From Deltaproteobacteria bacterium (GTDB lineage: Bacteria; Myxococcota_A; Polyangia; HGW-17; JAJRWW01), in the NCBI GenBank assembly GCA_029938605.1, contig JAOZUO010000001.1, positions 57,932 to 121,931 of the forward strand: a stretch of DNA of 64,000 bases, in the 5' to 3' direction. Numbering within the stretch: position 1 is the stretch's first letter; each line of letters starts with the position of its first letter. The translations under genes were made by a program, and so were the position numbers. The notes under the pieces were generated by a model that did no database searches, had not been told where the DNA came from, and saw nothing but the letters and a program-made list of their open reading frames with translations. This document shows, piece after piece, positions 1 to 64,000 of the stretch.

Positions 1-182
1 ACGCCACGGTGGACAGCGCCGTGGAGGGCCTCAAGCTAGGCGCCTTCGACTACCTGATGAAGCCCTGCGACATCAAGGTCCTCATGCAAAAGCTCAACGC
101 GGCCATGAAACGGAGACAGCAGCAAGTCGAGGAGGCCATGGAGGCCCGAACCCAGGACATCATCCTCCGACACGGCCGCTAG
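1..182 (+). CDS. Response regulator receiver domain, C-terminal end (gene starts upstream of window)
   Basis: Frame from position 3 reads ATVDSAVEGLKLGAFDYLMKPCDIKVLMQKLNAAMKRRQQQ...GRstop; the GAFDYLMKP motif is typical of the CheY-like receiver C-terminus. Confidence 0.85.
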   Translation, partial: ATVDSAVEGLKLGAFDYLMKPCDIKVLMQKLNAAMKRRQQQVEEAMEARTQDIILRHGR

Positions 183-215
183 GCCCTTTTCCCCAGGGCC
201 ACCCCCGACACCCCT

Positions 216-1565
216 ATGCCGCGCCGCGCACCTCTCTGGTTCATCCTCGTGATTGTTGGCCAGCTACTGATGGCCACGGGAGATGCACGCGCCGACGCCG
301 CGGACTACAGCCCCCACAACTTCGAATGGCAGGGCACTTCAAGGCTCTTTGAGCTGGCCGCCGAGCGCGGCTTCAGCATCGAGACCCGGTCCAACCTCGA
401 CTGGAAAAAGATCGAAAAACGTCACATCCTGCTCTTCCTGTATCCCACGGCGCCGATCCCGTCCGAGAAGCTCGTGGCGTACCTGCGGGGGGGCGGTCGC
501 GTGATCCTCGCCGATGACTTCGGCTCCACCGCAGAGCTGCTCGAAAAGCTGGGCGTGCGTCGCGTCCCGGTGAACGGCGCCCGACTCAGCCGGTTGCACG
601 CGGAGAACCCAGCGCTGCCCATCGCCACTCCCCTCACGCCCCATCCCCTGAACAACGGTATCCCAGAGCTGGTGACCAACCACCCGGCAGCCTTCGACAC
701 GCAGCTCCCCGCCATCTTCGGCTTCGAGCCCGCCGGCGGTGCGCTGGTGGTAGCCGCCACCCTGGGTCGTGGCCGCATCGTGCTGATCTCCGACCCCTCC
801 GTCTTCATCAACCGGATGCTCAAATTCCCCGGGAACGAGGCCTTCACCCGACGGCTCCTGGGCTATCTGGGGCGACCGGGCGAGGATAGCTATGTGGTCT
901 TTACGCAGCACTTCACCGAGACGGGCTCTCCCAAGCCCACCGTGAAGGTGAGGGTTCCCCCTCCGCCAGGGCTGTCGGCCATCCTCGCCGACGCCAACAC
1001 CCTCCTGGCGGAGTTCAACGAGTACATGCTGGACCGGGTGTGGATCATGCCCATCGCCACACTCTTCGCCGGCCTGCTCCTGGCGCTGGCAGTCTGGGTG
1101 ATCCCCATGATGCGGCCCCGGTACGACGCTAGCTGGACCCGGCCTGGAGAGGGCCCACCGCCGGCGCGCTACGCACGGGATCTGGAGCCTTACATGAGCG
1201 GCAGCCCGCGCAAGATGAACTTCGCCTACCCGGCCGCGGTGTTTCGAGACGTCATGGACGTGGACCTGGAACAGACCCTCGGCGTTGCGGCGCCCCTGGC
1301 CACCATGGATGAGCCGGCCTTGCGTCGCATGGTACAGAAGCGGGCCGGCGCCGAGGCGGAGCGACTGTGTACCCTGCTCATTGGACTCACGCGCCGTATC
1401 CCCCACCGGGAGATGGTGACCCCCTTTACCCTGACTCCACGCTACAGCTTCCGCGAGCTCAAACGGCTCCAGGACTGCGGCCGTCTCCTCCTGGAGGCCC
1501 TGCGCCCAAGCGACGGAACCCCCAATCAAACCGCAACCGACGAACGGACGACAACGAACGGATAA
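216..1565 (+). CDS. DUF4350-domain membrane protein
   Basis: Signal peptide, GGGRVILADDFGS and GRGRIVLISDPSVFINRML motifs, TM segment near residue 280; directly upstream of MoxR and DUF58 genes. Confidence 0.8.
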   Translation: MPRRAPLWFILVIVGQLLMATGDARADAADYSPHNFEWQGTSRLFELAAERGFSIETRSNLDWKKIEKRHILLFLYPTAPIPSEKLVAYLRGGGRVILADDFGSTAELLEKLGVRRVPVNGARLSRLHAENPALPIATPLTPHPLNNGIPELVTNHPAAFDTQLPAIFGFEPAGGALVVAATLGRGRIVLISDPSVFINRMLKFPGNEAFTRRLLGYLGRPGEDSYVVFTQHFTETGSPKPTVKVRVPPPPGLSAILADANTLLAEFNEYMLDRVWIMPIATLFAGLLLALAVWVIPMMRPRYDASWTRPGEGPPPARYARDLEPYMSGSPRKMNFAYPAAVFRDVMDVDLEQTLGVAAPLATMDEPALRRMVQKRAGAEAERLCTLLIGLTRRIPHREMVTPFTLTPRYSFRELKRLQDCGRLLLEALRPSDGTPNQTATDERTTTNG

Positions 1566-1568
1566 TTG

Positions 1569-2540
1569 ATGCAACCCACTGGCATTGAAAAGCAGCAACT
1601 GGACCAGGTGAGCCACCTGGTGTCGGCCATCCAGCAAGAGATCGCAAAGGTGTACATCGGCGATCCCACCACGGTACAGGTACTGCTCACCGCCCTGGTG
1701 GCCCGGGGCCATGTCCTGCTCGAGGGCGTCCCCGGCGTGGCAAAGACCACCCTGGTGAAGGCCTTCAGCACCACCCTGAGCTGCAGCTTCAAGCGGATCC
1801 AGTTCACGCCGGATCTGCTCCCTTCGGACATCACCGGCACCTATATTCTGGACATGCGGGAGAACACCTTCGTGCTCCGAGAAGGGCCCATCTTCGCGCA
1901 GATCGTGCTTGGGGACGAGATCAACCGCGCACCGGCGAAGACCCAGTCGGCCCTGTTGGAGGCCATGCAGGAGCGTCAGGTCACCATTGACGGTCAGACG
2001 CGCCACCTGGAGCCGCCCTTCATGGTGCTCGCCACTCAGAACCCCATCGAGCATGACGGCACCTACCCGCTGCCCGAGGCCCAGGTGGACCGATTCATGA
2101 TCAAGCTGGAGCTGGCCTATCCGCACGAGCAAGCGGAGATGCAGATGCTCGAGACCTATAACAAGCCCCTTCCCGAGCTGCACTCCCTGCTGGAGGCCGA
2201 GCAGATCGTGGCCCTGCAGGACCTGGCCGAGCAGGTGCACATCGAGCGTGAGCTGATCCAGTACGTGCTGGGGCTCGTCACCTTCACCCGGACCCACCGC
2301 CGCATCTTCCTGGGCGCCTCGCCCCGGGCCGGACTGAACCTGCTGTACGCCTCGAAGGCCTGGGCCCTGCTGCGCGGGCGGGACTACGTGCTGCCCGATG
2401 ATGTGAAGGGGTTGGCGCCCCATGTGCTTTCCCACCGGATCCTCCTCACCCCCGAGGCGGAGCTGGAGGGCATGACGCCCCGCCAAATCGTTACCGAGGC
2501 CCTGGACCGGGTGCCCTATCGGGGGTCAGCCGGCGGATGA
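1569..2540 (+). CDS. MoxR-family AAA+ ATPase
   Basis: GHVLLEGVPGVAKTTLVKAF Walker A, LGDEINRAPAKTQSALLEAMQERQVT, LATQNPIEHDGTYPLPEAQVDRF. ATG at 1569 preferred over TTG at 1566. Confidence 0.95.
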   Translation: MQPTGIEKQQLDQVSHLVSAIQQEIAKVYIGDPTTVQVLLTALVARGHVLLEGVPGVAKTTLVKAFSTTLSCSFKRIQFTPDLLPSDITGTYILDMRENTFVLREGPIFAQIVLGDEINRAPAKTQSALLEAMQERQVTIDGQTRHLEPPFMVLATQNPIEHDGTYPLPEAQVDRFMIKLELAYPHEQAEMQMLETYNKPLPELHSLLEAEQIVALQDLAEQVHIERELIQYVLGLVTFTRTHRRIFLGASPRAGLNLLYASKAWALLRGRDYVLPDDVKGLAPHVLSHRILLTPEAELEGMTPRQIVTEALDRVPYRGSAGG

Positions 2541-4234
2541 GACCCAGCCTCACCACAGGCGGCAAGTCCGTTCTGGCCACCGCGGGGCTCTTCATCCTGG
2601 GAGGCGTGATCGTCCGCTCCTGGCCCCTGGTGTCGTTGGGCGGCGTCGCCCTGGTCATGCTCCTGGCGGCCATGATCCTCTTCTATCCGCGCACAATCCT
2701 CCTGGGCCGTCGCAAGCTTGAGGTGGCCTGGTGGATTCCGCCCTCGGAGATGGCGGGGGGTGCGCTCATGGTGGGCAATCCCTTCGGGCTGCAGCTCTTT
2801 GTGCGCAATCGATCCCCGTACAACCTCGGCCGGGCCGAGATCAGCGTGCTGCACTCCGAGCCCATAGAGATGCTCTCGCCCGACCCGGCCACGCTCATCG
2901 CCAAAGGCGCCGAGGTGGAGCTCGAGCTCCAGGCGCGGTGCCACTCCGCGGGCCAGTGGTTTTTCTATGGGGTGACCCTGCGGCTGGTGGGCCCCCTCGG
3001 GCTGTACCAGGTCATCGCCTACTATCCACTGCCGCTAACCACGCGCATCTTCCCGCGCTTCGCGCCGATCCGGGCGTCTGTACCCCATCGGCCCCGTACG
3101 GGCACGCCCCACGAGCGCAGCGGACGCCACCCCCTCAAGCTGCGCGGGCTAGGCGGCGACCTGCGGGAGATCCGGGACCATCAGCACGGCGACCCCTTCA
3201 AGAACATCGCCTGGAAGGCCACGGCCCGCATGCGCAAGCTGATGGTCAAGGAGTACGAGAGCGAGATCATGGTCACCCACTATGTGGTGCTCGACATCTC
3301 GTGGTCCATGCGCTCGGGCGACTTCGGCTCCTCCAAACTCGACTACGGCGTAGACCTGGCAGCATCCTTCGCGCGATGGGCCATCGAGTCGGGTGACCGT
3401 GTGGGGTTGGTGACCTTTGACAGCCGCGTCTACTCCAAGATCCGCCCCTCGGACGGCCGCCCCCACCTGGCCAAGATCATCGACCGGCTCATGGAGCTTC
3501 GCAACATCGTAGACGAGGATCTCACCAACCTGACCCAGGGGGAGCTCGTGCGAGCGGTGGCCGAGTTCATGCTCTACCAGGACGGCGTGAACGTGCGTAT
3601 TCGAACCGCGCCAACGCCCCAGAGCGATCTCTGGGACCGCATCGTCACCGACCACCTGGGCAACCTCTACGACTTCAAGGCCCTCGCCCACTGGGTGGAC
3701 CAGTACCTCGACAAGCACCAGCAGGGGCGACGCGCCACCCGCTGGTGGCGCCCCGTGGTGGCCCAGACCCAGGAGCTAAGAAACCTGCGGCGGTTCTGCC
3801 AGATACGGGGCATCGACCTGCCCTATCGCAGCGGCGACGACGTGCACGGCTCCAAGGACGCCGGCCTCACCGACGCCATCAGCCAGGTGTCCGCCTCGCG
3901 GGGCTCGCAGTTCATCCTGCTCATCTCCGACCTGGAGGGCATCACCACCGGGGGCGGCGTCATGAAGGGGCTCGCCATGGCGGTCCGCAAGCACCACCAC
4001 CCTGTGCTCATCGTGCCCCACACGCCCAGATTCGGCCCAAAGCCCGTGAGCGAGGAGTCCCGGGCCGTGGCCGACATCCTTCGAGCGGACGAAGATCGAC
4101 GCACGAGCCGCCTCCGCCGGGAGGTAGCCAAGCTCGGCGTACCGGTGCTGCACGCCGCCCCCGAAGACGCCCTGATGCTGCTGCTGCGTCGCCTGGCCCG
4201 GATCCGCCGCCTCCGCTCCGGACGCGGAGCCTGA
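2537..4234 (+). CDS. DUF58 / VWA-like domain protein
   Basis: REIRDHQHGDPFKNIAWKATARMRKLMVKEYE and VVLDISWSMRSGD; 4-nt overlap with the MoxR gene. Confidence 0.92.
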   Translation: MRPSLTTGGKSVLATAGLFILGGVIVRSWPLVSLGGVALVMLLAAMILFYPRTILLGRRKLEVAWWIPPSEMAGGALMVGNPFGLQLFVRNRSPYNLGRAEISVLHSEPIEMLSPDPATLIAKGAEVELELQARCHSAGQWFFYGVTLRLVGPLGLYQVIAYYPLPLTTRIFPRFAPIRASVPHRPRTGTPHERSGRHPLKLRGLGGDLREIRDHQHGDPFKNIAWKATARMRKLMVKEYESEIMVTHYVVLDISWSMRSGDFGSSKLDYGVDLAASFARWAIESGDRVGLVTFDSRVYSKIRPSDGRPHLAKIIDRLMELRNIVDEDLTNLTQGELVRAVAEFMLYQDGVNVRIRTAPTPQSDLWDRIVTDHLGNLYDFKALAHWVDQYLDKHQQGRRATRWWRPVVAQTQELRNLRRFCQIRGIDLPYRSGDDVHGSKDAGLTDAISQVSASRGSQFILLISDLEGITTGGGVMKGLAMAVRKHHHPVLIVPHTPRFGPKPVSEESRAVADILRADEDRRTSRLRREVAKLGVPVLHAAPEDALMLLLRRLARIRRLRSGRGA

Positions 4235-4247
4235 GTGTAGCGCCCGT

Positions 4248-5477
4248 ATGTTCGACACCACATTCATCGATGCGAAGGATCACTGGACGCTGCTGGCGCT
4301 GCTCATCGTGGCCGGGGGACTGGGCCTGTGGGCAGAGAGGACGCGGTGGGGAGCACGACTCAGCGCGGTGGTGGTGACCATGGGAGTAGCCTTCGTGCTG
4401 TCGAACCTCTCGGTCATCCCATCGGCGGCGCCCGTCTACGACGTCACGTGGACCTACCTGGTGCCGCTGGCGATCCCCCTGCTGCTGTTTCGCGCGAACC
4501 TGCGGCGAATCATCAAAGAGGCCGGGGCCACCCTGGTGGCCTTCGGCATAGGCGGTGTGGGCACGCTGCTGGGCACAGTGCTGGCATTTCACATCGTCCC
4601 CATGGGGCAGCACGCCTGGCAGCTCGCGGGCATCTTCGCGGCGACCTACGTCGGCGGCGCCCTCAACTTCGTGGCCACGGCCAAGGCCGTGGGACTCCAG
4701 TCCGGAGACCTGTTGGCCGCGTCCATGGCCGCGGACAACCTGATGATGGCGCTGTACTTCATGGTTATCTTCGCCCTGCCCGGGTTCCATTGGCTGCGAC
4801 AACGCTACACGGATCGAGGCTACGACCCCGCCGTAGACGTTGCCATAGACGTTGCCAAAGACGTTGCCAAAGACGTTACCGAAGACATTGCCAAAGACAT
4901 TGAAATGACCGTCGATGAGGCGGATGACGAACCTGGCGAGGACGACGCCAGCGGACGGAACCTCCCCCTGCTCGAGCTGGGACTCGCGCTGGCGCTCTCG
5001 GCGTCCCTCTGCGCGCTGGGGTTCTGGTTGCAGCGCGTCACGGGGCTGCGGGGATCGGGGATCCTGTTCACGACGGTCTTCATCGTGGCGCTGGCCACGC
5101 TCTTTCCAGCTCAGCTCGAGCGGTTGGTGCCGGCCGAGCGGGTGGGCGTGTTTCTGATGCAGATCTTCTTCGCGGTCATCGGCGCCAGCGCCAACGTGGC
5201 CATCGTCCTACGGGTGGGGCCCATCCTGTTCCTCTTCGCGGCGGTGATCCTCTCGGTGCACCTGCTGTTTCTACTGGTGGCCGGGAAGCTCCTACGCCTG
5301 GACCTGGCGGAGCTGGTCATCGCCTCCAACGCCAATATGGGCGGCCCCACCACCGCCGCCGCCATGGCCACGGCGCGAGGATGGCGCCGCCTGGTGGTCC
5401 CCGCCATCCTCTGCGGCACCCTGGGCTACGCCAGCGCCACCTTCATCGGCACCGCCGTGGGCTTCTGGCTGAAATAG
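4248..5477 (+). CDS. DUF819 family integral membrane protein with an Asp/Val/Lys-rich repeat insertion
   Basis: Multiple TM helices; YVGGALNFVATAKAVGL and NANMGGPTTAAAMATARGWRRLVVPAILCGTLGYA are DUF819-like. Confidence 0.8.
   Translation: MFDTTFIDAKDHWTLLALLIVAGGLGLWAERTRWGARLSAVVVTMGVAFVLSNLSVIPSAAPVYDVTWTYLVPLAIPLLLFRANLRRIIKEAGATLVAFGIGGVGTLLGTVLAFHIVPMGQHAWQLAGIFAATYVGGALNFVATAKAVGLQSGDLLAASMAADNLMMALYFMVIFALPGFHWLRQRYTDRGYDPAVDVAIDVAKDVAKDVTEDIAKDIEMTVDEADDEPGEDDASGRNLPLLELGLALALSASLCALGFWLQRVTGLRGSGILFTTVFIVALATLFPAQLERLVPAERVGVFLMQIFFAVIGASANVAIVLRVGPILFLFAAVILSVHLLFLLVAGKLLRLDLAELVIASNANMGGPTTAAAMATARGWRRLVVPAILCGTLGYASATFIGTAVGFWLK
4836..4907 (+). repeat. In-frame 12-bp tandem repeat (~6 units, gacgttgccaaa) inside the DUF819 gene
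   Basis: Direct reading: gacgttgccata gacgttgccaaa gacgttgccaaa gacgttaccgaa gacattgccaaa gacattgaaatg. Confidence 0.9.
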
Positions 5478-5497
5478 AAACAGACGCGCTCGGAGAG

Positions 5498-8400
5498 CTA
5501 CTTGGCCGCGGCGAGCAGGAGGGTCGAGATCAGGCCGAGCTTCGTTTCGTCTACTTTGAGCCGCAGGGCGAGCACCTTGCCCCGGGTCTCGAAGCGGAGG
5601 CTGGTGACCAGGGACTTAAACGGGCCGGGGATCTTGGAGGAGAACATCTTCACCATCATAGGCAGCAACCTGTTCAGCTTGGTGGCCACACCGCTCGAGT
5701 TGCAGGTGGCGGCGAGGGTGAGGTCCAGCCCGCTCCCCGACGCCAGCCCGTAGAGCATGAAGTTTTCGATGGTAGCTCCCGACCCTGCCTTGAGCTGCGC
5801 CAGGAGGGAAGCTGCTTGCTTCTGCAGGTCTGGCGACAACGTCATGGCGATCAGCATGTGGGGCGTGGACGTGACGCCCATTCCCTTGAGTAGCGCCTTG
5901 CCCCAGCCAGTATCCGCGGCGCTCTTGACCCTCTTACTGGTCATGCGGGACAGCCCGTGGCGAATGAAATCCGTGGACGAAAAGAGCACCAGCTTGTTCG
6001 ACGTAAGCACCAGGTTGAGGTCGTCCTTTGCCAGGACCGTGTGACCCGCCACCTTGGTCTCCTGGATCTTCCCCTCCGCCTTTTTCAGGGCCCGGAGCAA
6101 TGCCTTAGTCTTGAGATCGCCCGACACCGCGAAGATCATGACGGGCTCTTCGGTGCCACCGGCGGTCTTCTTGAACCTCAGGCCCATGGCAATCGTGCCG
6201 ATTTTGGCCGGTGACAGTCCCATGGAGGCCAGGGCCTTGAAGGCATTGGCGGGAATCTTTGCCAGGAGCTGGCGACCCCAGCGGGTCTTGCGCACTGCAT
6301 CCAGATCCACTTGACCCCAGAGGGGGAGCTCGGGCGGGATCACCCGGAGGGGGTTCCTCTCGGAGGCCTTGATGCCGGCACGGCTGCGACGGCCCTTGGT
6401 GATCTTGCCAGGCGCCGGCAGCTTCTTTCCGACCCCCAGCAGAGCACCGATGCCCGACGTGGCTTTCCCGGATCCGCTCAAGGCGGAAGACCGCCCACCC
6501 AGCACCCCGAACAACCCGCCGAGGGACGGTTTCTTTGCCGCAACACGCACGGGAGTGGGTCCCATGGGGGCCAGACGTGCAGCTACCGGGCCCATGGCCG
6601 CGGCGGATTTGCCCGCCGGGCGCATGGTCGCTGGGCGCATGGTCGCGGACCGCTTCATGTCGCCCTTGGCCAGCGTCATCCCCTGTTCGGTCTTGGTCTT
6701 GGGCCCGACCTTGGAGGACGACTTCGAGTCGCCTCCATCGCCCCCCCCGAGCACGAAGAACCACAGCCCAAACCCCACCAGACCCAAAGCCACCAGCACG
6801 AGCACGATGATCAGCGGGAGGTTGCTCTTTTTCTGGTGCGCAGCGGAGGTGGGCAACATGGCATCGGTGCCACTGACGGCCCCAATGGGTCGGGAGCCGG
6901 CCACCGGCACGGGCTGGGAGGGCGCTCCTGGAAGGGGCGCTTGAGGAACCGCCGTCATGGGACCGGTTCCACCGCCCACGAGCCAGCCGTTACGCGCCAT
7001 CATCTGCCGGAGGTCCTCACGCAGCTCCGACACAGCGGAGTATCGGGTGTCCCGCTCCTTGGCGAGCATCTTAAGGATGATCGGGTCGAAATCCTGGGGC
7101 ACCGTAGGCACCAGGGAAGAGACGGGCTGAGGAGTCTCCTTGAGCTGCCACTGGATGATGGATGCCGGCGAGTCGCTCGAAAACGGCAGCGTGCCCGTGA
7201 GCATCTGGTACGCCAACATACCCAGGGCATAGATGTCTGACCGCCCATCGAGCTGCTTCCCCATGAGCTGCTCCGGGGACATGTACTCGAGGGTCCCCAG
7301 GGTCTGGCCGGCCGCCGTGAGCTGCGGCCCCGCCGCCAGATCTCCCGCCACGATCTTGGCGATACCGAAGTCGAGGATCTTCACGAAGTCCGGGTAGTCA
7401 GGGCGGTGCTCAAGAAAGACGTTCTCGGGCTTGATGTCCCGGTGCACGATGTTCATGGAGTGCGCCTCACCCAGGGAGGTGCAGCACTGCTCGAGGATCC
7501 CGGCGGTGCGGGCCGCCGGGACGAGGGTAAGCTCCTCCATGACATCGAACAGCGTCTCTCCCTGGAGCAGCTCCATGGCGATGTAGAGCAGCCCGTTTTC
7601 AGTCTCGTCGAAGTCGTAGGTAATGATGGTGTGCGGATCCCGCAGGTTACAGGCGGACTTTGCCTCCCGTCGAAAACGCGCCACCAGGTTCTCGTCCTGG
7701 CTCATGCCCGGAGCCAGCACCTTGATGGCCACCTCGCGATCCATCTGGATCTGCCTGGCCCGGTACACGTCCCCAAAGCCCCCTTCGCCGATGTGTTGCT
7801 CCACCAGGTAGCGGCGATTCAGGGTCTTACCCGTGAGGTCATCGTCGTCAGGTCCCGGGGCCACACTCGCTCCACCGGGTACAGGAGCAGCAACGCTCGG
7901 CGGGGCCGCCGTGGGGGGCGCAGCCATGGGGGGCGCAGCCATGGGAGGCGCAGCCATGGGAGGCGCAGCCATGGGAGGCGCAGCCCTGGGAGGCGCAGCC
8001 ACGGGAGGCGCACCGGGGGCCACCCCCGGAGGCGAAATGGGGCCGGGTGCGCCAGGACCACCAACGGCGATGGTCTCCATCATCCCCGGGGACGGTTGGA
8101 CGGGTGGAGCCCCGGGTGTAAGCGGGGCCGGGCGCGGCACCACCGCGCTCGGCCCGTTCCCCATGGGACCGGCTACGCTCGGTCCGTTCCCCATGGGACC
8201 GGCCACGGACCTCGCCCGAGAGGGCGGCCCCTTGGGCATGGAAGTGATCCGCGACGACGGGCCCCCGACGGGCGCTGAGGGAGTCGCCGGCGTGTACGCC
8301 GGTTGGGCGGCAGCAGGGGGAGAGTAGGCCGGCTGCACGGGTGCCTGGGGCGCGGGCGCCTGGGGCACGGGCGCCTGGGGCACGGGCGCCTGGGGTACAG

Positions 8401-8659
8401 GTGCCTGGGGCACGGGTGCCTGGGCTACGGGCGCCTGGGCTACGGGCGCCTGGGCTACGGGTGCCTGGGCTACGGGCGCCTGGGCTACGGGCGCCTGGGG
8501 CACGGGTACCTGGGCCGAGGGAGAGCCCGAGCCCATAAACAGCGTCTGGTTGGCGGACCCCTGGTCCTGGCCGCCCGGCGTGGGCGCTCCACACCCACCG
8601 CAGAACATGGCGCCGGCCTTGTTCCGCTTCCCGCACTTCCCGCAAATATTATCGGCCAT
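5498..8659 (-). CDS. Hanks-type Ser/Thr protein kinase with N-terminal zinc ribbon and Pro/Ala repeat linkers
   Basis: Zinc ribbon CGKCGKRNKAGAMFCGGCG; IGEGGFGDVYRARQ, VHRDIKPENVFLE, DFGIAK, GTLEYMSPEQ; TM segment; unknown C-terminal domain. Start at MADNICG (8659) preferred to the upstream start at 8749. Confidence 0.93.
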   Translation of the reverse strand: MADNICGKCGKRNKAGAMFCGGCGAPTPGGQDQGSANQTLFMGSGSPSAQVPVPQAPVAQAPVAQAPVAQAPVAQAPVAQAPVPQAPVPQAPVPQAPVPQAPAPQAPVQPAYSPPAAAQPAYTPATPSAPVGGPSSRITSMPKGPPSRARSVAGPMGNGPSVAGPMGNGPSAVVPRPAPLTPGAPPVQPSPGMMETIAVGGPGAPGPISPPGVAPGAPPVAAPPRAAPPMAAPPMAAPPMAAPPMAAPPTAAPPSVAAPVPGGASVAPGPDDDDLTGKTLNRRYLVEQHIGEGGFGDVYRARQIQMDREVAIKVLAPGMSQDENLVARFRREAKSACNLRDPHTIITYDFDETENGLLYIAMELLQGETLFDVMEELTLVPAARTAGILEQCCTSLGEAHSMNIVHRDIKPENVFLEHRPDYPDFVKILDFGIAKIVAGDLAAGPQLTAAGQTLGTLEYMSPEQLMGKQLDGRSDIYALGMLAYQMLTGTLPFSSDSPASIIQWQLKETPQPVSSLVPTVPQDFDPIILKMLAKERDTRYSAVSELREDLRQMMARNGWLVGGGTGPMTAVPQAPLPGAPSQPVPVAGSRPIGAVSGTDAMLPTSAAHQKKSNLPLIIVLVLVALGLVGFGLWFFVLGGGDGGDSKSSSKVGPKTKTEQGMTLAKGDMKRSATMRPATMRPAGKSAAAMGPVAARLAPMGPTPVRVAAKKPSLGGLFGVLGGRSSALSGSGKATSGIGALLGVGKKLPAPGKITKGRRSRAGIKASERNPLRVIPPELPLWGQVDLDAVRKTRWGRQLLAKIPANAFKALASMGLSPAKIGTIAMGLRFKKTAGGTEEPVMIFAVSGDLKTKALLRALKKAEGKIQETKVAGHTVLAKDDLNLVLTSNKLVLFSSTDFIRHGLSRMTSKRVKSAADTGWGKALLKGMGVTSTPHMLIAMTLSPDLQKQAASLLAQLKAGSGATIENFMLYGLASGSGLDLTLAATCNSSGVATKLNRLLPMMVKMFSSKIPGPFKSLVTSLRFETRGKVLALRLKVDETKLGLISTLLLAAAK
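7915..8012 (-). repeat. 15-bp tandem repeat encoding AAPPM units
   Basis: gcagccatgggaggc repeated in tandem. Confidence 0.9.
8340..8515 (-). repeat. 15-bp tandem repeat encoding APVAQ / APVPQ units (about 12)
   Basis: gcctgggctacgggc and variants repeated in tandem. Confidence 0.92.
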
Positions 8660-8680
8660 GCTACTCCCTGCTCCTACTTT

Positions 8681-8727
8681 TGCGCCCATTTGCGCCCATT
8701 GGCACCCGCTGGCACCCGCTGGCACCC
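8681..8727. repeat. Adjacent 10-bp tandem repeats TGCGCCCATT x2 and GGCACCCGCT x2.5 upstream of the kinase start
   Basis: tgcgcccatttgcgcccattggcacccgctggcacccgctggcaccc read directly. Confidence 0.9.
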
Positions 8728-8792
8728 TGAATTGGGTGAACGTTATCACACCCCGTCACTCATTGAAACCAGGTGTCAGGCCAGACTCGAGG

Positions 8793-9013
8793 GCCCCAAA
8801 GGCCGATCAGACCTCTTCGAAAGGCCGATCAGACCTCTTCGAAACGTAGGAGCTGATCTCCGAGGCGGATAAAGTCTCCGGGCTGAAGCAGCCGCTCCTT
8901 GTCCACCTGAATGTAGGTACCATTGGAGCTGTTGAGGTCCACCAACCAGGCCTTGCCGCCTTCGTTACGAATGGCGGCGTGCATGCGGGACATGAAGTCG
9001 TCGTCCGAAAAGA
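8793..9013. repeat. 221-bp direct repeat, copy A (copy B 11159-11379)
   Basis: Exact identity by eye at a constant offset of 2366 bp; diverges on both sides. Confidence 0.93.
8829..9013 (-). pseudogene. Truncated FHA-domain C-terminus, exact copy of the 3' end of the 11195-12679 gene
   Basis: Encodes FSDDDFMSRMHAAIRNEGGKAWLVDLNSSNGTYIQVDKERLLQPGDFIRLGDQLLRFEEV, identical to the end of the full-length gene. Confidence 0.93.
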
Positions 9014-9180
9014 GGTGCTCATTCACTGTATGTGGGTAGATTCCGGTGATCCAATCCCCTCTTCTGTTCAGAAACAATGGAATTGTTTTCGTAGAGGCTG
9101 TGAAAACAGTGGTCAACCGTTCCTAGCGGTTGTCCACCGGACCGGCAGTTTCCATCAGCCTTCCCCCGGCTCGTAAATTT

Positions 9181-9346
9181 GGTCCCCATATGGGACTTAA
9201 CTCGCTGGTTGACAGCTCAACCCCTGAGTTCGGTCTCTATATGGGACACAACTCGCTGGTTGACAGCTCAACCCCTGAGTTCGGTCCCTATATGGGACAC
9301 AACTCGCTGGTTGACAGCTCAACCCATGAGTTCGGTCCTTATTTGG
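9181..9346. repeat. 51-bp tandem repeat, 3 full units plus a partial; each unit has a perfect GGTTGA-CAGC-TCAACC hairpin
   Basis: ATATGGGACACAACTCGCTGGTTGACAGCTCAACCCCTGAGTTCGGTCCCT repeated; hairpins at 9207-9222, 9258-9273, 9309-9324. Confidence 0.92.
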
Positions 9347-9618
9347 CCTGCGCGGAGCAACTTGCTCCGACCCGTCCACCCCGATGTTCACCAGCCTGTC
9401 GAGCGGGTCCTTCGGGCGGAGTCGTTCCAAAACACGCTCAAGGGACAGCGATGATCGCCGACAGAATCCCAAGGAGAAGTGCGGTCACGCGGTGCGGGCT
9501 CGGTTCAATGTCAGGTCGACACCGCCGCATCATGGCGCAGAGATCGTGAGACAGCACCGCCAGCGTCACCGGCCCCGGTGCCATTGCCGGCTGCGGTCGT
9601 CATGAACACCACCAGGTG

Positions 9619-10902
9619 CTACGGCGTTTCGTGACTGACGGCGAAGAGGCCGGATTCGTCGACGGCGTAGAGGGTGCCGTCGATGTCCATGGAGCCCAGT
9701 ATAGGGGCGCGGTCGCCACTGCAACCAAACCGCCAACGCTCGGTGCCGTCGCGGTTAAGCGATAGCACGGCGCACTGGCCATCGAGCGTGGCGCCGAGGT
9801 ACAGGTTCCCGTCGGCGTCGATGATCGGCCGCCCAGAAAGCCCCTCGGCGATGGGCTTGTCCCACCTGACGGTTCCATCGGCGTTGAGCGCTTCCAGATG
9901 GGCGGTTTCGACACCGGAGACCCCTTCGACGGTTCTCGTGAAGTAGAGCCGGCCGTCCGTGTCGATGGAGGGTCCGCGCACGACCCGCGAGTCGTAGTCA
10001 CGACGCCACAGCTCGGTGCCGTCGGCTCCCAAAGCGTACACGCGGTCGATATCGCCCCCGGTAACCACAATGCGGCCGATGATGTACAGAGTGTCGCGGG
10101 CATCGAAACCTCCAATGCCTGCAGTTTGGGCCTCAATGGTGGTGATCTCGGACCGGCCGCCCGCGGGGTCGAGTCGCCAGAGCACCTGCTGCGCGTACCC
10201 CTCGTCCCAGCCGGTAAAACCAATTTGCACGACGCCTCCCCCCGGACCGCGCGCGGGCGTCCAGCAGTCGATGATATTCGGACAGGGGAGCGTCCAGAGT
10301 GGATCCCCATCAGCCGAGAGCGCCACGACCGTGCCGACACCGTCGATGGTGTAGAGGGTGTCGTCCTCGCCGAGTGAGATCATGCCAAATTGACCGACCG
10401 CCGGCTCAACCTCCCATTTGAGCTGGCCTTGGGGCGTAATCGCAAGAATATTGGCGAAGGTGTGCACGTACAATGTACCGTCCCGGCCGATGGCGGTAGG
10501 GCCGCTGAAACCGCTGAATTCGCCTGGCAGCGGGGCGTAGCTCCAGAGCTCGTCGCCGTTCCGAGACACCGCCACGAGCTCATCATGGTTACGGATCACG
10601 TAGAGAGCCCCGGCGGCGGAGATGAGGATTTGGCCGGTGGTATCCCCGCCGTAGGTACGCTCCCAATCCGGACCTTCCAGGCGCCAGGCCAGCACCGGCG
10701 CGGTCGGTCCCACGGCAGGGGTGTAGCAGGCCCGGCTCGGGCAGCGGCACTCTGTTGGCCACGGGGCGTCCTGCTCATAGCCTGCCAAGGAAGTGCAGGG
10801 GTCCAGGGGCCCGACGTGGTCCATTCCAGGGCGTTTGGCACAGCCAGAACTGGCGATCGCCAGGCCAACCATAAAAAGCGTAGCGCGTGCTGAGAGTCTC
10901 AT
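9619..10902 (-). CDS. PQQ-like beta-propeller lipoprotein
   Basis: Lipobox signal MRLSARATLFMVGLAIASSGC; repeated DGTLYV / DGTELWR / ADGNLYLGATLDG blades. Start at 10902 preferred to 10956. Confidence 0.82.
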   Translation of the reverse strand: MRLSARATLFMVGLAIASSGCAKRPGMDHVGPLDPCTSLAGYEQDAPWPTECRCPSRACYTPAVGPTAPVLAWRLEGPDWERTYGGDTTGQILISAAGALYVIRNHDELVAVSRNGDELWSYAPLPGEFSGFSGPTAIGRDGTLYVHTFANILAITPQGQLKWEVEPAVGQFGMISLGEDDTLYTIDGVGTVVALSADGDPLWTLPCPNIIDCWTPARGPGGGVVQIGFTGWDEGYAQQVLWRLDPAGGRSEITTIEAQTAGIGGFDARDTLYIIGRIVVTGGDIDRVYALGADGTELWRRDYDSRVVRGPSIDTDGRLYFTRTVEGVSGVETAHLEALNADGTVRWDKPIAEGLSGRPIIDADGNLYLGATLDGQCAVLSLNRDGTERWRFGCSGDRAPILGSMDIDGTLYAVDESGLFAVSHETP

Positions 10903-11158
10903 GATTCGTGCCTTGCCTCCGGTGTCTCGTGGGCCATGGGCCATCGAGACTGTCAACTATGTTGACGCAATCGACCTCTCATTGGCAACCCGATTGCCCA
11001 AAAGGGGACAGATTCGTCGAACACTATTGTTGCGGATTGTGGCTGCAATAGGTGTACCACCCCTGCCACCCGGCCAACGAGGATTCAGGGGTCCGTAAGA
11101 AACACCATGCTGACTTTGGGACATTTGGCTAAGTATGGTGTCGGGCCGGTACTCGGAA

Positions 11159-11379
11159 GCCCCAAAGGCCGATCAGACCTCTTCGAAAGGCCGATCAGAC
11201 CTCTTCGAAACGTAGGAGCTGATCTCCGAGGCGGATAAAGTCTCCGGGCTGAAGCAGCCGCTCCTTGTCCACCTGAATGTAGGTACCATTGGAGCTGTTG
11301 AGGTCCACCAACCAGGCCTTGCCGCCTTCGTTACGAATGGCGGCGTGCATGCGGGACATGAAGTCGTCGTCCGAAAAGA
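11159..11379. repeat. 221-bp direct repeat, copy B (3' end of the FHA gene plus downstream)
   Basis: See copy A. Confidence 0.93.
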
Positions 11380-12679
11380 CGATATCTCCGGATTCACGTC
11401 CCACCACCACCTCGGCCCGATATAGATGGAACATGTCCCGGCAGATACCCGCTGTGGTCACCTGGCGAAGCCGGGCCCACGGTAGCTTGGGAGGGGTGCC
11501 AAACACCAGCACGCCGTGCTCCACGGCCGGTGCGGGGTCTCGTTCCTGCTCGGAGATGAGCTCGAAACACAGCACCTCCATACCCACCAGGAGCCGAAGC
11601 CCGTCCCGGAGCTCCTCTTTCTGGCGGATCCGCACGTAGACGCCGTTGAGGCTGTCCAGATCCACCAGGTGATACTGGCCGTCGCGCCGCTCCAGGCGCA
11701 CATGCCGATCGCTGAGGTAGCCGTCGTCCTCGAACAGTAGCGTACCCGTGCGACGCCCGACATCGAGACGCTCGCCTACGACCGGAAAGGTGACGCCATC
11801 GGAACCATCGCGATTCACGCTCACGAGCTTGAAGGGCGCAGCCTCGGCGGGCTGTCCCGCCGGGAAACGTCCCGGGGCCGAAGCCGAAGCCGAGCCCGAG
11901 CCCGAGCCGTTCTGGGCGATGATCCCCGCAACCGCATTCGGGACGCTCATGGGCGTGGCCCGGTCGGAGCCTGCCCGATGTCCAGCGGCCGTGAGCACGG
12001 GAGCACCAGCGACCACAGGCGTCCCGCCGCTGCCCGGAGGCCTTGGTGCCACCGGTGCGACCACCGGCGACGGGGGTGCCAGGGGGGCCACGCCCATACT
12101 CGGCGTCCGTCTCCGCCCGGTGGATCGAGGCCGATTCGTCGGGGTGGTGGGCGCCGGCGCGACCGCCGTGGAGACGGGCATTCCGGAAGGTGGCGTGGGC
12201 GGCGCGGCGGGGACCGACAGGTCACTATCGCTCAGCTTGAATCCGCAGTGCTGACAGAAGTTGAACCCCGATGGCGTCGACCGGCCACAGCTCGGACAGG
12301 CAATGGAGGGCTGCGCCGCGGGCTCGACCTCCTCGGACAACCGCCCACCACACTGCCGGCAAAAGGTCATACCGGGTGGGTTGGTGGTGCCACAGGCTTC
12401 ACACCGAGCGTCCGCCACGGTAGAGGTCGCCCCAGGCGAGGCCTCGGGCCCGGACCCGCTGTCGTGACCACCGCTGTCGTGACCACCGCTGTCGTGACCA
12501 CCGCTGTCGTGGCCACCGCTGTCGTGACCACCGCTGTCGTGGCCACCGCTGTCGTGACCACCGCTGCGCGAGCTGGACTGATCGGTCTGGGCAACGGACA
12601 CCAACTGTTTGCCGCAGTCCTGGCAGAAAGTCGCGACCTCTGGGTTGAGCCGCCCACAGTTACTGCATCGGGGCATCAC
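11195..12679 (-). CDS. Multi zinc-ribbon protein with two FHA domains
   Basis: CSNCGRLNPEVATFCQDCGK, CEACGTTNPPGMTFCRQCGG, CPSCGRSTPSGFNFCQHCG; FHA motifs YLSDRHVRLERRDGQYHLVDLDSLNGVYV and FMSRMHAAIRNEGGKAWLVDLNSSNGTYI. Confidence 0.9.
   Translation of the reverse strand: MMPRCSNCGRLNPEVATFCQDCGKQLVSVAQTDQSSSRSGGHDSGGHDSGGHDSGGHDSGGHDSGGHDSGGHDSGSGPEASPGATSTVADARCEACGTTNPPGMTFCRQCGGRLSEEVEPAAQPSIACPSCGRSTPSGFNFCQHCGFKLSDSDLSVPAAPPTPPSGMPVSTAVAPAPTTPTNRPRSTGRRRTPSMGVAPLAPPSPVVAPVAPRPPGSGGTPVVAGAPVLTAAGHRAGSDRATPMSVPNAVAGIIAQNGSGSGSASASAPGRFPAGQPAEAAPFKLVSVNRDGSDGVTFPVVGERLDVGRRTGTLLFEDDGYLSDRHVRLERRDGQYHLVDLDSLNGVYVRIRQKEELRDGLRLLVGMEVLCFELISEQERDPAPAVEHGVLVFGTPPKLPWARLRQVTTAGICRDMFHLYRAEVVVGRESGDIVFSDDDFMSRMHAAIRNEGGKAWLVDLNSSNGTYIQVDKERLLQPGDFIRLGDQLLRFEEV
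12463..12567 (-). repeat. 15-bp tandem repeat encoding GGHDS x7
   Basis: accgctgtcgtgacc repeated. Confidence 0.93.
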
Positions 12680-12730
12680 TTTCCTTCTTTACCGAGTCCA
12701 AGCTATGGTACAGGGGTAGGCTATCATCTC

Positions 12731-12780
12731 GGACCGACGGCCGGCTCTTCGGTCGGACCGATGGCCGGATCTTCGGTCGG
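12731..12780. repeat. Two ~24-bp direct repeats GGACCGAYGGCCGGMTCTTCGGTC in a divergent intergenic region
   Basis: ggaccgacggccggctcttcggtc followed by ggaccgatggccggatcttcggtc. Confidence 0.85.
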
Positions 12781-12814
12781 AAAGACTCATACTATTTGAT
12801 CCGGTACTCATCTC

Positions 12815-14032
12815 ATGCTGCCGATAGCACGCGAAAAACATTTACAAGCTCAACACGTTAGGATAATAGAAGCCGGCAGCTTCAAGTCAATGAAAATGCC
12901 AAAAATGTCACGTATTCGCTGGAAACAGACCCTGCTCATCGCCTTTGTGGTTGTCCTCGCCCGCTGCGCTCCGTTCGTTTACCAGGCCGGATTCTCCGAG
13001 CGATCCGACCTGGCCCGCGCGGGAAACCTGCTGGGTCCCTATACGGGGCGAGTGGTGAACAGCGGCACGGGCAAGCCCGTCGCCAAGGCCCTCGTCTACG
13101 CATCCTGGGAGATCGTACGAGGTGTGGGCTTCGTCGCGCCTGGTGGCAGCAGCGTCTACGTCACCCACACCGACACCGACGGTCAGTACACTATCCCCAA
13201 GCTGGCCACCCTGCCGAAGGGCGCTTCGAGGGCCGTGGCCAACTTCCGGCTGGTGGTCTACTTGCGCGGGTATGTAGCCTACCGATCGGACCGGGTCTTC
13301 CCCGGGGACGAGCGCCGGTTCGACTTTGTGCAGTTGGACAACAGGGTCAGCCTCGAGCGCTGGAACCCCAACCTGTCCCATGTGGAGCACCTCCGCTTCA
13401 TTGGCGGCGGAGGAGCCTTGCGCAAGGCATCCACGTGGGAGGTGCAAGCCGCCGTGGCGCAGATCGAGGGACGCCCCCTGACGGCGGGAGATCCGGACGG
13501 TGATGCCGCAAGCAAGACCGGTCTGCTGGACGCCTCGGAGCTCCTCGACGAAGACGACATCGAGGAGGTCACCGGTTACAACGGCGGGTTCCGCGTCGCC
13601 AGACTCAAGGGCATGCCGCGCACGGCGCGCTATGACAGCCGCCACTTCCGGGCGGAGGGAAAGACCCAGCGCTTCGACGCCGCCTACCGCGTGTGGCGCC
13701 TCAAGGCCCGGGCCGCCGAGCGCCGCTACACGAAGCTGCTGGCGACCTACCCGAAGGCCCAGCCCAAGGACGAGCTTGGGGACCGGTCCTTCCGGTCACA
13801 GGACAAGGACATCGACGCTCTGGTCTGGTTGGTCAAGAAGAGCGGTGTGGTGGTGGCGCTCACCTGTGGCAGGGATCTGTGCAAGACTCCGAAGAAGCTG
13901 CTCATGGTGGCCAAAACCATCCACGACCGTCTGAACCAGCTCGATGATGACGACACCCCGGTCCCGGGAGTGATGCCCAGGCCGGTGAACCCCTTCCAGC
14001 CCGTCCAACCGCGGAACCCGGTGCTGAAATGA
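12815..14032 (+). CDS. Secreted protein with carboxypeptidase-regulatory-like domain
   Basis: N-terminal hydrophobic segment; LGPYTGRVVNSGTGKPVAKALVYASWE...DTDGQYTIPKL is a CarboxypepD_reg-like fold. True start may be 12896 or 12908. Confidence 0.6.
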   Translation: MLPIAREKHLQAQHVRIIEAGSFKSMKMPKMSRIRWKQTLLIAFVVVLARCAPFVYQAGFSERSDLARAGNLLGPYTGRVVNSGTGKPVAKALVYASWEIVRGVGFVAPGGSSVYVTHTDTDGQYTIPKLATLPKGASRAVANFRLVVYLRGYVAYRSDRVFPGDERRFDFVQLDNRVSLERWNPNLSHVEHLRFIGGGGALRKASTWEVQAAVAQIEGRPLTAGDPDGDAASKTGLLDASELLDEDDIEEVTGYNGGFRVARLKGMPRTARYDSRHFRAEGKTQRFDAAYRVWRLKARAAERRYTKLLATYPKAQPKDELGDRSFRSQDKDIDALVWLVKKSGVVVALTCGRDLCKTPKKLLMVAKTIHDRLNQLDDDDTPVPGVMPRPVNPFQPVQPRNPVLK

Positions 14033-15567
14033 CGCGCAAGATCCCGATCAATGCCGCAGGCCGAGCCGCAGGCAGAACCACAGGCAAAGTCGCAGGACTA
14101 CTCCTGGTCATGGTCTTGGCCCTGTCGACTACGCCGGCGTACGGCTACGAGGCCGCCTCCACCCACGCGGGCATGACCGAGCGGGCGGCGCTCCACTCCA
14201 ATCAGCTTCACCGGTACCTGACCTCGGTGCACGGCCTGCCACTGGGCATCTTTGAACCCGTACGTCTGGATCTCCGCCGCCTGGGGTACCTGCAACGGGA
14301 TGATCTCCGGCTGGCATTCTTGTCTCTGGATCCGGTGAAGGGGTATCGGCCCAACGCCAAAAACATCAACCGCGCCCTCGCCTGGCTCACGGCCGGATCC
14401 GTCGTGGAGGAGATCCCCTTTTCCCGCGGACGTCACCACTTCTTGGACCCACGCACGGGACGCGGGCTGCACAACGCCAAGGGGCGCTGGGGCCTCTCCA
14501 TCCGCATGAGCATCCTGGACTCCATGGAGGGCGGGGGCAGCTTCGGCGGCCTCTGGACGGGCACCAACTTCAACCTGAACGGCAAAAGCGTCCTCAAATG
14601 GGCCAGGCACAAAAATAACAATCTGAGCCTGCCCCGCCACATGGTTCATCGGCTGGCGGCGTTAACTGCCCTCACCCGGGCCGAGCGCCACCACCACCTG
14701 GCCATGGCCCTGCTCACCGCCGGAGCCCTGCTGCACCTGCTGCAGGACATGGCGGTTCCGGCCCACGTGCGCAACGACTTCGCGGGCACCTACCTGGCAA
14801 AGCGCAGCAACATCGACACGGACCAGTCCAGCGCCTACGAAGCTTTGGTCCGCAAGCGCTACGGACGCACGGGCATCCCCAAGGCCAGTGGGACCATCCC
14901 GAAGTTCACCCGCTTCAACGACTTCTTCAAAAACAGCAAAGCCACCGGCCTGGCCCAGCGGACCCAGCGTGGCTACTTTTCGCTCGGCACCGTGCCCAAG
15001 TCCGTCAAGCTCAACCGATCCATGACCTCCCAGGAGATGCAAGCCGCGGTTCGCCTCGCCCTGGGGATCGGGGGCCCTCCCATCAAGGGACTCAAGTTGC
15101 GCGCCGCCGGCGGCGCCGGCCTGTACTACGGGACCCGCTCCAACCCGTACCTCTTCGCCTACCGGGTCACGCCCCGGGGTCGCCTGGAGTTCACTCTGGA
15201 CAATCGCTGCTACAGGGCCTCCGCCAAGCGCCTCGTGCCCGAGGCCGTGCGATACTCCACCGGAATGCTGGCCCACCTGCTGCGGGGCCGCGTGGCCCTG
15301 CGTCGGCAGGGGACCCGAATTCAGGCGCACCACAGCGGCCCAACCCTCGGCGCCGGCACCGTAGTCGTGCTGTGGGATGACGCCAAGGGAAGACGCAAAC
15401 CCTTGAGCAAAACCGCCACCCGGGCGGGGATCAAGCCCGGCGCGCCGCTGACCTCAGTGGACGTTGGCAAGATCCCCAAGCAAGCCCGCCAGGTGGTTAT
15501 CGCCTGGTCCGGCGTCGACGCCCTTGGCGAGCCCATGGTCATGGGCGGGCGCTACAAGCTCCGCTAA
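14029..15567 (+). CDS. Phospholipase C / S1-P1 nuclease-like zinc-dependent secreted protein
   Basis: HAGMTERAAL, RGRHHFLDP, TAGALLHLLQDMAVPAHVRNDFAG metal-ligand-like motifs; signal peptide. Confidence 0.6.
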   Translation: MTRKIPINAAGRAAGRTTGKVAGLLLVMVLALSTTPAYGYEAASTHAGMTERAALHSNQLHRYLTSVHGLPLGIFEPVRLDLRRLGYLQRDDLRLAFLSLDPVKGYRPNAKNINRALAWLTAGSVVEEIPFSRGRHHFLDPRTGRGLHNAKGRWGLSIRMSILDSMEGGGSFGGLWTGTNFNLNGKSVLKWARHKNNNLSLPRHMVHRLAALTALTRAERHHHLAMALLTAGALLHLLQDMAVPAHVRNDFAGTYLAKRSNIDTDQSSAYEALVRKRYGRTGIPKASGTIPKFTRFNDFFKNSKATGLAQRTQRGYFSLGTVPKSVKLNRSMTSQEMQAAVRLALGIGGPPIKGLKLRAAGGAGLYYGTRSNPYLFAYRVTPRGRLEFTLDNRCYRASAKRLVPEAVRYSTGMLAHLLRGRVALRRQGTRIQAHHSGPTLGAGTVVVLWDDAKGRRKPLSKTATRAGIKPGAPLTSVDVGKIPKQARQVVIAWSGVDALGEPMVMGGRYKLR

Positions 15568-15833
15568 CCGTTTCCGCCGATCCTCGCAATCGGCCAATCC
15601 TCGCAACCGGCCAATCCCCGCAACCGGGGTACCTGTCTGATTTTCCATCAGTCGAATTTCGCGACACTTACCGGGTGTGGCTCTACTTACGCATAGATGA
15701 CAGTAGGTTAGCATCTTTCCATTCGCCTATGGATGCGACACTTATCCCCTATCGACACAGACCAGAAAGTCGGAAAAACCAAGCTTAGTCCGTATGCCTC
15801 CGAATTCACGACAGAATCGGAGATACCCAATAT

Positions 15834-15849
15834 AGGCACGGTTATTGCA
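15834..15849 (+). promoter_or_regulatory. Putative sigma-54 -24/-12 promoter aGGCACGgttaTTGCA
   Basis: Matches TGGCACG-N4-TTGCW except the first T; strict GG-N10-GC; 32 bp upstream of the ATG at 15882. Confidence 0.6.
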
Positions 15850-15881
15850 CCTGTTTATCAGGAAATCGCAGACGATGAGCC

Positions 15882-16154
15882 ATGGTAGTCACTGCTAAAA
15901 TAGACCTCAAACAGGCCCCCCAATCCGGGTACGCTCTCCAGCTGCGAAGCGTACTCTATCAATATCTGAGTAAAATCACTGTAGACGGCGTCCTACGACG
16001 CATATACCGGGAGGAGAAAATAGATCCGGATACCATGAGCAAACACGATCTGGAGCGCATCTACCAGAGCTCGCTGTTTCTCACCGTCCGGTTGTTCTGC
16101 GCTCCCGAAGAGCTGAGCAACGCCATGCTCGATCTGGCCGATCTCCTCGAGTAG
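15882..16154 (+). CDS. Small hypothetical protein (90 aa)
   Basis: Complete ORF preceded by a sigma-54-like promoter. Confidence 0.55.
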   Translation: MVVTAKIDLKQAPQSGYALQLRSVLYQYLSKITVDGVLRRIYREEKIDPDTMSKHDLERIYQSSLFLTVRLFCAPEELSNAMLDLADLLE

Positions 16155-16182
16155 CTCCCAGCATGGATCCGCCTGTTGCGTG

Positions 16183-18078
16183 TCACTGTACGTTGATGAG
16201 CTTGAGATCCAGGCCGCCGGCGTAGCCGTAGGAGACGTGGGAGTCAAACCCGTAGACCACCAGGCCCACGGGCACGTCGGCGGTGAGTACATGGTAGCCA
16301 TCGTCCTGCACGCCCGGCTCCACGTTCTCGGGGTACGGCAGGCTCGTGTCCACGATGGGGAAGCTGAGCTGACAGCGATAGATGACGTAGGCCGTAGGGT
16401 CGGGGGAATTCTGGCACACAGCCTGATCCACCTCACATTGATCCGGTAGTGGGACCGTGTCGAGCAGGACCGGCGTATTGGGCGGCGCCACCACGATGAT
16501 GAAATCGAAGGCGTACTGGTTGGGCGTGAGAAAAACGTAGTTCGAGCGCCACTGCTCCACCGGCGGCAACAAAATGAAGGAGGGGTCACCGCCGGGGATC
16601 TGGAGGTCCAGGCCCGTGGTAGCCTGACTGGCGGTGAACTGCCCCACAAAGATGGGCGCCGAGCCGTTGATCTCGAAGTCGCACCAAGCCTCGAGGGTGA
16701 CGTGCTCACCGGTGTCGAGGGTAAAGCGGTCGTCGGGCGGCGGCATGGAGGTGACCACCAGGGTGTTGTCCTGGGTGGCCAGGATACGGAAGTACTCCGG
16801 CTCGTCCACCACGCTGACGTCCCCCCCCGCGGCGAGCACGGCCGGCGTCCGGTGCGGCGTGCGCGCAGCCACGTAGTGCGTTCCCGCCGTGGATACGGGG
16901 AAGAGCTGGTGCTCCAGGTGGTCGGCGCAGCAGCGGCGAGTGGACAGGTCTGGGACGTGGGGCACATCCGACGCCTCGCTGCCCGAAAAGACCACCACGT
17001 CCCTGTCCGCCACCACCCGGGAGCCCGTGAAATCGGCTCCGTAGTCCCCCGTCTCCAGGTTCAGCACATCGAAGGGGCCCAGGTTGAAGGTGCGTGTGTC
17101 GCCGGCAGCCATGGCCGGGATCTGGTCAGATCCCACCACGTCCGTGGCCACCGTCACCGTAACGTCCGTGCCCGGCTCAATGCCGACGATGGTCAGAAAG
17201 GCGCGGAGGTTGCGGTGAAAGTCCGTGGCCGGATCATCGGTGTCGGCGATGGTCTGGGGCCACCCCATAACCAGGTACTCCCGGTCGATGGCCGAGGTGG
17301 GGATAAGCAGGGACGCGTCATTGGAGAAGACGTCCACGTTGTCCAGGGGATTGAACTGGTACGCCACCAGGGGCACGTTGCTGGTGATGCGGTAGGCCCG
17401 CGAGGTGAGCGCGGAGTGGCCACCGGCGTCGAACTCCCCCTCTGGGGAGCCGTCCACCTCCCTGGCTGGCAACGCGATGACCTCCAAGCCCTGGGGCGGG
17501 ACGTCCAGCACCATGAGGGTCTCGAGCTGCAACGGCCAGCCCGGCAGCGCGTTGTTTCGCTCCACCACCACCCGGGCGACCATCTTGGACACGTTGGACA
17601 CCACCACGGCGAACTGTTGAGACGCGGCGTTCTCCGTGGAGCTGATCTTGGCGTTGTCCAGATCCACGGCCCAGTACTCACAGCCCACATAGCTGCGATC
17701 CGCCAGGGACTTTTCGCAGGCCTGGATGCAGTTCCCCAGATAACAGGCCTCGCCCTCGGTGACCCGGCAGGTCGTCACCGGCGTGAAGGTGGCGCCGTCC
17801 TCACCGCAAACCACCACATCATCGTCCACGCAAAAGAGGCCGCCCGGGTGGCAGTCCAAGCAGCCCAGGCCCGGGTGGCAGACCTGGTTGACCTCCGCGC
17901 AGTTCAAATCGTCGTAGGAGGCGCCGTCCCCCAGGCAGGTCCGCGCCAGGTCGCCGTCGCAGTAGATCCGCCCGGGCTCGCATTCGGCGGCCGGCGATTC
18001 GCCAGGGCACCCGACCATGGACGCCAACGCAAACGCCACCAGCGACATCACGACGGCCATCTGCGCGGTACGCCTCAT
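16183..18078 (-). CDS. IgGFc-binding-protein-like secreted protein
   Basis: Lipobox signal; Cys-rich N-terminus; AASQQFAVVVSNVSKMVARVVVERN, REYLVMGWPQTIAD..., DRDVVVFSGSEASDVP...CCADHLEHQLFPVSTAGTHYVAARTP typical of IgGFc_binding family proteins. Confidence 0.8.
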   Translation of the reverse strand: MRRTAQMAVVMSLVAFALASMVGCPGESPAAECEPGRIYCDGDLARTCLGDGASYDDLNCAEVNQVCHPGLGCLDCHPGGLFCVDDDVVVCGEDGATFTPVTTCRVTEGEACYLGNCIQACEKSLADRSYVGCEYWAVDLDNAKISSTENAASQQFAVVVSNVSKMVARVVVERNNALPGWPLQLETLMVLDVPPQGLEVIALPAREVDGSPEGEFDAGGHSALTSRAYRITSNVPLVAYQFNPLDNVDVFSNDASLLIPTSAIDREYLVMGWPQTIADTDDPATDFHRNLRAFLTIVGIEPGTDVTVTVATDVVGSDQIPAMAAGDTRTFNLGPFDVLNLETGDYGADFTGSRVVADRDVVVFSGSEASDVPHVPDLSTRRCCADHLEHQLFPVSTAGTHYVAARTPHRTPAVLAAGGDVSVVDEPEYFRILATQDNTLVVTSMPPPDDRFTLDTGEHVTLEAWCDFEINGSAPIFVGQFTASQATTGLDLQIPGGDPSFILLPPVEQWRSNYVFLTPNQYAFDFIIVVAPPNTPVLLDTVPLPDQCEVDQAVCQNSPDPTAYVIYRCQLSFPIVDTSLPYPENVEPGVQDDGYHVLTADVPVGLVVYGFDSHVSYGYAGGLDLKLINVQ

Positions 18079-18176
18079 GGGAAGCAGTATAGCGCTACCG
18101 GGGCGCCGGTGTTGGGGGAACTGTCAACAGGGGGAAACGGGAGACAGGGGGAGAAAGGGGGAGCGTCTAGCGGGTG

Positions 18177-19022
18177 CTAGCGCCGGCCGCGGCGGCCGCC
18201 ACCACGGGCGGGCTTGCCGGATCTGCGATTGCCGCGCTTCGGGGCGCGCCGCCGCACGTTGTTGCGACGCCGCTTCGCGCCACGCTTCACGCCGCGACGG
18301 TGCGCGCCGCGACGGTTCACGCCACGGTTCGCACCACGACGGTTCACGCCGCGATTGTGCGCGCCACGGTTCACGCCGCGACGGTGCAAGCCGCGATTGT
18401 GCGCGCCACGGTTCACGCCGCGACGGTGCATGCCACGGTTCACGCCGCGACGGTTCATGCCACGACGGTTCACGCCGCGATTGTGCACGCCACGATTCAC
18501 GCCGCGACGGTTCACGCCGCGACGGTGCAAGCCGCGGTTGTGTACGCGACCGCGGTTCACGCCGCGACGGTGCATGCCGCGGTTGTTGTACACGCGACCG
18601 CGGTGCACGCCGCGACGGTGCACGCCACGCCGATAGCCACGATAGCCACGATTGGTACGCCAGTTGCGGTTCCGGTAGGTCCGATAGCGGTGTCCCCGGG
18701 CGCGATACCATCGCGAGTAGTACGGACGGTAGCGCCGCCAATGGCCCACGTATCGGTTGTAGTAGGCGTAGGTGTTGGGAATGTACATCGTCGCGCCGTT
18801 CGAGTAGTAGTACGGCAAGCCGACGTTATTGTAGTAGACCACGTACCCGTTGTAATAAAGCGGGGTGTAATAGCTCGTCGCCGCGGTGGCCTGGACGGCG
18901 GGTGCAGCCGGAGCGGCATGGACCTGGGTATTTCCGTCGGACACGAAGCAACCGCTCAGGCCCGCCATAGACAGCGCCAGCACTCCGACCACCAGCACTC
19001 CACGCAATAGGTTCTTTTTCAT
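18177..19022 (-). CDS. Arg-rich repetitive lipoprotein with Tyr-rich N-terminal region
   Basis: MKKNLLRGVLVVGVLALSMAGLSGC lipobox, Tyr-rich segment, then about 20 degenerate HRRGVNRG units. Internal start at 19022 preferred to 19160. Confidence 0.75.
   Translation of the reverse strand: MKKNLLRGVLVVGVLALSMAGLSGCFVSDGNTQVHAAPAAPAVQATAATSYYTPLYYNGYVVYYNNVGLPYYYSNGATMYIPNTYAYYNRYVGHWRRYRPYYSRWYRARGHRYRTYRNRNWRTNRGYRGYRRGVHRRGVHRGRVYNNRGMHRRGVNRGRVHNRGLHRRGVNRRGVNRGVHNRGVNRRGMNRRGVNRGMHRRGVNRGAHNRGLHRRGVNRGAHNRGVNRRGANRGVNRRGAHRRGVKRGAKRRRNNVRRRAPKRGNRRSGKPARGGGRRGRR
18290..18640 (-). repeat. Degenerate 12/24-bp tandem repeat array encoding (H/N)RRGVNRG units
   Basis: cacgccgcgacggttcacgcc variants tiled across the region. 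Confidence 0.9.
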
Positions 19023-19087
19023 GGTGAGATTCCTTTCGCCTGGGGATTGACTTCCCAGGGTTGGTTTTCCATCAGTCACCCTAGCAC

Positions 19088-19103
19088 AGCAATAGACGTG
19101 CCA
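19088..19103 (-). promoter_or_regulatory. Putative sigma-54 promoter TGGCACGtctaTTGCT
   Basis: Reverse complement of agcaatagacgtgcca; full match to TGGCACG-N4-TTGCW, 65 bp upstream of the ATG at 19022. Confidence 0.75.
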
Positions 19104-19180
19104 GCACCGGGATTTATTGAATAACCACTGCAAGACCCCACCACCGGGCCCAGAATCCACGCCAGAACCATCTGAAATAA

Positions 19181-19196
19181 CGTGACTAATGTCACA
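19181..19196. promoter_or_regulatory. CRP/FNR-like palindrome cGTGActaatgTCACA
   Basis: GTGA-N6-TCACA, about 80 bp upstream of the sigma-54 site. Confidence 0.5.
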
Positions 19197-19252
19197 AGTT
19201 CTTTTTGCAGATGGCCCAAGTCACAGGGAACCGAAACCTCGCCTCCTACCCG

Positions 19253-19269
19253 CAGATCGTGACGATCTG
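19253..19269. promoter_or_regulatory. Perfect inverted repeat CAGATCG-TGA-CGATCTG
   Basis: 7-3-7 palindrome read directly, upstream of the ATG at 19341. Confidence 0.5.
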
Positions 19270-19340
19270 TTCACACTCCCCTGTGGAGAGATATTGACAG
19301 TCCCACTCCCATTGTCCCACTGTGGCCCCAGGAGGCCCGC

Positions 19341-19697
19341 ATGTTCTGTCCCCGTTGTCACACCGAGTACCGAAAGGGTTTCGACCGCTGTGCCGACTGC
19401 GACCTCCCCCTGGTGGACACGCTGCCTCCCGAGCCCGAACCCTCACCCGCTCAACGGGCGTCGGTAGATGGCGATTGGGTCACCGTGGCGAGCTTGACCA
19501 TGCAAACCGATGTGGTCCTGCTCAAGTCCATGTTGGCTTCGGAGGGAATTGCCTACGTGGCGATGGGCGACAGCTCGGTCTTCATCATGAACGGCCCAGC
19601 GCTGGCCGTGCGCTTCATGGTCCCGCCCGTCGACGTCGACCGCGCCCGCGAAATCGTCGAGCAGTTGGCCGAGGGCTACCAAAACCCTCAGGAATAG
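19341..19697 (+). CDS. Zinc-ribbon plus DUF2007-like putative signal-transducing protein
   Basis: CPRCHTEYRKGFDRCADC; VASLTMQTDVVLLKSMLASEGIAYV...RFMVPPVDVDRAREIVEQL. Confidence 0.75.
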   Translation: MFCPRCHTEYRKGFDRCADCDLPLVDTLPPEPEPSPAQRASVDGDWVTVASLTMQTDVVLLKSMLASEGIAYVAMGDSSVFIMNGPALAVRFMVPPVDVDRAREIVEQLAEGYQNPQE

Positions 19698-22403
19698 CTA
19701 CTCCTCCTCGGGGGATTCCAGGGCGGCCAATAGATCGTAGATGAGCTGGTGGGCCTGGCGAGGGGTGAGCTCGTCGGGGTTCACCGCTTCTAGCAGGCGG
19801 ACCAGGGCGCTGTTCGCCGGTGGCGCGGCGGCGGTCTCGGCATCGGTCTCGGGGGCGGTCTCGCCGGCGGCGAGGGCGGCGACGTGGGCGGCGGCCATCT
19901 CGGCGAAGAGGGAGAGCTGGGGCGCGAGCAGCGGGAGGCCGGCGCCTTCGGGCACGCCGCCGTCGGCGCCGCGCTCCAGGTGGGACAGGATCTGGCGAGC
20001 CCGCTCGACCACCTCATGGGGCAGACCGGCGAGCTTGCCCACCTGGATCCCGTGGGAGCGGTTGGTGCCCCCACCGACGAGCTTGTGCAAAAACACCACG
20101 TCGCCCTGGAACTCCCGCACGGCCACCGAGCGGTTCCGCACCCGCGGCTTGACGTCGGAGAGGCTGCAAAGCTCGTGGAAGTGCGTCGCGAACAGGGTCT
20201 TGGCGTGGATGCGATCGTGGAGGAACTCGGCCACGGCCCAGGCGATGGAGACGCCGTCGTAGGTGGAGGTTCCGCGCCCGATCTCATCGAGCACGATGAG
20301 GCTCCGGCTGGTTGCGTGACGCAGGATGTTGGCGGTCTCGCGCATCTCCACCATGAACGTGGACTGCCCCCGGGCGAGGTTGTCCGAGGCCCCCACCCGG
20401 GTGAAAATACGGTCCACCAGACCGATGGTGGCCTTGCGCGCGGGCACGAAGCAGCCCGTGTGGGCCATGAGGGTGATCAGCGCCACCTGCCGGATGATGG
20501 TGGATTTGCCCGCCATGTTGGGTCCGGTGACGATGATGATCTGCTCGTCGGCAACCGAAAGGCGCACGTCGTTGGGCACGAAGCGCCCTGCCCCCACGAG
20601 CTGCTCCACCACGGGGTGACGCCCCTCGCGGATGACGAGGCCGTCGCCGTCGTTCATCTCAGGACGGCAGAAATCGTTTCGAGCGCTGACCTCGGCGAAG
20701 CCGGCGATCAGATCGATGTGCGCGAGGCGATCCGCCAGTCGCCCGAGCCGCTCCTCGGCCAGGGCCACCTCGGCGCGCAGCTCCAGAAAGAGCCGCTCCT
20801 CGAGCTCCACCCGCTTCTCTTCGGCGGTGAGCACCTTGACTTCGTACTCCGACAGCTCCGGCGTAATGAAGCGCTCCACATTGACCAGGGTCTGCTTACG
20901 AACATACTCCGGCGGCACGTCGCCCGCCTTGGCCCTCGAGACCTCTATGGTGTAGCCGAAGACCTTGTTGTACTTGATGCGCAGCTTGGAGATGCCCGTG
21001 CGCTTCCGCTCCCGCTCCTCGATGGCGAGGATCTGCGCCTTGCCTCCGGCGCTGATGTCCACCAACTCGTCCAGCCCCGCATTGAACCCCGGACGGATGA
21101 TGCCGCCGTCCCGGCTGTTGGGGGGCGGGTCCTCCACCAGAATGGCCGTCAACCGCTCGGCCAGATCCGACAGCAGATCCTCGGGCGGACGCAGGAGCGC
21201 GGGCAGCTCCTCCAGCACACCCTGGGCAGACTCCTCCAACAGACCCACGATGCCGGGCAGATCCGTCAACGAGTGCATGAGCTGGCCCAGATCCCGTGGC
21301 GTCGCCAGCAGGCACACCACCCGACGGTTGAGCCGCTCCAGATCGTACAGACCACGCAAGGCGTCCCGCAGCCGCTGACGTGCCTGGGCGTGGTCGAGCA
21401 GGTACTCCACCGCCTCCTGCCGCTGACGGATCTCATCGAGCTGGCCCAGAGGGAAAGCCACGCTGCGATGGAGAAGGCGACCGCCCATGGGGGTCACCGT
21501 ATGATCGAGGATGGAGATCAACGACCCCTTGCGCCGCCGATCCATGAGGGTCTCGAAGATCTCCAGGTTGGCGATGGTGGCCTCATCCAGCACCAGAAAT
21601 GCGCCCGGAGCGTAGTCCACGATGCGGAAGGGAGGCAGGTCGCGCCCCGGGAAGATGGACCGCAAATACCGCACCACCGCCGCACAGGCCCGACGCGCCG
21701 CCACCGCCCCATCGAGCCACTCGGTGTCCACCTCGGCGGTGTCCGCCAGCAGCGCCTGATCCGCCGACGCCTCGTCGAAGATCCCCTCCGGCGCCGGCTC
21801 CGTGGGCAGATGAACCAGGGCGGGAAATCGCGCCAGGAGCGCGTCGTACTCCTGAGGGGGCAGCAGCACCTGGCTCGGACGGATCCGCGCCAGCTCGTCG
21901 GCCACGGCGTCGGCCCCGTCGAGCTCCGTGGCCAGAAACTCACCGGTGGAGGCGTCCAGGAAGGCCAGCCCCACGGGCCCCTCCTCCCCGGAGTCAACGC
22001 CGCTGGTGAGGGCGAGTAAAAAGTTGGACTGCTTCGCCTCGAGCTGAGACGCGTCGAGGATCACGCCCGGCGTCACCACCTCGGTGACCTCGCGCTTGAC
22101 GATGCCCTTGACCTTCTTCGGGTCCTCCACCTGCTCGCAGATGGCGACCTTGTGGCCCTGCTCCACCAGCCGCGACACATAACCGCGCAAGGCGTGGTGG
22201 GGGAACCCGCACATGGGCACCGGGTCCGGCTTGTTCTTGTCCCGGGTGGTGAGCACCAGGTCCAGGGCTCCGGAGGCCACCACGGCGTCCTCGAAGAACA
22301 TCTCGTAGAAGTCCCCCAGCCGGAAAAAGAGAATGGCGTCCGGATACTCCGCCTTGGCGGTGAGGAACTGCCTCATGACCGGGGTGTCGTTTCGCGTAGG
22401 CAT
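19698..22403 (-). CDS. mutS: DNA mismatch repair protein MutS
   Basis: FRLGDFYEMFFEDAV, GFNAGLDELVDIS, ITGPNMAGKSTIIRQVALI, LIVLDEIGRGTSTYDGVSIAWA, ATHFHEL. Confidence 0.97.
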   Translation of the reverse strand: MPTRNDTPVMRQFLTAKAEYPDAILFFRLGDFYEMFFEDAVVASGALDLVLTTRDKNKPDPVPMCGFPHHALRGYVSRLVEQGHKVAICEQVEDPKKVKGIVKREVTEVVTPGVILDASQLEAKQSNFLLALTSGVDSGEEGPVGLAFLDASTGEFLATELDGADAVADELARIRPSQVLLPPQEYDALLARFPALVHLPTEPAPEGIFDEASADQALLADTAEVDTEWLDGAVAARRACAAVVRYLRSIFPGRDLPPFRIVDYAPGAFLVLDEATIANLEIFETLMDRRRKGSLISILDHTVTPMGGRLLHRSVAFPLGQLDEIRQRQEAVEYLLDHAQARQRLRDALRGLYDLERLNRRVVCLLATPRDLGQLMHSLTDLPGIVGLLEESAQGVLEELPALLRPPEDLLSDLAERLTAILVEDPPPNSRDGGIIRPGFNAGLDELVDISAGGKAQILAIEERERKRTGISKLRIKYNKVFGYTIEVSRAKAGDVPPEYVRKQTLVNVERFITPELSEYEVKVLTAEEKRVELEERLFLELRAEVALAEERLGRLADRLAHIDLIAGFAEVSARNDFCRPEMNDGDGLVIREGRHPVVEQLVGAGRFVPNDVRLSVADEQIIIVTGPNMAGKSTIIRQVALITLMAHTGCFVPARKATIGLVDRIFTRVGASDNLARGQSTFMVEMRETANILRHATSRSLIVLDEIGRGTSTYDGVSIAWAVAEFLHDRIHAKTLFATHFHELCSLSDVKPRVRNRSVAVREFQGDVVFLHKLVGGGTNRSHGIQVGKLAGLPHEVVERARQILSHLERGADGGVPEGAGLPLLAPQLSLFAEMAAAHVAALAAGETAPETDAETAAAPPANSALVRLLEAVNPDELTPRQAHQLIYDLLAALESPEEE

Positions 22404-22446
22404 CGTGGCTCGAAATATGAGTAACCTGGCCTGGTCCCCCTGTAAA

Positions 22447-22482
22447 GCAACGGATGGTTTGCAACGGATGTCTAAGCAACGG
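22447..22482. repeat. Three GCAACGG repeats at 14-15 bp spacing between mutS and the divergent gene
   Basis: gcaacggatggtttgcaacggatgtctaagcaacggg; copies at 22447, 22461, 22476. Confidence 0.8.
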
Positions 22483-22523
22483 GTCGACGACGCTCAGCCG
22501 AGGCGGTACTCTTCGGATCACTC

Positions 22524-24542
22524 ATGCCGGCAATACTCTTACTATTCGCGCTGATGACCGTCATCGTCGTCGTTGTCGGCTGGGCGTTCTCCTGGCGAAG
22601 CAAGAAGGCGAACGCGTGGAGGCGCTTCGCCGCCGATCACGGTCTGCGGATACGGGAATCCACCTGGACCGATCCGCCCGTCATCAGCGGAACTTTTAAT
22701 TCCACGGCGGTGGTCATCACCATCGAGTACCGGGGCAGCGGCAACAGCCGCAAAGCCTACACCAAGGCCTCCGCCCTCTTCACCACTGGGCTCCCCCGAG
22801 GCTTGAAGCTGGGCCGAGAGGGGTTCGGCACCTCCCTGGCCAAGATCTTCGGAGGGCAGGACATCCAGGTCGGCGTCCCCAAGGTGGACGACGCCCTACG
22901 CATCCAGGGTGAGGACGCGGCCTCCATCGCGAAGCTCTTGCAAAACGAGGTAGTGGCCAAAACCGTGGTCGCGTTCATCAACGGCGGGGACGAGGCGATG
23001 ATCACCGAGACCGAAGCCATCATCCTGATGTCGGGCCACGCCTCGCGCACGGATCAACTGCAGTACCTCACAGACCGCGCGAACCACGCCGTACGGGGTG
23101 TGGAACACGCCCTACGCTGGGACCCGGGACAGGCCGGCGACCATGTGCCCACCGGGCGCCACGAGCCCGATGTACGCCGGCGAACGGAGCCGCCCGCCAA
23201 ACCCGAGCCGAAGGCCGCCTCCGGAAACACCGGCAGTGAGGAATCCCTGGCCGACCAGATGATCGCCGGGCTGGCCGCAGACGGTGTGGCCGACTCCCAG
23301 GGCAAGTTCACCCTCGACCGGGATGTGGCCCGCAAGAAAATGCGGGAATTTCAACTCGCCGATCGGGCCGCCTACGTATTGGAGCTCGTACAGGCGGCGG
23401 TGCTCAAGGGCGCCGAGCACCTCGATTTCCGCATCGACAGCGACGACATGCGCCTGTGGTTCGACGGCCGTCCCTTCACCGAGCCGGACTTCGACCACCT
23501 CTACTCCTCGCTGTTCACCTCCGAAAGCGACCCCGACACCCGCGCCCGACAGCGGCTGGCCATCGGCGTGAACGCGGTCCTGGGCGCAGGCCCAAAATTC
23601 ATCCACGTCTCGTCTGGGGACGGCGACGGGGGCGCCCGCATGGTGCTCTCCCCCAAGCAAGAAGAGCGCATCGAGTCCCTTTCACCCGAAGATCTCGATT
23701 TCGAACCGGGCACGCAGGTCCACGTAAAATCCCGCCTGGGCCAGCGCCTTTCCGGAGACAACACCAAGATCATCGAAAAGATCGAGACCGCCTGCCGCTA
23801 CGCCGACGCAGCCATCATCCTCAACGAAAAACGCATCTCTGGTGGCGCGATCCTGGACGGCGCCTACGGTGTCGTGGAACTGGAGGGTGATGGGATCTCG
23901 GGGGAGTGCGGCTTCACCCACCGGCTGGGGAATCGGGCCGAGGTGCGCCTGATCGTAGACGGCGTGTGGATCTCCAGCTACAACCTCCCCGACTCCCTGC
24001 CAGGGCTATTGGCCGTAGTGAAGGCCGGACACCTCCGAAAGGATCTGTCCCAGTCCGAGATCGTACGGGATGACGCCTGGCAAGAGACCATGGAAGCGGT
24101 CTACGCCGCCGAGGGGCGAGCCGTGACCACCTTCGTCCAGCAGCTCCCCAGGCTCCTTTCCGGGCGCAAGTTCCCCGCGGACTGGGCACTGGATCTGCTC
24201 CGTTCCCGATGCCGTTCCTATTCATCCATGGAGGACTTCCGACCGGGCGGCGCAGCCGAAGGGCTCGCCAAGGCCCCCCTCTGGCCCACCGTGGCCGGAA
24301 CTCTCGTCTCCCTTCACAGCCTCGGGGCCCAGCTCGATAAGACCGGCCATGTGGACTACGCCGACTCCTCGATCACCGCGCTACACCTGAGCGTAGACGC
24401 CCTCGCCCAGGCCGGTTTTCGGGGCCACGAGGTGCTGCTGCTCCACTGGCTCACCGACTCTCGAGACGGCGCCTTCCTGGCGCACCTGTTCGATGGCCGA
24501 CTCCGGTCTGTCACCGATCGTCTGCTCCAGTATCTCGGCTAA
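22524..24542 (+). CDS. Membrane-anchored protein with possible degenerate GHKL/HSP90-like ATPase domain
   Basis: N-terminal TM; second half has YVLELVQAAVLKGAEHLDFRID (N-box-like), MRLWFDGRPFTEPDFDHLYSSLFTS (G1-like), RLAIGVNAVLGAGPKFIHVSSG (G2-like). Confidence 0.5.
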   Translation: MPAILLLFALMTVIVVVVGWAFSWRSKKANAWRRFAADHGLRIRESTWTDPPVISGTFNSTAVVITIEYRGSGNSRKAYTKASALFTTGLPRGLKLGREGFGTSLAKIFGGQDIQVGVPKVDDALRIQGEDAASIAKLLQNEVVAKTVVAFINGGDEAMITETEAIILMSGHASRTDQLQYLTDRANHAVRGVEHALRWDPGQAGDHVPTGRHEPDVRRRTEPPAKPEPKAASGNTGSEESLADQMIAGLAADGVADSQGKFTLDRDVARKKMREFQLADRAAYVLELVQAAVLKGAEHLDFRIDSDDMRLWFDGRPFTEPDFDHLYSSLFTSESDPDTRARQRLAIGVNAVLGAGPKFIHVSSGDGDGGARMVLSPKQEERIESLSPEDLDFEPGTQVHVKSRLGQRLSGDNTKIIEKIETACRYADAAIILNEKRISGGAILDGAYGVVELEGDGISGECGFTHRLGNRAEVRLIVDGVWISSYNLPDSLPGLLAVVKAGHLRKDLSQSEIVRDDAWQETMEAVYAAEGRAVTTFVQQLPRLLSGRKFPADWALDLLRSRCRSYSSMEDFRPGGAAEGLAKAPLWPTVAGTLVSLHSLGAQLDKTGHVDYADSSITALHLSVDALAQAGFRGHEVLLLHWLTDSRDGAFLAHLFDGRLRSVTDRLLQYLG

Positions 24543-24543
24543 A

Positions 24544-25113
24544 TCAGGTGGGCTCGGGGAGGTCCTTGTCCCAGGGGACGTCGCCGTCGCCCAGGGTTGC
24601 GTTGGCGTACCGGGCGGCGGCGAAGAGTACATCCGAGGCGCGGTTGATGAACATCAGGACCTGGGGGTCCACCTCCTCGGCGCCACCCAGGGCCATGAGC
24701 CGCCGCTCGGCCCGCCGACAGACCGTGCGGGCCACGTGGAGTCGCCCCGCCTCCTCGGTGCCGCCGGGCAGCACGAAGCACTTCATGGGTCCGCTTCGCT
24801 GCTCGAAGCGATCGATGCACGCCTCGAGGTAGGCCACATCCTCGGCCGAGATCTTCGTGGGCACCACACCGTCGGCGCCGGGGGGCACCGCCACATTGGA
24901 GGAGCAGTTGTACAGTCGGTGCTGCAAAAACGTGAGCGGCGAGCACAACACCGGATCCGCCACTCCCGCCAGGGCGCGCCCCACCCAGGAGTTGGCCTCG
25001 TCGATGGTGCCGTAGGCCTCCACCCGCAAGGAGTCCTTCGCCACCCGGCTACCGTCCACCAGGGACGTGGTCCCCTTGTCACCCGTACGGGTGTAAATCG
25101 TCGATTTGCTCAT
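24544..25113 (-). CDS. Cob(I)alamin adenosyltransferase, PduO type
   Basis: YTRTGDKGTTSLVDGSRVAKDSLRVEAYGTIDEANSWVG; FVLPGGTEEAGRLHVARTVCRRAER; NRASDVLFAAARY. Confidence 0.95.
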   Translation of the reverse strand: MSKSTIYTRTGDKGTTSLVDGSRVAKDSLRVEAYGTIDEANSWVGRALAGVADPVLCSPLTFLQHRLYNCSSNVAVPPGADGVVPTKISAEDVAYLEACIDRFEQRSGPMKCFVLPGGTEEAGRLHVARTVCRRAERRLMALGGAEEVDPQVLMFINRASDVLFAAARYANATLGDGDVPWDKDLPEPT

Positions 25114-25279
25114 AGGCTACGGGAATACCATAGATCGTCCGGCCCACGCCTCACTCAAATCCGGGCCTGTCAGGCGCACAAATCCGGGCCTTGACCCCCC
25201 CAGAGACCACAGCCGATACTCTCCATCGACGTCCCCATTGTGGCATTGGCGTTTCTTCCACGCAAAAAGGAACAGACAA

Positions 25280-26563
25280 GTGAACCGCAACTTCTCCCTG
25301 AGCCTATCCATTCTGCTGGTGACCTGTTTGGGGTCGGCTTCCTGCGACAGGTCCCAGCCAGGTTCCAACAATGACAACACTGACGCCGGTCCCGACACAG
25401 GCGCCGATGCGGCCGGTGACGCGGTGGCTGACGCGGTGGCTGACGCGGCCGGTGACGCGATCGCTGATGCAGACACAGACGCCGACGCCCAGAGCCCCTG
25501 CTATCCCTCTGAAGAGACCTGGACGGGTGAAACCCCCCAGGCCACCATCGACGCGCCCCTGATTCTGAACACGATCGTCGACCCGGTGTTTGGCAATGAG
25601 GTGACGAGAATCACCCAGGACGGTCTCTATCATCACTATTCGAAAACGCAGCCCTGGAACAGTAACTCCACCTACGTGGCGACGGCCAATGGTGGGTATT
25701 TCATCCTCGATGCCACCACCTGGGCGGTGCTGGGCAACAGTCACGTCCCTGACGGCGAGAAGAGATGGTCCACCCTCGATCCCGACAAGATGTTCCACCT
25801 CGTCTCCACCCAACTACTGTCCTACAGCGTAAGTAACGACCAAAGCACCTTGATCCGCGACTTCTCCGCCAGTGGCTGCACCACACTTCGCCTCGGCCCC
25901 TGGGAGGGAAACCTGTCCATCGATGACAACCGCGTGGCCTTCGCCTGCCAGGTCGGAAGCGACCTTCATTTCCTCCTCTACGACATCGGCGCGGACACCA
26001 TCATGGCCAGCCGGGTCTTTTCCGGTTCCTGGGGAGATGACTATCTGGACTGGGTCTCGGTCTCCCAGTCGGGAAACTATGTTGTGGCCAATTGGCGCGA
26101 CTCCGCTACCGTCCGCTCCTACGACACGTCCCTGAACCAACTTCATGTCCTGAGTGAGGGTTCCGAGCATGGAGACCTCTGCTATGACACCGCGGGAAAC
26201 GAAGTCTACGTGCAGGTGATCTGCGGTGGACATCCGGACAGAGGCGACGCGGGGATCATGGCGTATCGTCTGGACACAGGTGAAAAGACGGTGATCTTGC
26301 CGCCCGATGACTTTACCTGCACGGGCCACATCTCCTGTCGCAACTTTCACAGACCCGGGTGGGCCTATGTTTCCTCCACCACACACCACGAGGTGTTCGC
26401 GGTGAAGCTCGATGGAAGTCACACGGTCGAGCACGTGGCTCACATGCACAACACGGACAACTCACCCCGGGCGGCGCCGAGTCCAGACGGTTGTATGGTC
26501 ATGTGGGCCAGTGACTGGGCAGGGCCGATCGCAGCCTATGTGGCGAGCCACCCAAGCGACTGA
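25280..26563 (+). CDS. Secreted lipoprotein with Asp/Ala repeat linker and TolB/oligogalacturonate-lyase-like beta-propeller
   Basis: GTG start with signal peptide VNRNFSLSLSILLVTCLGSASC; DAVADAVADAAGDAIADADTDADA linker; propeller-like C-terminus. Confidence 0.6.
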   Translation: MNRNFSLSLSILLVTCLGSASCDRSQPGSNNDNTDAGPDTGADAAGDAVADAVADAAGDAIADADTDADAQSPCYPSEETWTGETPQATIDAPLILNTIVDPVFGNEVTRITQDGLYHHYSKTQPWNSNSTYVATANGGYFILDATTWAVLGNSHVPDGEKRWSTLDPDKMFHLVSTQLLSYSVSNDQSTLIRDFSASGCTTLRLGPWEGNLSIDDNRVAFACQVGSDLHFLLYDIGADTIMASRVFSGSWGDDYLDWVSVSQSGNYVVANWRDSATVRSYDTSLNQLHVLSEGSEHGDLCYDTAGNEVYVQVICGGHPDRGDAGIMAYRLDTGEKTVILPPDDFTCTGHISCRNFHRPGWAYVSSTTHHEVFAVKLDGSHTVEHVAHMHNTDNSPRAAPSPDGCMVMWASDWAGPIAAYVASHPSD

Positions 26564-26783
26564 CGCGTAAGGCCCCGGTCAGCAATATATTGGTCAGATC
26601 GGGGAGCCCCTCGAATTCTTGAGGGTCCTGGGACACCGTTGTCGCAGCCCACGATGCCAAACCGCCCCCCGGAGACTGCCCCGATCGCTGTCGGGCGACC
26701 CCGCCCACTGCCAGAAACATCTCGTCCACCGGCCCGATATCTCAGAGGATCCGCTGACGGATTCAGATCCGGGTCACCGAGGC

Positions 26784-26799
26784 TGGCACGACAAATGCA
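26784..26799 (+). promoter_or_regulatory. Putative sigma-54 promoter TGGCACGacaaATGCA
   Basis: One mismatch to TGGCACG-N4-TTGCW, strict GG-N10-GC; 56 bp upstream of the ATG at 26856. Confidence 0.5.
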
Positions 26800-26855
26800 A
26801 TCGCGGTCTGGCATCGCGGTTAGAAAAACTGGATTTCGTTGCTACGAGGTACACC

Positions 26856-27992
26856 ATGAAACGAACGAGCCTGACTGTGTGGTCGCTCGCCCTGTCGGCG
26901 GCATTCTTGCTAACCCTGGCCTGCGGAGGCGACAACCCCACACCGACTGGAGTGTCCAAGCTGGACCTACACCAGGCCCAGACCGGCGGGGTGGATATCT
27001 GCGCCACCTACGAGCTGGGAAGCGATTGCGATCCCTGCGCTGAGCTGGGCTTCTACGAAGATGGCCTGTGCGACGCCGACCTGATTCAGCACGGCATCTG
27101 TCCGGGTCCGGATCCCGACTGTGCCGGCGGTGGCTGCGTCCAGAACGCCGACTGCGACCTGGGCGCGCTGTGCGTGGTGGCCTGTGTCCCGGGCGGAGAC
27201 TGCTCCGGGACCTGCGTGCAGGTAGAAGTGGGCTGCATCTCCGACGCGGACTGCGGCAGCGGTATGCGGTGCCAGGTGTCGGCGGATCTGGCGGTGGGGA
27301 CCTGCGTCGCGGACGTGACCGGCTGCGCGGCGGACAGCGAGTGCGCTGCCGGCGAGCGGTGTGAGATCTACTGTGGCAACGGCTGGTGCGACGGCGTCTG
27401 CCTGCCGGAGATCCCCGGGTGCGCCGCCAACGAGGACTGCGCCGCCGGCGAACAGTGCCAGGTGTACTGCGGCAACGGCTGGTGCGAGGGGGTCTGCGTC
27501 CAGAGCCAGGCCGGGTGCCAGTCCGACGGAGACTGCCTCGAGGGCCAACACTGCGTGGTGACCCCCGACGAGGGCGTGGGGGTCTGCGTGGACGACTACT
27601 ACGAGTGCGACGTGGACGAGGACTGCGGCGAAGGGTTCCACTGCGAAATCTACTGCGGCAACGGCTGGTGCCAGGGAGTCTGCCAAATAGACGACCCGGG
27701 CTGCTCCGCCGACAGCGACTGCGCCCCCACCGAGCAGTGCCGGGTGTACTGCGGCAACGGCTTCTGCCAGGGCGACTGCGTCACCACCGACGGCGGCTGC
27801 CAGGGCGACGAGGAATGCGCCGCCGACGAGCACTGCTTGGTGTACTACGACTACGATGGCCTCACAGGTCACTGCATGGCCGAAGCCGAATGCGACGTAG
27901 ACGCGGACTGCGACAGCTACGAGGTCTGCGAGGTCCACTGCGCAGACGGCTGGTGCGCCGGCATCTGCGCCGCCTACGACATGGTCGACTGA
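26856..27992 (+). CDS. Cys-rich repeat lipoprotein
   Basis: MKRTSLTVWSLALSAAFLLTLAC lipobox; about 9 repeats of the type C-x-(S/A)DxDCxxxExCxVYCGNGWCxGxC. Confidence 0.75.
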   Translation: MKRTSLTVWSLALSAAFLLTLACGGDNPTPTGVSKLDLHQAQTGGVDICATYELGSDCDPCAELGFYEDGLCDADLIQHGICPGPDPDCAGGGCVQNADCDLGALCVVACVPGGDCSGTCVQVEVGCISDADCGSGMRCQVSADLAVGTCVADVTGCAADSECAAGERCEIYCGNGWCDGVCLPEIPGCAANEDCAAGEQCQVYCGNGWCEGVCVQSQAGCQSDGDCLEGQHCVVTPDEGVGVCVDDYYECDVDEDCGEGFHCEIYCGNGWCQGVCQIDDPGCSADSDCAPTEQCRVYCGNGFCQGDCVTTDGGCQGDEECAADEHCLVYYDYDGLTGHCMAEAECDVDADCDSYEVCEVHCADGWCAGICAAYDMVD

Positions 27993-28116
27993 TCAGCCCC
28001 GCGATCCCCCCGCCCGACCGCCAGACCGCCGACCGCCGACCGCCAGACCGCCCGACCGGAACGAACCCCCCTCCCCCCAATGAGTGGTATATTCCGTCGC
28101 TACCCTGGAGGTCCCC

Positions 28117-28539
28117 GTGTCTGAAAAAGAGCTGACCCTTGCACTGTTGGAAGTAGCACAGAGCACTGCAATCCAGATCTTGGATCAGATACAGGAGGTG
28201 GTGCCCCATGCGCTCACCGTGGACAAGGAAGGCCAGGTATCGGTCCCCTACCTCCCCCACGAGCACCTGGAAGGCGTCGGGTGGGAGGACCTCCTGAAGA
28301 GAGCCGCGGAGCACCTAAGGGAGCAGGTGGCTCAGGACGCCGTGACGGCCGTGGCCCTGGGGGTGGAGCTGGAAAACGAGGGCGAGCGCGGGGTGGGCAT
28401 TCAGGTGGAGACTCCCAACGAGACGGTCTTCCAGATCTTCCCCATCGTGGAAAAGGACGGGAAACACTCGCTTGGGGACCCTCTGGAGCCCGACGGCCTA
28501 CTCTTCGAAGACCTGTACCAGCGACCGAGCGCGGGTTAG
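28117..28539 (+). CDS. Hypothetical protein (140 aa)
   Basis: GTG start 28117 after GGAGG-like SD (ctggaggtccccgtg). Confidence 0.6.
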   Translation: MSEKELTLALLEVAQSTAIQILDQIQEVVPHALTVDKEGQVSVPYLPHEHLEGVGWEDLLKRAAEHLREQVAQDAVTAVALGVELENEGERGVGIQVETPNETVFQIFPIVEKDGKHSLGDPLEPDGLLFEDLYQRPSAG

Positions 28540-28582
28540 GACCCGGTCAGGAAGCGGTCCAGCTCCCACGCCAGGCGGCGGG
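28535..28582. repeat. Direct repeat DR1: copy of the hydrolase gene 3' end (47/48 to 55313-55360)
   Basis: gttaggacccggtcaggaagcggtccagctcccacgccaggcggcggg. Confidence 0.92.
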
Positions 28583-28601
28583 TTGCTAGGGGATCAGCGC
28601 A

Positions 28602-29834
28602 TCAAAGTGACCACCATGGGATGGCGTATGCGTCGGGGCGTAGCTGCCGCACTTCCTCACAAGCCGCGACGACCAACCCTGGTCCGATGCGTACGTTCGG
28701 GAAACATGCCGCCAGGCCGTCGAAACCGCGGCAATCTCGACTCGTGGGATTCGTGGTGAGCTTGATTTCAATCGGGTGGAGCACCCCGTCGAGCTCGAGC
28801 AACAGGTCGACCTCGGCGCCGCTGTAGGCTCTGAAATGGTAGAGATTGGGCCGCACGGGCCATGACTCCATACGCCCCAGCAGGTCGAGCAACACCCACG
28901 TCTCGAACAGGGCGCCGGCCAGGGGGTGTGCCGCAACGCCATCTGGCGAGGAGATGCGCTGTAGGTAACAGGCCAGCCCAGTATCAGAAATGTAGCCCTT
29001 GGGTTTTCCGGCGATGCGCTTGATGGCATTTCGAGAGTAGGCCGGAATCTCGATCCACTGATAGGTGGCAGCTGCGATGTCAGTCCAACTCTTGGCGGTC
29101 TTGCGATCCACAGCGAGCTCGCGACCGAGCTGATTGTGATTGATTTCGCAGGCGGTGAGGGCGGCAAGAAGACCCGTAAAACGCCCAAAGGCTTGCAGCG
29201 AAGATATCCGTGCTGACGTGCGCACGTCGCGCTCGACATAGGTTTGCAGGTAGGAACCGAAGTAGTCACTGAGCAGGTGGTCTGGGAGCTCGATGATGCC
29301 GGGAAATCCGCCCCGCCAGATGGTGGCAAAGCTTGATCGCGGGGGACCTGGATCGAAGCCCATTGGATCGAAATCGTCTCCCAGGATCAGGCGCTCGGCG
29401 AGGCCGGGTTCCCCGCAGCGGTCCTCAAGCTCTGCCAGGCACATGGCTTTCAGGTTGAGGATGGCCACCCGGCCTGCCAGGGATTCTGACACGGTGCGCA
29501 ACACGGCTAGGTTCTGCGAGCCACTCAGGACGTATTGGGCCGGCCCGGGGCGACGGTCGACGCGCCGCTTTACCGAGGCCAGCAGCTCAGGCGCATATTG
29601 CACCTCATCTAGAAACAGGGGTTGAGGTTGGTTCTGAAGAAACAGATCGGGGTCGGCCCGTGCTCCGAGCACGTCCTGCACCGGATCGAAGGTGACTGTC
29701 TTCAAGCCGGGAATGCCCAGGTGCTCTACGAGCGTCGTTTTTCCGACCTGGCGCGCTCCCAGCACAGCGATGACAGGGAAGTGGGCAAAAAGCTCGGCAG
29801 CTCGGGCTTCCATGATGCGGGGCAAGTAGCGCAT
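28602..29834 (-). CDS. AAA+ ATPase with DUF4143 domain
   Basis: PVIAVLGARQVGKTTLVEHL, LFLDEVQYAPELLASVKRRVD, YVLSGSQNLAVLRTVSESLAGRVAIL; C-terminal nuclease-like AYSGAEVDLLLELDGVLHPIEIKLT. Confidence 0.92.
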   Translation of the reverse strand: MRYLPRIMEARAAELFAHFPVIAVLGARQVGKTTLVEHLGIPGLKTVTFDPVQDVLGARADPDLFLQNQPQPLFLDEVQYAPELLASVKRRVDRRPGPAQYVLSGSQNLAVLRTVSESLAGRVAILNLKAMCLAELEDRCGEPGLAERLILGDDFDPMGFDPGPPRSSFATIWRGGFPGIIELPDHLLSDYFGSYLQTYVERDVRTSARISSLQAFGRFTGLLAALTACEINHNQLGRELAVDRKTAKSWTDIAAATYQWIEIPAYSRNAIKRIAGKPKGYISDTGLACYLQRISSPDGVAAHPLAGALFETWVLLDLLGRMESWPVRPNLYHFRAYSGAEVDLLLELDGVLHPIEIKLTTNPTSRDCRGFDGLAACFPNVRIGPGLVVAACEEVRQLRPDAYAIPWWSL

Positions 29835-29850
29835 TCAGTAATTATGGGAG

Positions 29851-30021
29851 TCACACCCCCAAAAGTAAAGGTTTCGGGAATTGGAATTGGCTTGGCAGCT
29901 TCCTCTTACCGTCCGAGCTCCGAATTAGTGCCGCCGGGCGATTCGATGCCCACCACCTGGCAATGGTTTCGATTTCCTCACGGGCTCTGCGCTCGAGCTT
30001 GATGGAAAGACGGCTGATCAC
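29851..30021 (-). pseudogene. Truncated RelE/ParE-family toxin remnant
   Basis: Reverse strand GTG at 30021: VISRLSIKLERRAREEIETIARWWASNRPAALIRSSDGKRKLPSQFQFPKPLLLGVstop; ParE-like N-terminus then disrupted. Overlaps the antitoxin stop. Confidence 0.7.
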
Positions 30022-30242
30022 AGCTCGGAACGAAGCTGCTGCAGGTGCTCCTCACCCTCTACGACATCGCCGCCCTCGGCGCTCTGTATCCGGGCCAGGA
30101 TCTCCGCCTCATCCTCGGGAGAGAGCTCGAAACCCTCGCTGTTTTCGCCGCTGATCAACACTCCGACCGTTTTTCCCTCGGGGAGGGGATCTCCTCCGAC
30201 GACAATCTTGCCTTCGACTACTTTGCCTACGGTAACGACCGT
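30018..30242 (-). pseudogene. Antitoxin-like gene, apparently start-codon-less (ACG)
   Basis: Reverse strand reads TVVTVGKVVEGKIVVGGDPLPEGKTVGVLISGENSEGFELSPEDEAEILARIQSAEGGDVVEGEEHLQQLRSELstop, with GGAG upstream; ACG where ATG is expected. Confidence 0.72.
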
Positions 30243-30355
30243 GTTCTAAGCATACTCCGAATCATGACCCGCCACCAGCCTGGCTTGTCCGGGCTACCTT
30301 GGTCATCGGCGCAGAAGAGGTACGTCAATGAGGAGTCGAAAGGAGGGCGTTAGGA

Positions 30356-30457
30356 GGTCAGGAAGCGGTCCAGCTCCCAGGCCAGGCGGCGGGGGTTGGT
30401 GGCGTGGAGGGAGTGCTCACCGGGGATACGCCGTGACTGGAGTTGGGGAAGGGCTTG
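30356..30457. repeat. Direct repeat DR2: 102-bp copy of the hydrolase gene 3' end (101/102 to 55323-55424)
   Basis: One mismatch (30380); diverges at 30458. Confidence 0.93.
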
Positions 30458-30515
30458 AAAGCCGTGTACAAGGCGAAGGGAGGCAGGGAGTCGGGACAAC
30501 CCCGATGAGGCCTGC

Positions 30516-31062
30516 CGCGACTTGTGGAACAGGGTTACCGACCCACGCAATTTGCGGTGCGCCTGGCGTCGTGTGAGCTCGAACAAGGGCAAACGCACAC
30601 TGTCACCAGGGATCGACGGTAGCACAGGTCCACTCGCGACAGAGATGGGACGCGTTCGTGCGAGAGCTTCGGCAACAACTACGGACAAGGAGGTACCAAC
30701 CTAAGCCCCAGCCTTACCCGTGGGTGGTCGAAGGGGACATCAAGGCCTGGTCCGATGAAATCGGGCACCATGCGTTGCTAATGCGGCTGAGAAGACGTGT
30801 TGCGGATCGCAAGGTGACCCAACTGGTCGGAACGTTCTTGAAGGCAGGAGTGATGGCCGAGGAGTAGTATATCCGCACCTCAGCCGGCACTCCACAGGGA
30901 GGCATACTGTCTCCCCTGCTCGCCAACATCGCCCTTGGCGCCATCAAAGAATGCTACGAGCGATGGGTCTACAGGACACCCGCAAAACGTAAGAACGCTC
31001 AGACCAACCCGCGAAAAGCGGCGTATTACGCGCGCATCGTGGACCGTCGGGCAGGGCGACTT
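30516..31062 (+). pseudogene. Decayed group II intron reverse transcriptase/maturase
   Basis: NRVTDPRNLRCAWRRV..PGIDG (frame 3), then after a frameshift YPWVVEGDIKAWSDEIGHHALLMRLRRRVADRKVTQLVGTFLKAGVMAEE-stop-YIRTSAGTPQGGILSPLLANIALGAIKECYERWVY...RLVCLPIR; lost just before YADD. Confidence 0.88.
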
Positions 31063-31079
31063 GTCTGTCTCCCCATCCG

Positions 31080-31371
31080 GCCTGGAAAAAAACGGCCCGG
31101 CTCCGTCTTCGAGGATACGCCCTCGAGCCCAGTGGTGTCCCTAATCCCCGGCCCTCCCGGAACGTTGGTGGCCGGATTCGGCAACGGCGTGTTCGGCCTG
31201 TGGAGCCTGGCCAACGGCATCAACCTGAAGCACCGACGCATGCACGGCTCGGTGGTACACCTGGTCTTCAGCCAGGGAATCCTAGTAGCCGCCATCGAGC
31301 TGGGACAGCACGCAACGCTGGATCTCAGCGTATTCCACGTCCCGTACTGCGAGCTCCTACGCAGGATCTGA
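31080..31371 (+). pseudogene. C-terminal WD-like fragment resembling Ser/Thr-kinase-associated propeller, fused in frame to the RT remnant
   Basis: PSSPVVSLIPGPPGTLVAGFGNGVFGLWSLANGINLKHRRMHGSVVHLVFSQGILVAAIELGQHATLDLSVFHVPYCELLRRIstop. Confidence 0.55.
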
Positions 31372-31507
31372 CGCCGGGTGGAGATCCTCTGGCACACGGG
31401 CCTCCCCCAACGACAGCGCCCCGATCCCCACCACCGCTGCGCCCCCTAAAGGCAGCGACAGCATCCGGGTCGCAGGTCGCAGGTCGCAGGTCGCAGGTCG
31501 CAAGTCC

Positions 31508-34500
31508 TCAGGGAGTGTGGGCCCCCAGTAAGTGACTGTCCAAGGGCTCGGTGGTCCACTGGGCCGGGTCCCAGGCGGGAGCGGTGATGCCTGTGTTGAT
31601 TCCGGGATTTCGGATAAAGCCCGTGTCGGCACCGAAGATCGCCGCATCCCCGATGACGCCCACGAGGTCCACGCGGTTCGAATCCGGGTCCACGAGCTCC
31701 ACCGCGTCGTTGCCGTTAAAGGAGAGCAAGCCCGAGCTCTGGTCGGCGGTGGCCCCAACGAGGACAGCGCCCGTGTTCGCCAGGACATAGGTCCCACCGC
31801 TGGGCAGGATCACGGAGTTGAGCGCGATGGTCGAAGACGGTGTCGCGCTGCCGTTGGAGTATACTCGGACGGAATAGCCTCCCAGGGAGAGGTCGGAACC
31901 ACTGGCGTTATACAGCTCGGTGTACTTGTTCAGTCCCGTGCCCTCCACGTACTCCGAGATAATCAAGCCACCGCCATCGCCACCGGGGAGCTGGCCCTGG
32001 AAATGAACGATACCGCCGCCCCCCGTGTAGTCGGTGTAGGTCACGAAGAAGTCGTTCCGGGAGGTCCCGTGAATGGACTGAAGGTTCCCGTCCACCGGGG
32101 GCGCCATGGGGGACCAGGCGACGCCGTCGTACCAGACCAGGGTCCCGGCGTCCCCCACGATGAACACGTCCCCCTCGGGCGCAACCCACACGTCACGCAA
32201 ATTCTCCGAGACGGGCACGACCACCTGGGACCAGCTCGTACCATCCCAGTGGAGCACCCGGGCGTAGTCTCCCACCACCCAGACGTCGTCCGGCCCTGAA
32301 CCGCCCATGCTCCTGAAGTAGACCATGGGCATCCCCACCGCGGTGGCGGCCCACCCGGTACCGTCATGGCGCCAGACCTGGTTCCGGCCGGCCACATAAA
32401 CATCGTTTGGACCGCTGGCCCACACTCCGTATAGGTGATCCCCGCCCGGCACGCTCATGGCGCTCCAGCTCGTGCCGTTGTATCGGGTCACGCGGCCGTT
32501 ATCGCCCACCGCGTAGATCTCACTGGCGCTTCGGCCCCAGACCCGCCAGGGACGATAGAAATATATCGGGTCCGCGGACCAACCGGTCCCATCGAAGTGC
32601 CAGAGCGCGTTCGAAGTGGCGCCGGCGGCCCAGACATTGCTGGGCGAGACCCCCCACACACTACGCAGCCCTGACGCGCCGCTGGGAGCCGGCGCCGACC
32701 AGTCCGATCCGTTCCAACGCGACACAGCTCCGCCGCTGGCCACCGCAAAGGCCTCCGTGGAGCTGTCGGCCCAGACACCGTACATACCAATGTTGACATT
32801 GCTGTCGGTGGTCCACCCCGGCCCCTTCCCGCCGAAGTGCAGGATTTTGCCCGCGGTGCCCACCGCGTAGATGTCGTTTTTAGACGCCCCCCAGACCCCG
32901 ATCAGATAAGCCCCCGTGCCGCTATGCTCGGCGGTGTAGGACGAGCCGTCATACCGGAAAATAGTCCCGTACCGTCCGACAAATATCACGTCGTCGGACG
33001 ACGAACCCCAGACCCCCCTCATGTGAGCGTATGAGTTCGCGGGCGCGAGGGTGGTTGAGTGCCACGTTCCATCGTAGTGAAGAACCGTCCGGTAGGTGCA
33101 GGCCGCGTGAATATCGTTCGGGCCAGTACCCCAGAATCCGTAGATCGTGTTCGGAGTGGGCACGGTAACACTGCTCCACGTGCTGCCATCGAATCGGCGG
33201 ACCAGGGAGTACTCGCCGCCGCCCGCGCTAGAGATATCACCGCCGCCCCCGGCGTAAACATTGTTTGGTCCGCTGGCCCAAACCGCCGCCAGTAAAGAGT
33301 TGGTACCTGAGTCCACGGTAGTCCACGAAAAGCCGTCATAGTGCAGAATCTCGTAGGTATACGAATAGGTCGTCGTGCCGGTGCGGGTTCCCCCGACCGC
33401 GTACACATCAGTCGGCGAGATGGCGAAAACCGAGGCCAGGGACTCCGTGCTCCCCGAGGCGTGAGGTGTCCATGCGGAGCCGTCCCAGTGCAGGATCGTC
33501 CCGTTGTCACCTACGACCCACAGATCGTCCGGGCCTATGCCGTGCACGGACCGCAGGTGTTCGGTGGTACCCGAGGGGATGGGATCCCACCGGTTGCTAC
33601 CGCGCCCATGCAGAATTGTGCCGTCAGCCCCTACGATCCAGATGTCGTCCCAGCCGAAACCGAAAACATCGATCAGGGTCACGCTCGTGCCCGAAGGCAG
33701 CGCGGACCAGCCCGGCGAGTAGCAGCCCTGGTAGGTGTAACGACAGTCCGAGGAGCAGCTGAGCCGCCCCGCGTCGAAGCCGTAGAAGTCCACGCAATAC
33801 AGACCCCGTACATCCAGACCGTCGCACTCCTCGGTGCCGTTGACCTCACCGTCGCCACAGTACCTCTGGCACCCCACCACCGGATCGATGGTCTGGCAGT
33901 CCGGACTGCAGGTCAGGTGGCCGGTGTAGTAGCCGTAGTCCACGCAGGAGAGCACTCCGAAGTCCGCGTAGTCGCAGGCCTCCTCCAGATCCAGGACGCC
34001 GTCTCCGCAGCGGCCCTCACACTGACCGAAGCTCGGCTCGCAGTTCGATTGGCAGGTCAGGATGCCACTATAGTAGTCGTAAGCAGTGCAGTCTGCCGCG
34101 TCGAGGTCGGAGCCGTCGCAGCTCTCGTCGCCATTGAGGATCCCGTCCCCGCAGTAGCCCCCGCAGCCAAACGTGTCGATTCGACAGGTCGACAGACAGG
34201 ACAGGGTGCCCGGGTGATAGCCCAGGGACTCGCAGGTGTCCGAGCCGAGCTCGGACCCATCGCACTGCTCCCCGCGGTCGGCGTCGAGGATCCCATCTCC
34301 GCAACCAGCCAGAACACACCCCGGGCGACAGATCGCTCCCGGGTCTACAGAGTTGTTGGCACCCTCGTCGCACTCCTCACCGAGATCCACCACCCCATCT
34401 CCACAGCTCTCTTCGAAGCAGGTGGGCCCGCAGCCGTCTCCGGGGGCCAGGTTGCCGTCATCGCAGATCTCGCCCAGCGCGACGTCAATGACGCCGTCTC

Positions 34501-34951
34501 CGCAGCGCGGCACCTGACAGGTCACACGACAGGTATCCGGGGTCACCGAAGAGTTGGAGGCTCCATCGTCACAGGCTTCGGCGTTGCTTGGATCCACCAC
34601 GCCATCGCCGCAGCGAGGCAGGCGACAGGACTGCCGGCAGGCGTCGGCGATGGCGTCCGAATTGGCGGGCCCGTCGTCGCACTCCTCGGTGCTGTCATCC
34701 ACCCCATCCCCGCAGATCCCCGGAATGCACACCTCGAGGTCGCAATGATATCCCCCCACCCCATCGACCTCACACAGCGTGCCGTCCTCCTGGTCGACGC
34801 AGCTGGTCAGCTGACTGGGCTGGACGCACAGCTCATGCTCCGAGTCGCACCGAAACCCCGGTGGACAGACCTGGCTCCCACAGGGAGTGCTCTGCGAGCC
34901 GACGCAGCCTGCGCCCAACAGAACCAAAGCAGTGATGAAAAATGATCGCAC
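31508..34951 (-). CDS. Giant Cys-rich/propeller surface lipoprotein with C-terminal lamin-tail domain
   Basis: GTG at 34951 with GGGGAGG SD; CVGSQSTPCGSQVCPPGFRC; many CGDGxxDxxEECDDG repeats; about 15 W-G-x-S-x-x-D-V-x-A-V-G-x-x-G-T-I-L-H propeller units; C-terminal GGLIISEYVEGTGLNKYTELYNASGSDLSLGGYSVRVYSNG. Confidence 0.85.
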   Translation of the reverse strand: MRSFFITALVLLGAGCVGSQSTPCGSQVCPPGFRCDSEHELCVQPSQLTSCVDQEDGTLCEVDGVGGYHCDLEVCIPGICGDGVDDSTEECDDGPANSDAIADACRQSCRLPRCGDGVVDPSNAEACDDGASNSSVTPDTCRVTCQVPRCGDGVIDVALGEICDDGNLAPGDGCGPTCFEESCGDGVVDLGEECDEGANNSVDPGAICRPGCVLAGCGDGILDADRGEQCDGSELGSDTCESLGYHPGTLSCLSTCRIDTFGCGGYCGDGILNGDESCDGSDLDAADCTAYDYYSGILTCQSNCEPSFGQCEGRCGDGVLDLEEACDYADFGVLSCVDYGYYTGHLTCSPDCQTIDPVVGCQRYCGDGEVNGTEECDGLDVRGLYCVDFYGFDAGRLSCSSDCRYTYQGCYSPGWSALPSGTSVTLIDVFGFGWDDIWIVGADGTILHGRGSNRWDPIPSGTTEHLRSVHGIGPDDLWVVGDNGTILHWDGSAWTPHASGSTESLASVFAISPTDVYAVGGTRTGTTTYSYTYEILHYDGFSWTTVDSGTNSLLAAVWASGPNNVYAGGGGDISSAGGGEYSLVRRFDGSTWSSVTVPTPNTIYGFWGTGPNDIHAACTYRTVLHYDGTWHSTTLAPANSYAHMRGVWGSSSDDVIFVGRYGTIFRYDGSSYTAEHSGTGAYLIGVWGASKNDIYAVGTAGKILHFGGKGPGWTTDSNVNIGMYGVWADSSTEAFAVASGGAVSRWNGSDWSAPAPSGASGLRSVWGVSPSNVWAAGATSNALWHFDGTGWSADPIYFYRPWRVWGRSASEIYAVGDNGRVTRYNGTSWSAMSVPGGDHLYGVWASGPNDVYVAGRNQVWRHDGTGWAATAVGMPMVYFRSMGGSGPDDVWVVGDYARVLHWDGTSWSQVVVPVSENLRDVWVAPEGDVFIVGDAGTLVWYDGVAWSPMAPPVDGNLQSIHGTSRNDFFVTYTDYTGGGGIVHFQGQLPGGDGGGLIISEYVEGTGLNKYTELYNASGSDLSLGGYSVRVYSNGSATPSSTIALNSVILPSGGTYVLANTGAVLVGATADQSSGLLSFNGNDAVELVDPDSNRVDLVGVIGDAAIFGADTGFIRNPGINTGITAPAWDPAQWTTEPLDSHLLGAHTP

Positions 34952-35023
34952 GATACCTCCCCGGGGATTGAACAAAAACGCCCTGTCGAACAAACCCGCC
35001 AAACGGGAGCTGACTGAGCCGGT

Positions 35024-36001
35024 CTAGAATCTGTAGGTTACAGCCACGCCCGTGGTGCGGCCGATCACCGGAACCACCATGAGTTGGGGTCGGCTGGGAC
35101 GACTGAGACTCGCCTTTTTGGTGTCAGCGTCGCCGTCATCGCTTTTGACGAGCCGCGGGCGATTCAACAACAGGCCTATGAAGCTGACCCCGGCCACCAC
35201 GCCCCCGACCACGATCAAGCCCACGCCGATCTTGCGGTACAAGACCCCCTTATCATATGCATCGGTATCGTAGTTGCCGGACGGTATCGAATCATCGTAT
35301 TTGTTATAGGCGTTCTGGGCGACCACCATGGCGCCCGCGCCCCCGCCTGCGATGCCGAGGCCCAGGACCAGGCCGGTCCACGGCAGCCAGCGGGGCAACG
35401 GAGTCTTGAGCTTGCCGCGCTTGATGATGACCCGCGCCTTGATTTTTTTCAGCTTGATGCGGAGCGTCCGCCGATCGCCGCCCGCCAGGTCGATGGTTCT
35501 CGTTTCGCCGTGGTGGCCCCTGAGCGTGACGGCCACCACGTGCTTACCCGCCTTCAATCGCAACTGCGTATTGAGGGGACCCGCTCCGAGCAGTTTTCCG
35601 GCGACCACCACCTGCGCCCCTGTCTGCGGTGCGATGATACGTAAAGTCCCCACTCGCTTGAGCATGTTCCCCAAATGGACCCGCGCGTTCTTGATGAGCT
35701 TTTTGTACTTGGGGGTCTTCGGCGCGTTCTGCAGGAACTGTTCAAAGTAACGGATCACCTCGATGGGGTGATCCATCTCCTGGGCCATGCGAGCGAGGTT
35801 GTACAGGTACTTGGGCTCGCGATCCAGGGTGTAGGCCTGGACCCAAAGCCTCTTGGCCTTCTTGTAGTCGCCGTCATTGAAGGCCTCGAGGGCCTTCTTG
35901 TGGAGACCCGTGCCCTGAGGGCTGGCCATGGCGTCGCCGGCCTGGAGCAGTACACAAAGGACAAGAATGGAGGGCAAAACCCAGCGGATGAGTGTTCGCA
36001 T
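35024..36001 (-). CDS. TPR-like plus PEGA-domain membrane protein
   Basis: ALEAFNDGDYKKAKRLWVQAYTLDREPKYLYNLARMAQEM; GAQVVVAGKLLGAGPLNTQLRLKAGKHVVAVTLRGH; C-terminal TMs. Confidence 0.8.
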   Translation of the reverse strand: MRTLIRWVLPSILVLCVLLQAGDAMASPQGTGLHKKALEAFNDGDYKKAKRLWVQAYTLDREPKYLYNLARMAQEMDHPIEVIRYFEQFLQNAPKTPKYKKLIKNARVHLGNMLKRVGTLRIIAPQTGAQVVVAGKLLGAGPLNTQLRLKAGKHVVAVTLRGHHGETRTIDLAGGDRRTLRIKLKKIKARVIIKRGKLKTPLPRWLPWTGLVLGLGIAGGGAGAMVVAQNAYNKYDDSIPSGNYDTDAYDKGVLYRKIGVGLIVVGGVVAGVSFIGLLLNRPRLVKSDDGDADTKKASLSRPSRPQLMVVPVIGRTTGVAVTYRF

Positions 36002-36028
36002 AGTGCGCTCGATTTACCAGACTACCGG

Positions 36029-37483
36029 TCAGTCAGCAATGTCCCGGATCTTCCGCCTGCGGCGCGGCACCGGAGGGGGTGGTCGCGGCCGCCTAACCCT
36101 CCTGGGCGCGATACGTCGCGGTTTCACCTTGATCAAAATCGGCGGCCGCGCCATGGACGGAGCGACCACCCTCGGCCGAGCTCTGCGACGCCGCCGCCTG
36201 GTGCTCTTTCTCATGGAAGGCCGTACAGGTCGCGCATGGGCCAGGCCCGCGTCCGGTGAGACCTTGGCTTTTGCCATGGGCAGCGGCTGCACCCGCACCT
36301 GCTCGGCGGCGCCCGCATCCAAGGCCTCGGCCGGCGCGTCCACCGCGGGCTTCGCGGCGCCAGCGGCGGAGGTCTTCGTGTCAGTACCCCCGCGCGTGAA
36401 AAACAGCAACAACCCCACGGCCACCACCAACGCCCCAATCCCCCCGGCGACGGGAAGCGCCAGGTTCCGCTTCCGAGGAAGCTCAAACACGTCCTGGGCT
36501 TGGGCGGCAGCGCCGGACAGGGTGGAGGTGGAGGCATCCGAAGAGGTCTGCGGTCCACCATCAGACCGGACTGTCGCAGGGCCAGCGACTCCCGTGACCG
36601 GCGCGACCTCATCGCTCTGTAGACCAGCGCGAAAGGCCTCGCAGAACTCCCCCAGGCTGCCGAAGCGATCTTCGACGCGCTTGGAGACGGCTTTGTCCAC
36701 GGCGGCGATGGCCCCGTAGGGCAGGTGCGGCGCGACCTGACCAAGAGGGATCGGATCCTCGAAGCAGATCTTCATGAACACCGCCGGCAGGCTCGGCCCG
36801 CCGAACGCGAGGTCTCCACACAGCGCCTCGTAGGCGATGGCCCCCATGGAGAAGATATCCGCCCGCGCGTCTACATCACGGGCCTCCCCTTCGGCCTGCT
36901 CGGGAGACATATAGTTGGGCGTACCCATGATGGCGCCCGCCTGGGTCTGCATGGTCTCGGTGGTCTTGATCTTGGAGATCCCAAAGTCCAGAATCTTTAT
37001 AATCTCGTTGCCGTTGATGTTGGAGATGAAGATATTGTCCGGCTTCATGTCGCGGTGCACGACCCCAGCCGCGTGCGCCGCGTCCAGTCCGTTGGCGATC
37101 TGGGTCATGATCGCCAGCCATTGCCAGGGGTCTACTGGGCTCTCGCGCGCCAGGTAGTCGGTGAGGACCTCCCCTTCCAGTAACTCCATGGCCATGTAGA
37201 GGCAGCCGTCCTCGGCCTGGTTGAAGTCGTACACCTGGACGATATGCGCCGAGCCCACCGACGCCGCGATGATGGCCTCCCGGTGGAAGCGCTTGAGGGC
37301 TTCTGGATTCTCCGCGGCGTCTCCGCGCAGGATCTTGATCGCGTAACGCTTTGGAATCGAAACGTGGTCTGCTTCGTAGACCTCACCCATGCCGCCCCTG
37401 CCGATCATCTTCCCAAGGCGGTACATTCCCCGGATGACCTGGCCGGTGCGCTGGCTCGTCGACGATAGCGGTGTTTCGGTCAC
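36029..37483 (-). CDS. Ser/Thr protein kinase
   Basis: IGRGGMGEVYEADHVSIPKRYAIKIL, VHRDMKPDNIFI, DFGISKI, GTPNYMSPEQ; C-terminal Arg/Pro-rich tail. GTG at 37483 preferred, given a promoter within the longer ORF. Confidence 0.92.
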   Translation of the reverse strand: MTETPLSSTSQRTGQVIRGMYRLGKMIGRGGMGEVYEADHVSIPKRYAIKILRGDAAENPEALKRFHREAIIAASVGSAHIVQVYDFNQAEDGCLYMAMELLEGEVLTDYLARESPVDPWQWLAIMTQIANGLDAAHAAGVVHRDMKPDNIFISNINGNEIIKILDFGISKIKTTETMQTQAGAIMGTPNYMSPEQAEGEARDVDARADIFSMGAIAYEALCGDLAFGGPSLPAVFMKICFEDPIPLGQVAPHLPYGAIAAVDKAVSKRVEDRFGSLGEFCEAFRAGLQSDEVAPVTGVAGPATVRSDGGPQTSSDASTSTLSGAAAQAQDVFELPRKRNLALPVAGGIGALVVAVGLLLFFTRGGTDTKTSAAGAAKPAVDAPAEALDAGAAEQVRVQPLPMAKAKVSPDAGLAHARPVRPSMRKSTRRRRRRARPRVVAPSMARPPILIKVKPRRIAPRRVRRPRPPPPVPRRRRKIRDIAD

Positions 37484-37504
37484 AGTGGATCCCAGTTGCC
37501 CAAG

Positions 37505-37533
37505 AATGTAACGTGAGCGCTGGAATTGGTCAA
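37505..37533 (-). promoter_or_regulatory. Putative sigma-70-type promoter TTGACC-N17-TACATT
   Basis: ttgaccaattccagcgctcacgttacatt on the minus strand, 22 bp before the GTG at 37483. Confidence 0.45.
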
Positions 37534-37597
37534 CGACCGCCGACACGACCGTCAATCCCTATTGGAGCAAAGACCTCCGCCGTGGGGTGGAGCACCC

Positions 37598-39211
37598 TCA
37601 GCCTTGAACCGGCTTCTGAAGAACTCTCAGCATCTCCTCAATGCGTTGATAATGCTGCCTGATATCCGCAGGACAGGGGTCAGGTCGCTGCCGATCCAGC
37701 AGGTGGATCAGGCTCACCTCAGCGTCACTCTGCTGCTCGCGCATATGGTGGTGGCGCTCCTCACGGGCCCGGATCGCCTTCTCGAAGTCCGCCTCCTTCC
37801 CGTCCTTGTGCCTGAAAATCTCCTCCAACCGCGCCTCCAGGGTGGCGATCTGGAAGTCGAGGTCGACGCTCTGGGGCGAATCCACCGTGTGCTCCATCAG
37901 CCGGCTGCGTTCCATGCTCAAATCCACGACGGCGCTACGAACGCGGACCATGGACTCCCGCATGACCCCGTCGAGCTCCTTTAGCCGCTCCTCGGCGACG
38001 ACGATCTCCGTCTGGAGTCTGTCGGCCGACTCCTCGATCTGGGCCAAGCTGCCCAAAGTCTCTCGAAGCTGGGGCGGATCCAGCCTCATCTGTAGAAGAT
38101 ACGCACCGAGCTCCTTGCTCAGCTTCACCACCTGGGACCAGTACCACTCCTTCCGCACGACCTCGCCGTCGGCAGACTCAGGTAGGGCTGCGACGTGGCT
38201 GGGCATGGCGATGGTCACGTGCCCATCAGAGTCGTCAGCGCTTACGGTGGATTCGTCCCAGTCGTCCGCCACGTCATCGGCGGCGAGAGCGGCGAGCAGG
38301 TTCGGTACGATCTTCGTCTGTGCCTTCCTCATGGCCATCAGGTGAGGCTCGATGACCTTCAGGAGGTCCGCGGCGGCGTGGGGGCGGTCTTGGGAGCGCT
38401 TCCTCAGGCAGGCCAGGATGACCCGCTCCACATCAGACGGAATGGGCTCGGCCCCAGGGTCGAGGTGAGTGCTCGGAGGCGCCGGAGTGTCCCGCTGGTG
38501 TGCAATGAGCAGCTTGGGAATGGACTTGGCAATGAAAGGGAGCCGACCGGCCACCAGCTCGTAGCCCATGACCCCCAGGGAGTATATGTCTGTGTGGTGA
38601 TCCACGGCGTCGGGGTCACCGCGGGCCTGCTCCGGAGACATGTAGGCCGGCGTGCCGAAGATGTCTCCCTGCTTGGTAAGAGCGGTCATGTCGGCCTCGG
38701 CCATCATCTTGGCGAGGCCGAAGTCGAGGATCTTGACCAGATCGTTACCCACTGCGTCCCGGGCAAGCAGCGTATTCTCCGGCTTGAGGTCCCGGTGAAC
38801 GACTCCAAGCTTATGGGCCGCCCCTACGGCACGGCAGATCTGAGCCAGGATGGATAGGCCGCGCAACATGGGCATACGCCCGGGCGCGACCTCTAAGATC
38901 ACATCCTGAAGACTCGGACCATCGATGTACTCCATCACCAGGTAGAACTGGCCGCTTTTCGCGCGACCGAAATCGTTGATCACAACGATATTCGGATGGT
39001 TCAGCCGACTCGTAGCCTGCGCCTCCCGCCGGAAGCGCTCCACCAGCACGGGATCGGACTCGACGGCTTCGTGCAACACCTTGATGGCAAAACGACGCCC
39101 GAGGGCAGCGTGCTCGGCAACGTACACCTCACCCATGCCCCCCGAGCCCACGAGCTCAACGAGCTCGAAGCGACCGGCAAAAATGTGACCTATGAGTGAG
39201 CCTTTGGCCAT
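37598..39211 (-). CDS. Ser/Thr protein kinase with C-terminal coiled coil
   Basis: LVGSGGMGEVYVAEH, VVHRDLKPENTLL, DFGLAKMM, GTPAYMSPEQARG. Confidence 0.94.
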   Translation of the reverse strand: MAKGSLIGHIFAGRFELVELVGSGGMGEVYVAEHAALGRRFAIKVLHEAVESDPVLVERFRREAQATSRLNHPNIVVINDFGRAKSGQFYLVMEYIDGPSLQDVILEVAPGRMPMLRGLSILAQICRAVGAAHKLGVVHRDLKPENTLLARDAVGNDLVKILDFGLAKMMAEADMTALTKQGDIFGTPAYMSPEQARGDPDAVDHHTDIYSLGVMGYELVAGRLPFIAKSIPKLLIAHQRDTPAPPSTHLDPGAEPIPSDVERVILACLRKRSQDRPHAAADLLKVIEPHLMAMRKAQTKIVPNLLAALAADDVADDWDESTVSADDSDGHVTIAMPSHVAALPESADGEVVRKEWYWSQVVKLSKELGAYLLQMRLDPPQLRETLGSLAQIEESADRLQTEIVVAEERLKELDGVMRESMVRVRSAVVDLSMERSRLMEHTVDSPQSVDLDFQIATLEARLEEIFRHKDGKEADFEKAIRAREERHHHMREQQSDAEVSLIHLLDRQRPDPCPADIRQHYQRIEEMLRVLQKPVQG

Positions 39212-39595
39212 TTGTCCTTTGGGTCCTTAAGAGGGAGAATCCAGAGACATGTTTTTACCATTTCATGCGGCGATGTTCTACAGGAAGGTGAGCACAGGGC
39301 GCACTGCGAGATGGATTGTGAGATAATTCCCTACATGTCGAACTTTGAATCAGCGGGGTTGGGCGCTGGAGGTAGCTTTGTGGTGTGTGCCGTTCGATAG
39401 GCGCGCGTCGACCGCTGCTGCCTCTTGGGGGCCGATGGCGCCGACGCGCGCTTGCCCCCCCCAAAGGGAAGCAGAAGGACAAAGGCGCCACACGCATGAC
39501 AAAGAGACAAACGCAGAAAGACCGTAAAACGGACCTGTGGGCGTCCGATTGGTCGTTCCGACCGAACTCGCCGTCCCGGCGGCCGGTCCGTAAGC

Positions 39596-42500
39596 CTACT
39601 GGTAGCAGATCTTCTCGCCGAAGGTGAACCAGCCCTCGATGCAGGAGTAGCCGGAGCGACAGTCGGCTGAGGTCAGACACCGCTTCATGCAACCGCCGCG
39701 CAGCTCGTAGTCGCTCCAGAGCTTGATGCAGGCGCTGTCCACTGGGCAGTTGTCCAGCTCGACACTGCAGTCGGAGGTGCAGTAGCCCCCGGTGAACGAG
39801 GTGATGCACAGCGCCCCCTCGCAGTCGGTAGAGTCTACGCAAGCATCACCCACGCGTCCGTCAGCACCGTCGTTCTCACAGAACCCGGTCAGCTTGTTGC
39901 AGGTGCCGGTGGCGCACTGCCGGTCGTGATCGCAATCCGCTAAGCACAGGGTCCCCACGATGGTCTCCATGCACGCATAGCCCGACCGGCAGTGCACCTG
40001 GTGGGAACACTCCGGCCAACAGCGATGGCCAACAGTGCCGCCGAAATCCACGCATCGCGTCCCCGCGTCGTTACAAGGCGTGATGTCGCACCCCGCCTGG
40101 GCGCAGATGCCGCCCGGAACGCCTGAGCTCCCCTCGTTCAGGCAGCTGCCGTTGCGGCAGTCGGTGTCCGCGGTGCAGGCGTCACCGTCTCGTCCCCGCG
40201 CGGGAGCGGAGAGTGTCCCTCGGAAGTGGTGGAGCGTGTTCCCCACCACGTACACGTCGAAGGGCGACGACCCCCAGATGGCCACCAGGTAGTCTGCGGT
40301 GTCGCTCTGCACCGGCGCCCAGGACCAGCCGTCGTAACGCAGCACCGTCCCGGCATTCCCCACCACCCACACGTCGTAGGCCGAGGTCCCCCAGATGGCG
40401 GTGAGGTCCTCGCTGGTGCCCACCGACGCCGTGGACCACGACGCCCCGTCGTACCGGGCGACCACGCCGTCGTTGCAGGCCACCAGGATGTTGTCGGCGG
40501 AGCTGCCCCAGACGCCGCCACAGTTCACCCCCGGAACCTGATACATCATGGACCAAGAGCTGCCGTTGTAGTGCCGGATCCAACCGAAGGCGGTCACCGC
40601 GTAGACATCGTCGCTCGCTGTCCCCCAGAAGCTGTAGAAGGTGCTGGTGGTGTTCGTGGGCATGGTGGACCAGGAACTGCCGTCGTAGTGCCGGATCATC
40701 CCGTCGGAGCCACCAGCGAACACGTCGTCTGGCGCCGACCCCCACACGGCGCGCAGCCAGGAGCCGCTGGCCTGGCTCACCTGTGACCAGGAGGCGCCGT
40801 TATAGTGCCAAATTCGATCTTGACCGACCGCGTAAACGTCGTCCGACGAAAACCCGTAGATGGCTTCGAAGGTGGAGGAGGCTGACTGAGCCGACCAGCC
40901 GCGGCCGTCGTAGTGGTGCACGGTGCTGAGGTTCTGTACCGCCACGAAGACGTCGTCAGGCCCCGACCCCCAGACCGCCGCCGGGAAACCGGTCATGGTG
41001 GGGTGCTCCACGCCGAAACCGCGTCCACGGAAATGGAGGATCTCTCCCAGGCTGCCCACGGCGAAGACGTCGGCCGACGAACTCCCCCAGACAGAATAAA
41101 GTTCCTCCGTGCTGTTCGTGGTGACCCGGATCCAGCTGGTCCCGTCGTAGCGGAGCAGGGTCCCGTCCGCCCCTGCGGCGTAGACGTCGTTGTACCGTCC
41201 CCCCCAGATGGTGTAGAGTTCCTCGGTGGTCCCGGAGGTCATGGCGGACCACACGGATCCGTTGTAGTGCAGGATGGTCCCGTTGCGACCGACGGCGTAC
41301 ACGTCGGAGGGGCCCGTGCCCCAGACGTAGTTGAGCAGCTCCGACGTGGGCGTGGAGTGCTCGGCCCAGCCGGGGCCGCCAGAATTGTGCACGATCCGAC
41401 CGAGGCCGCCCACCACGAAGATGTCGCTGGCCGAGGATCCCCAGATGGCCCGATAGGCGGGCGGCGAGGGGATGGTGTCGATCTCGGTCCACGCGGTGCC
41501 GTCGTATCGCAGCACCTGCCCTTGGGCTGCGGCGTAGACGTTGGCCGACCCAGTCCCCCACAAGCCGTAGATGTACGTGCTGGTGGGCGAGGTCACCCCG
41601 CTCCAGCCATCCCCGTCGAAGTGCAGGATGGTGCCGGAGTCCCCCACCGCCCAGACGTTGGTGGACGACGACCCCCACACCGCGCGCAGTCGGTTCGTGG
41701 TGGGCGAGGTCATGGCCGTCCAGTCCTCCCCGTCGAAATGCAGGATGGTGCCGGAGTCCCCCACGCTGATCACGTTCTTGAAGGAGCTGCCCCACACCGA
41801 TCGGAGCTGGAGAGTGGTGCCCGAGGTCTCGAGCGACCACTCCGGCCGAAAGCACGCGTCGAGACTGCGGGAGCAGTCGTCCACGCACAGCAGCCCCCCC
41901 GCCGTGTAGTTCGAGAAGTCCCGGCAGGCCAGCCCCTGGAGATCGGCGCCGTCGCATTGCTCCGGTCCGTTCACCGCTGAGTCGCCGCAATATCCGACGC
42001 AGCCGGAGTCGTCGATGGCGTCGCAGCTCGCCGAGCAGTCGAGGGTCCCGGAGTAGAATCCGCGCGCGGTGCACGTCTCGACGCCGAAGTCCGAGCCGTC
42101 GCAGAGCTCGCTCCCATTGCGGGCGCCATCGCCGCACTTCCCGCTGCAGTCAGCAAAGCCGAACCGGCAGTTGGGCAGGCAGGAGAGCGTACCCAGGTAG
42201 TAGGGGTCCACGAGGGTGGTGCAGGTGAGTCCGTCGAGATCGGCTCCGTCGCAGTCCTCCGAGCCGGCCGGCCCGTTCTTCACGCCGTCGCCACAGTAGC
42301 CCGAGCACCCCGTCAAGTCGAAGCGGCAGGTGTCGCCACAGGCGAGCGTTCCCGGGTAGCGGCCGAGGCTCTCACAGGTCTCACCAGCCAGCTGGTTTTC
42401 GTCGCAGTCCTCGCCCCGCGCGCTGTCCAGGATGCCGTCACCACAACGCCCCGGCTGGCAGTCATCCCGGCACTCGGCGTTGGGATCGTTCGAATTCGCC

Positions 42501-43012
42501 GTTCCCTCGTCGCAGATCTCGAAGGGAGGGTTGACCACGCCGTCGCCGCAGGTCTCGATGGATTTGCAGTCGCCGCTGCACCCATCGCCGGAGGCGTTGT
42601 TCCCATCGTCGCACACCTCCTCGAACAGCGAATCCACCACGCCGTCGTTGCACCGTGGCAAGTAGCAGGTCGTGCGACAAACATTCGGCTCGGTGTCGGA
42701 GTTCTGGGCCGCCCCGTTGTCGCACTGCTCGAGAAGATCGACATAGCCGTCGCCGCACTGGCCCAGCACGCAGATTTCGTTGAGGCAGTGGTAGCCGCCC
42801 CGGCCCCCGAGCTCGCACAGCGTCCTGTCGGCTTGGCCCGCGCAGGGGATGAGCGCCTCGGGAGACACGCACATGAACGTCTGCCCCACCTGCTCACACA
42901 GCAAGCCCCGCGGGCAGACTATATTGGGGCCGCAGGACGTGCTCTCTGAGCCCACGCACGACATGCCGAGCGCTGTAACAAGCACCAGGGACGCGAGGAT
43001 GGCACGGCGCAT
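39596..43012 (-). CDS. Giant Cys-rich/propeller surface lipoprotein with Cys-rich C-terminal tip
   Basis: MRRAILASLVLVTALGMSCVGSESTSCGPNIVCPRGLLC; EECDDG-type repeats; propeller repeats; tip with CTADTDCRNGSC...CITSFTGGYCTSDCS. Confidence 0.82.
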   Translation of the reverse strand: MRRAILASLVLVTALGMSCVGSESTSCGPNIVCPRGLLCEQVGQTFMCVSPEALIPCAGQADRTLCELGGRGGYHCLNEICVLGQCGDGYVDLLEQCDNGAAQNSDTEPNVCRTTCYLPRCNDGVVDSLFEEVCDDGNNASGDGCSGDCKSIETCGDGVVNPPFEICDEGTANSNDPNAECRDDCQPGRCGDGILDSARGEDCDENQLAGETCESLGRYPGTLACGDTCRFDLTGCSGYCGDGVKNGPAGSEDCDGADLDGLTCTTLVDPYYLGTLSCLPNCRFGFADCSGKCGDGARNGSELCDGSDFGVETCTARGFYSGTLDCSASCDAIDDSGCVGYCGDSAVNGPEQCDGADLQGLACRDFSNYTAGGLLCVDDCSRSLDACFRPEWSLETSGTTLQLRSVWGSSFKNVISVGDSGTILHFDGEDWTAMTSPTTNRLRAVWGSSSTNVWAVGDSGTILHFDGDGWSGVTSPTSTYIYGLWGTGSANVYAAAQGQVLRYDGTAWTEIDTIPSPPAYRAIWGSSASDIFVVGGLGRIVHNSGGPGWAEHSTPTSELLNYVWGTGPSDVYAVGRNGTILHYNGSVWSAMTSGTTEELYTIWGGRYNDVYAAGADGTLLRYDGTSWIRVTTNSTEELYSVWGSSSADVFAVGSLGEILHFRGRGFGVEHPTMTGFPAAVWGSGPDDVFVAVQNLSTVHHYDGRGWSAQSASSTFEAIYGFSSDDVYAVGQDRIWHYNGASWSQVSQASGSWLRAVWGSAPDDVFAGGSDGMIRHYDGSSWSTMPTNTTSTFYSFWGTASDDVYAVTAFGWIRHYNGSSWSMMYQVPGVNCGGVWGSSADNILVACNDGVVARYDGASWSTASVGTSEDLTAIWGTSAYDVWVVGNAGTVLRYDGWSWAPVQSDTADYLVAIWGSSPFDVYVVGNTLHHFRGTLSAPARGRDGDACTADTDCRNGSCLNEGSSGVPGGICAQAGCDITPCNDAGTRCVDFGGTVGHRCWPECSHQVHCRSGYACMETIVGTLCLADCDHDRQCATGTCNKLTGFCENDGADGRVGDACVDSTDCEGALCITSFTGGYCTSDCSVELDNCPVDSACIKLWSDYELRGGCMKRCLTSADCRSGYSCIEGWFTFGEKICYQ

Positions 43013-43176
43013 CCCAGGGCGGATCGTGGTTGGCAAGCAATACACCGCAAAATACAAAGCTCTCGTCATGATGCCAAGTCCCCTCCGCCCAAACCGGACA
43101 GACCCCGACCTTACCATAGTCGCCGTCAAAAATTCCATTACCGTTCTGGGTAATGAGCACGTGAGCACTACACGAA

Positions 43177-43851
43177 CTACAGGGCGATATCCCGGTCCCG
43201 TTTGGACCGCGGGATACAAGTCGGCGGCCCCTTGCCCCGGCGCTGCAGTGTACGCATGCGCTCATCCGTAAGCCGCAGCCAAAAATTGGGATCCTCGAGT
43301 TGGCGCGCAGTGAGGGTGCGAAACGGCCCGACCCGTCGGTCCTTCGGATTCCGTAGAAACACGACGAACCGGCCTCGGCGACTGGCCAAAACCAAAGCCT
43401 GAGCCTCGGTGGGCAGCGCCTGGATCGTCATCCGAAATGACCCTTTTGACAGCTGATTGATCCTCGTAACGCCGAGGACACGAGCATGTTGCATCAGGAC
43501 CATGGACGCGAATCCGACCCCCGATGCAGCGGTAGTCAACAACAAGACGTCCACCCGATCGTCAGGCCGAATCCACCCAATGGGGGCCCCGGTCGACTCC
43601 ACCCGCAGACTCACCGCACGCCCCCCCGAGGGCAAAACACGACTCAGTCGCACCTGCGCGGTGTCCGACGCTATCCCCCCCGCCTGCGCCGAGGCGCTCA
43701 TGGGCCCGGTCTGAGGACTGTTCTGACCACCGCTCCGTATTCCGGAGGCGAGTCGAGCGCGACATTGGTCCTCGCACAGGGCGGCACACCCCTGCGCCAC
43801 CAGAGCCAGGGCGATCCATGACGCCAATATTCCCACCTGCCAGGTTCGCAT
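43177..43851 (-). CDS. CpaB/RcpC-like (Flp pilus assembly-type) lipoprotein
   Basis: Lipobox-like VAQGC; VRLSRVLPSGGRAVSLRVESTGAPIGWIRPDDRVDVLLLTT...VLMQHARVLGV resembles the CpaB core. Confidence 0.6.
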   Translation of the reverse strand: MRTWQVGILASWIALALVAQGCAALCEDQCRARLASGIRSGGQNSPQTGPMSASAQAGGIASDTAQVRLSRVLPSGGRAVSLRVESTGAPIGWIRPDDRVDVLLLTTAASGVGFASMVLMQHARVLGVTRINQLSKGSFRMTIQALPTEAQALVLASRRGRFVVFLRNPKDRRVGPFRTLTARQLEDPNFWLRLTDERMRTLQRRGKGPPTCIPRSKRDRDIAL

Positions 43852-43885
43852 CTCACCCTCAGTATCCCTTGTGCAATAGTCTTCG

Positions 43886-46800
43886 CTAGGGGGTCACCGT
43901 GAGAGCGCCCGCCTGCCCGGGGCTGTATTCCTCGCGGGCGTGAGCGCCATCCAGATCGCAGTAGAGCCATGACACGCCGCCATCGCGGGAGAAACGGAAG
44001 GCGTAGTCGTAGACGCCGGCCTGCGGCACGGTGAGCTCTGCCATGTACTCGTCGTCGTTCCCATAGCTCATGTTGTACTTCGCCCAGGACCAACGCCACG
44101 AAGAATCAAACCAGGGCTCGGTGCCCACGTCCCCGTAGCCCACCTCAGCGATGATGTTGACGCCCTGCCAGTCTCCGGGCGTAAGATCGGCCTGGTAGAC
44201 GCGGCCGAAGATCGGCTCCGAGGCGACCTGCGCCGACGTGTTGGTGGAGAGCGGATACTGGAGTGAGCACCAGTCGATGAGGCCATCTTCGCCTCCCGGG
44301 AGACGCCCCTGGAACCGGTGCACGGTTCCGGTGCTGTCCACAGCCATCATATGATCACGGGATGAGCCGTGGATGTACTGTAGAGAGCTCGTGGTGTGGG
44401 ATTCCATGAGGGACCAGGCCTCCCCATCCCACCAGATGATGGCGCCTCCGCTGCCCGCCGCGAAGACCTCCCCGGTGGAAGTAGCCCAAGCGTCGACCAG
44501 GCTTTCGGGTGTGGGCGAGATCATCTTCGTCCAGCTCGCACCGTCCCAGTGCACGATCGTGCCGGACCGGCCGAAGACCCACACATCATCAGGACCGGTT
44601 CCAGTGATGGCCTCGATATACTTTCCTTCAAAGGGCTCGGTGATCATGGTCCACTGGCTGCCGTCCCAGTGCCCCAGGCGACCGTACCAACCCCCGGTGT
44701 AGATATCGTCGGGACCACTGGCCCACACCGCCCAGAGGTAGGTGGGGCTGCCCGATCCCTTGTAGAGCAAGCTGAAGAGGTTCCAGTCGTGCCAGGAAGA
44801 GCCGTTCCAATACCACACGTGGGACCCGCCACCGGCGAGGTACACCTCGGAATCGGACCGCGCGAAGACATCCCGGATGTCTCCCGACACGCTGGAGACA
44901 ACGGACCAGCTCGCGCCATCGTAGTGCAGCAGGCTACCCACATCGCTGGCGTTTGCCGCCGCGTAGATGCTCGTCGGGGAGACCCCGGACATGGCGTAGA
45001 CGTGTTTGATGGTGGGCGAGGTCATGGTACTCCAGCTCGTGCCGTTCCAGCGGTAGAGGCCGCCGTTGTTCCCGCCGGCATGGGCTTCGCTATCCGAGGT
45101 CACCCAGACCGACTTCAAGGCCTCCGGGTACTGGGTGTCGACCTGCCAGCCCGATCCCTCTCCGCCGTAGTGCAGGATCTTGCCACCGCCACCGACAGCG
45201 TAGGCGTTGGACGGAGAGGCCCCCCAGATCCCCAGCAATGTAACACCTGTGGGATTGACGAAGGACCAATCGCTGCCGTTGTAGTTAAAAGTACGACCGT
45301 ACCGCCCCACGACAGTCACGTCAGCGGGCGTGGCACCCCACACTCCATAAGAGACCATGAAGGAGGCCAGAGACTTCGCCCGGGTCCACGAGGTTCCATC
45401 CCAGTGAAGGATGTTCTCATCCCCGCCCACGGCCCAGACGTCGTTCGGCCCGAAGCCCCAGAGGCCCCAAAGATCCTTGTACGCGGCCGGCATGGATTCG
45501 CCTACGCTCATGATCGTCCAGGTGGAGTCAGCGTAACGCAAAATGGTTTGGTTATCCCCGGCGGCAAAGACGTCGTCGCCCGATGAGCCCCACACGGCGC
45601 GTAACACCGTGGTGGTAGGCGACGTCATGGCCGTCCAGGCCGAGCCGTCCCAATGCAGGATTGTACCACCGACGCCCACGGCGAAGACGTTGTCGGGGGC
45701 TGCCGCCCAGACGTCAAAGAGCTCTTCGGCGGTCCCGGAGACCATGGGACTCCAGCTTTGTCCGTCATAGCGTAAAATCGTCCCCGCGGCGCCCGACACG
45801 AAAACATCCTCCGGGCCGGTACCGTGAATCGCTCTCAGGCTCTCGGTCGTATTGGACACCATGGCGGTCCAGGCGGTGCCGCCGTGATTGTGCAGGATCG
45901 TACCGTCGGCACCGACCGCGAAGATGCTCGTGGCCGAGACCCCCCAAACGTCCCAGAGACTCGATGTGGTCCCTGAAAAGCGGTTCTGCCAGCCCGGCGA
46001 GTAACAGCCGGAAAACAGGCGCCGGCAGTCCTGGCTACAGGCCAGGCGACCGGCCTCATAGCCGGGGAAATCGATGCACAGCACGCCCTGAATGTCTGCG
46101 CCGTCGCACTCTTCGGTACCGTTGACCAGACCATCGCCGCAGTACCCGGAGCAGCCTGCGGTGTCGACGGTGCCACACTGACCCGAGCAGGTGAGCGCAC
46201 CCGTGTAAAAGCCGTAGGTCGCGCAAGAGAGCCCACCGAAGTCCTGGTGGTCACAGGCCTCGGAGCCGTTCATTACGCCGTCACCGCAGGAACCGTCGCA
46301 CTGACCCAGGTTGAAGCGACAGTTGGACTGGCAGGTCAACGTACCGCCGTAGTACCCCTCCGTGGTGCAATCTCCGCCGTCCAGCTCCGAACCATCGCAC
46401 TCCTCCTCGCCGTTTACTATCCCGTCGCCACAATACCCACCGCACGCGCTGAGATCGAAGCGACAGGTCGGCAGGCAAGAGAGCGTGCCGGGGTGGTAGC
46501 CCTGGGTTTCACAGGTCTCGGCGTCGAGCTCCGTGCCATCGCACTGCTCACCCCGCCCATCGTCCAGGATCCCGTCCCCGCACCCGGCCAACACGCACCC
46601 CGGCCGGCAGACGGCGTTGGGTGCGATGGAGATGGCGGCGCCCTCGTCGCACTCCTCACCGGCATCCACATGACTGTCCCCGCAGGTCTCCTCCGAACAG
46701 GTAGGACTGCAGCCATCTCCGGGAGCGAGGTTCCCGTCATCGCAGAGCTCCCCGAGATCCGGGTCCACCACGCCGTCGCCGCAGCGGGGGAGCTGGCAGG

Positions 46801-47287
46801 TCTCGCGGCAGGCGTCGGGCGTCACCGAGGAGTTGGCAGCGCCGTCGTCGCACGCCTCCATGTTGGAAGGATCGATCACCCCGTCCCCACAGCGGGGGAG
46901 GCGACAGGTCGGGCGGCAGGCGTCGGGCTGGTCCGAGGAGTTGGCAGCGCCCTCATCGCATTCCTCGGTGGAGTCAGCCACCCCGTCCCCACAAACACCC
47001 GGAATACAGACCTCCTGGTCGCAGTGGAATCCACCGATCTCATTGACCGTGCACAGGGCGCCGTCCGGCTCACCAATGCAGCTCACCAGCTGCAGGGGCT
47101 GGACACAGAGATCATGCTTCGAGTCGCATTCGAAGCTGGGCGGACAGACCTGCGCCCCACACGGCGTACTCTTGGAACCGACACAGCCGCCCGACACGAG
47201 GACAGTCAGCAAAATGCCGATGGAGCACACAGCTCCCACAACCACCGATAGCTTTGTCTGAAAAGACATATTCTCTCCAATTCCCAT
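43886..47287 (-). CDS. Giant Cys-rich/propeller surface lipoprotein with C-terminal CBM-like tip
   Basis: MSFQTKLSVVVGAVCSIGILLTVLVSGGCVGSKSTPCG; tip GRVYQADLTPGDWQGVNIIAEVGYGDVGTEPWF...DDEYMAELTVPQAGVYDYAFRFSRDGGVSWLYCDLDGA. Confidence 0.83.
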   Translation of the reverse strand: MGIGENMSFQTKLSVVVGAVCSIGILLTVLVSGGCVGSKSTPCGAQVCPPSFECDSKHDLCVQPLQLVSCIGEPDGALCTVNEIGGFHCDQEVCIPGVCGDGVADSTEECDEGAANSSDQPDACRPTCRLPRCGDGVIDPSNMEACDDGAANSSVTPDACRETCQLPRCGDGVVDPDLGELCDDGNLAPGDGCSPTCSEETCGDSHVDAGEECDEGAAISIAPNAVCRPGCVLAGCGDGILDDGRGEQCDGTELDAETCETQGYHPGTLSCLPTCRFDLSACGGYCGDGIVNGEEECDGSELDGGDCTTEGYYGGTLTCQSNCRFNLGQCDGSCGDGVMNGSEACDHQDFGGLSCATYGFYTGALTCSGQCGTVDTAGCSGYCGDGLVNGTEECDGADIQGVLCIDFPGYEAGRLACSQDCRRLFSGCYSPGWQNRFSGTTSSLWDVWGVSATSIFAVGADGTILHNHGGTAWTAMVSNTTESLRAIHGTGPEDVFVSGAAGTILRYDGQSWSPMVSGTAEELFDVWAAAPDNVFAVGVGGTILHWDGSAWTAMTSPTTTVLRAVWGSSGDDVFAAGDNQTILRYADSTWTIMSVGESMPAAYKDLWGLWGFGPNDVWAVGGDENILHWDGTSWTRAKSLASFMVSYGVWGATPADVTVVGRYGRTFNYNGSDWSFVNPTGVTLLGIWGASPSNAYAVGGGGKILHYGGEGSGWQVDTQYPEALKSVWVTSDSEAHAGGNNGGLYRWNGTSWSTMTSPTIKHVYAMSGVSPTSIYAAANASDVGSLLHYDGASWSVVSSVSGDIRDVFARSDSEVYLAGGGSHVWYWNGSSWHDWNLFSLLYKGSGSPTYLWAVWASGPDDIYTGGWYGRLGHWDGSQWTMITEPFEGKYIEAITGTGPDDVWVFGRSGTIVHWDGASWTKMISPTPESLVDAWATSTGEVFAAGSGGAIIWWDGEAWSLMESHTTSSLQYIHGSSRDHMMAVDSTGTVHRFQGRLPGGEDGLIDWCSLQYPLSTNTSAQVASEPIFGRVYQADLTPGDWQGVNIIAEVGYGDVGTEPWFDSSWRWSWAKYNMSYGNDDEYMAELTVPQAGVYDYAFRFSRDGGVSWLYCDLDGAHAREEYSPGQAGALTVTP
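46730..47219. repeat. 490-bp near-identical block (copy in 50404-50893), one mismatch
   Basis: Constant 3674-bp offset; mismatch at 46756/50430 (Leu/Phe). Confidence 0.93.
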
Positions 47288-47340
47288 GATCCCGTCCTAT
47301 TCGGAAATACGACCAAGGCCAATCCCATGTGAATGAGTGT

Positions 47341-50300
47341 TCAGAAGCTGCACAGGTAGCCGACTTGCCAGGTACAGGGTGCATCTCCCCAGGACTTCAG
47401 GTAGCCGTGAATAACTCCGCAGTTCTCGCTTGTGCCACCGTTGGGGTCTGTCGATTTCCAGTTAAAGTAGCTCGCCACCGTTCCATCGGGCCACGACCAG
47501 ATGGATTCGTTGCCCTCGTCTGTCAGTCCCATCCAGAGCCATCCACAATTTACGCTATTGGCCACCTCTCCCACCAAGTCGTTGTCCGCTGCATCGAGGA
47601 TGGTGGCGAGGTGACCGCCGAGGCTGACGCAGTGGGCTTCGGCATCCGCCCGGGTGACGGTCTGGGGGAAGCCGGCCACGCAGAAATTCGTTGTTGCGTC
47701 GGCGCGGACCGACAGGGCGCCCGAGCCGCTGGCGCAGGTGTAGCTACAGCTCGGCTCGCAGCCATCGCCCGGGGTGGTGTTGCCGTCGTCACACTCCTCC
47801 CCGAGGTCCACGTCGAGGTACCCGTCCCCGCAAGCCCGGATCGTGCACACCCCGTCGGCACACAGTCCCTGACCACTGCCGCATGGACGGCCGGAGCATT
47901 GGGAGTCCTCGCAGTCCACCAGGCCGTCGCCGTCGTCGTCCACGCCCGAGTCGCAGCGCTCGCAGCCCACGCCCTGACAGTCGGGATCGTCGCAGTCCAC
48001 CAGGCCGTCACCGTCGTCGTCCACGCCGGACTGGCAGACCTCGTCCGGCCAGGCCGAGACGTAGCGCAAAAGCCAGGTCTGATCATCGGTTCCGGGGAGA
48101 CCCCCAAACAGCAGCGTCTGGCGTCGGGTGGGCTGGTGGGCCATGGCGTATTTGTAGCGCGGTCCGGGGCTATCAGTGGGCTGGAGTTCCTCCCACTCAG
48201 TACCACAAAGAGCCCAGGTGTCGCCGCCAACGCCGTTCGAATATAGGAGCCCGCCATAGAGCAGCCCACACCCACGATCCGAGTCCCAGGTCATCGACAT
48301 GTACAGTCGTGCGTCAGGGTGGATGGCCGGCTGGAGCTGAGTCCAATTATTGCCGTCCCAGCTCCAGGTGTCCGCGTTGGCGAAGGTCCGAAAGCCACCG
48401 AACAGCAGCGTACGCAACCCGTCGGGGTCATAGACCGCGGCGTGGAAGCGGGTGTTATTCGGCGAGACCGTTGGGCTTCGCAAGCTCCAGACTGATCCAT
48501 TGAGTTCGTAGGTCAACAGCGTTGGACCCCAGGAGCCGATTCCCTCGAGGGTGGTTAGCACCGCTCGGTGACGCTGGGAATCGTAGACCATCGGACCGTA
48601 GAAAACGGCCGGCGGCTGGGGTAACGCGGTGCGCTTCACCCAGGTAGACCCATCGAACTCCCAGACGTCGCGCTGGAAGGAGCTGCTCAACGAGCCGCCG
48701 AAGAGCAGGGTGCGCTGCTGGTCGCTGTCGTAGGCCGTGGCAACAGCGCTCCGGGGACCGGGGCTCCCCGGCGTCTGCACCTGCGACCAGCGCTGCCCGT
48801 CGAACTCCCAGGTGTCGCCCAGGTCGCCCTGAGCGTCTGTCCCTCCGTAGAGCACGATCCGGTCCCGGAGACTGTCGTAGCTCGCCGAGGCGTCCCAGCG
48901 AGCGGAGGGGTGGGTGGCGTACCGGCGGGTCCAGGTGGCGCCGTCGAACACCCAGGAGTCGTCCACCACGCCCTCTGAGCCACGTCCGCCGAAGAGCACC
49001 ACCCCGCCCGCCGCGGCGGACCAGGCTGCGCCGTGAGCGTAAAGCGCCGGGGGGGACGCGACCGCAGACACGGGCGTCCAAGCGGTGCCGTAATACTCCC
49101 AGGTGTCCTCATAAGCATCGTAGCCGTAGTTGCCGCCAAAAAGAACCATCCGCTGCCGGGTCACGTCGTAGGCCATGGCCACTTGCCCCCGAGCTAGCGG
49201 CCTGGTGACTAGGTCTGTTCGGTGCGTCCAGGTGGTGCCGTTCCACTCCCAGGTCTCGTTCCAGCGTGTCCAGCTACTGTTCGACATACCCCCGAAGTAC
49301 ACCACCACCTGCCGTTGGCTGTCGTAGGCCATGGTGGCATCCATGCGTCTGGGCACAGAGGTCGCCGGTGCGCGCTTCACCCAGTCGATACCGTCGTAGG
49401 TCCAGGTGTCCTGCATGCTGCCGTAGTTACAGTCGTCCTCGCCGCCGAAGAGCACCATCTCCTGTCGGGCGCCATCGTAGGCCATGGCGCTCTTGGACCG
49501 GGAAGACGGCGAGTGCGCGGTTTGTATCGGCCGCCAATCGGCGCCGTCGTACTCCCAGGTGTCGTTCAGGTGGTTGGTGGAGCCCGCACCTCCGAAAAGC
49601 ACGACCACGCCCCGCTCCGCGTCGTAAGCCATCACGTGGCTGGCGCGAGCCGGAGGTCGGTGGGCCGTTTTGATTCGGCGCCAGCCCTCACCATCCAGCT
49701 CCCAGGTGTCATCCAGGGGGCCACCGGATCCAACGCCGCCAAAGAGCACAACCCGGTCCCGCGCCACGTCGTAGGCCATGCCCGGATGCTCCCGGCGTTG
49801 CAGCGGGTCTTTCCAGCGCTGCCAGGTCAGCGCCTCCGCGGTGCAGCCGCTGGAGCAGCCGTCGTGGCTGCGCAGGTTTCCGTCGTCGCACTCCTCCCCC
49901 GCCGCGCCGTCCACCACGCCGTTGCCGCAGGACTCCACGGAGAGACAGTCCGACGAGCAACCGTTGCCGGAGATTCGATCGCCGTCGTCGCAGGCCTCAC
50001 CGGCGTCGATCACGCCGTCGCCGCAGCCCGGGACCCGGCAGGTGGTGCGGCAGGTATTGGGCGTTGTATCCGAGTTGAGCAGGCCGTCGTCGCACTGCTC
50101 CCCCGGATCGGGGAAGCCGTTGCCGCACTCCTCCTCCTGGCAGGTCGGACCGCAGTTGTCGCCGGCCGCCACGTTGCCGTCGTCGCACTCCTCACCCGCA
50201 TCGATGACGCCGTTTCCGCAGTAGATCGGTTGGCACAGATCGCTGCACTCACCGTCCTGGGCACCGTTCTCTGCCGAGCACCCTGTGGCCGGGTTGGCCG

Positions 50301-50961
50301 CGTCAGTGCCGCAGTCACAGCCCTCGCCCGCGGCGGGCTCCACGATGCCGTTGCCACACAGCTCGACGTGACACAGGACGCCGCAGCCGTCTCCGCCAAT
50401 GTGGTTCCCGTCATCGCAGAGCTCCCCGAAATCCGGGTCCACCACGCCGTCGCCGCAGCGGGGGAGCTGGCAGGTCTCGCGGCAGGCGTCGGGCGTCACC
50501 GAGGAGTTGGCAGCGCCGTCGTCGCACGCCTCCATGTTGGAAGGATCGATCACCCCGTCCCCACAGCGGGGGAGGCGACAGGTCGGGCGGCAGGCGTCGG
50601 GCTGGTCCGAGGAGTTGGCAGCGCCCTCATCGCATTCCTCGGTGGAGTCAGCCACCCCGTCCCCACAAACACCCGGAATACAGACCTCCTGGTCGCAGTG
50701 GAATCCACCGATCTCATTGACCGTGCACAGGGCGCCGTCCGGCTCACCAATGCAGCTCACCAGCTGCAGGGGCTGGACACAGAGATCATGCTTCGAGTCG
50801 CATTCGAAGCTGGGCGGACAGACCTGCGCCCCACACGGCGTACTCTTGGAACCGACACAGCCGCCCGACACGAGGACAGTCAGCAAAATGCCGCTGAAAC
50901 GCATGGCTCCCACAAGTCCCGATGACTTTGTCTGAAAAGACATATTCTCTCCAATTCCCAT
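47341..50961 (-). CDS. Giant Cys-rich/Kelch surface lipoprotein with C-type lectin C-terminus
   Basis: Same N-terminus as 43886-47287; Kelch units MAYDxxRxxVVLFGGxxxxxxxxDTWEYDG; CTLD ADAEAHCVSLGGHLATILDAADNDLV...WMGLTDEGNESIWSWPDGTVASYFNWKSTDPNG. Confidence 0.87.
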   Translation of the reverse strand: MGIGENMSFQTKSSGLVGAMRFSGILLTVLVSGGCVGSKSTPCGAQVCPPSFECDSKHDLCVQPLQLVSCIGEPDGALCTVNEIGGFHCDQEVCIPGVCGDGVADSTEECDEGAANSSDQPDACRPTCRLPRCGDGVIDPSNMEACDDGAANSSVTPDACRETCQLPRCGDGVVDPDFGELCDDGNHIGGDGCGVLCHVELCGNGIVEPAAGEGCDCGTDAANPATGCSAENGAQDGECSDLCQPIYCGNGVIDAGEECDDGNVAAGDNCGPTCQEEECGNGFPDPGEQCDDGLLNSDTTPNTCRTTCRVPGCGDGVIDAGEACDDGDRISGNGCSSDCLSVESCGNGVVDGAAGEECDDGNLRSHDGCSSGCTAEALTWQRWKDPLQRREHPGMAYDVARDRVVLFGGVGSGGPLDDTWELDGEGWRRIKTAHRPPARASHVMAYDAERGVVVLFGGAGSTNHLNDTWEYDGADWRPIQTAHSPSSRSKSAMAYDGARQEMVLFGGEDDCNYGSMQDTWTYDGIDWVKRAPATSVPRRMDATMAYDSQRQVVVYFGGMSNSSWTRWNETWEWNGTTWTHRTDLVTRPLARGQVAMAYDVTRQRMVLFGGNYGYDAYEDTWEYYGTAWTPVSAVASPPALYAHGAAWSAAAGGVVLFGGRGSEGVVDDSWVFDGATWTRRYATHPSARWDASASYDSLRDRIVLYGGTDAQGDLGDTWEFDGQRWSQVQTPGSPGPRSAVATAYDSDQQRTLLFGGSLSSSFQRDVWEFDGSTWVKRTALPQPPAVFYGPMVYDSQRHRAVLTTLEGIGSWGPTLLTYELNGSVWSLRSPTVSPNNTRFHAAVYDPDGLRTLLFGGFRTFANADTWSWDGNNWTQLQPAIHPDARLYMSMTWDSDRGCGLLYGGLLYSNGVGGDTWALCGTEWEELQPTDSPGPRYKYAMAHQPTRRQTLLFGGLPGTDDQTWLLRYVSAWPDEVCQSGVDDDGDGLVDCDDPDCQGVGCERCDSGVDDDGDGLVDCEDSQCSGRPCGSGQGLCADGVCTIRACGDGYLDVDLGEECDDGNTTPGDGCEPSCSYTCASGSGALSVRADATTNFCVAGFPQTVTRADAEAHCVSLGGHLATILDAADNDLVGEVANSVNCGWLWMGLTDEGNESIWSWPDGTVASYFNWKSTDPNGGTSENCGVIHGYLKSWGDAPCTWQVGYLCSF
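50404..50893. repeat. 490-bp near-identical block, second copy
   Basis: See 46730-47219. Confidence 0.93.
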
Positions 50962-51138
50962 GATCCACTACAGCGCAATTCTCTGGTCGAAAACAGACAA
51001 TACAGCGTCTGCAGACAAAAATCATCGGGAGTCTGTCGTTCAGGCGGGCGCTCCCTCTCAAAACAGAGAAACGCGCCAGAAAAAGCAAAAACGTCCTGTA
51101 ACTCCTGTAACCCGCGCTACCGAAACCACCTGAATTCG

Positions 51139-51167
51139 TTGACCTTGTACCATGCTTCCCCTACTCT
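51139..51167 (+). promoter_or_regulatory. Possible sigma-70-type promoter TTGACC-N17-TACTCT
   Basis: Read directly; upstream of the ATG at 51256. Confidence 0.35.
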
Positions 51168-51255
51168 TGCGGACATTGGTGGCTCCAGGGGACGACTCCT
51201 ATATTTCAGCCGCTACTTCGTCAGCCAAAGAACATTTCCTGCGGAGGCGTACGTT

Positions 51256-54200
51256 ATGTGCCCGACAGCTAGGCCAGTGATCCTGATCCCATGGGGACTC
51301 GGCAAAATTCTCGTTTGTGCCCTCGTTGGCGCGACCCTGGCGGGGGGCTGTGTGGGGTCGGAGAGCACACCCTGCGGCCAAGAGGTGTGTCCCAAAGGAT
51401 GGGCCTGCCACGAGTTCAGTGACCGCCAGACCTGCGTCCTTCCATGGCAGCTCACCGCCTGCGCCGAAGGTTCCCTCGTCGATGGAGATCAGTGCGACAA
51501 CGAGGACAACGTGGGCTATCAGTGCGTGGAGGGTGTCTGTGTCCGTGGTGCCTGTGGAGACGGGGTGGCTGATTCCACCGAGGAGTGCGACGACGGCGTG
51601 CAGAACTCCACCACCGAGCCCGACGCCTGTCGGCCTTCCTGTCGGCTGCCCCGGTGCGGAGACGGCGTGGTGGACCCCTCAAATGGCGAATTCTGCGACG
51701 CGGGCGATGACAACTCCGACGAGGCAGACAGGGCCTGTCGCCCCAACTGCGAACCCCAGCGCTGCGGGGACGGCATCCTCGATACGGAGAGCGGTGAGAT
51801 CTGTGACGACGGAAACTCCCTGCCCGGGGACGGCTGCTCGGCCATCTGTCTGCTGGAGTCCTGCGGCAACGGCGTCATCGACGCGGGCGAGCAGTGTGAC
51901 GACGGAAACGCGGCTGACGGTGACGAGTGCCAGCACACGTGCCTCCTGCCGCGCTGTGGGGACAACATCCTGGATGAGGGCGCTCCCTACTACGAAATCT
52001 GCGACTCGGGCGGTGACAACTCCGACGCACCCGATGCGGCCTGTCGTCCCAACTGCTCGCCCCGGCGCTGCGGTGATCACATCCTCGACTCAGGTCATGG
52101 CGAGCAGTGTGATGACGGCAACATCGCGCCGGGGGACGGGTGCTCGACGACCTGCCTGCTCGAGTCCTGTGGCAACGGCGTCGTGGATGCGACCGAGCAG
52201 TGCGACGACGGGAACAACACCTCGGGCGATGGGTGCCAGGCCGACTGCGCCTTCCCGCGGTGCGGCGACGGCGTCGTGGATCTCCTGAGCGGAGAAGAGT
52301 GCGACGGCGCTTCGGTGATCGCCAGCGTGACCTGTCAGGATCTCGGTTTCTACTTCGGCACGCCCACCTGCGACTCCCTGTGCCACATCAGCGCGACGAC
52401 CTGCTCGGGCCGCTGCGGAGACGACACGGTGGATCTGGGCGAGGGAGAGACCTGCGACGGCTCCGATTTCGGCGGCCTTGGCTGCCTGGACTACGGGTAC
52501 TATGGGGGAACGATTTCGTGCCAGAGCAACTGTCAGGTGGCCCTGGGCCAGTGCAATGGGCGCTGCGGGGACGGCTTCGTGAACGGCGGGGAGGTCTGCG
52601 ACGGCGTGGACTTCAACGGCGTGTCCTGCGCGGACTACGGCTACTACACCGGATCCCTGGCGTGCGCGAGCGACTGCCAGACCATCACCCCGAGCTGCGA
52701 GGAGACCTGCGGCGACGGAGAGATCAATGGCCTGGAGGAGTGCGACAGCGACGACGTGGACCAGACCTATTGTATGGACCTCGCCGGATTCGCCGCGGGA
52801 CGCCTGAACTGCAACCAGAACTGCGAGCGAAAGCTGGACTACTGCTTCGCGCCGGGATGGCGCTCACGGCTCACCGAGGCGTCGGGCACCTTGCTGGGCC
52901 TGTGGGGGAGCGCTTCGGACAACATCTATGCGGTGGGCGTCGACGGGGAGATCCTCCGAAACCAGGGGGGAGCCGGCTGGCGCCTGCAACCATCGGGGGT
53001 GATCGAGGATCTGCGTGGGATCTGGGGCAGCGCGGACGATGACATCTACGTGGTGGGGGAGTCCGGAACGATCCTCCACTTCGACGGATCCGGGTGGCTG
53101 CCTATGGTCTCACCCGTGACGACCCTGCTACGTGGGATCTGGGGAGCCTCGCCCACCGACATCTGGGCCGTGGGAGACGGCGGCGTCGTGCTCCACTACA
53201 ACGGGCTAGTCTGGGAGGTGGAACCTCTCGGGCTCACCCAGGACATCCGGGCCATCTGGGGCTCCGCCGCGGACAACGTGTTCATCGTGGGCTCCTCGGG
53301 GCTGGTCCGCCGGTTCAACGGCACCACCTGGGAGGTCATGGACGACCAGTCCGGGGTTCTATTCGAAGATGTACATGGCCTGGACGCGCAGCACGTCTGG
53401 GTGGTGGGCGGCCTCCTGTCGGGGGACTGGTACGATCACGTCCGCTTCTATGACGGATCGAGCTGGACAACCCAGCTCACCAAGGGAACGGGTGCCGGCC
53501 GGTGGGCCTCTCTGAGGACGGTGTGGGCGATCTCGCCGACCCTGGTCTTCGCGGCAGGTGTAAATGGCAGCAAGAATGGATCCTACTGGCGGTTCGATGG
53601 AACCACCTGGGCGGGGGAACCCGGGGTCTCCACGATCATCTCCTACGACATGTGGGGACTCCCAACCTCCAAGCTCTACACCGTGGGCGAGCAGGGCACG
53701 GTCCTGCAGTACGGTGGAGACGGCGCCGGGTGGGTGGAAAAGGACCTGCCTGGGACCAGTTGTGTCGACGTGCTGATGCTCTCGGAGACCAACGCCGTGG
53801 CCGCGTGCGGCGCCACCTTACAGCGGTGGGATGGCACGGGGTGGACCCTAGAGATGACCGTGACGGGCTCATTTATATCGCTCTGGGCGAGCTCCCCCTC
53901 CAACATCTACGCCTTGTCAAACGAAGGCGGATCAAAGCTGTACCGATACAACGGCGTGAGCTGGAGCCTGGTTCCCGGCGTCCCCAGTCTGTCCTCGCCC
54001 AAGGATATCTTCGGGCTGCCCACCGGCGAACTCTACCTGAAGGGAGACTACGAGCACTGGGCCGTGTTCAACGGCACCTCCTGGACCACCCGGTACAACT
54101 GGACCTCTGACTGCTGGATTGGAAACAGCGTCTGGGGCACCTCCCCCTCGGACCTGTGGGTCGTCGGCCGTCGATGTATCAGCCACTACGACGGCACGAG

Positions 54201-55167
54201 CTGGACCAAGGTGCACTATCCCAGCTCCTGGCTATACAACGTGATCGGATCGTCGTCCAACGACGTGTGGGCCTTTGGCTCCGATGGGCTCGTGATGCAC
54301 TACGATGGTCTGACCTGGGAGAAGGTCGACGTGCCCACGGCGGAGTACGTGAACGGCGCCTGGATCACCGAGCAGGGTGAGCTGTTCGTGGTGGGCGCGG
54401 CGGGTACAATCCTCTGGTTCGACGGCGTTGGGTGGTCCCCCATGGCGAGCCCCACGCGCGCCACCATCAGCAAGGTCCACGGGATCTCGCGCAACCACAT
54501 GGTGGCGGTGGGCAGCGCGTTCCTGGAGTTCACCGGGGACCTCGCCCAGGTGCCTTTCTGCGGCCAGGGTGGAGCTCCTTGCAGCACCACGGCCTGGTCC
54601 CACTCCATTGCCATCGACGGCGTAAACGACTTTAGCGCCCAGGAGACATTCACCACGGGGTCGGCGGGGTTCACCGGCCATGTGACCTGGGACGCCACCC
54701 ACCTGTACCTGGGCTTTGACGGCGTAGACGTCGGCTCCGGCGATCCCTTCACCTGGGTCCACGCCTATGTTGGCGGCTTCGATGGAACCAACACCGGGCA
54801 GGTGTACAACTCCCAGCAACCCGAGCTCCCTTTCAAGGCGAAAGCGCACCTGCGGTGGAAGGCAGACGACTCCTATACCAACCTGCAGATCTGGACTGGA
54901 TGGGAGTGGACCGACGTGGGCTTCGGGGGCGCGGTGGCGCGTAACGGTCAGTTCGTGGAGCTGAGCCTCCCCTGGTCCGCCATCGGGAACACCCGCTCCT
55001 TTGGTGTTCACCTGAGCATGGTCAACGAAATCGCCGGGGGCGAATGGAGTTGGGCCTCGGTGCCCGAAGACTCCTTCACCGACGGTACCGATCCTGACTA
55101 TGGACAGTACTTCCTCTTCGACCGAAGCTCACCGGCCGCCCCCGCCAGCTACGCTCCCCGATACTAA
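51256..55167 (+). CDS. Giant Cys-rich/propeller surface lipoprotein with C-terminal CBM9/DOMON-like tip
   Basis: MCPTARPVILIPWGLGKILVCALVGATLAGGCVGSESTPCG; EECDDG repeats; propeller repeats; tip IAIDGVNDFSAQETFTTGSAGFTGHVTWDATHLYLGFDGVDVGSGD. Confidence 0.83.
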   Translation: MCPTARPVILIPWGLGKILVCALVGATLAGGCVGSESTPCGQEVCPKGWACHEFSDRQTCVLPWQLTACAEGSLVDGDQCDNEDNVGYQCVEGVCVRGACGDGVADSTEECDDGVQNSTTEPDACRPSCRLPRCGDGVVDPSNGEFCDAGDDNSDEADRACRPNCEPQRCGDGILDTESGEICDDGNSLPGDGCSAICLLESCGNGVIDAGEQCDDGNAADGDECQHTCLLPRCGDNILDEGAPYYEICDSGGDNSDAPDAACRPNCSPRRCGDHILDSGHGEQCDDGNIAPGDGCSTTCLLESCGNGVVDATEQCDDGNNTSGDGCQADCAFPRCGDGVVDLLSGEECDGASVIASVTCQDLGFYFGTPTCDSLCHISATTCSGRCGDDTVDLGEGETCDGSDFGGLGCLDYGYYGGTISCQSNCQVALGQCNGRCGDGFVNGGEVCDGVDFNGVSCADYGYYTGSLACASDCQTITPSCEETCGDGEINGLEECDSDDVDQTYCMDLAGFAAGRLNCNQNCERKLDYCFAPGWRSRLTEASGTLLGLWGSASDNIYAVGVDGEILRNQGGAGWRLQPSGVIEDLRGIWGSADDDIYVVGESGTILHFDGSGWLPMVSPVTTLLRGIWGASPTDIWAVGDGGVVLHYNGLVWEVEPLGLTQDIRAIWGSAADNVFIVGSSGLVRRFNGTTWEVMDDQSGVLFEDVHGLDAQHVWVVGGLLSGDWYDHVRFYDGSSWTTQLTKGTGAGRWASLRTVWAISPTLVFAAGVNGSKNGSYWRFDGTTWAGEPGVSTIISYDMWGLPTSKLYTVGEQGTVLQYGGDGAGWVEKDLPGTSCVDVLMLSETNAVAACGATLQRWDGTGWTLEMTVTGSFISLWASSPSNIYALSNEGGSKLYRYNGVSWSLVPGVPSLSSPKDIFGLPTGELYLKGDYEHWAVFNGTSWTTRYNWTSDCWIGNSVWGTSPSDLWVVGRRCISHYDGTSWTKVHYPSSWLYNVIGSSSNDVWAFGSDGLVMHYDGLTWEKVDVPTAEYVNGAWITEQGELFVVGAAGTILWFDGVGWSPMASPTRATISKVHGISRNHMVAVGSAFLEFTGDLAQVPFCGQGGAPCSTTAWSHSIAIDGVNDFSAQETFTTGSAGFTGHVTWDATHLYLGFDGVDVGSGDPFTWVHAYVGGFDGTNTGQVYNSQQPELPFKAKAHLRWKADDSYTNLQIWTGWEWTDVGFGGAVARNGQFVELSLPWSAIGNTRSFGVHLSMVNEIAGGEWSWASVPEDSFTDGTDPDYGQYFLFDRSSPAAPASYAPRY

Positions 55168-55312
55168 AATAGTTCCCAAGGACAGCGCCCCAATGCTCGT
55201 CAACGCCCGGTAAAACTCACCAGGGGCACCAGGCGTTTTGGGTGCGTTGCTCGAGCCACACGGTGATGCGCTCATGGAAGGAGCGATCGAGTTATTTTGA
55301 GACAGGCCCTTA

Positions 55313-55424
55313 GTTAGGGCCCGGTCAGGAAGCGGTCCAGCTCCCACGCCAGGCGGCGGGGGTTGGTGGCGTGGAGGGAGTGCTCACCGGGGATACGCCG
55401 TGACTGGAGTTGGGGAAGGGCTTG
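55313..55424. repeat. Direct repeat DR3: 3' end of the intact hydrolase gene, source sequence of DR1 and DR2
   Basis: Matches 28535-28582 and 30356-30457. Confidence 0.92.
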
Positions 55425-56210
55425 GGTCAGGTGGCGCACCTGGCCCCCAAAGGGCATCACAGACATGATGGCCCGAACCAGGAGCACGGGCATGGTCACC
55501 GAGGCCAGGGGGAGCGGGCTCCGGTGGCACAGGACGCCATCGTAGATGGCTCGGAACCCGGCCTCGTTCAGGATGGGCTCGACGGTTCCATCGACCTCGA
55601 AGCGGAAGTTGTGGTCAAAGGCGTCGACCATCCAGTCCCCCTCGTGGTGGAGCCACGAGATGAATCTCCGGGCCCGTGCATAGTCGCGGCCACTGGCGAA
55701 GGGCCCCCGCTCGGGGGCGAAGATGGCGCTCATCATTCGTCGATTCATCTGGATCACGGGGTGCAACCCCAGGGGCGGTACCGGATCCACCAACACAAGC
55801 TGGCGGATCCGATCCGGAAACGCGGCGGCCACGTCCAACGCAACCTTGCCCCCCCAAGAGTGCCCCACCAGACCAAAGCGCTCGAGCCCCAGGCCGTCGG
55901 CCCACGCCACCAGTTCCCCCCGGGTGGTGGCCAGGTCATAGGACCGCCCCAGGAAGCCCGTGGCGCCGTGGCCCCGAAGGTCCGGGGCCAAGATCCGGAA
56001 TCGATCCGTGAGGAGCGACGCCACGCCGGTCCAGTACCTGGCGTTGGCGTTCAGACCGTGAACCAATACCAGCGGTGGGAGCGTGGGCTCCCCCCACTCC
56101 AGGGTGCTCATGGTGCCGGCGGGGACATCCACCCGAACCGCGCGCGGCGTACGCAGCTCAGCCTCCGCCAGGGGCTCGCCATACCGCCGACGCATCACCG
56201 ACCCGGCCAC
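55314..56210 (-). CDS. Alpha/beta hydrolase
   Basis: PPLVLVHGLNANARYWTGVASLL, APDLRGHGATGF, LVGHSWGGKVALDVAAAFPDRI. Confidence 0.93.
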   Translation of the reverse strand: MAGSVMRRRYGEPLAEAELRTPRAVRVDVPAGTMSTLEWGEPTLPPLVLVHGLNANARYWTGVASLLTDRFRILAPDLRGHGATGFLGRSYDLATTRGELVAWADGLGLERFGLVGHSWGGKVALDVAAAFPDRIRQLVLVDPVPPLGLHPVIQMNRRMMSAIFAPERGPFASGRDYARARRFISWLHHEGDWMVDAFDHNFRFEVDGTVEPILNEAGFRAIYDGVLCHRSPLPLASVTMPVLLVRAIMSVMPFGGQVRHLTQALPQLQSRRIPGEHSLHATNPRRLAWELDRFLTGP

Positions 56211-56282
56211 GCCGCTCAGGCCATGGACCAGCCGGGAGGAGAAGGACAGTGGATGGAGGAGAGGAATTGGGAAAGCCGCCGA

Positions 56283-57632
56283 CTACTTGGCCATGAGCTG
56301 GTCGATTTGCTCTTTGAAGTGCTGGGTCAGCTCGGGGAGCGCCACCGCGCGGAGGCGAGACAGCTCGAAAACAAACTCGGTGCTCTTGTCGAATTTGAAC
56401 AGGCTGGTTTTCTCCACCTCGAACTTCACCTGCAGGTTGGCCCCGAGGTACTCGAGCACCAGGTTGATGTCGCTAATGCCGATCTGCTTGCGTAGCTGGG
56501 CCGGAGGCTGGAACTTGCCGATGAACTGCTGGCCCAGGGGTTTGGGATCCAACTCCACGATGCGGTAGTCCAAAGCGCCCAGGGCGTCGCGGACCCGCTC
56601 CACGTCGATGTTTCGCATGTTGATGGGGCTCGAAGCCTCCACGTCGAAGGCCCAGTTGATGTCCACGTAGCCGCGCAGCTCCCAGTATACATCCCGGCCC
56701 GTGACCGACGTCCCCGGAGGGATGCGCAGCTTGAAGGGCATGGGCAGCACGTCCCCCTTGCGGGACTTCCAGGGCCCCTGGCGCACGAGCATACGGTCCC
56801 AGACGTGGCCGTTCTTGGGCCCTTTTTTGTGACACTCCACCAGCTCGATGGTGATGGAAGCGACGACCTCGTCGTCCATGGCTGTGTACTCCAGGTAGCC
56901 CTCGCACATGGAGTCGTTCTGGAAGGTATCCCCGGGCAAGGCGATGAGCAGCACGCCGTTGGAGTTCGAGCCCTGTCGTCGATAGGCCATGTCGGACGGG
57001 ATCGGCGCCTCGGTACCGCCCACGCCGAGGCCGGCCGAGGGCGCGGCCGCCGGGGCCGCTACCGGGGCTGCCACAGGAGCTGCTACAGGGGCTGCCACAG
57101 GAGCCACGGGAGCCGCCACAGGGGCCGCGGGCTGAGCCGGTGCGGCCTGGTAGGCGGGCATCTGGTAGCTGGGCTGGGCGGCCGCAGCCCCGGGCGCAGC
57201 CACGGGCGCGGCTGCCGGACCTGGAGGCGGGGCCGCGCCAAAGCCCTGGGACTTGGCCTGATCGAAGCGCTGCTGCATGAGCACCAGCAGCTCGGGCGGC
57301 ATCTCTCCCATCACCGTGGCGCCAGCGTCCGCGCCACCGGAGATCTCCGCCACGAGGGGTACGTAGCCCACATAGATCTGCTTGCCCGGCCCCAACTGCG
57401 CCGCCTGTTGCGTCACCTGAACCCCGTCTACCCACGTGCCGTTGGAGGACCCCAAATCCCGGATGAAAACGCCTCCCGCCTCGATGTACACCTCAGCGTG
57501 ACGCCGGGAGCAGCTCGGGTCGTCGGTGACGATCCCGCAGTGGTTGCGGTCACGCCCGATCAATATCCGCGGGTTCCGCTCGTCGATCTGCGCCACGGCG
57601 GCGCCCATTCTCAGAGTGACGTTGAATGGCAT
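56283..57632 (-). CDS. FHA-domain protein with Ala/Pro/Val repeat linker and arrestin/Spo0M-like C-terminus
   Basis: DPSCSRRHAEVYIEAGGVFIRDLGSSNGTWVDG; APVAAPVAAP linker; C-terminal VVASITIELVECHKKG...PMPFKLRIPPGTSVTGRDVYWELRGYVDINWAFDVEASSPI. Confidence 0.75.
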   Translation of the reverse strand: MPFNVTLRMGAAVAQIDERNPRILIGRDRNHCGIVTDDPSCSRRHAEVYIEAGGVFIRDLGSSNGTWVDGVQVTQQAAQLGPGKQIYVGYVPLVAEISGGADAGATVMGEMPPELLVLMQQRFDQAKSQGFGAAPPPGPAAAPVAAPGAAAAQPSYQMPAYQAAPAQPAAPVAAPVAPVAAPVAAPVAAPVAAPAAAPSAGLGVGGTEAPIPSDMAYRRQGSNSNGVLLIALPGDTFQNDSMCEGYLEYTAMDDEVVASITIELVECHKKGPKNGHVWDRMLVRQGPWKSRKGDVLPMPFKLRIPPGTSVTGRDVYWELRGYVDINWAFDVEASSPINMRNIDVERVRDALGALDYRIVELDPKPLGQQFIGKFQPPAQLRKQIGISDINLVLEYLGANLQVKFEVEKTSLFKFDKSTEFVFELSRLRAVALPELTQHFKEQIDQLMAK

Positions 57633-57760
57633 GTCGGCCTCCAGCCTGCTGTGGCACACGACGGTGCCGTCCCTGTTGTAACGAAATCCCAGGCAGTTTA
57701 TCGACCACCGTGGACCTTGTCATTTGTTTTCTAGAGCCAAGGGTTTCCGAATTTCTGGAT

Positions 57761-58756
57761 TCAGGGATGGGAGGGCGAAACCGGGACCTTCCTGACAAAC
57801 TTCACCGGGACTTTTTTGGGGCGCACAAACTGTACCACGACCCCTACGGGGAGCCCCTTGATGTCGGCGGGCTTGACGTCCTTGGTCAGCGCCCCCGGGG
57901 GCAAGGCCATCTTCTTGCCCTCCTTGCTGAAGTCCAGCACCAGGTGGAGAAGCTTGGGATCGATGCGAGCGAGCACCGGTCTGGGCCCCTTGAGCGCCAC
58001 GGTGACGCTGGGAAACTCGAGCATGGGCGTGTAGGAAGTCCACTTCATGCCGTAGATCACCACCGCCACGTCTGGGAGGGTTCGCTGCCCCTCCAGGGCC
58101 ACCACCTCCTGGCGGACCATCACTTCGAGCGAAGTCAAGGCGGTGACGTGCGTGGGCAACGAGTTCACTACGTCCACCTTCCTGACGATGGAGCCCTCGG
58201 CATTGGTGACATCCACGGGCGAGAGGGACAGACCGCTTTGGGTCAGCTTGTCCAGCAGGGTCTTGGGTCCCCGGAGCAGCACCGTGGCCGGCGCCGTCAC
58301 GGCGCGCCCCTGGAGGGCGTAGCCCTTGGCCACCTCGCCCACCACCCGCGGAGACAGGGGCACCTTCCGCTCCACCAGGCGGTCTACCTTGATCTCCGCG
58401 GTGGGCGGAGAGATGGCCACCACCCGCAGCCCCTTGGGCAACCGGATCATGTCCGGCGAAAAAGCGATGACCTCTTTCTTGGTGGCCTCCACGTTGATCT
58501 TGATGGCCTTGATCTCGCGATCGTCGAAGCGATTCACCTTGGACCAACCACCGCGCACGCTGATGCGTAGCTGCCGAGGCGGTTTGGAGGTCATCACCCA
58601 CTTGGTGGCGTCGTACTTGTACTCCACCATCACATAGCCCGTGGCTACCGCGTCCTTCTCCGCCCGCACGATGAGAAACAGCGACATGGCCAACCCCAGC
58701 GACAGGAGCTTGAGGCCCACGTGCTCGGTGAACGCCCGGCGCAAAAAGCTCTTCAT
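57761..58756 (-). CDS. YbbR-domain protein (CdaR-like)
   Basis: N-terminal TM; LFLIVRAEKDAVATGYVMVEYKYDATKW; repeated YbbR-like domains; directly downstream of cdaA. Confidence 0.85.
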   Translation of the reverse strand: MKSFLRRAFTEHVGLKLLSLGLAMSLFLIVRAEKDAVATGYVMVEYKYDATKWVMTSKPPRQLRISVRGGWSKVNRFDDREIKAIKINVEATKKEVIAFSPDMIRLPKGLRVVAISPPTAEIKVDRLVERKVPLSPRVVGEVAKGYALQGRAVTAPATVLLRGPKTLLDKLTQSGLSLSPVDVTNAEGSIVRKVDVVNSLPTHVTALTSLEVMVRQEVVALEGQRTLPDVAVVIYGMKWTSYTPMLEFPSVTVALKGPRPVLARIDPKLLHLVLDFSKEGKKMALPPGALTKDVKPADIKGLPVGVVVQFVRPKKVPVKFVRKVPVSPSHP

Positions 58757-58769
58757 GGCCGCACCCCCC

Positions 58770-59669
58770 TCATTGCCCCTCCCGCGCCTTGGTGGCCGAA
58801 CTGCTCACCACGTCGTCGCCGTCGTCGGACCGGGACTTGGCTGCCCTCTTGCCGAAGTGCTTCTTCACTGCGTCGCGCACCGTGCCCCGGCGGGGCTTAC
58901 GGAAGATGTCCAGCAGCGCCGCCCGCAGGGCGTCTATGTCCACGTGCTGGACGATCTGACCCAGGTGGCAGATGGCGATGGAGCCGCGCTCCTCGGAGAC
59001 CACCACGGCCACGGCATCGGTCTCTTCGGTGATTCCCAGAGCGGCCCGGTGCCGGGTGCCCAGGCTGCGCTCCAGCTCGGTCTCGTGGGACAGCGGCAGC
59101 AGGGCACCAGCCTGGTAGATGCGCAGGTTCCGGATGATCACGGCGCCATCGTGAACCGGGTTCTCCGCGTCTACGCGGAAAATGGACCACAGCAGCTCCC
59201 TGGAGACCCGGGAGTCCACCGGGGTGCCCGGCTGGATGTACTCGTCCAGGACCGCTACCCGCTCGAACACGATGAGCGCGCCGGTCCGCAGCCGCGCCAT
59301 GCGCTCCACGGCGCGCACCACCTCCTCCACCAGGTAGGTCTCCTCCCGCTGCCGGCGGGCGAGGAACATTCGCCGGCCCATGCGCATGAGCGCGCGCCGG
59401 ATGTCGTCCTGAAACACCACGATGATGAGGATGATGGAGTACTTGAGGGTGTAGTCCAGAAGCCAGCCCAGGGTGCCCAGCTCAAACCGCGTGGAGGCCA
59501 TATAGGCCACGCCGACGATGACCAGCCCGGCGGTCATCTGCGCCGCCCGGGTGCCGCGGATCATGAGCAGCACGCGGTAGATCAGGTAGGCGACGATGAG
59601 CACGTCCACCGCGCCGAGCACCATGCCGCGCGTGGTCAACTTGGAAAAGATGCCGTGGAGGAACTCCAT
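58770..59669 (-). CDS. cdaA: Diadenylate cyclase (DisA_N domain, CdaA type)
   Basis: Three TMs; NPVHDGAVIIRNLRIYQAGALLPLS (DGA), LGTRHRAALGITEETDAVAVVVSEERGSIA (RHR). Confidence 0.95.
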   Translation of the reverse strand: MEFLHGIFSKLTTRGMVLGAVDVLIVAYLIYRVLLMIRGTRAAQMTAGLVIVGVAYMASTRFELGTLGWLLDYTLKYSIILIIVVFQDDIRRALMRMGRRMFLARRQREETYLVEEVVRAVERMARLRTGALIVFERVAVLDEYIQPGTPVDSRVSRELLWSIFRVDAENPVHDGAVIIRNLRIYQAGALLPLSHETELERSLGTRHRAALGITEETDAVAVVVSEERGSIAICHLGQIVQHVDIDALRAALLDIFRKPRRGTVRDAVKKHFGKRAAKSRSDDGDDVVSSSATKAREGQ

Positions 59670-60580
59670 CAGAGGGGCCGCCTCCGTCCCTCGTGGTCGC
59701 CGCTCGACAGCGCGTCGGTGATGATGGCCGCCTGTCGGGCCTCGGCCACGTCGTGCACCCGCATCACGTCGGCGCCGGCCAGCCGCCCTACCACCAGGGC
59801 CGCCAGGGTCCCCCCGAGGCGCTCGTCCACTTCGGCGCCGGTCAGCTTTCCAATGAAGGACTTTCGAGACGGCCCCAGCAACACCGGGTGGCCCAGCCGT
59901 TGGCGAAGAACGCCCGCGCCGCGAATGAGCGTGAGGTTGCCCGCTACGCTCTTGCCGAAGCCTAGGCCCGGATCCACCAGGATCCGCTCAGGCGCCACGC
60001 CCGCGGCCACGGCCTGATCCACCGACTCCTGCAACCCATGGGCCACCTCGGCCAGCACATCCTCGTAGGACACGTCGGACTGCATGGTGAGAGGGGTTCC
60101 CCGGATGTGTCCGACCACCAGGGCCGCGCCCGCCTCGGCAACGGCCGCGCCGAGCTCGGGATCGAGGGTCAGGCCCGAAACGTCGTTGACCACGGTGGCC
60201 CCGGCTCGGCAGGCGGCGGCGGCCACTTCGGCTTTGTAGGTGTCGATTGACAGAGGCGTATCGGTGGCCTCACGCAGACCCTCGAGCACAGGGATCACCC
60301 GGGCCCGCTCATCCGCCGCGCTCACGGGATCCGCCCCGGGCCGGGTGGACTCCCCACCGACGTCCAACAGGTCAGCGCCGGCGGCGGCCAGATCCAACCC
60401 CTGACTCACCGCCATGGCGGGATCCAGAAACCTGCCGCCATCGGAGAAGGAGTCCGGTGTGACGTTCACCACACCCATGAGGTAGGTGCGTGACCAGTCC
60501 AGTGTCTGGGATCCCAAGGACAGCGGCGCCATGGGCGAAGCGGTTTCTCTGACGGGCTCGGACAGGGTCGACGTGCTCAT
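59669..60580 (-). CDS. folP: Dihydropteroate synthase
   Basis: YLMGVVNVTPDSFSDGGRFLDP, DVGGESTRPGADPV, LVDPGLGFGKSVAGNL, GPSRKSFIGKL. Confidence 0.97.
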   Translation of the reverse strand: MSTSTLSEPVRETASPMAPLSLGSQTLDWSRTYLMGVVNVTPDSFSDGGRFLDPAMAVSQGLDLAAAGADLLDVGGESTRPGADPVSAADERARVIPVLEGLREATDTPLSIDTYKAEVAAAACRAGATVVNDVSGLTLDPELGAAVAEAGAALVVGHIRGTPLTMQSDVSYEDVLAEVAHGLQESVDQAVAAGVAPERILVDPGLGFGKSVAGNLTLIRGAGVLRQRLGHPVLLGPSRKSFIGKLTGAEVDERLGGTLAALVVGRLAGADVMRVHDVAEARQAAIITDALSSGDHEGRRRPL

Positions 60581-60660
60581 CTGAAAGTCACTGGATCCGA
60601 TCGGCTAAGAGTTGGGTGCCCGCTGCGCGTCGCCCTCTTTCGACGAGCAGCCTGGTTCGG

Positions 60661-62643
<1,983 letters not shown>

Positions 62644-62716
62644 AGGATCCGCAGCGACCTGTGGGTGTCAGTATACCAAATCCGCCGGGAATCTGTGGGA
62701 TTCTCGACTAAACCTC

Positions 62717-62744
62717 TATATAGTCTGGGCCCTACTCGCGTCAA
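62717..62744 (-). promoter_or_regulatory. Putative sigma-70 promoter TTGACG-N16-TATATA upstream of ftsH
   Basis: Minus strand reads ttgacgcgagtagggcccagactatata, about 75 bp before the ftsH start. Confidence 0.5.
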
Positions 62745-62784
62745 GTCAACTAACTGTTAGCCTAGTGGTCTTACCCCTAAGGAC

Positions 62785-64000
62785 CTACTCTCGGGACTCC
62801 CTCTGGAAGGCCAGCCGTACCCCTAGTCCTGGAACCGCCGCGATTCCATCTTCGGGCTGGGTCAGGACACTATCCTGACTCCATACGCCGGGGATCCAGA
62901 CGATCTCCCCCTTCCAGAGCACCATCGCCAGTCGACGACGACGCCACCGGGGTATTTTACGATCTACCAGCAGGTCGCTCAACTTTCGGCTCCCGGCCGG
63001 GACACGGAGGCGATCCCCGGGCCGCAGGTTCCGCACGGTGAGCTCCCACGGATCCACCGGCGGCGCGCCGGACTCAGCCTCCGCCTCCAATACGAGCCCC
63101 AGGCCCGGCAGCGGATACACCCCCGGCCCCCGCACCTCCACCGCGACGTCGCCGGGGTCGGCGACCTGCGTCGCGGGGGCCACCACGAGCAGATCGTACT
63201 GCCGATAGGCCACCACGCCTCCGGGCAGGTCCAGACGCGGCCCGGTGTCCGATGCCAGCAGCGCCAATACCGCCTCCACGTGGTCCCGGTTCAACTCCAC
63301 GGGAGAGCCCCCTACTTCGTTCGCTCGTCCATGGGCCGCACGTCCGTGGGCAGCCCGCCAGAGCCGCCGCACCAACCGGCTGGCCAGCCCCGGCCGAAGC
63401 GCTGCCATCTGGGCCAGGTCCACGGCGTCCTCCGGCAAACCCACCACCGAATCCAATGCCCCCCCGCCCTCTGTAGTTCCCCCGCCCTCTCGGGCTCCCC
63501 CACCCGAGGTCCGGGCGAGCCGCCGCCACTCCAGCTCCTCGTAGTGTTCCAGGGCCTCGAGCTCCTCGCGCAACCCTCGCGCCGCCCGCCCCACCCCCTC
63601 AAGGAGCCTCGGATTCTCCCGCTTGAGCAACGGCACAACGTCCCACCGCACACGGTTCCGGAAAAACCGCTGTGATCGATTCGTAGGATCCTCTCGGGCA
63701 GTCCAGCCCACCGCCTCCAGCGTCGCGAGGACCTCGGTGCGGCCGAGCTCGATCAGCGGCCGCACCAGCCGTCCGCGACGGGGCGCCATGCCGGAGAGCC
63801 CCGTGAGGCCGGCCCCCCGGCACAGCCTCATGATCAGGGTCTCGAGCTGATCGTCGGCCGTGTGGCCCATGGCGATGCGAACCGCGCCGACCTCCTGGGC
63901 CATCTCTTCCAAGGCGGCCAGACGGGCTCGCCGCGCGGTGTCCTCGCTCACCCGGAGCTCCGCAGAGGGGGCGTCGTCTCGGGGGACTAGTCCCTCGACG
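62785..64000 (-). CDS. tilS: tRNA(Ile)-lysidine synthase, partial (frame open to window end)
   Basis: IAMGHTADDQLETLIMRLCRGAGLTGLSGM, RPLIELGRTEVLATLE, EDPTNRSQRFFRNRVRWDVVPLL; frame continues without stop to 64000. Confidence 0.93.
   Translation of the reverse strand, partial: VEGLVPRDDAPSAELRVSEDTARRARLAALEEMAQEVGAVRIAMGHTADDQLETLIMRLCRGAGLTGLSGMAPRRGRLVRPLIELGRTEVLATLEAVGWTAREDPTNRSQRFFRNRVRWDVVPLLKRENPRLLEGVGRAARGLREELEALEHYEELEWRRLARTSGGGAREGGGTTEGGGALDSVVGLPEDAVDLAQMAALRPGLASRLVRRLWRAAHGRAAHGRANEVGGSPVELNRDHVEAVLALLASDTGPRLDLPGGVVAYRQYDLLVVAPATQVADPGDVAVEVRGPGVYPLPGLGLVLEAEAESGAPPVDPWELTVRNLRPGDRLRVPAGSRKLSDLLVDRKIPRWRRRRLAMVLWKGEIVWIPGVWSQDSVLTQPEDGIAAVPGLGVRLAFQRESRE

Follow-up and report, generated by a model that had tools for sequence, protein, structure and literature searches.

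Several described systems share parts with the proteins analysed here. The Myxococcus SitA lipoproteins, described as modular (PMC8546572), likewise have a constant lipidated N-terminus and swapped C-termini, but our proteins have neither a toxin domain nor an immunity partner. TraA, the Myxococcus kin-recognition receptor, is a cell-surface recognition protein with Cys-rich repeats (PMC6626042); it pairs a type I signal and a variable domain with a MYXO-CTERM anchor, whereas our proteins have an N-terminal lipobox and propellers, and an identity as TraA-type kin receptors was rejected as none of the five genes has a MYXO-CTERM match (NCBIfam). The repeats common to all five are those of the myxobacterial TIGR02232/DUF4215 (PF13948) Cys-rich proteins, but these models cover the repeat alone, leaving head, propeller choice, tip and kinase neighbourhood outside the definition. 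Ycf48, the cyanobacterial 7-bladed propeller lipoprotein of PSII assembly, has its lipoprotein character and a profile match to one half of our WGSS domain in common with these putative lipoproteins, which however add a second propeller, a Cys stalk and tips, and have no photosystem. BT4663, a heparin/heparan-sulphate-sensing hybrid two-component sensor of Bacteroides, shares tandem propellers with the WGSS proteins (about 13% identity), but it is one polypeptide, whereas lipoprotein and Ser/Thr kinases are separate here. Repeats and propellers are already known; for their assembly we found no description in the literature on DUF4215, TIGR02232 and PEGA/kinase proteins in myxobacteria, in agreement with the earlier note on this DNA, which knew of no named system of this architecture.

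The window, by which we mean the whole stretch of 64,000 nucleotides analysed, comes from a myxobacterium-like genome and holds five real, paralogous genes (A to E), interleaved with two Hanks kinase genes and one TPR/PEGA gene. It contains no RNA families or tRNAs, and the genome is a draft in 359 contigs, 92% complete. We consider it somewhat better than an even bet that a class-wide family of modular lipoproteins with exchanged parts has expanded at this locus, serving glycan-binding-type recognition at the outer membrane and in some cases tied to kinases. The features are as follows.

31508..34951, minus strand: gene A, 1147 aa; head, 8 Cys repeats, 14-unit WGSS domain (predicted double propeller), LTD tip
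31511..31981, minus: A tip, lamin tail domain (LTD; PF00932, E=6.4e-14)
31982..33694, minus: A WGSS propeller region, 14 units (profile: Ycf48-like)
33695..34714, minus: A TIGR02232/DUF4215 Cys repeats
34715..34903, minus: A head, from mature Cys17 to the first CGDG
35024..36001, minus: TPR/PEGA gene (PF08308, PF07719), 72 nt upstream of gene A
36029..37555, minus: Hanks-type Ser/Thr kinase; one TM segment predicted, C-terminal tail basic/Pro-rich (PF00069, E=6e-45)
37598..39211, minus: Hanks-type Ser/Thr kinase without TM segment (PF00069, E=6e-47)
39596..43012, minus: gene B, 1138 aa; head, 6-7 Cys repeats, 14-unit WGSS domain (predicted double propeller), Cys-rich tip
39599..40198, minus: B tip, Cys-rich, without Pfam family
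40199..41824, minus: B WGSS propeller region, 14 units
43886..47287, minus: gene C, 1133 aa; head, 8 Cys repeats, WGSS domain (predicted double propeller), CBM-like tip
43889..44287, minus: C tip, beta-sandwich of ~130 aa, CBM34/CBM21-like by predicted fold, mobile in the class
44288..45976, minus: C WGSS propeller region, 14 units if a gap of one unit's length is counted (13 detected)
46757..47219, minus: C copy of the C/D-identical tract, 463 nt (C codons 23-177)
47341..50961, minus: gene D, 1206 aa; head, 8 Cys repeats, Kelch propeller, DDDGDG repeats, C-type lectin tip
47344..47655, minus: D tip, C-type lectin domain (PF00059, E=7e-16)
48079..49806, minus: D Kelch propeller, where the paralogues have WGSS (PF24681, E=4e-47)
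50431..50893, minus: D copy of the C/D-identical tract, 463 nt
51256..55167, plus: gene E, 1303 aa, divergent from D; head, at least 9 Cys repeats, WGSS domain (predicted double propeller), CBM9-like tip
52873..54543, plus: E WGSS propeller region, 12 units detected across a 13.4-unit span
54544..55164, plus: E tip, class-wide terminal domain of ~190 aa, weak CBM9 similarity

All five long reading frames lie at the coordinates given in the earlier note and begin with a hydrophobic segment that ends in a lipobox-like GC/SC-VGS, followed by a CVGSxST head and Cys repeats. Read by eye, the lipobox endings are LLGAGC (A), ALGMSC (B), LVSGGC (C, D) and TLAGGC (E), each with VGS next, and position -3 is not Leu in any of the five. 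The Cys head is ~65-80 aa long. It had been called invariant, but identity across its 63-68-aa core is 42-68%, with the exception of C and D (100%), so that it is better described as a family of heads. The five match an own-genome profile at E-values of about 1e-39 to 1e-40 (four of the five having built that profile), and a broader head profile gave zero matches to 1020 shuffled N-termini, which puts the resemblance well outside chance. A profile search of genome contigs with a short head alignment yielded no confirmable match. The head profile recovers a family that is not limited to this locus: it matches in 105 of the 294 genomes of the class, with 14 matches in the genome of the window. 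The proteins carry 6-9 TIGR02232/DUF4215 repeats each, TIGR02232 scoring above cut-off in all five and DUF4215 in four, with B slightly under.

In Myxococcus xanthus lipoproteins a Lys at +2 is reported as an inner membrane feature and an Ala at +7 as a matrix feature (PMC3222651). The mature proteins here have Val at +2 and Thr at +7, and thus neither, under rules that stem from another class. Judging from sequence, the family is most likely placed in the outer membrane; the proteins may alternatively face the periplasm.

The earlier note gave all five proteins a long propeller/Kelch stalk, which does not hold as a shared feature. Genes A, B, C and E have units of ~39 aa (VWGSSPxDVWAVGxxGTILHYDG, here WGSS), a propeller type for which there is no Pfam model, while D departs from its paralogues in having Kelch. 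Fourteen WGSS units are found in A, B and three of four Sorangium cellulosum proteins, and E has 12 clear ones. The 14-unit domain is predicted to form two 7-bladed propellers. In the AF2 model of C the propeller region has pLDDT mostly of 80-97, its top Foldseek matches include tandem 7-bladed proteins (the BT4663 periplasmic domain and AIP1), and the Ycf48 profile match (E=4e-6) spans one 7-unit half. Among 48 head-family members scanned, 19 match Kelch, six RCC1 and two NHL models.

The C-terminal modules of the five genes have no similarity to one another. That all five tips differ in kind, as first claimed, stands for the LTD of A, the lectin of D and the Cys-rich end of B by family or composition, and for C by predicted fold, while the CBM9 label of E is weak at best. 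The D lectin domain scores 59.3 bits against a gathering score of 22.6 (PF00059) and is the sole Lectin_C match in its genome. Tips B, C and E had no Pfam match, and searches of PDB sequences with C and E returned nothing significant. Because the first Cys repeats and the tip were unusable in the full-length model of C (pLDDT <50), tip C was folded on its own, giving a CBM34/CBM21-like predicted fold (TM about 0.5); membership by sequence in a starch-binding-type CBM family was rejected for want of a Pfam or PDB match, the likeness being one of fold. Structure prediction thus served for the propeller and tip of C, but gave no confident fold for tip E, whose assignment to CBM9 we also rejected (PF06452, not significant; the best of eight family members reached E=0.01). 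The binding-type character of the tips is accordingly one of fold or family resemblance. Tip C is present in 43 of 147 class genomes and alternates with LTD-like modules at locus L196. Tip E is present in 37 of 245, on unrelated lipoprotein stalks (linker, Ig-like or Cys-repeat), with relatives of up to 50% identity.

Two other roles can be weighed on these data. Disulfide-rich propeller lipoproteins might simply coat the cell or matrix, tip differences being neutral shuffling; Cys-repeat proteins are hugely abundant in the genome (1098 first-look candidates, 151 matches), and many head-family members have no large tip, ending in the propeller or in short Cys-rich repeats. We think such a structural role unlikely, as the 14-unit count is retained in divergent proteins and several tips have binding folds or recur across the class. 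Polymorphic toxins of SitA type, in which a constant escort region delivers exchanged C-terminal effectors, would have the same lipidated constant N-terminus and modular C-terminus, but the tips look like binding domains, none matches a toxin family, and no small immunity gene was found after each gene (D and C are 54 nt apart, and a reverse-transcriptase remnant follows A); we rejected this identity as extremely improbable.

The modularity of the family is well supported. C and D share an identical tract of 463 nt, beyond which the sequences part abruptly; over the 32 nt immediately before it they differ at 11 positions. This tract, the different propeller of D and the mobile tips C and E lead us to conclude that modules have been exchanged. 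In a head tree of 48 sequences (84 columns; 20 of 44 inner branches unresolved), propeller type changes 17 times against a minimum of five, the starred branches require four or more changes for Kelch and likewise for WGSS, and the heads of the window cluster with same-order heads bearing a third propeller type. Modules are therefore not fully congruent, and the earlier view of a shared anchor with swapped ends is borne out by the C/D tract, by tips on other stalks and by propeller exchange in the head tree.

Since the genome is a draft, probably metagenome-derived, the two tracts could have been misjoined, swapping the bodies of C and D, and a 463-nt repeat is able to mislead short-read assembly. 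That the identity and part of the apparent exchange are such an artefact is very unlikely, as the two copies are differently flanked on both sides and the head tree and tip C/E evidence is drawn from other genomes. Diversification of the D lectin tip by a diversity-generating retroelement (DGR) was also considered; no intact reverse transcriptase is adjacent. The three intact reverse transcriptases of the genome are all on other contigs, a broken fragment that follows gene A lies about 17 kb from the lectin tip, and C/D differences in the signal region span more than one base type.

Serine/threonine kinase genes (STPK) adjoin head genes at 16 of 35 loci versus five of 40 random loci in the same genomes (Fisher 0.0015), and PEGA genes at 12 of 35 versus none of 40 (Fisher 3e-5). 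The kinase-PEGA-lipoprotein order of the window recurs at relatives' loci, the three genes being consecutive at L086, L093, L119, L126, L239 and L248. In the genome of the window, which has 161 Hanks kinase matches, 11 of ~19 PEGA genes have an STPK no more than 5 kb away, against an expectation of at most 0.20 for each (P about 4e-4). The association is not specific to the head, because Cys-repeat proteins without a head show it too. The recurring arrangement speaks for sensing or for regulated display no less than for adhesion. The first reading had missed this interleaving, along with the propeller exchange and the class-wide family.

These neighbourhoods raise the possibility of a trans-envelope sensor, in which the periplasmic TPR/PEGA protein would relay a ligand signal from propeller or tip to the membrane kinase, B to E widening the ligand range. 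The topology would suit it, one kinase having a single TM segment and the TPR/PEGA protein a hydrophobic N-terminus and two C-terminal hydrophobic segments, as would the Foldseek match to the double-propeller sensor domain of BT4663. We hold this possible but not probable: its basis is gene neighbourhood, with no interaction domain found between the proteins; gene order varies and kinases are frequently divergent; more than half of the head loci have no kinase within the examined flank; and in the window only A is directly in the kinase-PEGA run, with C, D and E outside. Rather doubtful, too, is the broader proposal of an undescribed class-wide Polyangia cassette of Hanks kinase, periplasmic TPR/PEGA coupler and outer-membrane lipoprotein receptor, whose recombined propellers and tips would give a combinatorial repertoire. 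Most likely, at least some family members are tied to kinase cassettes.

We return to the favoured reading, an expanded and exchanged family of recognition lipoproteins. By sequence, a lipobox and Cys head are followed by a Cys-repeat stalk and then by a propeller, of which there are several types; some members add a terminal domain. The lipid would provide the outer-membrane anchor and the disulfide-rich repeats the stalk, and the propeller would either bind ligand itself or act as a rigid platform. The tip (C-type lectin, CBM-like, LTD or Cys-rich) would bind surface ligands, glycans among them, on polymers, prey or kin. Swaps of propeller and tip on the constant anchor would alter specificity while export and anchoring are kept, and the A unit at least may feed into a trans-envelope kinase pathway or be an output under its control. 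The combinatorial adhesin or recognition system of the earlier note is plausible, and the data suggest a recognition kit of swappable parts in the cell envelope, not just an array of adhesins.

Polyangial myxobacteria have very many Hanks kinases, for most of which, to our knowledge, no activator has been described. Should these kinases take their input from propeller lipoproteins with interchangeable tips, the neighbourhood gives a direct list of testable receptor-kinase pairs. If they do not, the family still offers a clear natural example of domains exchanged on a constant lipoprotein anchor, visible at the nucleotide level in the exchange between C and D.

The five open reading frames that the earlier note had proposed were all located, and a kinase and PEGA cassette lies between two of them.

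Genes A to E, with the C-terminal module (tip) of each product, and the genes between B and A
31508-34951, - strand, gene A; tip LTD
35024-36001, - strand, TPR/PEGA protein, 72 nt upstream of A
36029-37555, - strand, Hanks kinase with one TM segment
37598-39211, - strand, Hanks kinase
39596-43012, - strand, gene B; tip Cys-rich, with no Pfam match
43886-47287, - strand, gene C; tip a beta-sandwich (model pLDDT 83)
47341-50961, - strand, gene D; tip C-type lectin
51256-55167, + strand, gene E; tip a domain of ~190 aa

A to E are paralogues with a common N-terminal anatomy. Each N-terminus runs from a hydrophobic stretch through a lipobox-like Cys to VGS, and is followed by a Cys-rich head of ~65-80 aa and then by 6-9 TIGR02232/DUF4215 repeats. 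Searched against its own genome (an 8.56-Mb draft in 359 contigs, 92% complete, with the window on contig C39), a head profile built from four of the five scored heads matched all five at E ~1e-39 to 1e-40. A broader head profile matched none of 1020 shuffled N-termini, and 105 of 294 class genomes match the head profile.

Each gene had been credited with a different tip. Comparing the five tips with one another gave no useful similarity; C is CBM-like by fold only and E has at most weak CBM9 similarity. The D tip is the single Lectin_C match in the genome. In fold comparison (E=4e-4, TM ~0.5) the C tip model comes closest to the starch-binding folds of CBM21 and to the CBM34-type domains found at the N-terminus of neopullulanase-like amylases.

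The claim of a stalk common to all five did not hold, because A, B, C and E carry a ~39-aa WGSS-type repeat and D carries Kelch in its place. A unit profile found 14 WGSS units in A, 14 in B, 13 plus one gap of unit size in C, and 12 in E over a span of 13.4 units. Among divergent relatives, two MAG proteins (loci L120, L122) and the proteins of Sorangium cellulosum So ce26, So0157-2 and So ceGT47 (L121, L123, L124) also have 14 units, although another Sorangium protein has 17 (L125). The WGSS region very probably forms two 7-bladed propellers, because the units number ~14, the four-gene profile matches the 7-bladed lipoprotein Ycf48 across 289 positions (E=4e-6), AlphaFold2 models the region in C with pLDDT mostly 80-97, and top Foldseek matches of that model include the tandem 7-bladed propellers BT4663, AIP1/UNC-78, Utp21 and Gemin5.

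Modules have been exchanged among these lipoproteins, as seen from a C/D identical tract, the head tree and the recurrence of tips E and C elsewhere. C and D are identical over 463 nt (codons 23-177); one mismatch and 27 more identical nt follow, then abrupt divergence, and the C propeller is nearest to that of A, whereas D has Kelch. Pfam matches among 48 aligned head members include Kelch (19), RCC1 (6) and NHL (2), the remainder including WGSS and FVVVW types. On a tree of these heads (84 columns, resolved in part) propeller type must change 17 times (minimum 5), with the starred branches forcing at least four changes for Kelch and at least four for WGSS; the window heads cluster with same-order heads bearing the FVVVW type. 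Tip E was found in 37 of 245 class genomes (identity up to 50%), its relatives being on lipoproteins in which a linker (Gly/Ser or Asp-rich), an Ig-like domain or a set of Cys repeats directly precedes the tip. Tip C was found in 43 of 147; in a delta MAG protein of at least 2825 aa (L196), LTD-like and tip-C-like domains alternate before DUF4215 repeats.

A second array in the window's own genome (L116, G000:C68:9000-21277) holds three tandem head, Cys-repeat and RCC1 lipoproteins with one uniform propeller type and without distinct tips. Tandem head or WGSS lipoprotein genes occur in other genomes including S. cellulosum So0157-2 (L111, L125), so local expansion is common. Within the window, 26619-27992 (+) encodes a further Cys-rich lipoprotein-like protein (TIGR04201-type repeats, match under cut-off), 16183-18078 (-) an IgGFc_binding domain protein (PF17517, 9e-56), and 43177-43851 (-), between B and C, a lipoprotein-like RcpC/CpaB Flp pilus assembly protein (PF16976, 1e-12). 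Just past the 3' end of A is a broken reverse-transcriptase remnant (30522-30950, +; internal stop, weak RVT_1 match) that reads like a group II intron-encoded enzyme; three intact reverse transcriptases lie on other contigs. Genes for c-di-AMP synthesis adjoin the array (57761-60580, -): three consecutive genes encode YbbR, a diadenylate cyclase of the CdaA type and a pterin-binding enzyme.

Every part is already known as a domain or repeat. Neither the head family nor the lipoproteins with two propellers nor the association of kinase with PEGA genes turned up in a literature search that covered few subscription journals.

That association extends beyond the window. In 20 further genomes of the class, 35 head loci were set against 40 random loci drawn from those genomes and matched in total length (382 kb vs 360 kb). 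Ser/Thr kinases occur at 16 of the 35 vs 5 of the 40 (Fisher p = 0.0015), and PEGA homologues at 12 of 35 vs 0 of 40 (p = 3e-5); the random loci begin at contig ends and are thus matched for genome and length, not gene context, and the 35 are not fully independent since some share a genome. The co-directional order kinase-PEGA-lipoprotein recurs in L239 and L248, is reversed in L119, and is replaced by divergent arrangements in L086, L093 and L126. In Sorangium, kinases adjoin the WGSS gene in L124 and L125 and a PEGA gene does in L123. Of ~19 PEGA genes in the window's own genome, 11 are near a kinase, above expectation (P ~4e-4, uniform placement). Two kinase matches there, on different contigs but with equal scores and frame lengths (G000:C30:1655-2428 and G000:C354:14143-14916), are either duplicated or redundant in the draft. 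Such neighbourhoods suggest that the lipoproteins may be coupled to kinases, and a kinase-coupled sensor is the main rival to, or extension of, a role in recognition, at about a one-in-four chance by our estimate; cassettes also stand beside headless Cys-repeat proteins (L240, L244, L246, L247), and the link therefore holds for Cys-repeat proteins in general.

From their N-termini, A to E would be lipidated, and they are probably sited in the outer membrane because they have neither +2 Lys nor +7 Ala, features reported for inner-membrane and matrix lipoproteins, respectively, in M. xanthus (PMC3222651). The tips may serve in binding. On balance we lean, by a modest margin over even chances, towards outer-membrane recognition proteins whose specificity modules would be exchangeable.
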